DNA from: a virus
Length of the DNA stretch: 31,963 nt
Strand: one strand, 5' to 3'
Virus record (IMG/VR): IMGVR_UViG_3300042890_000645
Span: 1-31,963 of that record
Every line of letters starts with the position of its first letter. Positions within the stretch are counted from its first letter, which is position 1. This document shows, one piece after another, positions 1 to 31,963 of the stretch. The translations under genes and the position numbers were made by a program. The notes under the pieces are model-generated. The model was not told the DNA's origin, made no database searches, and saw nothing but the letters and a program-made list of their open reading frames with translations.

Positions 1-38
1 TTTTTGTTGTTCATAACTGATTTTTTTGTGTTTTTCAT
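1..38 (-). CDS. Start of a gene running off the left edge (partial)
   Basis: Only the first codons are present. An ATG at 38 opens MKNTKKSVMNNK and continues in frame past position 1; a second in-frame ATG at 14 is preceded by AGTT, the same context found before several early genes at the right end, so 14 may be the true start. A promoter of the phage's repeated type lies at 84-115 in the correct orientation, which supports a real gene. Too little is visible to assign a function. Confidence 0.4.
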   Translation of the reverse strand, partial: MKNTKKSVMNNK

Positions 39-83
39 ATTAAATAATTTTTATATATACTCCCTCTCATTGTTGGGAATACC

Positions 84-115
84 CAAATATACGAAAAATA
101 CTTTAATCTACCAAA
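84..115 (-). promoter_or_regulatory. Bacteroidota-type promoter, copy 1
   Basis: On the minus strand TTTG (115-112) is followed after exactly 20 bp by TATATTTG (91-84), a full match to the Bacteroidota -33/-7 consensus (TTTG, TAnnTTTG). The block shares GGTA just after TTTG and TTCGTATATT at the -7 end with copies at 28245-28276 and 29410-29439. It would start transcription near position 77 and drive the gene leaving the left edge. Confidence 0.8.
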
Positions 116-152
116 CATTTTCTAAACTATTTTTAAGGTTTTCTATAAGTGA

Positions 153-330
153 TTGATTATCAACGAGTTATAAAGCGTTGATTTTCAATGACTTATGGGT
201 TTTAACAAAACTTTAACATATTAAAAAAAGGTAAATATGCAAGTTATTGATTATCAATAAGTTATGAAAAATCACCTAAAATGTTGATTTTCAATGAGTT
301 ATGCAACTAATTGATTATCAACCAGTTATG
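153..330. repeat. Five imperfect 20-bp dyad repeats (iteron-like)
   Basis: Five direct copies of TTGATTWTCAAynAgTTATr lie at 153-172, 178-197, 247-266, 284-303 and 311-330. Three carry the core TTGATTATCAA, an inverted repeat with one central base; the copies at 178 and 284 carry TTGATTTTCAA, so the two types alternate A, B, A, B, A. Start-to-start spacing is 25, 69, 37 and 27 bp. The array lies in a non-coding stretch between a terminator (364-387) and a promoter (84-115). Dyads in an intergenic array suggest protein-binding sites, either operators for the leftward promoter or origin iterons; the sequence does not decide between these. Confidence 0.75.
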
Positions 331-363
331 AAAATGGGGTATTTTTGGGTAAAAATTGGGTAT

Positions 364-387
364 AAAAAAACCCCTATTTTAAGGGGT
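364..387 (-). terminator. Intrinsic terminator closing the structural transcript
   Basis: Reading leftward, ACCCCT (387-382) pairs with AGGGGT (375-370), a 6-bp stem with a 6-nt A/T loop, followed directly by seven T residues (370-364). It lies 94 bp beyond the last recognised gene (481-606) and would end the long leftward transcript. Confidence 0.75.
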
Positions 388-410
388 ATTTTCCGTATAT
401 TCTCCGATTT

Positions 411-463
411 GGTATGTAGATACCATTTATGTATTAAAGTCTCTTAAATTAGGTTATAACCTA
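411..463. other. Two short perfect dyads in the 3' untranslated region
   Basis: GGTAT-GTAG-ATACC (411-424) is a 5-bp stem with a 4-nt loop, and TAGGTTATAACCTA (450-463) is a 14-bp perfect palindrome. Both lie between the last gene and the terminator. They may be protein sites or 3'-end RNA structure; no function is assigned. Confidence 0.5.
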
Positions 464-480
464 TTTTCTGTTGATTTTTA

Positions 481-606
481 TTATCTACCTTGTCCTCTAT
501 ATCTTTTTGGTTTAGATGAATGCTTATTATATGATTTTTTAGCACTACCTTCTTTTCTTTTACCAAATGATACTTTGTTATTGCTAGATACTTTTCCCTT
601 TGCCAT
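481..606 (-). CDS. Small basic protein, 41 aa
   Basis: The ATG at 606 begins MAKGKVSSNNKVSFG and the frame ends KRYRGQGR at a TAA at 481-483. About a third of the residues are Lys or Arg and there is no acidic patch except one Glu. Small basic proteins ending in YRGQGR occur at the end of the tail gene cluster of related Bacteroidota phages (recalled, not searched). The gene overlaps the end of the preceding membrane protein gene by 23 bases, typical translational coupling. Its charge suggests nucleic acid or capsid-interior binding, which is inference only. Confidence 0.65.
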   Translation of the reverse strand: MAKGKVSSNNKVSFGKRKEGSAKKSYNKHSSKPKRYRGQGR

Positions 607-862
607 CCATTAAGTATTTTACTTCTGTTTCCAATCTTGCAACTTGTGCAGTTAAATTTATTATGATTGCTCTCATCTCATCCTTTTCTTTTGATGATTG
701 TTCTAACAGAGCTTCTAATTTAGATATTCTACTTTGGCAATCGTTTCTGATAAATCTTTCATCATCTTCTTTATGTGCAGCTCTTTTCTCAAAGTATCTC
801 CATGCACCTGCACCACCTAATGTGGTTATAGCTGTTATGATTACGGTGTATATATTCTCCAT
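584..862 (-). CDS. Membrane-anchored coiled-coil protein, holin/spanin-like position
   Basis: The start at 862 (MENIYTVIIT) is preferred over the upstream ATG at 910 because the previous gene stops at 864-866, only one base before it. The 92-residue product has one N-terminal hydrophobic segment (about residues 4-20, IYTVIITAITTLGGAGAW) and then a charged helical region with heptad-like leucines (about 45-85). One transmembrane helix followed by a coiled coil near the end of the structural operon fits a lysis-associated or membrane-tethered phage protein. No holin family was recognised with certainty and no endolysin was found nearby. Confidence 0.6.
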   Translation of the reverse strand: MENIYTVIITAITTLGGAGAWRYFEKRAAHKEDDERFIRNDCQSRISKLEALLEQSSKEKDEMRAIIINLTAQVARLETEVKYLMDGKGKSI

Positions 863-863
863 A

Positions 864-1187
864 TTAATCTTCTTTTTCTTCTGGCACACAATTTGGAACC
901 ATTCTACCATCTAACTCTTTCATTCCTATTGCAACATATCCTTCCCAACATGCTCCTTCTAATCCATCTTCTGCAAATAAGTTGATACCTCTAAAATCAG
1001 TATCGTATGCTACTTTAGCCATTACTTTTGCAGATGTATCGGTTATCTTACTCATATTATCTTTTCTCCAATAAGAGTAGCAAATAGCTGCAGCTTGGTC
1101 TTGTTCGTATCCTGCTGATACTTCTTCTGATATACATCTTCCAATAAAATCAGCCTCTTTCTCGTTTGGTTTTACTTTAACTGGCAT
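864..1187 (-). CDS. Conserved phage hypothetical protein next to the protease
   Basis: The 107-residue product begins MPVKVKPNEKEADFIGRC. The N-terminal part carries a motif EADFIGRC...YEQDQAAAICYSYW (residues 11-40) that recurs in proteins beside XkdF-type proteases in many phages. The C-terminal part carries CWEGYVAIGMK (about 80-90) and ends with a PNCVP motif (about 97-101), another short module seen fused to or next to such proteases. Four cysteines are present. The gene lies 10 bp after a 108-residue unknown and stops immediately before the membrane protein gene. Role unknown; capsid assembly or maturation is a guess from context. Confidence 0.7.
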   Translation of the reverse strand: MPVKVKPNEKEADFIGRCISEEVSAGYEQDQAAAICYSYWRKDNMSKITDTSAKVMAKVAYDTDFRGINLFAEDGLEGACWEGYVAIGMKELDGRMVPNCVPEEKED

Positions 1188-1196
1188 AATATTTTT

Positions 1197-1523
1197 TTAA
1201 TAAATTATCGTATATGATTTACCTTCAAATTTAAATGAAGATATATTATCGTATGTTAGGGTTCTCCAACCTTCTATTGTATTAGGTGCTTCCAAATTAA
1301 CCATACCTTCAGCTTCTTTTGTAAAACTTTGGTCACTTGCTGAAAAGTTATCACCCCAAAATACTTCGTGTTTAGTTCTATGTGTTGGTGGTATTGCAGT
1401 TCTCCACTTTATCTCCATTGTGTTTGTAGAAGATGTTCTTTTCAACATTCTCTTAAACTCCAATATTGATACCTTTGGTAATGCAAATCTATCTATATTC
1501 TTTATGTAAGTTTCTTGGTTCAT
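1197..1523 (-). CDS. Hypothetical protein, 108 aa
   Basis: The product begins MNQETYIKNIDRFALPKVSI and ends with SFKFEGKSYTIIY. It is soluble in composition, mixed alpha/beta, with a Trp-rich centre (WRTAIPPTHR, EVFWGDNF). No family was recognised. It starts one base after the protease gene ends (1525) and is followed by the EADF/PNCVP protein, so it is probably co-translated with the maturation genes. Confidence 0.65.
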   Translation of the reverse strand: MNQETYIKNIDRFALPKVSILEFKRMLKRTSSTNTMEIKWRTAIPPTHRTKHEVFWGDNFSASDQSFTKEAEGMVNLEAPNTIEGWRTLTYDNISSFKFEGKSYTIIY

Positions 1524-1524
1524 A

Positions 1525-2709
1525 TTATTTCAATGCTGGTGCTACACTACCACTAGCAACTTCACCTGGATAAGATGATGTAATAGATGGTTGTGCTTCC
1601 AATTCTTCTATATGATAAAGATATTCACTAGTTTCAGTATGAACTGCTCCTGTCATTAATCTACCATCAGGACCTTTATGTGTTGGGCCTGTATATAATT
1701 TACCATCAGCAGTATAATGTGGAACACCTTCTGCATTCTCTTGTAATAATCCTAATTCTTTTAATTTATTGTGTGCCCATCTACCTGCTGCTAACCCTCC
1801 CCAACTCATCATCATCAGATAACCACATCCATCCCCGAATGATTTTGATGTTTCCAAATCTACTTCATGTCTACTAACATATGAGTAGATGCGTTTGATT
1901 GTATCCACCGAGATAGGTTCACCTTTAGCCAACTGGTTTACACGCTGCTTACCAACGGCAGTTCCGCAAGAACCCCATCCGTTTTTTTCTACCCAATCCA
2001 ACGCTCTCTTTGCATTGTTCTTAACTCCTTCTGGATAATCTGAATAAGACTCAAATTCTATTCTTTCTCTTTTCTTAAATCTTTTATCCTTCTTTATAAT
2101 TGCTTTGATTTGACCTAAAAAGATTTCTGCTTCTTCTTCTGTAAAATCATTAATATCTTTCTCTAATGATAAAGTAATGTTGCTCTTCTTGTGTTCAAAA
2201 ATCCCTTCAATACTGAAGCCAGCAAATTCACCTTGCTTTACTCTTTCCCATACCTTTGGATTATCTTCAACTGAATAAATTGAAAACCATGTTCCTTTTG
2301 GTAATGTAAATCCGTATAAGTTTGATTTATCTTTTGTTGGAGTTTCAACTATCCAACTCTCAACCATTGTAATTCCAGATGTTTTATTTCCGTGCTCTAA
2401 TGTCACCTCTGATAATAGTTTATTTTTCATAAACTTTCTGGAAATCTTTTCGATGGTTTCAGGTTTGAAATATACCCAGTATTTAGTTCCATCTTCTTTT
2501 AAACGAAGTATCTTTTGATTAGGCACTAACATAGGGCCTGCAATTAACATCTTTTCATCATTAACTGCTTCAAAATTATATTGTTTATTTAACCAAACAT
2601 AATCTCTTTCTATGGCCGGTGATGCTACTAATGAATTAGCAAATACACCATCTTCCTCATCGACTAATACTAGTTCAAATAATTCTTCTGTATTTTTATC
2701 TCTTACCAT
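1525..2709 (-). CDS. XkdF-type putative phage maturation protease
   Basis: The 394-residue protein has an N-terminal XkdF-like domain (about residues 10-175). Visible hallmarks are NSLVASPAIE (25-34), the GPMLVPNQKILR strand (58-69), TLEHG with H106, and GFSIEG with S166; the His and Ser are the expected catalytic pair of this putative serine protease family. The C-terminal part (about 215-320) is a separate helical module with YPEGVKNNAKRALDW and a GTAVGKQRVNQLAKGEPIS motif, a domain often joined to phage prohead proteases. The protein should process scaffold and capsid during head maturation. Its place after the tape measure, about 14 kb from the capsid gene, is unusual. Confidence 0.75.
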   Translation of the reverse strand: MVRDKNTEELFELVLVDEEDGVFANSLVASPAIERDYVWLNKQYNFEAVNDEKMLIAGPMLVPNQKILRLKEDGTKYWVYFKPETIEKISRKFMKNKLLSEVTLEHGNKTSGITMVESWIVETPTKDKSNLYGFTLPKGTWFSIYSVEDNPKVWERVKQGEFAGFSIEGIFEHKKSNITLSLEKDINDFTEEEAEIFLGQIKAIIKKDKRFKKRERIEFESYSDYPEGVKNNAKRALDWVEKNGWGSCGTAVGKQRVNQLAKGEPISVDTIKRIYSYVSRHEVDLETSKSFGDGCGYLMMMSWGGLAAGRWAHNKLKELGLLQENAEGVPHYTADGKLYTGPTHKGPDGRLMTGAVHTETSEYLYHIEELEAQPSITSSYPGEVASGSVAPALK

Positions 2710-2740
2710 GTTATATAAACATTAAAATCTTATAAAATAG

Positions 2741-4504
2741 TTATCCTCCACTAAATGTTGCAGCTCTAGAAGTTCTCCTATCTAATGCCTGTGCAGAACT
2801 AATATCTCCACTTACAACATATGCACGGATTGGTTTTTGTGCTGCTGATATTGTTTCACCTATTTGTTGTGTAGGATTTTGTCCACCTGTTGTTTGTATT
2901 TGAGGTGCAGTCACGCTTGCTACTGTCGGTGGTGTTGGAATAGATGAACCTTGTATTGCAGTTCCACCTGCACTTGCACCTGTTCCACCTGATTTACCTT
3001 TACCCGATGATAAGATTGCTGCAATTTGTGCTGCAGATGATACACCAACTGCTGCAACTTGCAAACCTGTATTTACTTTCACAGCTGCCTTACCTGCAAT
3101 ACCACCCGCTACTGCTGCTTTACCTGCTGAAATTTCAGCAACACCTAATGCTGCAGTGAATGGGTTTACTAATTTTGGAATACCTGCTAATATTGCTGCA
3201 TTACCTGTTGCAATTGCTTTATCGTATTCAAATTGTGCAGCTCTAGCATTTACTAATATCTGTCCGATAGAAGATGCAGCATTGATTGCAACTTGTGCAA
3301 TACCAAATGCTTTTGCCATAGAACTACCCTGTTCAAATACATTTATCAATGAACCGAAGATACCTGCAATATTTGAACCTAAATCAACCCACGATTGTGA
3401 TACCGCTTGATTGGTTTTAAATGTCACATCTTGTCTATCTTCCTCTAATTTTTTAATTTTTTCGTATTGGTCTAACTGAAACTTTGCATACTCATCTGCT
3501 AACTTCTTCTTTTCTTCAGCATCCTTTTCAGCCTTTTCTTTTTCTTTATCTCTATACTTCTTATCAATTTCAGCAAGTGCATTTGCCTGTGCTTCTTTTA
3601 ATTGAGTTGTATCATCACCATACTTTGTTGCAAGATATAATAGTTTTGAATAATGTTCATTTACTTTATATTCCTCTGCTTCTCTTTCAGAAAGTAATTC
3701 TAAAAATGCTTCTTTCTGACCATCCAACAATTCTTTTAATTCTTCTTCTCTTTTTCTCTTTGCTTCTTCAGCAGCTTCATCTCTATCTTTCTTTTGTTCT
3801 TTAAGGTTTTCTTTTTGAGTTTTAGTCATTTTCTTTTGACCTTGCTCAAATCTTCCAACTGCTGCATTGTAATTATCATCAAAGGATGTCACGCTTGCTT
3901 TTGCATCTTCCCATGCACCTTTGAAATCACCTTTAAATAATTTTACAACTGCTCCACCTAATTTACCAAGAGATTGGAATACAGCTGTGACGGATGAATA
4001 AACTACTTTGAATGCTTGCGTCACATACGGCATTACATTAAGTGCTAATTCAATAAACCCATCTATTAGGGGTTGTAATGCACCCAATACACCATTTAAT
4101 GCCTGTTCAAACATTATAACGATTGGTTCAAACTTCTTCATTGTCTCTTCAGACTTTGATAGAGCAGCAACCAATCCACCTATAAGTGAAACGATTAAAC
4201 CAATACCTGTTGCTTTTAATGCAGCACCAAATGATACCGTTGCAACTTTTGCTTTATTTAAAGCTCCAGCTAATGCACCAATTGGGCCACCTGCTGACTC
4301 TAATGAGTCAATTAAATCAGCTGATTGATTTTTAGCACCTTTGATTTTATCCTCTAAATCATCAATAGCACCTACTAACTTTTTGAAATCCTCACTACCA
4401 GCAGCAGTTTGTTTCAATTGTAATTTCAATGCTTTTAGATTAGCAATTGTAGGCTCTATGTTAGAGTTAATATCTAAATTAACGGTCACTTTCTTTTCGG
4501 CCAT
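2741..4504 (-). CDS. Tail tape measure protein
   Basis: The 587-residue protein starts MAEKKVTVNLDINSN. It has an N-terminal helical region, hydrophobic Gly/Ala-rich segments (about 93-116 and 135-160), a long highly charged coiled coil (about 222-358), a second Ala/Gly-rich hydrophobic stretch (about 385-490), and a Gly/Ser-rich tail ending RAYVVSGDISSAQALDRR, a C-terminal motif seen in tape measures of Bacteroidota phages. This architecture is typical of the protein that fills the tail lumen and sets tail length; at about 0.15 nm per residue it would imply a tail near 90 nm. Every Val-Thr pair uses GTG or GTC for Val (see findings). Confidence 0.85.
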   Translation of the reverse strand: MAEKKVTVNLDINSNIEPTIANLKALKLQLKQTAAGSEDFKKLVGAIDDLEDKIKGAKNQSADLIDSLESAGGPIGALAGALNKAKVATVSFGAALKATGIGLIVSLIGGLVAALSKSEETMKKFEPIVIMFEQALNGVLGALQPLIDGFIELALNVMPYVTQAFKVVYSSVTAVFQSLGKLGGAVVKLFKGDFKGAWEDAKASVTSFDDNYNAAVGRFEQGQKKMTKTQKENLKEQKKDRDEAAEEAKRKREEELKELLDGQKEAFLELLSEREAEEYKVNEHYSKLLYLATKYGDDTTQLKEAQANALAEIDKKYRDKEKEKAEKDAEEKKKLADEYAKFQLDQYEKIKKLEEDRQDVTFKTNQAVSQSWVDLGSNIAGIFGSLINVFEQGSSMAKAFGIAQVAINAASSIGQILVNARAAQFEYDKAIATGNAAILAGIPKLVNPFTAALGVAEISAGKAAVAGGIAGKAAVKVNTGLQVAAVGVSSAAQIAAILSSGKGKSGGTGASAGGTAIQGSSIPTPPTVASVTAPQIQTTGGQNPTQQIGETISAAQKPIRAYVVSGDISSAQALDRRTSRAATFSGG

Positions 4505-4638
4505 AATCTGCGTTTGATGTGTTTACCTAATGTTTTCCAATTATATGGAGTTGCGTATTTACCTTTTGCAATATCAACATTTTCACTTATTCCGTAAAAC
4601 TCATTTGTTTGCAAAATATCAATAATTACCTTTATCAT
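4486..4638 (-). CDS. Small hypothetical protein overlapping the tape measure start, 50 aa
   Basis: The ATG at 4638 opens MIKVIIDILQTNEFYGISEN and the frame ends KRRLWPKRK at a TGA at 4486-4488, overlapping the tape measure start by 19 bases in another frame. The C-terminal third is basic (KTLGKHIKRR). Without this gene there would be a 152-bp hole in an otherwise packed operon. The overlap suggests translational coupling to the tape measure. No family recognised. Confidence 0.6.
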   Translation of the reverse strand: MIKVIIDILQTNEFYGISENVDIAKGKYATPYNWKTLGKHIKRRLWPKRK

Positions 4639-4656
4639 ACTATATAAACAATTAAA

Positions 4657-5592
4657 TTAAGATATATAAGTGATGTTGGATTTACTACCTACTTTCTCTA
4701 CCCATTTATAATACTCATAAGAACAATAATCCTGTGAAATTTGGAGGTTTATTCCATAAGGTAAGGTATTTGTATATCCACCTTTATAGAACAAATTTTG
4801 AGCCATTTCTGTCACTCCTGCATTATGTAAGAATTGTTTACCTTGCATAAATTCTATTTTATCAGTTGCCCAACAAAAAGATAACTTATCACTAATCTTT
4901 ACTTCATTTCCAAAATACCATGCATTCCAAAGTAATGACCACATTCCTGCAGTCCATTTTTGTATTGGATAATCACCATCATGTTTTTTTTGGTATAGAT
5001 GTTCTGTCTCACAAAACATTTTATATAACTGAATACTATCCCTTTCAACTTTATTCCAAAAAGAGTATGTAGAGTTTTTAATTAAATGTTGTGCACCACC
5101 TGAATTTGAATTACATATCTTTGCTATTATACCATCCAATCCAACTATATCTAACATTCTTTGATATACATCTTCACCTTTTTGCATGATGTAATCGTAA
5201 TTGATATAAGATTTCGTATCACTAAAATACCAAATCTTATCTGCAAGTAATTCCCAATTTTGTTCAAATGGTTTTAACAATATTGTATCACTATCGTGAA
5301 ACATTATTATTTCATTCTCTAATTCAGGGAATGCTCTAAAATGTTGTTTTACTGCATTAAAATAAATAGAAGGGATATAAGACTTATCACTCCTACTATC
5401 ATTATAAAAGTAAAAATGAATGAACGGATAATTTCTCTGCAAAAGTTGAATTTCTTTCGGTAAATCACCATCCACAAGAAATAGAACATGAATATCGTTA
5501 GGAGAAACCCCATTTTCTACAAAATTATTTATATAAACTTCTACTTGCCATGCATAATAGATTGTTGCAGGTTGTGCAGATATCCATTTCAT
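4657..5592 (-). CDS. Glycosyltransferase-like protein (GT-A type, DxD motif)
   Basis: The 311-residue protein begins MKWISAQPATIYYAWQVEVY. It has the layout of a GT-A nucleotide-sugar transferase: beta strand VLFLVDGD (36-43), IIMFHDSDTILLKP (95-108) with the metal-binding DxD as D100-S101-D102, an acceptor-side segment SNSGGAQHLI (162-171), and a late histidine in FLHNAG (254-259). No signal peptide or membrane segment is seen. It lies directly downstream of the gene for a tail protein with a long Thr/Ser tract, one base apart. A role in glycosylating that protein is an inference; modifying host glycans or another virion protein is also possible. Exact family is uncertain. Confidence 0.65.
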   Translation of the reverse strand: MKWISAQPATIYYAWQVEVYINNFVENGVSPNDIHVLFLVDGDLPKEIQLLQRNYPFIHFYFYNDSRSDKSYIPSIYFNAVKQHFRAFPELENEIIMFHDSDTILLKPFEQNWELLADKIWYFSDTKSYINYDYIMQKGEDVYQRMLDIVGLDGIIAKICNSNSGGAQHLIKNSTYSFWNKVERDSIQLYKMFCETEHLYQKKHDGDYPIQKWTAGMWSLLWNAWYFGNEVKISDKLSFCWATDKIEFMQGKQFLHNAGVTEMAQNLFYKGGYTNTLPYGINLQISQDYCSYEYYKWVEKVGSKSNITYIS

Positions 5593-5593
5593 A

Positions 5594-6418
5594 TTAACAA
5601 ATAGCGTTTACGGAGAATATTAAATTAGGACTTCCTCCAATTGTTCCTGTGACAATACATCCAGTAAATACCGTGCTATTTCCATCAACAGTTCCACCAA
5701 CTCCACTTCCACCACATCCAGTTGCACTCCAATATCCTGTTGAAGAGTTTGTATTTGTTATTTGATAACTAGAACAATCAGGTGCTAAAGTAGTTGTAGT
5801 TGTGGTCGTTGTCGTTGTAGTAGTCGATGTCGTTGTTGTCGATGTTGTAGTAGTCGATGTTGTTGTAGTTGTTGTAGTTGTTGGCGTATTGCTTTCAGCA
5901 GATGCAAATGTATCAGGAATGATTGGCCCTAATAATTGTAAATTACATTCACCTGTTTTAAGTGAGTAATCATTAATTGCTCTTAAATGATAATAGTTTC
6001 CTCTGAAATTTACAATATCGTTTAATTGTATTTCATAATAATCTTTCAAAGGAATAATTGCAGAACAATTTAATAATCTCGTTCTAGGGTCATACAATAA
6101 TCCTACATAAGTTGACCAATATGTTGAATATAAACTATCTGTTGGTATTTCACCATAAGCTGCATTTTCATTATTAAAAAGTAATGATTTACTATCAGTT
6201 GTTGGAAAACTACCACTTACTACATTATAGTTGTCAAAATATGGAAATACATTTTGTTCATATGTCACTCCACCAAAGGCAGCTGACCCACTTTCAATAT
6301 AATAACCTTCACAATCTATCAAACCATTGTAAAAAAGTAAACGAGGTAAAACTCTAGCCGGTGCAAAGGTTGCATTGGAAATATATGTTGGTATGTATAT
6401 TGGTATAATTTGACTCAT
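5594..6418 (-). CDS. Tail tip protein with Thr/Ser mucin-like linker
   Basis: The 274-residue protein has three parts. Residues 1-176 look like the continuation of a tail hub, with RLLNCSAIIPLKDYYEIQL (114-132) and FRGNYYHLRAI (138-148), strings typical of tail-tip proteins in these phages. Residues 178-210 are almost only Thr with three Ser, a mucin-like linker. Residues 215-274 form a small Cys/Gly/Ser-rich beta domain with four cysteines, probably the exposed tip. It follows the 675-residue hub gene and precedes the glycosyltransferase gene. The linker should be extended and is an obvious O-glycosylation target. Confidence 0.7.
   Translation of the reverse strand: MSQIIPIYIPTYISNATFAPARVLPRLLFYNGLIDCEGYYIESGSAAFGGVTYEQNVFPYFDNYNVVSGSFPTTDSKSLLFNNENAAYGEIPTDSLYSTYWSTYVGLLYDPRTRLLNCSAIIPLKDYYEIQLNDIVNFRGNYYHLRAINDYSLKTGECNLQLLGPIIPDTFASAESNTPTTTTTTTTSTTTTSTTTTSTTTTTTTTTTTTLAPDCSSYQITNTNSSTGYWSATGCGGSGVGGTVDGNSTVFTGCIVTGTIGGSPNLIFSVNAIC
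5789..5887 (-). repeat. Threonine-codon repeat tract
   Basis: On the minus strand this is a run of 33 near-identical ACN codons broken only by three Ser codons (TCN or AGC type). All four Thr codons are mixed (ACA, ACT, ACG, ACC) rather than one pure trinucleotide, so the amino acid tract has been kept while the DNA has diversified. It encodes residues 178-210 of the tip protein. Confidence 0.85.
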
Positions 6419-6429
6419 AATATTTTATT

Positions 6430-8457
6430 TTAACAGAAGAACCCGGTTCCATATCCAATTTCTCCGGTTGATGAATTTAATGAATATATTTCATTTGCAC
6501 CACCACCGGTATTAAATACCATCCAATTAAATCCAATAACAGGATTGTTTCCATAAGGGTCTGTGTATGCAATTTTACCACTTTGGAATGTGCCTGTATC
6601 TGTGTATAATTGATAGAATGCAGCCTCTGTAAAGTTTCCACAAACTAATCCTGCATTACTAACATAAGAAACTTTATATGTTCCAATTGAAAATACATTT
6701 GGTTGAGGATTAATTCCACCTACACTACCTGAAAGACCTGTTCCTGCTATTCTAGATAATGGAGTAGATGCAAATGTAGTTTTAACATCAAATGAACCTT
6801 GTGAATAAAAGTTTGTTGTATCTGTGTAATAAGATTTTCCGTATTCTCTATTTACTTCCTTTGAGAATTGTTGTGAAATATAATCCTGGTCTAAAGTATC
6901 TCCGAAGTTTAATTTATTTACAGCAAGACTATTTGCAGGGATTACTTCAATTGTATCATTTAAATTAATGTATTTATTAAAATCTCTTACTTGTCCGGTC
7001 TTATACCAATTATTAAATGTTTCAATAATAAAATGATTTGATTTAGTTCTATCCGGATAAATTACTAAATTAAATTTCTTTTGTAATCCTAATATAAAAT
7101 CAATTTGTTTGATACCCTGTGTTCCAAATGGCATGTTAGATGGAATATCCAACACTCTACCATCGGCAGCTTGATTAACTTGTCTAATTTCTAAAAAAGA
7201 TTTAGAGCTTCCTTGTGGGTCTAATGTCACGACAGGTTGTCCAGTAGGTGGTGCAAAATTAGGTGATTGGCGGATTTGAAAATAATAATTACCTGCTGGT
7301 ATACTATTAAATTTAAACTCACTTGCTAACTCATATGTTGTATTGATACCACCAGTTCTACTTTGTTGTAATTCATCAAAGAAGTAAATAAAAGATTGAA
7401 CTGCTTGTGTAGAATAAGGAGTTGAACTACCTGTTTCTAACATACGGATTTGCCATGTTCCATTTGCTGAAAGTGTACCTGGCATATTATTTACCGAGCA
7501 ACTTACATTTATGTTTATGTTTAATGCACCTTTTAAGTTAGTTGTTTGTTCAACTTTATATGCACCATTATTATAAAAGTCTTGTGGGTCAGATAATTCA
7601 TTATACCAAGGTAATGTATTCCAACTTCCACTAGTCAATACAACATCTGTCATACCACTACCACTAATTGCACCTATTTTTATCTTACCATATGTTTCCA
7701 AATCAACACCTGTATATTCAGGATATTTTAATGAATTATTACAAACCATATAAACATCATCTAAAAACGCTTGGTTCATAAATGATGATGAGTAAGAATA
7801 TCCTGCTTCTGCAAATATTGCATCCAATACAGGTTTAACTCTAATTGCAGGTTTAAAATTTTGAACTGTCAATGCACCATCCACATCATCCATACCAAAT
7901 AAATCTAATCCACCTTGTGTAAATCTATATCCACTACCATAATCTGCAAGTGGATAAACTATATCTCCACTAAATAAATTACCATTCCAACTTGCTGTAA
8001 TATTATCGTAAGATGAAGTGTGATTATAAATTGCTAATGAAGTTAAATCAGTTAAATAGTTTCTATTGATATCTCTTGCAAATGATGATAAAGAACCATA
8101 CAAAGTAATTTCGTAAGACTCAATAAATTTATTTGCTTTAACATTTACTTTATTCAATTGTAGATAACCTTCAATCAAATAAACAGAGTCAAAATCTATA
8201 TAACAAGGCACTTTAATATTTGTTGCAAAAAGAAATGGATTTACAATACTAATATCATAAACATGTTCAAAGAATGCATTATTTACTTTTGTTCCTGGTA
8301 AAGTAATCTGACGAGTAAAATCAGCAGGTAAAACACCTACATCAAATAACCCAGTCACATTATTAGATAACTTTATATCTTCATCCTGAAATATATCTAA
8401 TTGTGTTCCGTCTGCTACTAATCGGAAAGTAAACGCTTGTGTTGATATTATACCCAT
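6430..8457 (-). CDS. Tail hub / tail-tip structural protein
   Basis: The 675-residue protein starts MGIISTQAFTFRLVADGTQLDIF. It opens with a beta-rich region containing VLPADFTRQITLPGTKVNN (42-60), a pattern (…DFT..I.LPGT..NN) recognisable in hub-like tail proteins of Bacteroidota phages and prophages. A later segment, QIDFILGLQKKFNLVIYPD (about 452-470), resembles the phospholipase-like or hub domain strand of such proteins. It overlaps the stop of the distal tail gene by one base. Likely role: baseplate/tail-tip hub at the end of the tube, nucleating tail assembly with the tape measure. Assigned from composition, size and context. Confidence 0.6.
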   Translation of the reverse strand: MGIISTQAFTFRLVADGTQLDIFQDEDIKLSNNVTGLFDVGVLPADFTRQITLPGTKVNNAFFEHVYDISIVNPFLFATNIKVPCYIDFDSVYLIEGYLQLNKVNVKANKFIESYEITLYGSLSSFARDINRNYLTDLTSLAIYNHTSSYDNITASWNGNLFSGDIVYPLADYGSGYRFTQGGLDLFGMDDVDGALTVQNFKPAIRVKPVLDAIFAEAGYSYSSSFMNQAFLDDVYMVCNNSLKYPEYTGVDLETYGKIKIGAISGSGMTDVVLTSGSWNTLPWYNELSDPQDFYNNGAYKVEQTTNLKGALNININVSCSVNNMPGTLSANGTWQIRMLETGSSTPYSTQAVQSFIYFFDELQQSRTGGINTTYELASEFKFNSIPAGNYYFQIRQSPNFAPPTGQPVVTLDPQGSSKSFLEIRQVNQAADGRVLDIPSNMPFGTQGIKQIDFILGLQKKFNLVIYPDRTKSNHFIIETFNNWYKTGQVRDFNKYINLNDTIEVIPANSLAVNKLNFGDTLDQDYISQQFSKEVNREYGKSYYTDTTNFYSQGSFDVKTTFASTPLSRIAGTGLSGSVGGINPQPNVFSIGTYKVSYVSNAGLVCGNFTEAAFYQLYTDTGTFQSGKIAYTDPYGNNPVIGFNWMVFNTGGGANEIYSLNSSTGEIGYGTGFFC

Positions 8458-9623
8458 TACATTATCAATTTATATGGTTGTCCTAATTGGAACTCAAATT
8501 GGTATTGAATTAATTTATCGACTACTCCAGTTTTAAATTGTATATTATTAGATATGATACTAATCGGTTTTAATGCACCTGTTGTTTCGTTTGTAATCCA
8601 ATAAATCTCATCAGATACTAATAATTCCTTTAAGATATCATTATAAGACTCAGGCAACCAAAATGTGTTTACTTGTAAAGTTTGTATGTTATCTACGATA
8701 TATGCAGTATTTGCAGTATCATAACTTTGATAAGAAAGAGTTGAACTTTCCCATGTTCCTAATTGTGGTTGATAGTTTTTCCTTTCTGTTTGGAATGCCT
8801 GTCTATTAACCATATAGAAGTTTAACCAATCAAATTGACCGTATCTATTCTTCCATTTAATTCTTACATTAGGGTATTTCTGGTCACAATCAATATTGTA
8901 TCTAATTGCACTTCCTAATGGAGTTGAACTATTGTATGCTTGGACTGTAAAATAAGTTAATCCTGTTGTTGAAATAGGAAAACCTGGTTGAGATGGCCCT
9001 ATTGGATATTGTGATATTTGAGCAGATGAACTATCGTTTGATGTTAAAGTAAAATCACCTGTTCCTGTATTTCCAACATAAACTATTTTTGTTGGTTGTG
9101 TTGCTCCTACATTTCCTGCAAACACACCACTCAATCCTCTATTTTCTATAAATGCAGATTGTGTTGCAGGCCCATCAGTCATCAAAGGCCAGTATGGAGT
9201 TGTTGTTTGTATTTGTTGTCCAATAGTTTCTTGGAAAATACCATATCCATCAACTGCTTTATAAGTTGCAGATTTTAAATGTGAACCGGTCACAAATGAA
9301 GTTCCTGTAAAATATTGCCAATAAAAATCTACTGCAAAATATATTACATTTGATGTATTAGCTTGTGCATAATCTGTAAGAGTTGAATTGATTATTCTAT
9401 TCAAATCAAACAAACCTACATTTGCAGTATTTGGAAATTTTGCAATAGTGTAATTAGCAGCAGATGAAGATGCATTTAATCCTCCTTGCCAATAATATAA
9501 ATCACCCATATATTGAAATGAGGATGATGTTAGAGTTGCTGTATTGCTTTCACTTAATGAAAATATAATAGGTGATTGAGCAAATGAACAACTAGCTGGT
9601 GTTTGTAATAATGATAAAGCCAT
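8457..9623 (-). CDS. Distal tail-like structural protein
   Basis: The 388-residue protein starts MALSLLQTPASCSFAQSPII. Beta-rich and Ser/Thr-rich, it carries RIKWKNRYGQFDWLNFYMV (about 254-272) followed by an ERKNYQP segment; this 'RxxWxNRxGxFDxxNF' pattern marks a tail protein usually encoded just before the hub in Bacteroidota phages. The next gene overlaps by one base and encodes the hub. Likely role: distal tail (Dit-like) adaptor between tube and tip. The family assignment is by recalled pattern, not by search. Confidence 0.55.
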   Translation of the reverse strand: MALSLLQTPASCSFAQSPIIFSLSESNTATLTSSSFQYMGDLYYWQGGLNASSSAANYTIAKFPNTANVGLFDLNRIINSTLTDYAQANTSNVIYFAVDFYWQYFTGTSFVTGSHLKSATYKAVDGYGIFQETIGQQIQTTTPYWPLMTDGPATQSAFIENRGLSGVFAGNVGATQPTKIVYVGNTGTGDFTLTSNDSSSAQISQYPIGPSQPGFPISTTGLTYFTVQAYNSSTPLGSAIRYNIDCDQKYPNVRIKWKNRYGQFDWLNFYMVNRQAFQTERKNYQPQLGTWESSTLSYQSYDTANTAYIVDNIQTLQVNTFWLPESYNDILKELLVSDEIYWITNETTGALKPISIISNNIQFKTGVVDKLIQYQFEFQLGQPYKLIM

Positions 9624-9670
9624 TAATTTCCTTTATTATAAAACCATTTTTTAACAAAAAGTAATTGATA

Positions 9671-10096
9671 CTATGATGTTAACTCTTTTTCTATCTGTAT
9701 TGCAATGTAATCTGCAACCTTAGCTGCAAGGTTTTGTGTATAATCATCCAATGCTTTTTGAAACTCTGGTGATTGATATGCTTTCTCAGCAAAATTAATT
9801 TTATCTTTATTTCCGGTAGTTTGATTTTTGACAGTATTAGAGACAGTCGGATTATTCCACCATATACCATACTCAGCACCAGGAGGCCCTACCTCAATAT
9901 CAAATTGTAATGAGTAAGTTCCTTTCTTTAAATCTTCAATGATTTGTTTTTCAGATTGTGAGGAGTTTTTACCACCTAATATGTTTCTACCTGTATTATA
10001 TTCTCTTAATCTCTTTTTAAGATTACCAGTTTTCTTTGGTGCATATTTTGCAGTTAAACTACCTAATTTTGCTGCCGTTTCTAATAGAGTTGCCAT
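9671..10096 (-). CDS. HK97 gp10-like neck / tail-completion protein
   Basis: The 141-residue protein starts MATLLETAAKLGSLTAKYAPKKTGNLKKRL. The APKKTGNLKKRL string (19-30) followed by beta strands with GPPGAEYGIWWNN (about 69-81) and a C-terminal helix (FQKALDDYTQNLAAKVADYI) matches the usual layout of gp10-like head-tail joining proteins ('P..TG.L..SI ... YA...E.G'). Such proteins sit at the neck. Its position between an adhesin gene and the distal tail gene is unusual, as it is normally beside the portal and adaptor. Confidence 0.65.
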   Translation of the reverse strand: MATLLETAAKLGSLTAKYAPKKTGNLKKRLREYNTGRNILGGKNSSQSEKQIIEDLKKGTYSLQFDIEVGPPGAEYGIWWNNPTVSNTVKNQTTGNKDKINFAEKAYQSPEFQKALDDYTQNLAAKVADYIAIQIEKELTS

Positions 10097-10106
10097 AGTT
10101 TATTTT

Positions 10107-11639
10107 TTATACACAATAATATCCACAAATCAAACCTGAATTTGTGACAGTTCCTGCACTTATTGTTGGAGTTGGAACTGCTCTTGCACAAACCTGTCCT
10201 GTTCCTGTAAACCATCCACCAACACTTACACTTTGAGATACTGCATTTACATCCACATAATTTAAAGTTCTTGTTGGATAAAATTGTCTTTGACAAAATG
10301 TAGGTGTAGGATAACATTGACCAGGTATTGACCAGTTATAAACATAAACAGGTGTTTTTACACTTCCAGTTGGACATGTCACGCTAGGTGCAATTGGAAT
10401 AAATGTATTACAACTTCCTGTTTCTGTTAAAGTGACAGTTCCAGTTGTAGTAGGATACCCTCCAGCTTTATATAAACATGCAGAGCCTGTATATCCAAAA
10501 TCAATTGTTGTAGTTGTAAGAGTTTGAGAGTCACATGGAAGATATGTCATTGTTCCACCGGTTGCTCCGCCATTAATTACATATTCTCTACAATTATCAC
10601 TATCTACTAAACATATTGGCCATGCAATAATTACAACACCTGCTAAACCAAAGTTTATTGATGTATGATTATTATCTCTTTCACCTTGTCCACCTCTACC
10701 ATATGCACTACCGGAGTTTACACATGTTCCAATTCTACCAGTATCTCCACCAGCTTGGCCTCCACCTCCTGGTGAAACACCAATTGTAGTTCCTGTTAAA
10801 TTAAAATTCAATCCATCACCACCATTTGATGCATATAAACCAAAAGCTTGTTCATTGACTGTTAAAGTCGAACCGCTGTTTCCTGCACCTCCTCCACCTG
10901 TTGCTGAAATAACTGAAAAATTAGGATATCCATTAAATAGATAACCACCGGCATATCCTTGTGGATTGTATTGTATATCTCTATATAAATTAGGTAAAGG
11001 ATTTGAACCATTTGTATTTTCATCACAAGCTCCTTGTGGGCCTGCACTTCTACCAACACCACCACCTGTTCCACCTGCAGCACCATAAAATATTTTACAT
11101 TCAGCTGCACCTACTTGAGCTGAGTCATAATATCCAAATCCACCTCCACCTCCACCTACTGCAGTGAATACAGATGATGTAAATGGTGTATATACATTTG
11201 TATAATAAAACTTACTATCTTTTCCTTTAGCTCCTACTGTTCCTGGAGGTGGAAGTGTTGCACTACCTACTTCTATTCTATAACTTCCTGAAGTTATTGG
11301 AAGTTGATTATAATATACAATTCCACCACCGCCACCACCACCTGCTGCAAAATCAGCAGCTACAAAACTACCACCTGGACTTCCACTACCACCACTTCCT
11401 CCTGCACCAACAATTAATAATTTAGCTTGAGCAGTTGACCCACTTAATATGTTTAAAGATGCAGTAAATGGTGTAAGAGCATAACCTTCCAAATCACTCA
11501 TTTCAAATTTATAGTATTGATAAAGAACACTTGCAGATATAAAACTACCAGATGTTATTACACCACTACCTGTAATAGGTGATACTGATGCAGAAATACA
11601 TGCACCTTGAGAACTAAAAAATGTTGAAGGTATATACAT
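10107..11639 (-). CDS. Glycine-rich adhesin / tail fibre tip
   Basis: The 510-residue protein starts MYIPSTFFSSQGACISASVS. A glycine-rich domain (about 80-335) holds several GGGGGGG-type runs separated by strands, as in polyglycine-sandwich phage adhesins and 'glycine-rich domain' proteins. It ends at GVVIIAWP. The C-terminal 165 residues are cysteine-rich with CREYVINGG...YLPC...C spacing, a small beta module also seen at the end of the 288-residue tail-completion protein (12928-13794). Likely role: receptor binding. It starts one base after the upstream fibre gene. Other-frame open stretches inside it are shadows of its repetitive composition. Confidence 0.7.
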   Translation of the reverse strand: MYIPSTFFSSQGACISASVSPITGSGVITSGSFISASVLYQYYKFEMSDLEGYALTPFTASLNILSGSTAQAKLLIVGAGGSGGSGSPGGSFVAADFAAGGGGGGGIVYYNQLPITSGSYRIEVGSATLPPPGTVGAKGKDSKFYYTNVYTPFTSSVFTAVGGGGGGFGYYDSAQVGAAECKIFYGAAGGTGGGVGRSAGPQGACDENTNGSNPLPNLYRDIQYNPQGYAGGYLFNGYPNFSVISATGGGGAGNSGSTLTVNEQAFGLYASNGGDGLNFNLTGTTIGVSPGGGGQAGGDTGRIGTCVNSGSAYGRGGQGERDNNHTSINFGLAGVVIIAWPICLVDSDNCREYVINGGATGGTMTYLPCDSQTLTTTTIDFGYTGSACLYKAGGYPTTTGTVTLTETGSCNTFIPIAPSVTCPTGSVKTPVYVYNWSIPGQCYPTPTFCQRQFYPTRTLNYVDVNAVSQSVSVGGWFTGTGQVCARAVPTPTISAGTVTNSGLICGYYCV

Positions 11640-11640
11640 A

Positions 11641-12909
11641 CTATATCATTGTGTTTACTCCAACTCCGTATAATGCAGTCGTATCATAAGATTGGAAAGA
11701 TAAAATATCTACCGCTCCTGTGATTGGTGTTGCAATATATGGGAAAGCTTGAGGAAATTTAAGTGTTTGACTATAAGTTAATGTTCCGTTTGTTGCCGGT
11801 TGTGTTATTCTTAAACCAATAGTTTCACCAGGTTGAACATTCGTTGCAGTTAAATGTGTATTTGTTCCACCAACTAATGTTAATGTAAAGAAATTACCTA
11901 ATGAACAATCCATACTTGCTGTTTGAGAACTGATTGTCAAAGGAACTACTACACCTCTTACACTTCCACTAAATACTTCATTACCAATAAATGTATTGCT
12001 ACCCGTTGTTGCATAACTTCCAGTAAATGATGATAGAGTATTTAATCTATTATCAGTTGATTGCGTGTATGCATTGAATGATGAAGTATTTAATTTTTGA
12101 TTAATTTGATTTTGTAAGAAAGATGCAGTTTGTGTTAACTCTGCTTGTGTTGCAAAGTCAGCCTGTAAAGAACTACTAAATGCTTCTAATTGGTCTAATC
12201 TTAAATCAACTGATGTAGAGAATGGGCCTTCTAAAAAGTCTAATCTAGCATCTACACTTTGAGAAAATAAAAATACATTACCAACACCACTTAAAGTTGA
12301 TGATGAAATATTTCCTAAAACATTTAAGTTGCCTGTAATACCCATAGAACCGGTCAAAGAACTGCTTCCTGACATTATCACATCACCGATAAGGGTTTGT
12401 GTATCTGCAGTAGTGTCTCCCAAAATATTAGACCCAGATGAGAATATAACGGATGAACTTTCTATCGTTGTTATTATCTCATATGCATTGATTGTTCCAC
12501 TAACTACCAAATTGTTCGTTAAAAACATATTTGATGCAGTGATTTGATTACTTACTACTAAACTACCTGTTAAAGTAGTTGCACCACTCACTTCCAAATT
12601 ACCATTAACTCTTACATTATCATTCACAGTCACCTTACCTTCTATGTCAAAGGTTCCTGAAACAATAAAGTTTCCATCAACATCTAAATCACCATTAATA
12701 CTTAAATCTTCATTTACTATTACAGATTTAGAGAAGAACATATCTCCTGATGATGATATAGCAAATCCTGCATTATATCCTAAACCATCTTGCACCGTTA
12801 TATAACCTTGCGGTGCTGGTGCTAGTGGTGGAAAAAATGAACTATCACTTCCTAAATGTAATAAGGATTGATACGACTGCGATACATATAATGAACTTAA
12901 ACTTCCCAT
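11641..12909 (-). CDS. Tail fibre with beta-helix stem and shared C-terminal tip
   Basis: The 422-residue protein starts MGSLSSLYVSQSYQSLLHLG. After a short N-terminal attachment part come repeating 'G-x-L-x-V-x-G' strands (about 68-205; LSINGDLDVDGNFIVSG), typical of a trimeric beta-helical fibre stem, then a helical segment with LDQLEAF and LQNQINQKL (about 225-290), a SYATTGSNTF motif and a beta tip (about 325-422). The tip aligns with the last 100 residues of the 1037-residue fibre (19463-22576), including FxxPGExI and DILSF-type motifs. No catalytic motif is seen. Role: host recognition. Confidence 0.75.
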   Translation of the reverse strand: MGSLSSLYVSQSYQSLLHLGSDSSFFPPLAPAPQGYITVQDGLGYNAGFAISSSGDMFFSKSVIVNEDLSINGDLDVDGNFIVSGTFDIEGKVTVNDNVRVNGNLEVSGATTLTGSLVVSNQITASNMFLTNNLVVSGTINAYEIITTIESSSVIFSSGSNILGDTTADTQTLIGDVIMSGSSSLTGSMGITGNLNVLGNISSSTLSGVGNVFLFSQSVDARLDFLEGPFSTSVDLRLDQLEAFSSSLQADFATQAELTQTASFLQNQINQKLNTSSFNAYTQSTDNRLNTLSSFTGSYATTGSNTFIGNEVFSGSVRGVVVPLTISSQTASMDCSLGNFFTLTLVGGTNTHLTATNVQPGETIGLRITQPATNGTLTYSQTLKFPQAFPYIATPITGAVDILSFQSYDTTALYGVGVNTMI

Positions 12910-12927
12910 TTATTTTTATTTTATATT

Positions 12928-13794
12928 TTATTCATATTGCCACTCTCTAAAGGCATTTACTGGAGCTAAATCCCAAGTCTCTGGTGTTGTTGACCATACT
13001 TTTGGGTTAATCCATAATTCACAATTTTCACAAGTTCCATAATCACTTAATGGTAATGGTAGAACTTGTAAGTTTACAAAATCAAAATCATCCTCACCTT
13101 CAAATGTATCACCGACAGTGAAACATCTTAATCCTGTATAATTTTGTAATGATGGTGTCCAAACTGGAAAAGTTTTTGTTGAAAAAACTTGTCCTTCTGT
13201 CACAGGTTGTTGAATTACTGCTTTGTATTCACCACCTATTATACACTCATCAATTAAATATCCACTACCACTCGGATTAATTAAAAAAAAAAGACAACGG
13301 TTTTTATCGTTGTGAGTAGTCAGAGTAAATGTGGCTACCCACCCTGCCAGTCCGTTATTGAACTGGTCACTAAACGGAGCACATTGTATTTCACCAGGTA
13401 TTTCAAAACCTGCAACTCCTCTTTGTGTATACGAAGTTAAATCGTTTAGTATTGCTAATGTATTTGCATGAATATCAACTACATCATTAACACCAAAGAA
13501 AGGAACTGTCTGTGCGTTAGTGGTTGGATTACTTTCGTTATTTTTATTTTTAATCTTATCAGCAATTGTCAATTGGACTGTGAAGTTTGTCACATTTGTT
13601 CCAAAAGAAGTATCGGTAATAAGGATATTTCCAAAAGGATACGCAGGAAACTGCTCATTATCTATATTAGTTATATCACCCTGTGTGACAACCTGTATAG
13701 ATGGATGGTTCTTCATTATAGTCTTAAAGTAATTAAGAGTATTATAATAAAGAGTGTAATTGGTTCCTGTGTTATGAACAATTTGTTGAGCCAT
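12928..13794 (-). CDS. Tail completion/terminator protein with extra C-terminal domain
   Basis: The 288-residue protein starts MAQQIVHNTGTNYTLYYNTL. Residues 1-167 resemble the tail-completion (terminator) proteins of Bacteroidota phages, including the closing GWVATFTLTTHNDKNRC (about 151-167), which is normally close to the C-terminus. Here the frame continues through LFFLIN (encoded by a T10 tract) into a 115-residue cysteine-containing add-on (DEC, RC, CENC) like a small tail decoration module. Slippage by one T in either direction would stop translation at once and give a normal-length 170-172-residue protein. The gene follows the head-tail adaptor with a 4-bp gap, fitting a neck/tail-end role. 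Confidence 0.65.
   Translation of the reverse strand: MAQQIVHNTGTNYTLYYNTLNYFKTIMKNHPSIQVVTQGDITNIDNEQFPAYPFGNILITDTSFGTNVTNFTVQLTIADKIKNKNNESNPTTNAQTVPFFGVNDVVDIHANTLAILNDLTSYTQRGVAGFEIPGEIQCAPFSDQFNNGLAGWVATFTLTTHNDKNRCLFFLINPSGSGYLIDECIIGGEYKAVIQQPVTEGQVFSTKTFPVWTPSLQNYTGLRCFTVGDTFEGEDDFDFVNLQVLPLPLSDYGTCENCELWINPKVWSTTPETWDLAPVNAFREWQYE
13283..13313 (-). other. T10 slippery tract preceded by a hairpin inside a gene
   Basis: Reading leftward, ACAACG (13313-13308) pairs with CGTTGT (13299-13294) across an 8-nt loop, then after one C comes T10 (13292-13283). Structurally this is an intrinsic terminator or transcriptional slippage site, but it lies within codons 162-171 of the tail-completion gene. 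T9 or T11 readings each hit a stop within 2 codons of the tract. Confidence 0.7.
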
Positions 13795-13798
13795 AGTA

Positions 13799-14317
13799 TT
13801 ATAATTGTATTCCTCCGAAGTATTGATTACTTTGGTCAGGATATATTTGAGTTTGATTACCTACTGTCTGTAAGTATTGTGGAATTTCGTTTGAATATGC
13901 AATTAGATAGTTTTGTAATCTCAATGCATAGTAATCAGCGTTATTCAATGCCTTATTCAAAAGATAATCTATTTCTGATTTAGTTGGTGCAATACCTTGT
14001 TCACTTTGTTGTTTCACTGCACCATTTGATTTAAATTGCACAGATGAGAATGGTATATACTCAACACAACCATACCATATCAAAGTATTTTTAATGTGGT
14101 CATCTAAAAGGTCTTGATAATATGAAGATAAACTACCAACAGTCCCTGCTGTGATTTGTGCTTGAAGATATTCAAATAGGACAGTTCCTAATAAATTCTT
14201 TAAGTATTTATCCTGTGCAGTTCTTACAAAAGGCAATAAAGCATCTGCATCAATTGCACCTTGTAATGGTGAGTTCTTTATAATATCATTTCTGTTTATG
14301 AATAATGCGTAGCTCAT
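13799..14317 (-). CDS. Head-tail adaptor-like protein
   Basis: The 172-residue protein starts MSYALFINRNDIIKNSPLQG. It is mostly helical: DADALLPFVRTAQDKYLKNLLG (23-44) and a second helix pair DLLDDHIKNTLIWYGCVEYIP (69-89), followed by a KSEIDYLLNKALNNADYYALRLQ segment (113-135). This matches the size and helix pattern of gp6/gp15-type adaptors that sit under the portal, and it follows the portal gene with a one-base gap. Exact family not confirmed. Confidence 0.6.
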   Translation of the reverse strand: MSYALFINRNDIIKNSPLQGAIDADALLPFVRTAQDKYLKNLLGTVLFEYLQAQITAGTVGSLSSYYQDLLDDHIKNTLIWYGCVEYIPFSSVQFKSNGAVKQQSEQGIAPTKSEIDYLLNKALNNADYYALRLQNYLIAYSNEIPQYLQTVGNQTQIYPDQSNQYFGGIQL

Positions 14318-14318
14318 A

Positions 14319-15605
14319 TTATCTAAATATTTCGTATTCTTTATTGTTTAAATTCAACATAGAAAATCCTTCCATTTCTTCTGTTGGTTTCGGTTCTATT
14401 ATCGTTTGTTCTGCAGTATCATCAGTTGTTGCAGGATTTTCCATTGCATCATTTGTTTCATCTTCAACCTGTGCAACCGTCTTACCAGTTTCTTCTGCAG
14501 TTTGAGATAAGATTACTAATGGAGTTAATTGTTCAAAGTATAATCCCATATCATCCCATCCACCTTCTGTCAATGCATAATCTAATGCATTTAATATTAA
14601 GTTTTGGAATGGAGAGATTGTCATTGTTTGCATAATAGAGAATGCTGTTTTCATTTCCTCACTTTGAGAAGAGAAACCATTATTTTTAGTTCTTATACCA
14701 AATAGTAATGGACTGGTCACTCTATGTGCAACTAATATTCTATCTTGTGTGTATTCTGCAACATAATCATACTTCTCATGCAAATTAGGAATATCAATAA
14801 TATCCAAAGTAGGTTTAGTATTCGGGTCATCGTTAAATGATAACATAAATCTACCTGCGTTATCTGTTCCTGTAAATTTAGCTTGAACTAAATCTTCTAT
14901 TGTTTGTCTTTCTTCAGGTGCTGGAACTCCATTATTAAAATTAATCATAACAGATGGTAAGAAACCATTGATGATATTATTAAAATGTAAATTACTAATC
15001 TCACCTTCTGAAATACTAAATTGCATTGCTGCAACCCAATCAGGTAGGGAATAATAGTATAAACCTGGACAATAATGTTTGATGTAAAGGATTTCCATTT
15101 TATCTTTAGATGTTCCAAAAGCAGGTATTTTCTTTTTATCTTTTACCTTTCTCTGGTCATCCCAATCAACACAATAATAATAGTTTTCTATTCTTGGATT
15201 AGAATATATCTTTTCTGCTCTCAAATATTGAACAGGAATATGATACATCTTAATTATTTTAGTATGTTCATCATTCCAATAAACTTGATATGCGGCATTA
15301 CCAAATAATTTTAAATCAAATGCTACCTTTTTAGTTTCTTCCTGTGGAATTAATTTTTGTAATACATCGTTCTTTACTAAATCCTTTGAATATAATCCTT
15401 TACCATATACTAAATCAGCAATACCTTCTATACAAGCATTGTTAGTTGTTGATACATTATATGCAGTTGTCACTGCACTAAAAAAGTCGTCATGTCCATA
15501 AACACCAAAAGGCACCCACGAATAACGAGTTTTAGTATCTTCCGTTATGATTGGAAGAGAATTATTATTTACATTAACGATTGAAAATTGTTGTTTACCT
15601 TTCAT
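14319..15605 (-). CDS. Portal protein
   Basis: The 428-residue protein starts MKGKQQFSIVNVNNNSLPII. Features of phage portals: an N-terminal clip/wing region with NNACIEGIADLVYGKGL (55-71), the strand pair of the wing domain with an IYSNPRIENYYYCVDW segment, a YYSLPDWVAAMQFSISEGEISNLH stretch (about 185-208), PAPEERQTIEDLVQAKFTG (about 226-244) as the stem-helix region, and the crown-like SSQSEEMKTAFSIMQTMTISPFQ (about 330-352). The last 60 residues are acidic and Thr/Glu-rich. Role: dodecameric ring at one capsid vertex through which DNA is packaged. It lies downstream of the capsid gene, the reverse of the usual order. Confidence 0.8.
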   Translation of the reverse strand: MKGKQQFSIVNVNNNSLPIITEDTKTRYSWVPFGVYGHDDFFSAVTTAYNVSTTNNACIEGIADLVYGKGLYSKDLVKNDVLQKLIPQEETKKVAFDLKLFGNAAYQVYWNDEHTKIIKMYHIPVQYLRAEKIYSNPRIENYYYCVDWDDQRKVKDKKKIPAFGTSKDKMEILYIKHYCPGLYYYSLPDWVAAMQFSISEGEISNLHFNNIINGFLPSVMINFNNGVPAPEERQTIEDLVQAKFTGTDNAGRFMLSFNDDPNTKPTLDIIDIPNLHEKYDYVAEYTQDRILVAHRVTSPLLFGIRTKNNGFSSQSEEMKTAFSIMQTMTISPFQNLILNALDYALTEGGWDDMGLYFEQLTPLVILSQTAEETGKTVAQVEDETNDAMENPATTDDTAEQTIIEPKPTEEMEGFSMLNLNNKEYEIFR

Positions 15606-15606
15606 A

Positions 15607-15972
15607 TTAGTTCATTATAATATATTTGTTTTCACTTTCATGTGAAACATATTGTGTATTTTGATTTTCGTATACTGCTTTATCAACACTTTGAGATGCG
15701 TATACTTGCCAGCTACCATGCCAAATATCAATTGATGCACTACCTGATTGATTGTATAGAACTGCACGATATTCATCACCTACACTTGCAGTAGCAATAC
15801 TTGCAGTGAATGATAACATACTTTCGTATGCAGAGTAAGATACCTCACTCATAGATGCAGTAAATGTGTTTAATCCCATCATATCAGTCAACGACATAGT
15901 AAATTGATTACTGCCAGTTAACTCTGTCCTAATTGTGTATGAGTTGGATTGAGATATGTAATATGCTAGCAT
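15607..15972 (-). CDS. Small structural protein before the portal, 121 aa
   Basis: The start at 15972 (MLAYYISQSNSYTIRTEL) is preferred over the ATG at 15999, because AAGG lies four bases upstream of 15972 and the 15982-15999 stretch looks like a promoter element rather than code. The product is Ser/Thr/Tyr-rich beta protein with TMSLTDMMGLNTFTASMSEV, a segment IDIWHGSWQVYASQ (about 83-96) and a C-terminal YVSHESENKYIIMN, strings known from small tail proteins of related phages. It is the first gene after a strong terminator and starts one base before the portal's own reading region ends upstream. Role unknown, probably virion-associated. Confidence 0.6.
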   Translation of the reverse strand: MLAYYISQSNSYTIRTELTGSNQFTMSLTDMMGLNTFTASMSEVSYSAYESMLSFTASIATASVGDEYRAVLYNQSGSASIDIWHGSWQVYASQSVDKAVYENQNTQYVSHESENKYIIMN

Positions 15973-15981
15973 TACCTTGGT

Positions 15982-15999
15982 TTTATATATAATAAACAA
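15982..15999 (-). promoter_or_regulatory. TTGTTT/ATATATAAA element before the 121-aa gene
   Basis: On the minus strand TTG (15999-15997) is followed 6 bp later by ATATATAAA (15990-15982), ending 10 bp before the start codon. A strong terminator lies just upstream (16024-16052), so a promoter is expected in this 50-bp gap. Matching elements precede the genes starting at 18438 and 22868. Promoter for the phage sigma factor, or A/T-rich translation signal: undecided. Confidence 0.4.
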
Positions 16000-16023
16000 C
16001 TATTTTACTAATAATAGTTAAAT

Positions 16024-16052
16024 AAAAAACCCCACTCCGTTAAGAGTAGGGT
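16024..16052 (-). terminator. Intrinsic terminator after the tail tube gene
   Basis: Reading leftward, ACCCTACTC (16052-16044) pairs with GAGTGGGGT (16037-16029), a 9-bp stem with one G-T wobble and a 6-nt loop, followed by a run of six T (16029-16024). It lies 28 bp past the end of the tail tube gene and separates the tube gene from the portal group. Confidence 0.85.
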
Positions 16053-16079
16053 TAATATTTTATCAAGTGTAATACTGAA

Positions 16080-16643
16080 TTATGCAGATGCTCCGTAAAC
16101 TACTGTGTAGTTTGTAGTTAATCCTGCTAAAGCGTTTGAAGTAGAAGAGCCTGAAAGATACTGAGCTGGGAATTGTTCTTGTCCTGTGAAAGTTAAAGAG
16201 TATCCGTAAAGGTCTCCTAATGCTCCACCAGTTTGAATTGTTCCTGCTGTCATGTCAGCACCTTCTTTCTTACCAACTAAAAATGCTTCACCATTATTTG
16301 TCCAAACGATTATTTGAGGTCTACCATAAGCCATAAGCTTTAATTGGGTAGTCATTTCGTTTGTTAACTTCTTTAAGTTAAGAGTTAACTCTTGTGAGAA
16401 GAATGTAGTTCCATTCTCTCTTGAAGTATTAACAGTCTCGGTATATGCACTTGTTCCCTTCAATTCGTAATAATATAAAATCGAACCTGAAGGAACGCCA
16501 GTCAACAATCCTGATGGAGTTGCTGTTTGAGCTGCGGTTTCTGTGAAAGACCCTGTGGTAAAGTTGATGAAATAAACACCTTGTAAACCACCTATACTTT
16601 CTTTACAAACCTCATTTCTTCCTAATGTTAATGAACACGGCAT
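16080..16643 (-). CDS. Major tail tube protein
   Basis: The 187-residue protein starts MPCSLTLGRNEVCKESIGGL. Size and beta-rich composition fit a tube protein, with GRPQIIVWTNNGEAFLVGKKEGADM (about 109-133, the central beta hairpin) and the near C-terminal YSLTFTGQEQFPAQYL (about 148-163), a motif ('...LTFTGQE..PA..L') found in Bacteroidota phage tube proteins. It is isolated between two strong terminators, as often seen for genes needed in high copy. It should polymerise into the tail tube around the tape measure. Confidence 0.7.
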   Translation of the reverse strand: MPCSLTLGRNEVCKESIGGLQGVYFINFTTGSFTETAAQTATPSGLLTGVPSGSILYYYELKGTSAYTETVNTSRENGTTFFSQELTLNLKKLTNEMTTQLKLMAYGRPQIIVWTNNGEAFLVGKKEGADMTAGTIQTGGALGDLYGYSLTFTGQEQFPAQYLSGSSTSNALAGLTTNYTVVYGASA

Positions 16644-16668
16644 GATACTTTAATTTTAATAGTTTTAT

Positions 16669-16694
16669 AAAAAAGGTGGGTGTTGAAACCCACC
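16669..16694 (-). terminator. Intrinsic terminator after the major capsid gene
   Basis: Reading leftward, GGTGGGT (16694-16688) pairs with ACCCACC (16681-16675), a 7-bp GC-rich stem with a 6-nt loop, followed by six T (16674-16669). It lies 14 bp past the capsid stop. Only 25 bp separate it from the tail tube start, leaving little room for another promoter. Confidence 0.85.
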
Positions 16695-16707
16695 CTTTGA
16701 TTTATTT

Positions 16708-17676
16708 TTAGTAAGCTCCGTAGTAAACGATGTCTTGACCGATACCGAATTGAGTTCCACCTGTGTATCTCATTACAATTCTGTAATTTTGAGAACCATC
16801 GATGTTAGCCATATCGATAACTTTAACTTCGTTGTAATCAGACATTAAACCTGTTCCGAAGAATAAGTTTGATTTTTGTGCTGCAACGATTTTGTCAGAA
16901 CTCATACCTGGACACCATACAATCTCAATACCATTGAAGTTGAATGGTTTTTCACCCACGTTCATTTGGTTGTTCCATCCGTTTGCACCGATAGCACCAC
17001 CTGCTAAAGCTTGTTGGTATGCTTTTGCTACATTCGTAGATACATACAACAATACATCAGGCTTACCATATACTGTGTCAGGAATAGTGTTTACAACTGA
17101 ATTTAATTTGTCTAACACGTTTGCTGAAGTCACACTACCAGAGATTACGATTGAACCACTCTTAGCTGCTAATACTGCACCTGCACCACCTGCTGCAATA
17201 GATGCAGAGAATGCTGTTTGGAAACCACCGAATTGACCGTTAGTTGCAGTTGAACCTTGCCAGATAGATGTTTCAGTTGCTTCTGCTACTTTACCACCTA
17301 CATAAGAAATTAAGAAATCGTTGAAGTTCTTTGGAATTTCATCGAATGCAGAGAAACCTAATTGTAAAGCTTCCCAGCTATCTACGAACTCTTGCTTACA
17401 TAATAGTAAGTTAACTTGTAATTCTTTTGGAGTTAATACTTGCTCAGACAATGCAACCGAACCTGAAGTCACGAAGTCACATGATGCGTCTTGAACAATA
17501 CCGCTCACATCTAATTTTTGGATTACAGACTTGAACTTCACGTTTGGCATGATAGTCACAAGCTTCTTATCCAATGTGTTTGCACTTAACAACGCTGCTG
17601 CGATGTATCCTGATGCTGCTTCACCTGCGTAGGTAGAAGTAATTGTAGGAAGTGCAAAGTTTTGTTTTGCTTTCAT
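16708..17676 (-). CDS. Major capsid protein
   Basis: The 322-residue protein starts MKAKQNFALPTITSTYAGEA. It has the layout of an HK97-fold capsid: N-terminal arm, TLDKKLVTIMPNVKFKSVIQ (34-53), a long helix region QEFVDSWEALQLGFSAFDEIP (about 93-113) and NDFLISYVGGKVAEATETSIW (about 117-137), KPDVLLYVSTNVAKAYQQAL (about 203-222) in the A-domain, and a C-terminal MRYTGGTQFGIGQDIVYYG. It lies directly after the scaffold gene and is followed by its own terminator. GC content and codon use look higher than in neighbours, with Gly, Ala and Asn codons fitting strong expression. Confidence 0.85.
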   Translation of the reverse strand: MKAKQNFALPTITSTYAGEAASGYIAAALLSANTLDKKLVTIMPNVKFKSVIQKLDVSGIVQDASCDFVTSGSVALSEQVLTPKELQVNLLLCKQEFVDSWEALQLGFSAFDEIPKNFNDFLISYVGGKVAEATETSIWQGSTATNGQFGGFQTAFSASIAAGGAGAVLAAKSGSIVISGSVTSANVLDKLNSVVNTIPDTVYGKPDVLLYVSTNVAKAYQQALAGGAIGANGWNNQMNVGEKPFNFNGIEIVWCPGMSSDKIVAAQKSNLFFGTGLMSDYNEVKVIDMANIDGSQNYRIVMRYTGGTQFGIGQDIVYYGAY

Positions 17677-17706
17677 TTTAATACCTTTTTAATTTTTTTA
17701 AATAAT

Positions 17707-18438
17707 TTATTTATAAAGTTTAGATAAGAAAGAAGATTGTGCATCTTTTGTTTTCTTACCATAATTTTTTCTATTTGTTTCTGCTGTTGCAAACTTTTGT
17801 TCTTCAATTGGAGCACCATCTAATTTTGGCAACTCTTCTTCTTCACTCATTTCAATACCAGCTTCTTCTTCAGTCACTTCTGAATTTACAGGAGGCATCA
17901 TTGCTTCCATCTTAGCCATTTTCTTTTCCATCTCTTCAATTCTGTAAGCCATTTCTTCCATTTTCTTACCTAATTCAATTTCAACTTCTGGCTTCTCATC
18001 TTCAGGCTTTAATTCAGCTTCAGCATCTTCTGGTAAAGTTTCTGTTTCATCAGTTTGTTCAGCAGCTTTCAATGTTCCTTTTTCAATTTGACCAGGCACA
18101 TCAGCAACTTCATCTTCTTTTACATAAGTTCCTGCTTGAGGAATTTCTTTTACCTTTTCATCAGCTAATTCTACATTCTCTCTTTCAACGATTTTACCAT
18201 CTTCAGTTTTCACTTTGATTAAGTTTTCATTACCTTCTGTATCTTTCAACATCAAGTCATGCATTCCGTTTGGAGCTGGAGATTTAGTTCCATCTTCTGA
18301 AACTACGAAAAGGTCTTCGCCTACATCGAAGGTAGGGCTTTCTACGATTGTTCCGTCTGCTAATCTAGCATATGTTAATTCAACTTCTTCAGCTGATAAA
18401 AACTCTACAATCTTATTCAATACTTTTTTTGCGTTCAT
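17707..18438 (-). CDS. Capsid scaffolding protein
   Basis: The 243-residue protein starts MNAKKVLNKIVEFLSAEEVE. An N-terminal beta module carries LADGTIVESPTFDVGEDLFVV (26-46), then the chain is extremely acidic (Glu/Asp-rich, about 75-160 and 185-210) with a coiled coil MEEMAYRIEEMEKKMAKMEAMM (about 160-181) and a basic C-terminus (NRKNYGKKTKDAQSSFLSKLYK). Acidic coiled-coil protein with a basic capsid-binding tail directly before the capsid gene is the classic scaffold arrangement. It is probably removed by the XkdF-type protease. Confidence 0.8.
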   Translation of the reverse strand: MNAKKVLNKIVEFLSAEEVELTYARLADGTIVESPTFDVGEDLFVVSEDGTKSPAPNGMHDLMLKDTEGNENLIKVKTEDGKIVERENVELADEKVKEIPQAGTYVKEDEVADVPGQIEKGTLKAAEQTDETETLPEDAEAELKPEDEKPEVEIELGKKMEEMAYRIEEMEKKMAKMEAMMPPVNSEVTEEEAGIEMSEEEELPKLDGAPIEEQKFATAETNRKNYGKKTKDAQSSFLSKLYK

Positions 18439-18448
18439 ATCAATTTGA

Positions 18449-18466
18449 TTTATATATTAAAAACAA
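18449..18466 (-). promoter_or_regulatory. TTGTTT/ATATATAAA element before the scaffold gene
   Basis: TTG (18466-18464), then 6 bp, then ATATATAAA (18457-18449), ending 11 bp before the scaffold start. Same arrangement as at 15982-15999 and 22876-22891. The gap between the upstream gene (18494) and the scaffold (18438) is 55 bp, one of the longer spaces in the structural region. Confidence 0.4.
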
Positions 18467-18493
18467 TGTTTTTTATTTTTATAGTTATTTTTA

Positions 18494-18724
18494 TTATTCT
18501 TTTGGTAAATCTTCACCTCTCCAACTTATGTCTTGCACTATTTCTCTCATAGTAGCAACATCTACCCAATTCTTATTAGGTAAATAATCAATATCACCTG
18601 TTGTTGAAATTATAAATTCTGTTTTGGCTATATTCCATCTTGCATCTTCAGGCCATTGTTGAACTATATTCCAATCAATTGTATCAAATTCTTCTGCTGG
18701 TATAATTGTATATTTTCTTTCCAT
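18494..18724 (-). CDS. Hypothetical protein, 76 aa
   Basis: The product starts MERKYTIIPAEEFDTIDWNIV and is acidic with many Trp and Asp (WPEDARWNIAKTEF, DIDYLPNKNWVDV). Its start overlaps the last base of the lectin-like gene, so it is translated right after it. Position between a lectin-like protein and scaffold and the small acidic fold suggest a chaperone or accessory for the fibre genes, but nothing diagnostic was recognised. Confidence 0.6.
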   Translation of the reverse strand: MERKYTIIPAEEFDTIDWNIVQQWPEDARWNIAKTEFIISTTGDIDYLPNKNWVDVATMREIVQDISWRGEDLPKE

Positions 18725-19461
18725 TATTTAGTTAATATTTTATTTCCAAAATAATTCCATGTTTGAAATATTTCATCATCAGATAAAATTCTATTATACA
18801 TTACATATGCCAATACTCTACCTGTTGGAAACCTTGTCAACACCGGGTCTCTACCAATGTTAATTGTAGTTCCTGGAACCGTTCCATTTACACTTCTACT
18901 TTGTGATGTAGTTGAAGTAGTTTTTGCAGTATTGTTTAAAAATGTTGCATGTGAGTTAGTTCCATTAGTTCTAAACCAATATCCATTTAACCAAGTATTC
19001 CATCCAGTCCATCCAGAAGGTGCTTGTGCCAAAGTAGGATTATTAAGTGTATTTGTCAATCCTGGAATTAATGAAGATGGTGCGGCACCTAATGCAGCTT
19101 GAGTATAATATCCAATATCTCCATTACTACCAGGTCTTGTTCCTGGAAAAGAACCATCATCGTTTAGCCATGCTAAAGATGGAGATGCATCTGTTCCTGA
19201 TGTCACAACAGTCATACAACTAAATGATTGTGATACACCACTTACATAAGTAATGTTATCATTTACACCATCTAATTCTATACATCCACCAAATGTAGTT
19301 CTATATGTTGCACCACCTACTAATGTAGCATTATGCCCATTACCACTTAAATCATAAGCGATAGTTCCATAAGAAGGTAGATAACATTGTGGGTCAGAGA
19401 AATCAAAAAATGTATCTAATCCATCAGTCACTATGTTTCCTTGAAATACTGGTGTAAACAT
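18724..19461 (-). CDS. Concanavalin/LamG-like tail protein
   Basis: The 245-residue protein starts MFTPVFQGNIVTDGLDTFFDF. It carries the hallmarks of LamG/concanavalin-like jelly rolls found in phage tails: DLSGNGHNATLVGGATY (37-53), FGGCIELDGVNDNITYV (56-72), INIGRDPVL and the closing GRVLAYVMYNRILSDDEIFQTWNYF. The typical order 'D.SGNGN.A.L...F.G...YV ... R.LS..E...N...' is complete. It follows the 1037-residue fibre by one base. Role: carbohydrate binding at the host surface, as an accessory to the fibre. Confidence 0.8.
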   Translation of the reverse strand: MFTPVFQGNIVTDGLDTFFDFSDPQCYLPSYGTIAYDLSGNGHNATLVGGATYRTTFGGCIELDGVNDNITYVSGVSQSFSCMTVVTSGTDASPSLAWLNDDGSFPGTRPGSNGDIGYYTQAALGAAPSSLIPGLTNTLNNPTLAQAPSGWTGWNTWLNGYWFRTNGTNSHATFLNNTAKTTSTTSQSRSVNGTVPGTTINIGRDPVLTRFPTGRVLAYVMYNRILSDDEIFQTWNYFGNKILTK

Positions 19462-19462
19462 A

Positions 19463-22400
19463 TTATTTTAAGTTTTTAACATTCGTTGCGTAAACTTCTG
19501 CAGTATTGAATGTAATGAATGATACGATATCTCTTGCACTACCAGTTGCAGTTGCTACATAATCATTTCCACCAGGGAAGTAGATGTTTGGTGCAAATGC
19601 AATACTACCTGTTGCTACCGTTGCAGATTGTGATACTAATAAGTTAATACTTTCACCTGGAATAATATTTGTAAATGCAACATGTGTAGTTGATGAAGTT
19701 GGTAAGTTTAATATAAAGTAATTACTTCTATTCATATCAATTGATGCAGTATTTGCTGCAACTGATAATGTAATAGGTTGAACTCTCATACTACCTGTCA
19801 AATCAATATTTCCAATTACTCTAACATCAGGAATTGTGCTACCTGATACTAATAAACTACCTGTGATAACTGCATCTCCTGTGAATGGGAATGCAGCACC
19901 TCCACCTCCTCCACTACCAGTATCAACTGTTAATGCAAATGTAGAACTATCACCTTTAGTAAATGTAATTGTATTAAGATTTACCGATGCAGTCACAATT
20001 GAACTTGCAGTTATAGAAGAACTTACAAATCCTAATGCAGTTATTTGTGCAGAAGATGAAATTAAATCAGCAGGTAATGCTCCACCAAATGATGAAGTTG
20101 CAACTTGTGTATTTTGTCCTAATGAATTACCAACCCATGCATATCCATTTTGTAAAGATGCAGTAAATCCTGCACTTGCACTCAATGGTGTTAATACTGC
20201 TACTCTACCATCCGTATAGTTTGCTTTATTTTGGAAACCGAATACCGCTGGGAATGTATCAGTTGGGTTGTTGACATACATTGCAGGGCCTGTTGTCCAT
20301 CCTGCAATTGCACTTACAACTGCATCAACAGCAAAACCAATTTCATCGTTTGTTGCTATAACACTATTTATTATTGCCTCAGGGCGTAATGTAGCTGATT
20401 GAGTAAGATTTCTTGTTGTAATACTATTTCTATTGATTGTAGTAGTTCCGGCCGAGCCTGATATTGTCAATTTAGGTGCAGTTGTTCCACCGGTTGCAGA
20501 AGAAGAAACGAATATTTGTCCTTCTACTCTTAAATCTACTGTCGCTGATGAACTAATATAAACACTACCAGTAATTGTTTGATTACCATTGAATTCATTA
20601 CTTCCAGTTGTTGCATAACTTCCAGTTGCTGCAATCAATGAATTTACTTTAGCATCGTTAGATGATGTATATGAATTGAATGATGCACTACTTGCAAACG
20701 ATGCAGTAGTTATTTCTACGGGTTGATTAGTTGTTCCACCTACCCACATTAAACCTGTATCTAAACCTGGTAATTGTGCAGGACCTGGATTTAATACCAA
20801 TCCTTTTCCACCACTACCAGCTTTGGTTATTACACCTAATAATTGAGTAATTGAATTGCTACCTGATGGTAAGTTGGTTGAATATCCACCACCTTCTGCT
20901 ACATATATTGTTTGACCTGCTGTATATCCTGTCAAATCTATTCCTTCTATTAAACCTAATACGATTGCATTTGTAGTATTTGCTGCTGCAATAGTTTCAT
21001 TTGATATAAATGTCACAGGCATCTTAGCCGGATTACTTGCATCTGCTTTGAATACTATTGGGTTTGCACCTTGTGAGCCCGAAATATATAATGGGTCACC
21101 TTTAGTTATACTCTCACCTGTATAAACTACTTCAATTACTGTTGTTCCTGCACTACCACTAACATCAGGAATTACTACACCGAATGTAGAACTATCACCT
21201 TTTGTGAATGTTAAAGTGTTTCCACTAAATGATGCAGTTGTTAAACCTAAACTAGCAGAAGTAAATAAAGATGATGTAGCAGAATTTAAATTAGTGATTG
21301 ATGTATTAACACTTGCACTATTTGTATTTAAATTACTAATTGATATTAATGCAGATGCACTAAATGTATTTAATTCGTTTATTGAATTAACTATACTTGC
21401 AGTCGATTGTGATGCAGTAAATACATTCAAAGCATCAATAGAAACTTGCTGAGATGCAGAAGATGTATTCAATGCTGCAATTGAAATATTAACACTTGCA
21501 GTATTTGCTTCTAAAGAACTAACTCTTTGGTCATTCGATTGTGTATATGAATTGAATGAAGAAGTTGATACTAATGATGATGTGCTAAACGATGCAGTGA
21601 ATGCTTGTAAAGATGCAGTTGCTTGATGCAATGCAGCTAAATCTAAATTAGTTGATGCAGTGTATGCGTTAAATGAAGCAGTTAAATTATTTACTGTTCC
21701 ACTATCTGGTGTATTCACCGAAACAACGGCAGTTCCACCTACAACTACTGCAGATATACCACTACCTGTAAAGTTCATAGAGAATGCATTACCTTGTGGA
21801 ATACCTTCATCTAATATAGGTAAAGCAATACTTGCTGTAATACCTGTCAACTTTGAACCATCACCTACAAATGTAGATGCAGATACAAATGATGATGCAC
21901 TAATAGATGTGAATGTATTAGGACCTGTAAATGTGTTTGAGCCAGTTGTTGCATAACTACCAGTTCCTGCAATCAATTGGTTTATTTGTGTTTGTTGAGA
22001 TGCAGAACTTGCATTCAAATTAGATATTGAAACTAATGCAGATGCAGAGAACAACTCTAAATTTTGTGTTTCAACTAATAAACTAGCAGTTGTTGAGTTT
22101 AAGTTATTAATACTAACTTGTTGAGATGCAGATGATGCATTCAATTGAGATACTGAAGATAATAAACTTGCAGTAGTTGTCTCTAAATTAGTAAACTTAA
22201 TATTTGCAGATGCAGTATATTGTTGTAATGATGCAGTTGCTTGATTTAATTGTGATAAATCCGTAGTATCTGCAACTGTCACATTAAATGTTGAACCATC
22301 ACCTTTAGTAAAAGTAATTACATTGGATGCAGCTGATGCTGTCACCAATAAACTACCTGTTGTTAATCCAGCAGCTGATGCAGAGAATTGTTCTAATGCA

Positions 22401-22576
22401 TCTATTTGTTGGTTCCAACTTGCACTATCTATATTGTAAGATTGTTCATCTACTAAAGAGTCAATCATATCAACATTGAAGTCTCTTAATATAGCTGGAG
22501 TGATTGCTCCGTTATTATTATTTGGAAACGATTGATTATTTTCAACCTTTAACGCCTGTTTTGAAATTTCAGCCAT
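19463..22576 (-). CDS. Large tail fibre, 1037 aa
   Basis: The protein starts MAEISKQALKVENNQSFPNN. The N-terminal 60 residues are probably the attachment part. A long region (about 100-460) repeats Ser/Thr/Ala/Asn heptad units such as SISNLNASSASQQ, a coiled-coil stem. In the middle a separate domain (about 490-640) carries VVYTGESITKGDPLYISG and GQTIYVAEGGGYS. Then come SYATTGSN and VISGS-type beta-helical strands, and a C-terminal tip (about 935-1037) homologous by eye to the tip of the 422-residue fibre. No enzymatic motif is seen. It is the longest gene in the window. Likely role: main host-recognition fibre. Confidence 0.8.
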   Translation of the reverse strand: MAEISKQALKVENNQSFPNNNNGAITPAILRDFNVDMIDSLVDEQSYNIDSASWNQQIDALEQFSASAAGLTTGSLLVTASAASNVITFTKGDGSTFNVTVADTTDLSQLNQATASLQQYTASANIKFTNLETTTASLLSSVSQLNASSASQQVSINNLNSTTASLLVETQNLELFSASALVSISNLNASSASQQTQINQLIAGTGSYATTGSNTFTGPNTFTSISASSFVSASTFVGDGSKLTGITASIALPILDEGIPQGNAFSMNFTGSGISAVVVGGTAVVSVNTPDSGTVNNLTASFNAYTASTNLDLAALHQATASLQAFTASFSTSSLVSTSSFNSYTQSNDQRVSSLEANTASVNISIAALNTSSASQQVSIDALNVFTASQSTASIVNSINELNTFSASALISISNLNTNSASVNTSITNLNSATSSLFTSASLGLTTASFSGNTLTFTKGDSSTFGVVIPDVSGSAGTTVIEVVYTGESITKGDPLYISGSQGANPIVFKADASNPAKMPVTFISNETIAAANTTNAIVLGLIEGIDLTGYTAGQTIYVAEGGGYSTNLPSGSNSITQLLGVITKAGSGGKGLVLNPGPAQLPGLDTGLMWVGGTTNQPVEITTASFASSASFNSYTSSNDAKVNSLIAATGSYATTGSNEFNGNQTITGSVYISSSATVDLRVEGQIFVSSSATGGTTAPKLTISGSAGTTTINRNSITTRNLTQSATLRPEAIINSVIATNDEIGFAVDAVVSAIAGWTTGPAMYVNNPTDTFPAVFGFQNKANYTDGRVAVLTPLSASAGFTASLQNGYAWVGNSLGQNTQVATSSFGGALPADLISSSAQITALGFVSSSITASSIVTASVNLNTITFTKGDSSTFALTVDTGSGGGGGAAFPFTGDAVITGSLLVSGSTIPDVRVIGNIDLTGSMRVQPITLSVAANTASIDMNRSNYFILNLPTSSTTHVAFTNIIPGESINLLVSQSATVATGSIAFAPNIYFPGGNDYVATATGSARDIVSFITFNTAEVYATNVKNLK

Positions 22577-22589
22577 AGCTTTATTTATT

Positions 22590-22868
22590 TTAATCTAGTA
22601 TAATATCAAATCCATCACTATAACCATCACTAAATCCACCACCCTTTGTTCTATTAGGAGATTGAATTTGTCCAATTCCTTGGTTCATTAGGTATCCTTT
22701 ACAACATTTAACATCGTAAGTATTGCTATCTAAACAAAGACATCCTTGTCTACTATTCTTTGGTGAACTCAATCCTAAAGTTGGGCCCAATGATATGCCT
22801 GAATTATTCTCTCTGTTGACAGAATATCTCAAATTACCATTTCTGCTGTTGCTCCATTTACCCGCCAT
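22590..22868 (-). CDS. Small cysteine-motif phage protein, 92 aa
   Basis: The product starts MAGKWSNSRNGNLRYSVNRE. The core GCLCLDSNTYDVKCCKGYL (42-60) followed by MNQGIGQI (61-68) is a conserved small-phage motif (C-x-C, CC, NQGIG) seen beside fibre genes in Bacteroidota phages (recalled). The four clustered cysteines suggest metal binding. It starts a new spacing block: a 41-bp gap with an ATATATAAA element lies upstream and the large fibre follows 13 bp downstream. Function unknown; a virion or fibre-attachment component is plausible. Confidence 0.65.
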   Translation of the reverse strand: MAGKWSNSRNGNLRYSVNRENNSGISLGPTLGLSSPKNSRQGCLCLDSNTYDVKCCKGYLMNQGIGQIQSPNRTKGGGFSDGYSDGFDIILD

Positions 22869-22875
22869 AGTTATG

Positions 22876-22891
22876 TTTATATATAAAACAA
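22876..22891 (-). promoter_or_regulatory. TTGTTT/ATATATAAA element before the 92-aa gene
   Basis: TTG (22891-22889), 4 bp, then ATATATAAA (22884-22876), ending 8 bp before the start codon at 22868. Same elements as at 15982-15999 and 18449-18466. Would serve the fibre genes. Confidence 0.4.
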
Positions 22892-22909
22892 CTAATTGGG
22901 AATAAATCG

Positions 22910-23179
22910 TTATACCCCTTGCTGCTGTTTTTTCAATGCTTCTCTATGTAAAAGATTTTTCAGATTATTTTCATCTGATTTGTATGCTAAATATAATAGG
23001 CACTTCTCCAAAGGTTGTTCTGTTGCCCAATCTATACGCCCATATTGTCCATCTGCAAGTTCAATAAGCGTTTGGTAATTTCCCCACTTTTTTCCAAAAT
23101 TAATTTGATGTTGGGTGGGAGTTCCTCCACCTTCAAAGATTTCAGGGTAGCGCTCAACAAGTCCATTAACAAATGAACA
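22910..23179 (-). CDS. Frameshift extension (T part) of the tail assembly chaperone
   Basis: This frame lies at -1 to the 216-residue chaperone frame and contributes 89 residues if ribosomes slip at T9 (23187-23179). The fused protein would be 257 residues, running ...GALFFF then CSFVNGLVERYPEIFEGG. The segment INFGKKWGNYQTLIELADGQ (about 46-65 of the open frame) and EKCLLYLAYKSDENNL match the conserved downstream domain of tail chaperones ('GKKWGWY..I..LA.GDI...CL.YL.Y..DKNEL'). The independent ATG at 23227 has no special context, so translation by frameshifting is preferred over a separate gene. Confidence 0.7.
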   Translation of the reverse strand, partial: CSFVNGLVERYPEIFEGGGTPTQHQINFGKKWGNYQTLIELADGQYGRIDWATEQPLEKCLLYLAYKSDENNLKNLLHREALKKQQQGV

Positions 23180-23682
23180 AAAAAAAACAAGGCACCGAAG
23201 TGTATATCCATAGAAACTTCTAACCACAACTTATCATCACCAATGCCTTCGTATGGTTTGATTTTGTATGTATCACCTTTTCTATCTATGATTGGTCTAT
23301 ATAAAACTGACATTATCTTTGGCCAGTTATCGTTAATAGTTAATTCACCAAACTTACTAATATCAGCATATGCTCCATAAGATATAGCAGATAAGTTAGG
23401 TTCAAATCCATATTCAATACCATTTATCTTTACTATCTTTTGTAGTGGCACATCTGTTGAATGTATAAATCCTTCCAATATTCCTTTTATCTCATTGAAA
23501 TCTTCTACACTTAATGATTGAACATACTCTGCATCTAATCCGCATAAGTGTGAAAACATCAATGCAGTCATTGCCTCTTCACTATCCGAATAGTTAACTA
23601 AATCTCTTTGTAGATTTAAATACTTCTTTAAACTAATCCCTGCCCAATCAGTTGGGATTGTTAATGTCATTTCTTTGCCCAT
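23032..23682 (-). CDS. Tail assembly chaperone (G-type, 216 aa)
   Basis: The protein starts MGKEMTLTIPTDWAGISLKK; an in-frame ATG at 23670 (MTLTIP) is an alternative start. It carries VKINGIEYGFEPNLSAISYG (about 84-103), a VLYRPIIDRKGDTYKIKPYEG segment (about 125-145) and MDIHFGALFFFVHLLMDLL, a pattern seen in genes next to terminase in Bacteroidota phages. A slippery T TTT TTT site at codons 166-168 joins it to the overlapping -1 frame. Such G/GT pairs chaperone the tape measure during tail assembly. Here it lies beside terminase, about 18 kb from the tape measure gene. Confidence 0.7.
   Translation of the reverse strand: MGKEMTLTIPTDWAGISLKKYLNLQRDLVNYSDSEEAMTALMFSHLCGLDAEYVQSLSVEDFNEIKGILEGFIHSTDVPLQKIVKINGIEYGFEPNLSAISYGAYADISKFGELTINDNWPKIMSVLYRPIIDRKGDTYKIKPYEGIGDDKLWLEVSMDIHFGALFFFVHLLMDLLSATLKSLKVEELPPNIKLILEKSGEITKRLLNLQMDNMGV
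23179..23187 (-). other. Slippery T9 site for -1 frameshifting
   Basis: In the chaperone frame the codons read TTG TTT TTT TTT GTT. The T9 run (23187-23179) contains the ideal X XXY YYZ heptamer and allows a -1 slip into the frame that continues to 22910. It is positioned 48 codons before the zero-frame stop, so both products share the first 168 residues. Confidence 0.75.
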
Positions 23683-23848
23683 ATGCCAATAAATTTAATA
23701 TATTTTGTAATTTTTTATTTTTCTTCTCTTCGTTTTCCAATTTAGCATTCATCATAATCATCTTTGCCTGTAAATCCTCATTCTCCATTCGTAGATGTTG
23801 TGTGTATTGTATTAACTCTTTTAATTCTTCTTCAGTCCAAGTTTGCAT
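23648..23848 (-). CDS. Small coiled-coil protein, 66 aa
   Basis: The product starts MQTWTEEELKELIQYTQHLR and is almost wholly helical, with a heptad pattern through MENEDLQAKMIMMNAKLENEEKKNKKLQ. It starts one base after the terminase stop and overlaps the chaperone start by 35 bases, which fits translational coupling. No function recognised; a small coiled coil could be an assembly partner. Confidence 0.6.
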   Translation of the reverse strand: MQTWTEEELKELIQYTQHLRMENEDLQAKMIMMNAKLENEEKKNKKLQNILNLLAYGQRNDINNPN

Positions 23849-23849
23849 A

Positions 23850-25025
23850 TTAATAATGTATGTTTCCGATTGTTAAGGCATACCTACCTTTGTTTTGTGC
23901 TTTCTGTGATAGTTTCATCATGCAACAATATCTCGCTGCATCAATTAAGTGGTCGAGGCCACCTTCTGGTGTATCTGTTGTATATCCGTATTTATCCGAT
24001 GCGTATTGATAGGCATACATCTCATTGATTAGATTAGTTGATTTCTTTGTGACGAATATCTTATGGTTTTGCATTACACTAATACCAAACTTAATACTAT
24101 CCTTTCCTTTAACAACAGGCTTAATATTAAATCCACTACGATACAACTCCTCTATTAAACGGGGTTCTGCACTATCTGCCCATATCTCTTCTGATTTTGT
24201 AATGTCCAATCTATTCAATCTATCTACAATATCTTTCGTCACTAATCCTTTTTCATAAAGTAATTCCTCTATATAAATTCTATCTCCACTTTTATATACA
24301 GCAACTAATGCAGTTGGGTCTTGCGAGAAACCAAAGTCAATACCAAATCCTACGAAATCTGCATCAAACTCACCACACGTTTCAAATTGGAATATTGCTT
24401 TATCGTTAGGTGCAAACTCTCCCTTACCATACACTAACCATTGTCTATAATTCTTATGTTCCAAATCTTCAATTGCTTTAACCATTTCAACTGGTAAGAA
24501 TGTATTATCTCTATATGTTGTTGTAAATCTATCACAATCCTGCATCTGTCTTAACCAATGCATAGGAGATACAGTCGGATTGTATGCAAGTATTATTCTG
24601 CCTGTTGTTCTTATACTCAACTGAAAATAACTTTCCTCATCTATTTCCGATGCTTCATCAATAAAAAGAATGTCTGATTTAATCCCTCTTAACTTCTCTG
24701 CATCATCTGTTGAAATAAATTGTATTGTTGAATTGTAGTAATGCCATATTCTATCAGTAGCATTGTAATCATCTTCTCTCCAAATATCCAATGATTTAAG
24801 AATATCAATGAAATCTTTTATGACTGTTCTCTTTAATGAAGGAATAGTTTTACGGACTACTGTCACATTTAATCCATCATTTGAAATCATCTGAACTAAT
24901 AACCATTGTAGAATTGCATATGTTTTACCACTTCTCGTTCCTCCAATGTGTTGTGTTATTCTTGTCTTAGCGTCTTGAATGTGCCCGTATGTGATTGTTG
25001 TTTGTATATCAATTGCTTCCGGCAT
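23850..25025 (-). CDS. terL: Terminase large subunit
   Basis: The 391-residue protein carries Walker A GGTRSGKT (28-35), Walker B ILFIDEA (119-125) with the catalytic Glu, and the coupling segment RIILAYNP (143-150). The C-terminal RNase H-like nuclease has GIDFGFSQDPTAL (228-240, D230), IWADSAEP (281-288, D284) and GLDHLIDAARY (356-366). This is the PBSX/SPP1-like large subunit type (ATP-driven packaging motor plus headful or site cleavage). Its first bases overlap the small-subunit stop by 17 nt. LNVTVVRKT shows the Val-Thr codon bias discussed in findings. Confidence 0.95.
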   Translation of the reverse strand: MPEAIDIQTTITYGHIQDAKTRITQHIGGTRSGKTYAILQWLLVQMISNDGLNVTVVRKTIPSLKRTVIKDFIDILKSLDIWREDDYNATDRIWHYYNSTIQFISTDDAEKLRGIKSDILFIDEASEIDEESYFQLSIRTTGRIILAYNPTVSPMHWLRQMQDCDRFTTTYRDNTFLPVEMVKAIEDLEHKNYRQWLVYGKGEFAPNDKAIFQFETCGEFDADFVGFGIDFGFSQDPTALVAVYKSGDRIYIEELLYEKGLVTKDIVDRLNRLDITKSEEIWADSAEPRLIEELYRSGFNIKPVVKGKDSIKFGISVMQNHKIFVTKKSTNLINEMYAYQYASDKYGYTTDTPEGGLDHLIDAARYCCMMKLSQKAQNKGRYALTIGNIHY

Positions 25026-25308
25026 CTTTACTTTGTGTTATGTTTACTGCAATTTGATGTATCTTTTGTTCTATCTCTGCTCTCATTTCCGTTCTGCTCA
25101 GTTTAGGTAAATTAAATTCCAATAACTTAATACTCAAATCAACTGCAGCTTTCGGGTCCTCTTTCATCAACTTATCCATTATTGTTGGCAAATCATCTAG
25201 CACTCTATTTGTTGCACGGGCAATAGATAACTTCATTTGCTCTGTGCTTCTATTAACTGCACCTACCGGTCTTCCCTTTGCTAACTTATGTCCTTTGACG
25301 AATGGCAT
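25009..25308 (-). CDS. Terminase small subunit-like protein
   Basis: The 99-residue protein starts MPFVKGHKLAKGRPVGAVNR. The N-terminal KGHKLAKGRPVGAVN is the 'KGxKxPKGRPxGxxN' DNA-contact motif common in small terminase and DUF5681-like proteins; the remainder is helical (ARATNRVLDDLPTIMDKLMKEDPKAAVDLSIKL in part). It overlaps terL and should bind the packaging site. About 120 bp upstream holds only a small membrane protein gene, so its promoter is not clear. Confidence 0.75.
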   Translation of the reverse strand: MPFVKGHKLAKGRPVGAVNRSTEQMKLSIARATNRVLDDLPTIMDKLMKEDPKAAVDLSIKLLEFNLPKLSRTEMRAEIEQKIHQIAVNITQSKDAGSN

Positions 25309-25360
25309 ATATTAAATCTGTATTATTTAAATATAAAACACCCTTCCTTCCACTTTGTAG

Positions 25361-25462
25361 TTAAACTGATACATAAGTAGACCACCACACTAATAATGTA
25401 ATGGTGATGAGATATGCGATTAATAGGGTGTATATTGGTTTGTTATCTTCTTTCTTTTTCAT
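25361..25462 (-). CDS. 33-aa single-pass membrane protein
   Basis: The ATG at 25462 opens MKKKEDNKPIYTLLIAYLIT and the frame ends VWWSTYVSV at TAA (25361-25363). A basic N-terminus is followed by one hydrophobic helix (about residues 10-28). It overlaps the upstream gene's end by 20 bases. Such micro-membrane proteins are common in phage operons (lysis, exclusion, or membrane anchoring). Small size makes chance possible, but the composition contrasts strongly with random frames of this region. Confidence 0.5.
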   Translation of the reverse strand: MKKKEDNKPIYTLLIAYLITITLLVWWSTYVSV

Positions 25463-25643
25463 CTTTAATCAATTCGTATCCATACATCTTTACTGCTTCT
25501 CCATCTTCATCTAAAATAAAAAGCATTCCGTAATCCTTATTTCCTTTATGTATGATTGTTTTTGTTTTTATCCAATTCCAGTCAAAACTAAATGTGACAT
25601 AGTTCGTTTCTATCTTTGCTCTATCGTTATCAAAGTTATTCAT
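25443..25643 (-). CDS. Hypothetical protein, 66 aa
   Basis: The product starts MNNFDNDRAKIETNYVTFSF and is acidic with aromatic residues (FDWNWIKTK). It overlaps the zinc-ribbon gene's stop by 8 bases and the next small membrane gene by 20. No family recognised; it belongs to a tight overlapping chain running from the sigma-like gene towards terminase. Confidence 0.6.
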   Translation of the reverse strand: MNNFDNDRAKIETNYVTFSFDWNWIKTKTIIHKGNKDYGMLFILDEDGEAVKMYGYELIKDEKERR

Positions 25644-26058
25644 TCATTTGTCTCGTATCTGGCAAATCTTTTTTAATCGTTGTTTGTCTTTTACCTTTAT
25701 TCCTTCGTAGTGTTTCATCATCTCTTCTATCCCATATCCATTCTGCTATTCCGTTTCCCTCTATCTCATTTAGAACATCATCATAATGTTTTGTCAATGC
25801 CTCTCTTCCTTCATCCCATGCTTTTCTTAACCTTTGTCTTATTTCGGTAAAATGTATTCTATCTTTTTGACTTGTTGTATCATATGGGTAAGGAGTTTTT
25901 GCAACGTGTTTCTTTGGTCTACTATTATACCATTTTTTATAACATTCTGGACATTTCCATAATGGCCTCATTGTATGAAATTCTTTTCCACATAATTTAC
26001 AATTTCTTGTATCACCGGTAGTATAATTAAACTTTCTTTGCCATAACCCTCCTGCCAT
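25636..26058 (-). CDS. Zinc-ribbon protein, 140 aa
   Basis: The protein starts MAGGLWQRKFNYTTGDTRNC. Cysteines C20-x2-C23 and C36-x2-C39 form a compact zinc ribbon. The rest is helical and highly charged (TEIRQRLRKAWDEGREALTKHY, about 71-92), then basic (RRNKGKRQTTIKK). It lies 2 bp after the sigma-like gene and before the terminase genes. The ribbon plus a basic helical tail suggests nucleic-acid binding or a host RNA polymerase partner. No specific family could be named. Confidence 0.65.
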   Translation of the reverse strand: MAGGLWQRKFNYTTGDTRNCKLCGKEFHTMRPLWKCPECYKKWYNSRPKKHVAKTPYPYDTTSQKDRIHFTEIRQRLRKAWDEGREALTKHYDDVLNEIEGNGIAEWIWDRRDDETLRRNKGKRQTTIKKDLPDTRQMNE

Positions 26059-26060
26059 AA

Positions 26061-26615
26061 CTATTTTTTCTGATTAAATGGATTATCTATAACTTTTTCT
26101 AAATGTCTCCTTATTTTTCTTACTGCTAAAAAGCAAGTCGATTTTGATATTCCTATCTTCTTTGCTGTCTGGTCTAAAGTATCTTCTGAACACCAATACA
26201 ATTCCCATATCATTGCACTTGCAAACATCTTTGTTCCTTTTAGATGTTTTATTTCTCCCATTACTTCTTCATGTGTCCTTTGTAGTAATTCATCCCACTC
26301 TTCATCATAGGGTATATCTTCACCTACATCATTTACTTCATCTACTAGTATTGTCCGATTTAGTTTTTTTGTTTTGTTGATAAATCTGCTATGCAAAAAC
26401 TTACTACAATAAAATAAATTGTAAGGAGTAGTTATTCCGAATAGTTTAGGATTACATTTCTCATGCAAATAGATGTAAAGTTCTTGAACTAAATCTTCAC
26501 TCTCTTCTCTATTACGGGTAATCTTACTTGCTGATTTTAAAAGCCATTTGTGGTGTTGATTAAATAGGTCTGTTAATCTTTCATCACACTCACATTGGAA
26601 ACTGCCTGTAATCAT
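26061..26615 (-). CDS. Sigma-70-like phage transcription factor
   Basis: The 184-residue protein starts MITGSFQCECDERLTDLFNQ. Residues about 22-60 resemble sigma region 2 (HHKWLLKSASKITRNREESEDLVQELYIYLHEK in part: the DLVQELYIYL helix that contacts core polymerase and the -10). Residues about 145-176 form a region-4-like helix-turn-helix (LDQTAKKIGISKSTCFLAVRKIRRHLE). Size is that of ECF-type sigma factors. It lies before the packaging and structural genes, where a late sigma factor would be useful, and could recognise the ATATATAAA elements. Activity as a true sigma factor is inferred, not shown. Confidence 0.7.
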   Translation of the reverse strand: MITGSFQCECDERLTDLFNQHHKWLLKSASKITRNREESEDLVQELYIYLHEKCNPKLFGITTPYNLFYCSKFLHSRFINKTKKLNRTILVDEVNDVGEDIPYDEEWDELLQRTHEEVMGEIKHLKGTKMFASAMIWELYWCSEDTLDQTAKKIGISKSTCFLAVRKIRRHLEKVIDNPFNQKK

Positions 26616-26825
26616 TTATTTATCTTTAACATATTCTGTAAGGAAGTCCACTGCTCTTTTCCAATGTGCTCCACTACTTCCGCACATGCACGGCATTGGT
26701 TCCTGTTCGTTTCTTATATGGTTAAATGTATTCCAAATGTAATGTGCTAAATTCTCTGGTAATCTATTTGTAATTTGACTAAGCACACCTTTTAATTCTT
26801 CTAATTGTTCACTTGTCAATTCCAT
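26616..26825 (-). CDS. Small CxC-motif protein, 69 aa
   Basis: The product starts MELTSEQLEELKGVLSQITN. After an N-terminal helix comes PCMCGSSGAHWKRAVDFL (about 44-61), a compact motif (C-x-C-G...W..AVD.L) seen in small proteins of related phages. Two close cysteines may bind metal. Stop and next start abut (26616/26615). Function unknown. Confidence 0.6.
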   Translation of the reverse strand: MELTSEQLEELKGVLSQITNRLPENLAHYIWNTFNHIRNEQEPMPCMCGSSGAHWKRAVDFLTEYVKDK

Positions 26826-26826
26826 A

Positions 26827-27084
26827 TTATTTAACAGGTTTTAATTTTGGTAATTGAACTGATTTCTCTACTGGCGGTTGTTGTTTCTGAATTGGGTTAT
26901 CCAAATTTAGGAATGGTTTTAATAAATCAATGTTTGGATGGTTGCCTGGAAACCCTATCGCCATACTTGCTAAGATTAATACCATATCGTTTACGGATTG
27001 CATCTTTGTAAAATCAACCATATAAACTGCATTTGGGTCTATTTGTTTTTCTGCTCCTTCTAATGTGAATGTTGTTTCTTCCAT
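26827..27084 (-). CDS. Hypothetical protein, 85 aa
   Basis: The product starts MEETTFTLEGAEKQIDPNAV. A central hydrophobic stretch (VNDMVLILASMAIGFPG, about 31-47) is followed by a proline-rich C-terminus (KQQPPVEKSVQLPKLKPVK). The hydrophobic part is borderline for a membrane helix. No family recognised. It is the middle of a chain of small genes with gaps of 1-17 bp. Confidence 0.6.
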   Translation of the reverse strand: MEETTFTLEGAEKQIDPNAVYMVDFTKMQSVNDMVLILASMAIGFPGNHPNIDLLKPFLNLDNPIQKQQPPVEKSVQLPKLKPVK

Positions 27085-27101
27085 GTTATTTTATTTTGTT
27101 T

Positions 27102-27410
27102 TTAGTATATTTGATTTTTAATTAAATCATTCATCTCATCTGCTGATTTTCCTTCACAATGTTTCCATAAAAAGTATCTAGCTAAATGTTGTGTTTTTGG
27201 TAGAATATTCCATTGTTCTCTTGCCTCTTCACTCTCTAACCATTTATAGAAATCTTCATACTGATGTGTTAGTATATACTTTGTGCCAGGTAGAGATAAT
27301 CCCCACTTTGCATCTTCAATTATTTGTTCGGTTGTCCACTCTCTTCTCTCACTCTTTTCCTTTTCCCAAAGTTCTATACTTTCTTCTTTTGTTAATACTC
27401 TTATATTCAT
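27102..27410 (-). CDS. Hypothetical protein, 102 aa
   Basis: The product starts MNIRVLTKEESIELWEKEKS. It is helical and acidic with many Trp residues (REWTTEQIIEDAKWGL, WLESEEAREQW, YFLWKHCEGK). No motif of a known enzyme or DNA-binding family is visible. The gene starts 4 bp after the 49-residue gene. Confidence 0.6.
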   Translation of the reverse strand: MNIRVLTKEESIELWEKEKSERREWTTEQIIEDAKWGLSLPGTKYILTHQYEDFYKWLESEEAREQWNILPKTQHLARYFLWKHCEGKSADEMNDLIKNQIY

Positions 27411-27414
27411 ATTT

Positions 27415-27564
27415 TTAATCTGGGATTAATACATTCAATAATTCAATCAATTTCTTTTTAGGTATTTCGTTCATATCTTTACCACATTGAACTAAATAAT
27501 CTCCCAAAAATAGGATTAGATAATTTTTATTCTCCGGTGTTAGTATAAGTTTTGTGTTTTGCAT
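27415..27564 (-). CDS. Hypothetical protein, 49 aa
   Basis: The ATG at 27564 opens MQNTKLILTPENKNYLILFL; the frame ends NVLIPD at TAA (27415-27417). The product is a short helical protein. It fills exactly the space between the stop of the 65-residue gene (27566) and the start of the 102-residue gene (27410), with 1- and 4-bp gaps, which is strong support for a real gene. Function unknown. Confidence 0.6.
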   Translation of the reverse strand: MQNTKLILTPENKNYLILFLGDYLVQCGKDMNEIPKKKLIELLNVLIPD

Positions 27565-27565
27565 A

Positions 27566-27763
27566 TTAAAATAATTTTATATGGCCACAACCTCCATCAT
27601 ATTCTTTATCCGTTAATCTGTTTAACCATTGTTTTCTCTCACAACATTTACAACTTGTATATCCTAATGAAGTTGCAATAAATGATGCAATACTATGCCC
27701 AAACCCAAAAGTAAGGACATGTATCAATGCTTCAACATAATCACCAATCTTAATCCATTTCAT
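27566..27763 (-). CDS. Small CxxC protein, 65 aa
   Basis: The product starts MKWIKIGDYVEALIHVLTFG. An amphipathic N-terminal helix is followed by CKCCERKQWLNRL (about 38-50), a motif ('C.CC..R..WLN') that recurs in small Bacteroidota phage proteins with the preceding 'GD.VE..I...T.G.G' pattern. Three clustered cysteines plus CGH near the end suggest zinc binding. Lies one base after the GIY-YIG gene. Function unknown. Confidence 0.6.
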   Translation of the reverse strand: MKWIKIGDYVEALIHVLTFGFGHSIASFIATSLGYTSCKCCERKQWLNRLTDKEYDGGCGHIKLF

Positions 27764-27764
27764 A

Positions 27765-28214
27765 TTAGTTATTTACATTTAGTGATTTACCATTCTTCTT
27801 CAATGCAATAATCATTTTACTTTCAATCACTCTTAATTGTTCACTACTGATATTTCCTAAATCAGCAACTAATTCAAATGTGTGAGCATCTATTCCCCAT
27901 TTATCGAATGATTTATATAACATTGGGAATTTTGTAATTTTATTATTAAGATGCAAGTTGTAATCTGCTCTGTGTGTTGTAAATCTTAAATGTAATAATC
28001 TTTGTGTGCTTCCGATGTATGTATCCCCTATTGGATTAACAATCCTGTATATAAGAGAGGATTTATTACTTTTCATGTATTCACCATGAATTTCCTTTTT
28101 ACAACAGGTGCAGTATGCCTGATATCCATCAGGTGATTTACTTTCTTTGTTGAATTGATTTGTGGGTTTTTCTTCACCACATTTGCTACATCTTTTTGTT
28201 AATTTTTTAGCCAT
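27765..28214 (-). CDS. GIY-YIG endonuclease with N-terminal zinc finger
   Basis: The 149-residue protein has an N-terminal zinc finger C9-x2-C12 ... C35-x2-C38, of the kind that precedes many phage homing nucleases. The GIY-YIG core follows: the GIY position is IYR (55-57), YIG is at 66-68 (DTYIGST), with R77, H81 and the metal-ligand E131 (RVIESKMI). The first motif lacks its usual Gly-Ile-Tyr spelling, keeping Tyr56. It is a free-standing gene with its own phage promoter (28245-28276). Likely a mobile nuclease or a role in recombination or host DNA cleavage. Confidence 0.8.
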   Translation of the reverse strand: MAKKLTKRCSKCGEEKPTNQFNKESKSPDGYQAYCTCCKKEIHGEYMKSNKSSLIYRIVNPIGDTYIGSTQRLLHLRFTTHRADYNLHLNNKITKFPMLYKSFDKWGIDAHTFELVADLGNISSEQLRVIESKMIIALKKNGKSLNVNN

Positions 28215-28244
28215 TGTTTTTAATTTTAGTTTAAATCATTTAGT

Positions 28245-28276
28245 TCAATATACGAAAAATATTTCATAATACCAAA
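28245..28276 (-). promoter_or_regulatory. Bacteroidota-type promoter, copy 2
   Basis: TTTG (28276-28273), 20 bp, TATATTGA (28252-28245) on the minus strand. The 20-bp spacer and flanks match copies 1 and 3 (GGTA after TTTG; TTCG before TATATT). Start of transcription should be near 28240, 26 bp before the GIY-YIG start codon. Confidence 0.75.
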
Positions 28277-28314
28277 CTTTCTTCTGGAATATATATCAGA
28301 ATAATATTAAAAGC

Positions 28315-28357
28315 AAAAAAAATGCCCAGTTGAGAGATGGCACAAACTCAACCGGGC
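28315..28357 (-). terminator. Intrinsic terminator after the replication gene
   Basis: Reading leftward, GCCCGGTTGAG (28357-28347) pairs with CTCAACTGGGC (28334-28324), 10 of 11 pairs with one mismatch, closing a 12-nt loop; after AT the strand runs into eight consecutive T (28322-28315 region). It separates the replication transcript from the GIY-YIG promoter. Confidence 0.85.
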
Positions 28358-28371
28358 TATGATTTAAACTA

Positions 28372-28433
28372 GTAAGAACACTGCATATGTTTAATGATAA
28401 TAATCGTCGCAGCTATTGTAATTAAGTTCTTAC
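28372..28433 (-). other. Structured 3' region between replication gene and terminator
   Basis: GTAAGAAC (28433-28426, minus strand) pairs with GTTCTTAC (28379-28372), closing a 46-nt region in which CTGC (28412-28409) can pair with GCAG (28384-28381). It lies just before the terminator stem. It could be a small RNA's body or a 3'-end stabiliser. No ORF is seen in this 250-bp gap. Confidence 0.4.
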
Positions 28434-28464
28434 ATAGAATAAACACTACTTTTATTTTTTATAT

Positions 28465-29283
28465 TTAATTTATGAATTGTAATGTGTTAGAAAAATAATT
28501 TCTCCAGTTATTTAACACTGCTTCATCTTCTTCATAACAAATCTGAAGTATGTTATCAAAACTTTCATAATCATCTTTTATATCAGCTAATAACTTCTTT
28601 GCAGCTGGAATATTATTATCATCAATATATTCAGTTAACTTATCTAAAGTTTGTTTAGCTAACTTTATATTCATATTATGATTTATACTATTATCATTTA
28701 TACTATTATCAGCATATTCTTGTTCTAGTATTTTATTATATTCTTCTATATAATACTCTTCTAATAATGCTTCAGTTTCATCTATTTTCATTTTATTTAA
28801 TTCAGTTTTATTTACTTTTATTTCCTTTACTTTACTTTCTTGGTTAATGTTTACATTATCATAGTTATTGTATACATTAACTCCGTTATTGATAGGTTTT
28901 TGTTGTAATAACTTCATTCGTTTAGAGTTATTGATACAATAACCTTTTCTTCTACTCAATACATCTTCTTCCAATCTTTCAGTTAATTTATCACAATGTA
29001 ATATGTTTCCTGTTAATTGAAGTAAATTTAATTTAACACAGTAATCAATAATTTCTGATAATTCATCTGCATCCAAATCAAAATCAGGAGTTAGTAATTC
29101 AATGTTCATTTCACTCCATTCAATTTCAAAGTAATCGTTTTCAGTTAGTAATTCTAACATCATAATATAAGTTGCATATCCTAATGCCTTATACTTTCTT
29201 CTTAACGCTTTTACTTTCATATCATTCCTCATATTACAATCATGTGAGAAATAATCAGCGTTGTGTTTAATTGGTCGTGCCAT
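28465..29283 (-). CDS. Replication-type protein (DUF4373, Lin1244/Lin1753-like N-terminus)
   Basis: The 272-residue protein starts MARPIKHNADYFSHDCNMRN. The N-terminal domain (about 1-115) shows the DUF4373 pattern: YFSHD...MRNDMKVKALRRKYKALGYATYIMMLEL in part, DYFEIEW, a helix-turn-helix-like region, and DVLSRRKGYCINN (about 107-119). This domain occurs in phage and plasmid replication initiators of Bacteroidota and Firmicutes. The C-terminal part is acidic and low in complexity with Asn/Ile-rich helices, likely for partner (helicase or loader) binding. It has its own promoter and a structured leader (29295-29389). Confidence 0.75.
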   Translation of the reverse strand: MARPIKHNADYFSHDCNMRNDMKVKALRRKYKALGYATYIMMLELLTENDYFEIEWSEMNIELLTPDFDLDADELSEIIDYCVKLNLLQLTGNILHCDKLTERLEEDVLSRRKGYCINNSKRMKLLQQKPINNGVNVYNNYDNVNINQESKVKEIKVNKTELNKMKIDETEALLEEYYIEEYNKILEQEYADNSINDNSINHNMNIKLAKQTLDKLTEYIDDNNIPAAKKLLADIKDDYESFDNILQICYEEDEAVLNNWRNYFSNTLQFIN

Positions 29284-29294
29284 AATTTAATTAA

Positions 29295-29389
29295 AAACCC
29301 CATTGAACTATGAAATCTCACTTCATAATTCTCAGGGGTTTGTTTTGGAATTTCTTCCGTTATCTTTAATACAATGTGAGATATTGTAT
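29295..29389 (-). promoter_or_regulatory. Leader RNA with predicted kissing hairpins and terminator-like stem
   Basis: In the transcript from copy 3 of the promoter: hairpin 1 has stem ATACAAT/ATTGTAT (29389-29383 with 29375-29369) and a 7-nt loop ATCTCAC (29382-29376). Hairpin 2 has stem TATGAA/TTCATA (29327-29322 with 29314-29309) and a 7-nt loop GTGAGAT (29321-29315). The two loops are perfectly complementary. Hairpin 2 sits inside an outer stem AAACCCC/GGGGTTT (29341-29335 with 29301-29295), followed by a short T run and the replication gene start at 29283. Looks like an attenuator or small regulatory RNA. Confidence 0.65.
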
Positions 29390-29409
29390 GTTTGTTAATT
29401 GATATGTGT

Positions 29410-29439
29410 AATATACGAATAATATTTCACTTTACCAAA
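29410..29439 (-). promoter_or_regulatory. Bacteroidota-type promoter, copy 3
   Basis: TTTG (29439-29436), 20 bp, TATATT (29415-29410) on the minus strand; the -7 lacks the final TG of the consensus (TATATTAC). Flanks match copies 1 and 2 closely. It would start transcription near 29402, giving a leader of about 118 nt before the replication gene. Confidence 0.75.
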
Positions 29440-29465
29440 TATAAGTATCAAATAATTTTGAAATA

Positions 29466-29495
29466 AGAAAACCCGGCACAACTTAATGTGCCGGG
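29466..29495 (-). terminator. Intrinsic terminator of the early operon
   Basis: Reading leftward, CCCGGCACA (29495-29487) pairs with TGTGCCGGG (29480-29472), a perfect 9-bp stem with a 6-nt loop, followed by TTTTCTTATTT. It ends the transcript that carries the right-end early genes. Confidence 0.85.
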
Positions 29496-29498
29496 GTG

Positions 29499-29536
29499 GT
29501 TAGGAAATAGAAAAACCTAACTTTGGTTATGATAAC
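29499..29536 (-). other. Extra hairpins upstream of the early terminator
   Basis: GTTAGG (29521-29516, minus strand) pairs with CCTAAC (29504-29499) across an 11-nt A/T-rich loop, and GTTAT-C-ATAAC (29536-29526) is a dyad. Both are in the 3' untranslated region between the ART-like gene and its terminator. Possible mRNA 3'-end structure; no ORF seen. Confidence 0.4.
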
Positions 29537-29554
29537 AAACAAATCCTAATTTAA

Positions 29555-30181
29555 TTACACTAATATTTTACCACCAATTTGTTTAGTTTTGTGTGGTGAT
29601 GTTTTCCAATGTAGTATCATTTTATTATAGAACTCTTCTGCTAATTTAGGATTACCATTTATTTGGTAATGTGCAGTTTTACTTCCAACTATGTATTCTT
29701 TATTTTCAGTATCATACATTAACATATTTTCAAATCCTTTCATCATCAAATCAATCCTCATCTTTTTGGTAGGTGCTGAATACTTTTGTGTATTAACTAA
29801 CTCAACACAATCATAATCATCTCCATCAATAAAACATTCTTCAAACTTTAATAAAGATGGGTGAATTGTTTTCTGATAAATTACACATTCACTTTGTTGT
29901 GCATCTTTCATCTTTTGAGGAAAGTAATCACTTAATTGATTTGCATAATCCTGAAATGGTATTAATAATTCATCATCAGTATCAACTTCAAATATAGCTA
30001 ACCCTAATGATTTATGTTTTCTCTTAAACCATAATTCTTCTCTACATCTAATCCAATCCAATGAACTAATTGCATCATCCGTAAAGTATACACCATTATC
30101 GGATATGTTTTTAATCAATCCACTTTGCATAACGGATTTCATTTTATCCATTGTAAATGCGTGATAGTATGTTTTTTTCAT
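29555..30181 (-). CDS. Possible ADP-ribosyltransferase-fold protein, 208 aa
   Basis: The protein starts MKKTYYHAFTMDKMKSVMQS. Its first 115 residues follow the layout of ART/KptA/Arr-like folds: YYHAFT with H7, MKSVMQSGLI (14-23), NGVYFTDDAISSLDWI with Y32 (29-44), LAIFEVDTDD (61-70), and SECVIYQKTIHPSLLKF with E98 (97-113). The H-Y-E order and the '…GVY.T.…A..W…VEVD…P..L' run are what one expects. The C-terminal 90 residues are unrecognised. It could modify a host protein or RNA early in infection. Assignment is by pattern recognition only and may be wrong. Confidence 0.45.
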   Translation of the reverse strand: MKKTYYHAFTMDKMKSVMQSGLIKNISDNGVYFTDDAISSLDWIRCREELWFKRKHKSLGLAIFEVDTDDELLIPFQDYANQLSDYFPQKMKDAQQSECVIYQKTIHPSLLKFEECFIDGDDYDCVELVNTQKYSAPTKKMRIDLMMKGFENMLMYDTENKEYIVGSKTAHYQINGNPKLAEEFYNKMILHWKTSPHKTKQIGGKILV

Positions 30182-30184
30182 AAC

Positions 30185-30328
30185 TTATTTTTTATCTTTT
30201 ATTGTTTTGTTAATTAGGTTTGATACGAATACACTCATTATAAATCCATGTTGTTTACAATATTCTTTTAATAAAGCGTGTGTTCTTTTTGGTAGTTGCA
30301 ACATTGCATACTCTTGTTTCTTTTCCAT
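30185..30328 (-). CDS. Ribbon-helix-helix protein, 47 aa
   Basis: The ATG at 30328 opens MEKKQEYAMLQLPKRTHALL and the frame ends NKTIKDKK at TAA (30185-30187). The strand YAMLQLPKRTHALLK, a turn, and the helix IMSVFVSNLINKTIK match the Arc/CopG ribbon-helix-helix fold (beta strand, helix A, helix B with the buried hydrophobics). Four bases separate it from the ART-like gene. Such proteins are phage transcriptional repressors; the dyads at 153-330 or 29295-29389 would be candidate targets, untested. Confidence 0.65.
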   Translation of the reverse strand: MEKKQEYAMLQLPKRTHALLKEYCKQHGFIMSVFVSNLINKTIKDKK

Positions 30329-30332
30329 ATTT

Positions 30333-30521
30333 TTAGTTTATAACTTGATTAAATACATTTTCTACTTCTTCCAATTGTTCATCAGTTGGACCTGTTTGAT
30401 TATCATCTAAATCCCAATATAAAGTTTCGGTAAGATAATCACATACCCAATTCCATAATTGTTCTTTTGATAAATTCCAAGGACAATATCGGATTATCCT
30501 TTCCATTTGTTCTACTTTCAT
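30333..30521 (-). CDS. Hypothetical protein, 62 aa
   Basis: The product starts MKVEQMERIIRYCPWNLSKE and is acidic and helical, ending EEVENVFNQVIN. The N-terminal MKVEQ string is also the start of the 87-residue protein (31307-31570), suggesting a shared small-gene origin or shared start context. No function recognised. Confidence 0.55.
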   Translation of the reverse strand: MKVEQMERIIRYCPWNLSKEQLWNWVCDYLTETLYWDLDDNQTGPTDEQLEEVENVFNQVIN

Positions 30522-30536
30522 ACTATTGTTTTTATA

Positions 30537-30821
30537 TTAATCAATCCATTGGTTTGCTACTTTGTAAAATACTCTTTCTATTGCTTCACTTCTTTTTCTT
30601 CTTTGATATGGAGATAAATCTTTTGTTAAGGTTGCATCATACATCCATACTTTTTCAATATCCGAATGAACTTCACTTTGAATAATACGAGTTTGTAATA
30701 ACTCATCCATTAATTCTTTATCAACTTTGATATCGTTTTTTAATTCTTCAATCTCTTTTTCCAATGTATCAATAATACCTTCTAATAATTTTTCTTTACT
30801 TAATTTACTTTTGTATATCAT
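30537..30821 (-). CDS. Hypothetical coiled-coil protein, 94 aa
   Basis: The product starts MIYKSKLSKEKLLEGIIDTL. Residues about 8-45 form a coiled coil (LEKEIEELKNDIKVDKEL), then a region with WMYDATLTKDLSPYQRRKR and a C-terminal helix. The start carries the recurrent AATAAGTT box. No family recognised. Confidence 0.55.
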   Translation of the reverse strand: MIYKSKLSKEKLLEGIIDTLEKEIEELKNDIKVDKELMDELLQTRIIQSEVHSDIEKVWMYDATLTKDLSPYQRRKRSEAIERVFYKVANQWID

Positions 30822-30827
30822 AACTTA

Positions 30828-31166
30828 TTATTTTACTATTTGTTTACTAATTGTTTTAAACCATTTAATCTTTCCACTTTCTTTTAATTTACTCATATTA
30901 GGAAAGATTACATTTTCATTTGCATAATATAATGCCTGTTTCTCACTCCACGCTTTCACTTTGAAATTGATAGTGTTTGTTCCTTTATCAGTTTCAATTG
31001 TAGCTGATACATTGTAAGTTGTTCCGTTATTATCAATCTCCTGTTGTTTATACTCCTCAATTTTATATTTGGATGTTTCATACACAACCTTTTCAATAGG
31101 GAAAAATCTCCTCTCTAAATCTATCAGGCGTTGTTGTAATTGTTCTATTGTTTGTTCCATAACCAT
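30828..31166 (-). CDS. Hypothetical protein, 112 aa
   Basis: The product starts MVMEQTIEQLQQRLIDLERR; an in-frame ATG at 31160 (MEQTIE) is equally likely. An N-terminal coiled coil is followed by a beta-rich half with NVSATIETDKGTNTINFKVKAW (about 52-73) and EKQALYYANENVIFPN (about 75-90), reminiscent of small ssDNA-binding or antitoxin-like beta folds but not diagnostic. It overlaps the 52-residue gene upstream by 22 bases. Confidence 0.55.
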   Translation of the reverse strand: MVMEQTIEQLQQRLIDLERRFFPIEKVVYETSKYKIEEYKQQEIDNNGTTYNVSATIETDKGTNTINFKVKAWSEKQALYYANENVIFPNMSKLKESGKIKWFKTISKQIVK

Positions 31167-31303
31167 TCCAATTTTAATAGTGATTTAATAAATTCTCTTC
31201 TACTCATTTTAGTATAGATTTTGTTTAACTTACTTCCTTTTGTATATTTTGTTGAAAGGAAATGTGCGTTTTCTGATAATTGTTTGTGTGTTAATTGTGC
31301 CAT
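31145..31303 (-). CDS. Hypothetical basic protein, 52 aa
   Basis: The ATG at 31303 opens MAQLTHKQLSENAHFLSTKY and the frame ends LEWLWNKQ at TAG (31145-31147). It is basic (13 Lys/Arg) and helical with MSRREFIKSLLKLEW near the end. It fills the 140-bp hole between its neighbours and overlaps the next gene by 22 bases. Function unknown. Confidence 0.55.
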   Translation of the reverse strand: MAQLTHKQLSENAHFLSTKYTKGSKLNKIYTKMSRREFIKSLLKLEWLWNKQ

Positions 31304-31306
31304 AAT

Positions 31307-31570
31307 TTAATCTTTTCTAATTGAACGCTCTAATAATTGTTCGTATGTTTCTAAATGTGTTTCTACCGAATTTTTGTTTACAATCCATTGCCTGAAATTC
31401 ATAAGTGCAGTTAGTGCACCTCTTTCCATACTCATACATTCGTTGTATGTTTTGATACTTCCATAGATTTCTTTCACTTCATCTTTTTGATAGGATGCCA
31501 TTCTATTAACACTATCCGTTAATACTTTGATGTTCTTATCCATTTGTTCCAATAATTGTTCTACTTTCAT
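31307..31570 (-). CDS. Hypothetical helical protein, 87 aa
   Basis: The product starts MKVEQLLEQMDKNIKVLTDS and is almost wholly helical with two Met-rich turns (ECMSMERGALTALMNF). Likely a small coiled-coil dimer. No family recognised. Part of the tightly spaced early cluster. Confidence 0.55.
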   Translation of the reverse strand: MKVEQLLEQMDKNIKVLTDSVNRMASYQKDEVKEIYGSIKTYNECMSMERGALTALMNFRQWIVNKNSVETHLETYEQLLERSIRKD

Positions 31571-31583
31571 AACTTTGTTGTTT

Positions 31584-31760
31584 TTATTTTGTGTTTACTA
31601 ATTCTAAAATTCTTTTATATCCTTCAATTCTACCTTTAATGAATGTAATATCTTCTTTCCATTCACTTTCGTTTTGATAACTATCACTTTGGTATTTACC
31701 TTCAATTTGTTTCAAACTTTTTTGGGATTGTTTGATTAAATCCATAATTAATGTTTCCAT
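31584..31760 (-). CDS. Hypothetical protein, 58 aa
   Basis: The ATG at 31760 opens METLIMDLIKQSQKSLKQIE and the frame ends RILELVNTK at TAA (31584-31586). The start codon is preceded by AATAAGTT, the recurring early-gene context. The product is helical and charged (WKEDITFIKGRIEGYKR). It fills the space between its neighbours. Function unknown. Confidence 0.55.
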   Translation of the reverse strand: METLIMDLIKQSQKSLKQIEGKYQSDSYQNESEWKEDITFIKGRIEGYKRILELVNTK

Positions 31761-31763
31761 AAC

Positions 31764-31955
31764 TTATTTTTTAATTCCATTTAATCTTTGAATTTCTTCA
31801 CTTTGAATTTTTATCATATCGGTTAAACTTCTTACTCTCATTTCTAATTGAGTAATGTAAGAACCGATACCTTCACCATTACCATTTAATTGTGGGAAAA
31901 GAACTTCTTCATAGAATTGGTGTTTCTTTTCAATCTTTGTGTTTTTAATCATCAT
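31764..31955 (-). CDS. Hypothetical protein, 63 aa
   Basis: The product starts MMIKNTKIEKKHQFYEEVLF, with an alternative ATG one codon later. AATAAGTT lies just upstream at the window edge. The C-terminal half is a coiled coil (YITQLEMRVRSLTDMIKIQSEEI in part). First complete gene of the window in transcription order; the operon continues beyond the right edge. Function unknown. Confidence 0.55.
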   Translation of the reverse strand: MMIKNTKIEKKHQFYEEVLFPQLNGNGEGIGSYITQLEMRVRSLTDMIKIQSEEIQRLNGIKK

Positions 31956-31963
31956 AACTTATT

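Follow-up and report, generated by a model that had tools for sequence, protein, structure and literature searches.

The viral contig analysed here, the whole stretch of 31,963 bases that we call the window, does not contain a single GTWAC site. In our judgement this is very probably a classic case of restriction-site avoidance, directed against an orthodox Type II restriction-modification (R-M) system that recognises GTWAC and is carried by hosts that are probably Bacteroidota. Three points of this reading are inferred from the evidence below: the agent (a Type II R-M enzyme of the host), its site (GTWAC) and the host group (Bacteroidota).

Counts of GTWAC and its neighbours

The exact count over the whole window gave GTTAC 0 and GTAAC 0. 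Read on opposite strands, they form one and the same duplex word, so that one of 512 duplex 5-mers is missing. An earlier note on this DNA had described both as wholly absent against roughly 60 expected sites, and this was borne out. The zero-order expectation for GTWAC was 65. Under a maximal-order Markov model, too, GTAAC belonged to the pair of duplex 5-mers (of 512) with the strongest depletion, with 27 expected per strand. The strictest null permuted synonymous codons among positions of the same amino acid, so that proteins and codon usage stayed fixed. In 1000 such shuffles, the expectation was 58.2 ± 5.1 (range 44-77).

In addition, the neighbours of the word were counted. GTTAAC occurred 8 times against 10.5 expected under the codon-preserving null and was not avoided, GTATAC 6 times against a zero-order expectation of 10.9, GTTAT 57 times and GTAAT 96 times, in agreement with the earlier statement that GTTAAC is present at least seven times and that the other two words, GTTAT and GTAAT, are common. 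GTCAC (35 copies) and GTGAC (7 copies) together made 42 GTSAC sites. The same note had taken GTSAC as normal, at three to four dozen copies. It is indeed not avoided, but with 13.5 expected under the codon-preserving null it goes beyond normal, to a threefold enrichment.

Four words are missing from the window

We found that four words were eliminated in the window (observed/expected): GATC 0/69, GTAC 1/84, GAWTC 0/48 and GTWAC 0/58. The only remaining GTAC site is the following.

7475-7478, strand not assigned: sole GTAC site of the contig, from the exact count

Meanwhile, GASTC was normal (10/11). Since GASTC is normal and GTSAC is spared, both five-base losses are specific to the W centre. 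When all 4- to 6-mers were scanned without bias under the same kind of null, GTAC and GATC were the top 4-mers, and GTAAC and GAATC the top 5-mers. The latter two were also the only zero-copy duplex 5-mers with at least 12 expected copies, once words containing a depleted 4-mer were set aside. All the extreme words of the scan (GTWAC, GAWTC, GATC and GTAC) were palindromes or quasi-palindromes of 4-6 bases. Thus, the strict loss of one degenerate palindrome, as first described, is real for GTWAC, but that word does not stand alone, and GATC, GTAC and GAWTC are lost equally strictly.

How the sites were lost

The window was compared site by site with aligned relatives at 80-96% identity. There were 646 GTWAC occurrences in these relatives, which overlap, so that one site may count several times; none was kept in the window, versus 44% of composition-matched control 5-mers. 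For 518 of the 646 lost occurrences the difference was one substitution, and 455 of these 518 (88%) were synonymous. The commonest single change turned the central W base into C or G (T>C 201, A>C 52 and T>G 23 of 518). In non-redundant pairs, GTWAC was kept at 0 of 10 sites between the window and L084, 0 of 9 between the window and L161, and 0 of 17 between L248 and L249, while 43-54% of controls were kept in the same pairs.

The codons of the window showed the same loss in all three reading frames, each by a different synonymous escape. For instance, the Val codon before ACN was GTG in 29 cases and GTC in 7, and never GTA or GTT, whereas elsewhere GTA and GTT made up 454 and GTC and GTG 55 of 509 Val codons (Fisher P = 1e-31). 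The earlier remark that Val before Thr is written GTG or GTC therefore holds in 36 of 36 cases. In the second frame, TAC or AAC followed xGT in 0 of 58 cases, and Tyr or Asn was there encoded by TAT or AAT in 58 of 58. In the third, where TTA was followed by C, the preceding codon ended in G in 0 of 70 cases. Three different codon choices with one result at the DNA level argue for selection on the duplex, not on protein or tRNA supply. Furthermore, escape from GTWAC leaves its direct trace in the excess of GTSAC.

Genes, phage type and probable host

The features used in this analysis are as follows.

1-31963, all called genes on the minus strand: whole contig, a virus record; tailed phage of Bacteroidota type
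14319-15605, minus strand: portal protein gene (PHROG portal, E 2e-57; 97% identical in L084)
16708-17676, minus strand: gene for a virion structural protein, probably the major capsid protein (phrog_11320, phrog_1623; 98% identical in L194)
23850-25025, minus strand: large terminase gene, assigned by PHROG and homology and used as a query for relatives
27765-28214, minus strand: small predicted nuclease; in PHROG matches its start is like a zinc-ribbon endonuclease VII and the rest like a homing endonuclease, and it was read as GIY-YIG by eye

By terminase, the nearest cultured phages infect Bacteroides, Phocaeicola and Flavobacterium. The only cultured phages with clear relatedness in portal and capsid are those infecting Nonlabens. 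Thus, judged from these sequence relatives, the host probably belongs to Bacteroidota. A search for the host by terminase and portal alignments in GTDB genomes gave no match.

At the right end of the window (29555-31955), there are several species-specific genes with no assigned function. Methylases were also searched for. There was no match to PF01555 or PF02384 in the window and the other GTWAC avoiders, contigs that may be incomplete, and no match to PF02086 in the window. Among 50 related contigs, PF02086 was found in none and PF01555 in 3, none of them an avoider of GTWAC. The lack of methylases of these three families in the window, and of the first two in the other avoiders, fits escape by loss of sites rather than by modification. 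No R-M gene, methylase or methylation record pointing to GTWAC came to light in the analysis, which counts against the restriction reading.

Distribution among related phages

Queries with terminase, portal, tail and capsid sequences yielded 365 related loci in IMG/VR, 235 of them non-redundant; the portal and probable capsid genes served both to find relatives and to build trees. The words varied greatly in how often they were lost among informative contigs: GATC in 204 of 224, GTAC in 28 of 230, GAWTC in 28 of 198, CTWAG in 21 of 129 and GTWAC in 6 of 216.

GTWAC was eliminated in the window's species, in L248 (observed/expected 0/24), in the L298 clade (L298, L325, L320, L308, L309, L319 and L314; 1/70) and in L185 (0/11); L185 and several other contigs are short, with expected counts of 6-11, and are individually weaker. 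Within the window's species, the separate contigs L002, L003, L004, L082, L083 and L193 also had zero GTWAC. In addition, every avoiding lineage had an excess of GTSAC (46 vs 15.8, 16 vs 7, 50 vs 24.7 and 8 vs 3). The relatives next to the avoiders retained the word, for example the window's portal neighbour L084 (16/21), its capsid neighbour L194 (23/24), and L249 (40/43) and L277 (19/22), the nearest capsid relatives of L248. The capsid tree, on which L185 has no place as its contig is without that gene, needs three state changes for GTWAC, and so does the portal tree, whose set does not include L248. These trees indicate at least three, and up to four, independent elimination events. The loss described at first in one contig thus recurs in at least three lineages, and GTSAC is spared each time.

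Separate specificities and recombination

GTAC was completely lost but GTWAC was kept in L006/L093 and L147, and GTWAC was lost more completely than GTAC in the L298 clade. A single enzyme for GTAC and GTWAC is therefore out. Likewise, L073, L149 and L134 lost GAWTC but kept GTWAC, and this removes a single enzyme for that pair. Since the losses of GAWTC, GTAC and GTWAC combine differently from contig to contig, these are separate specificities.

Nevertheless, the losses are not scattered freely. In the related loci, GTWAC loss was seen only alongside GATC loss, and it was accompanied by GAWTC loss with one weak exception, L005 (expected count 7; Fisher P = 0.0001, uncorrected for relatedness). 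The co-occurrence of GTWAC, GATC and GAWTC losses suggests that the hosts accumulate several such restriction systems. Furthermore, L161 is a recombinant. Its right half is 91% identical to the window and has 1 GATC, 1 GTAC and 2 GTWAC, and its left half has 7, 8 and 14, respectively.

What removed the sites

The most probable course of events is the following. The phage lineage would repeatedly infect hosts with an orthodox Type II R-M system, whose endonuclease would cut GTWAC but not GTSAC or GTTAAC. Every unmodified GTWAC site would then be a liability, and the sites would be removed, mostly by single synonymous substitutions, until none was left. Restriction in these hosts would extend to GATC and GAWTC and, for most of them, to GTAC. 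The earlier note had proposed selection by a system reading GTWAC and not GTSAC. This proposal is supported by the codon-preserving null, by loss in all reading frames and by at least three lineages that spare GTSAC.

It is conceivable, at a low probability, that GTWAC is read by something other than a Type II R-M enzyme, such as a Type III or BREX-like system or another host DNA-targeting defence. GTTAC/GTAAC in duplex is a single 5-mer, and the counts alone are compatible with an asymmetric reader. However, GTWAC, GAWTC and CTWAG (lost in relatives) are odd-length, W-centred quasi-palindromes, which suit dimeric Type II enzymes. In a survey of prokaryotic viruses, moreover, sites were eliminated almost exclusively when they belonged to orthodox Type II systems; this was seen mainly in non-temperate phages, and Type I and IIG sites did not show it (PMC6286503).

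Little different in weight, and a shade less likely, is that a site-specific nuclease encoded by the phage itself degrades host DNA at GTWAC, and the phage cleared its own sites instead of modifying them. The small nuclease-like protein at 27765-28214 would be a candidate, and the species-specific genes of the right end, whose function is not assigned, leave room for others. However, homologues of this nuclease were found in about 30 relatives, most of them with normal GTWAC counts, and the other avoiders of GTWAC, whose contigs are fragments, yielded none. Furthermore, four specificities that switch separately would need four nucleases.

Compared with these two, a mutational origin, in which methylated cytosines in the lost words deaminate and restriction plays no part, is very improbable. 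Some of the GTWAC losses are C to T or G to A changes, but the commonest change, from the central W to C or G, cannot be made by deamination of the outer cytosine, and neither the excess of synonymous changes nor the threefold gain of GTSAC agrees with it; the substitution spectrum rules it out. Just as improbable is an effect of composition, codon usage, assembly or library: some words are rare where G+C is low and codon bias strong, but the null that preserves codons still expects 58 sites and rules out composition and codon usage, the zero recurs in the independent contigs of the same species, and other phages sharing metagenomes with other avoiders have normal GTWAC (in 3300027659, L320 0/11 versus L070 23/24 and L092 37/45), which excludes a library artefact.

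Comparison with known specificities

Site avoidance as a mechanism is well known, and restriction by a Type II system remains our preferred reading. Its specificity was compared with those described. Enzymes of the Tsp45I type read GTSAC, a motif that reportedly occurs in the text of an H. pylori methylome paper. They have the same GTxAC frame and a restricted central base, but with the complementary centre, S instead of W. This specificity is out, as GTSAC is enriched and not avoided.

MaeIII and M.MaeIII, the latter an m6A methylase, have the specificity GTNAC (PMC10113651). They also read GTxAC quasi-palindromes, but such a system would select against GTSAC as well, and its enrichment in the window and in the other avoiding lineages eliminates this candidate. 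GTWWAC methylases in Ralstonia methylomes (PMC5390034) resemble the present case in the GT and AC ends and the W-only centre. However, their site has six bases, and the near-normal GTTAAC count together with GTATAC (both given above) puts this specificity out. The TfiI/PfeI-type system, represented by a GAWTC m6A methylase in M. thermoacetica (PMC6700114), reads a W-centred 5-bp quasi-palindrome that is likewise eliminated in the window, but its half-site is GA/TC instead of GT/AC, and relatives lose GAWTC without losing GTWAC.

The earlier note knew of no enzyme for GTWAC. In the open-access literature searched, a search that did not extend to REBASE, we likewise found no report of GTWAC as an R-M motif, and none of CTWAG. 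GTTAC appeared there solely inside an off-target Type I motif of N. gonorrhoeae. It is therefore probable that the GTWAC specificity is new. As in the virulent dsDNA phages surveyed (PMC6286503), short palindromic sites of the orthodox Type II kind are wholly eliminated in a tailed phage. What differs here is that the site is deduced with no enzyme known for it, that four words disappear jointly, and that the loss is seen to recur across several lineages of one uncultured phage group.

Implications

We lean slightly towards a wider reading, in which an undescribed Type II specificity for GTWAC is common in freshwater bacteria and has purged the word from several phage lineages independently. 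It would be one of a set of W-centred pentamer specificities (GAWTC, GTWAC and perhaps CTWAG) that are combined in the hosts of one phage group. If this is true, phage genomes record the restriction specificities of uncultured hosts, and a missing word becomes a testable prediction, namely a GTWAC endonuclease and methylase in uncultured hosts that are probably Bacteroidota. Within this phage group, close relatives differ in which words are purged, and the purged set moves with recombined segments. Because the words switch between relatives and travel with recombination, those that a genome lacks would be a readable record of the restriction systems of its recent hosts. Such a record would help to predict hosts and, with no need for culture, to discover new enzyme specificities.

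Avoided words in the window and in related phages

Across the whole window (1-31963), the purging of GATC, GTAC and GAWTC was as strict as that of GTWAC. In addition, ACGT was scarce in the window (5 copies, 36 expected), and there were 0 copies of ACGTA and of CTACAG/CTGTAG, for which 26 and 20 were expected, respectively.

The set of avoided words in Flavobacterium phage FpV9 (L192), a cultured F. psychrophilum phage belonging to a related group, differs from that of the window. In FpV9, CATG (1 vs 66 expected), CTAG (0 vs 12) and GTSAC (2 vs 23) were avoided, whereas GTWAC was normal (49 vs 45).

Among the related loci, CTWAG was eliminated in 21 of the 129 informative ones (such as L114, L117, L147, and L177); CTSAG was also gone in some loci, which amounts to loss of CTNAG, and was partly kept in others. 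In four members of the L298 clade (L298, L320, L308, and L314), ACSGT was nearly gone (1 vs 41 expected), but ACWGT was close to normal (37 vs 51). This pattern may reflect an S-centred specificity. TCGA was likewise nearly gone in these four contigs (1 vs 49).

Coding features

Two predicted proteins of the window were as follows:
4657-5592, PHROG 4417 protein (unknown function)
5594-6418, predicted protein of the tail region, in which threonine and serine form long runs (TTTTTTTTSTTTTS)

The best cultured-phage relatives of the former were encoded by a Chryseobacterium phage and by phages of Lactobacillus and Enterococcus. The L015 phage contig (G005:C1:10712-12939), in which GATC and GTAC were completely avoided, included at least two N6/N4 methylase-like stretches (PF01555), and one PF01555 match had internal stops. 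The terminase match region of the related locus L041 (L041:10001-11158) contained one in-frame stop codon.

Recombination

The relative L161 (L161:1-10024) is a recombinant contig, and its restriction-site load shifted sharply around position 5000. This shift marks a junction of lineages differing in host history.

Follow-up and report, generated by a model that had tools for sequence, protein, structure and literature searches.

A leader RNA with two mutually complementary hairpin loops precedes replication-initiation genes of uncultured phages: a candidate transcription attenuator

The locus described here raises the question of why a short leader between a phage promoter and a replication gene should carry two hairpins whose loops can pair with each other along their whole length. 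It was found in the IMG/VR record IMGVR_UViG_3300042890_000645, of which positions 1 to 31,963 were analysed; this whole stretch of 31,963 nt is called the window. Its minus strand presents, in order, a promoter, hairpin 1, a linker with a mini-hairpin, the terminator-like hairpin 2, T residues and the ATG of the replication gene (Table 1). A preliminary description of the window had placed two hairpins with perfectly complementary 7-nt loops between promoter and replication gene, and the minus-strand sequence bears this out: within a leader of 100 nt the two 7-nt loops are exact reverse complements. The terminator-like CCCC/GGGG base and the T residues before the start codon are likewise present, while the apical stem of hairpin 2, given earlier as 6 bp, proves to be 10 bp long. 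The base of this hairpin (AAACCCC/GGGGTTT) pairs 29341-29335 with 29301-29295, a 3x3 internal loop separates CCCC/GGGG from the apical stem, the loop lies at 29321-29315, and the hairpin ends about 10 nt upstream of the ATG (29283). The promoter is one of three copies in the window, and those at 28276-28247 and 115-86 have no such leader downstream. Judging by the promoter type, the hosts are probably Bacteroidota. No integrase was found among the window proteins scanned (a subset), and a putative tail-region protein (11641-12909) contains a bactofilin-like stretch scoring exactly at the Pfam cut-off.

Table 1. Elements of the leader and the adjoining gene in the window.
Feature	Coordinates	Strand	Basis or remark
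Promoter TTTGG-N17-CGTATATT	29410..29439	-	Bacteroidota-type -33/-7; layout alike in relatives
Hairpin 1, ATACAAT[ATCTCAC]ATTGTAT, 7-bp stem, loop 29382-29376	29369..29389	-	Sequence, fold, covariation
Linker TAAAGATAAC	29359..29368	-	Sequence conservation
Mini-hairpin GGAA[GAAA]TTCC, GNRA-type loop	29347..29358	-	Fold, covariation
Hairpin 2, terminator-like, AAACCCC-TGA-GAATTATGAA[GTGAGAT]TTCATAGTTC-AAT-GGGGTTT	29295..29341	-	Sequence, fold, covariation
T-tract 3' of hairpin 2	29293..29297	-	Sequence; 5 T, short
Replication-initiation gene, 272 aa	28465..29283	-	Pfam Lin1244_N; PHROG 2562

Structure prediction, named in the preliminary description as a check, gives a fold far beyond that of shuffled sequence: the leader region reaches -28.6 kcal/mol against -13.9 +/- 3.0 kcal/mol for dinucleotide shuffles (z -4.9). 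The minimum-energy fold partly closes the hairpin 2 loop by two weak pairs, and a kiss between the loops would need these opened. Chance pairing of the loops is ruled out by shuffles, by a scan of phage loci and by covariation. Across 60 dinucleotide shuffles of the window, complementary-loop hairpin pairs arose only twice in total, and a test for full-loop complementarity over both strands of 1.1 Mb of phage loci was passed by family members and a single chance palindrome. Elsewhere in the window the loop 7-mer is not above chance frequency. The match can be taken as real because relatives keep their loops complementary while both loops change.

These relatives comprise, first, the leaders of class I, found in about 25 IMG/VR contigs with 11 distinct loop pairs. 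In L002, whose initiator is 78% identical over the first 161 residues, the loops are wholly different (GGTCAG/CTGACC) and again complementary. Further members were collected with a DNA pattern built from the linker and the terminator base, the loops not being used, and L129, L122 and L380/L381 came through protein searches. Hairpin 1 loops of the class read ATCTCAC, ATCGCAC, GTTGGAT, GTAGGAT, GTAGGCT, GTGAGAT, CTCGTAC, CTCCCAC, CTGACCA, GGTCAG and ATGCGAG, all of them exactly complementary to the hairpin 2 loop of their own leader. The covariation that had been named as a check is present in the homologues, with complementarity always kept. In an alignment of 10 sequences built without structure (A3), all 70 cells of the loop-loop helix are Watson-Crick and 5 of its 7 pairs show changes on both sides; for the whole structure 98.9% of cells are paired, against 35-46% with the partners slid, and none of 500 shuffles reached the covariation score (class II likewise). 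The linker motif AAGATA is invariant among the class I seed members, with a similar TTAAAGA in class II and one departing member, L380; a relaxed AAGATA scan gave, beyond L122/L123, chance matches only. The loop pair of L173 (5307-5409) is that of the window swapped between the hairpins, hairpin 1 carrying GTGAGAT, so that the leaders of L173 and the window could pair like with like if brought together in one cell.

A second class extends the design. Class II leaders occur upstream of other initiators in about 18 contigs with 7 distinct loop pairs, and have a hairpin 1 with a stem of 4-5 bp and a large loop, and a linker of the ATTAAAGA type. Their terminator stem is long (AAGGGTTGTCAAA/TTTGATGACCCTT in L469), is interrupted by a large internal loop and ends in a short apical stem. 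Loop-loop pairing spans 8-9 bp, the hairpin 1 cores being CATCTCAC, CACTTCAC, CCTTCAAC, CCTCTTAC, CCATTCAC, TCCTTCAC and CCTCTAAC. Among 14 sequences, both sides vary at 6 of the 8 kissing pairs, and Watson-Crick pairing holds in 112 of 112 cells; the two invariant pairs are partly imposed, because the search pattern included the GT with which the paired segment of the hairpin 2 loop begins. Alignment A8 has the row of L394 and one stem column out of register, so that the stem concerned is undercounted. L364 and L392 represent two further architectures, with kisses of 9 and 7 bp. Over all architectures 20 distinct loop pairs were recovered, 20 of 20 fully Watson-Crick, and this number is a better guide than contig counts, since related contigs are not independent. 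More distant leaders of Lin1244-type initiators (L154:2850-3000 and L147:2850-3000) have a 5' part with long complementarity to the terminator loop (ACACCCTTGCAA in L154; CACACGACTA and ATGACACAC in L147), which may reflect a shared principle at work in other hosts. Another recurrent leader, in L125, L366, L374, L397 and L401, has a promoter followed by a terminator-like hairpin about 100 nt upstream of the initiator start codon, and a near-identical, non-coding-looking stretch (CTCACTCGCAGATTAGAGTAAATTCGAGTATAAACAGC...) in L461 (70-270), L465, L475 and L476 matches the class II pattern by chance.

The position of the leader is as constant as its pairing. Complete leaders each lie 5-25 nt upstream of a start codon, nearly always that of a replication initiator. 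The genes downstream encode Lin1244_N proteins, a second Lin1244-like group, a MAKRFTD group, DUF6291, a DUF1376-like protein and HTH-like proteins, of which the MAKRFTD and HTH-like ones were assigned by resemblance and position, without a family match. A class II copy in L458 stands not before an initiator but before a gene homologous to the one next after the L387 initiator. Loop type is independent of protein type: GTTGGAT precedes both DUF6291 and MAQRFTD genes, and L173, L188 and L223 combine one protein group with three different loop pairs. Standing before several initiator types, the leader is not tied to one protein. The initiators of the window (28465-29283) and of L232 (1274-1897) have unrelated N-terminal parts and C-terminal 68 residues that are 72% identical, a picture that, as judged from the sequences, is one of domain swapping behind the same leader. 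In L378 (1941-2010) the promoter is joined directly to the initiator start codon, with the ~99-nt leader exactly absent, and the initiator shares 97% identity over 156 aa with its counterpart in the leader-bearing L226. The absence of exactly this segment beside a near-identical initiator marks the leader as a removable cassette, and the existence of leaderless relatives makes it dispensable. All evidence is computational and derives from uncultured phage contigs; by it the anatomy, loop-loop covariation, position and modularity of the leader are established.

Members have a terminator-like hairpin and a T-run between promoter and gene, and with promoter, terminator and gene so close together, the obvious point of control is whether transcription passes the terminator. 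The leader is probably an attenuator that acts in cis on transcription of the phage replication-initiation gene. RNA polymerase starting at the promoter just upstream would make hairpin 1, followed by the upper stem and loop of the terminator hairpin, and the two loops would pair; closure of the CCCC/GGGG base over the U-tract would then decide between termination, giving a leader RNA of about 110 nt, and continued transcription into the replication gene. In the switch we prefer, the cis kiss would form first and strain the closing of the terminator base, favouring read-through. As leader RNAs accumulate, they would pair in trans (hairpin 1 with the hairpin 2 of another molecule and the reverse), releasing the strain and damping replication-gene expression as copies build up. 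A rough worm-like-chain estimate gives an effective loop concentration of about 1 mM before the terminator base closes; after closure it falls to 1e-7 M in class I, and the distance is not spannable in class II, assuming a straight coaxial stack. The model suggests that the terminator is harder to complete while a cis kiss holds, and that trans pairing with another leader would relieve this opposition; the effect may also have the reverse sign.

A site in L387 (4481-4602; L479:2880-2990) counts in favour of the terminator role: a class II-type terminator hairpin stands alone there, with no hairpin 1, between convergent genes or operons, a place suited to a terminator at the end of an operon. 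The loop retains GTGAAG, and these 6 nt are complementary to the loop of that phage's own hairpin 1. Against the attenuator count the short U-tract of the window (5 T), the closure of part of the hairpin 2 loop in the minimum-energy fold, the straight coaxial stack assumed in the chain model, the dispensability seen in leaderless relatives, and the fact that sequence by itself does not tell pairing in cis from pairing in trans. The earlier proposal that a kissing complex controls the outer stem gains from the attenuator-like anatomy and the covariation, while termination itself, the sign of its effect and the choice between a cis and a trans step are what we infer. A ribosome-mediated attenuator is disfavoured, as the aligned leaders contain no conserved ATG-started ORF that could serve as a leader peptide. 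It is tempting, though distinctly tentative, to go further and regard the leader RNA as its own antisense RNA: since it carries a loop together with the mate of that loop, each terminated molecule may engage the nascent leaders of sister genomes.

Of other readings, the preliminary description had itself offered a short stable RNA ending at 29295. A terminated leader acting as a stand-alone small RNA, the kiss merely stabilising its fold and the replication gene just lying downstream, would suit an element with its own promoter and terminator and a compact, covarying fold. We consider it unlikely as the whole story, because the leader always adjoins a start codon, nearly always that of an initiator, and the 31 phage records searched whole hold no second complete copy, the one extra match being a lone terminator hairpin; a terminated leader could still act in this way. 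It is similarly improbable that termination or translation is set by a protein or small ligand bound to the kissing complex or to the conserved linker, after the manner of protein-dependent leaders and riboswitches. Conservation of the AAGATA-type linker and the mini-hairpin beyond the needs of pairing alone speaks for such a sensor, but loops and internal loops differ greatly among members, no candidate ligand or protein emerged, and the initiator is an unlikely binder, since one leader can precede initiators of different N-terminal types. Control of translation rather than termination, with the kiss stabilising a block in front of the start codon, fits the distance of about 10 nt between hairpin and ATG; the T-run 3' of the stem in aligned members and the class II-type hairpin standing alone between convergent operons make it very unlikely. 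Finally, a DNA-level element, whether an inverted repeat recognised by a repressor or initiator or a piece of a replication origin, can practically be dismissed, for although complementary loops are also an inverted repeat and the site adjoins a replication gene, the order of promoter, hairpins, T-run and start codon is fixed, the core changes completely among relatives with pairing kept, and the stems tolerate G-U pairs and hardly any A-C mismatches on the leader strand (53 versus 4), an asymmetry by which selection appears to act on the sense RNA rather than on the DNA.

Transcription attenuation before a replication gene is familiar, and the question is whether this RNA is already known. 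Searches with Rfam covariance models, C4 (RF01695) and plasmid antisense RNAs included, brought the window leader nowhere near any gathering score at E up to 10, and the leaders of six relatives had no Rfam match, which rules out a known Rfam RNA. DNA searches of isolated phages returned no leader, and the initiator proteins have only remote matches in the phage collection and none among plasmids. A DNA-pattern scan of bacterial genomes gave no true member among the matches listed; searching 395 Bacteroidota genomes with the models yielded nothing, a weak negative given strict filters and few candidates scored. A literature search, mostly of freely readable papers and without preprints, found no description of such leader RNAs.

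Several known systems come close. RNA I and RNA II of ColE1 kiss through fully paired 7-nt loops whose specificity diverges fast, as here; they are opposite-strand RNAs, and what they control is a replication primer instead of a terminator upstream of an initiator gene. The C4 antisense RNA of P1/P7 comes from the same transcript as its target and controls an antirepressor gene, and it differs from the leader in this target and in structure. In plasmid pT181 the attenuator precedes repC, the replication initiator gene. Kissing hairpins there set premature termination, with an opposite-strand RNA as partner (PMC3753616). The pT181 system thus resembles the leader in kissing hairpins and in termination before an initiator gene, whereas its partner is an antisense RNA and it has an antiterminator stem; here both partners lie in one RNA and no antiterminator stem is evident. 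A search of the plus strand near the leader for a promoter consensus of the Bacteroidota type found none. In phage P4, the CI RNA pairs with complementary parts of its own leader and causes premature termination before the replication genes (PMC4825925). P4 immunity (CI RNA, seqA/seqC) shares complementary segments within one leader upstream of phage replication genes, but P4 is a temperate satellite that uses a processed trans RNA and a longer leader, while here two hairpins in about 100 nt pair loop to loop and one loop caps the terminator hairpin itself. Heterotypic double-kissing dimers (MoMuLV SL1-SL2; phi29 pRNA) show one RNA with two mutually complementary loops pairing within or between molecules (PMC7357161), with fewer base pairs per kiss and with roles in genome dimerisation or DNA packaging. 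The leader RNAs share the logic of P4 and pT181 and differ from them in architecture.

Taken together, two RNA families absent from Rfam and two single architectures separate the promoter from the replication initiator gene in many uncultured phages, probably of Bacteroidota, and they offer a compact attenuator design with loop pairs of 7-9 bp and 20 natural specificities. They provide a testable, RNA-level account of how such phages set the expression of their replication genes, and L378, as a natural leaderless sibling, makes the effect of the leader directly testable. If the leader is its own antisense RNA, the control of phage replication would depend on dose and co-infecting phages that share the loop pair would be excluded, and paired divergence of the loops would create new compatibility groups, much like plasmid incompatibility.
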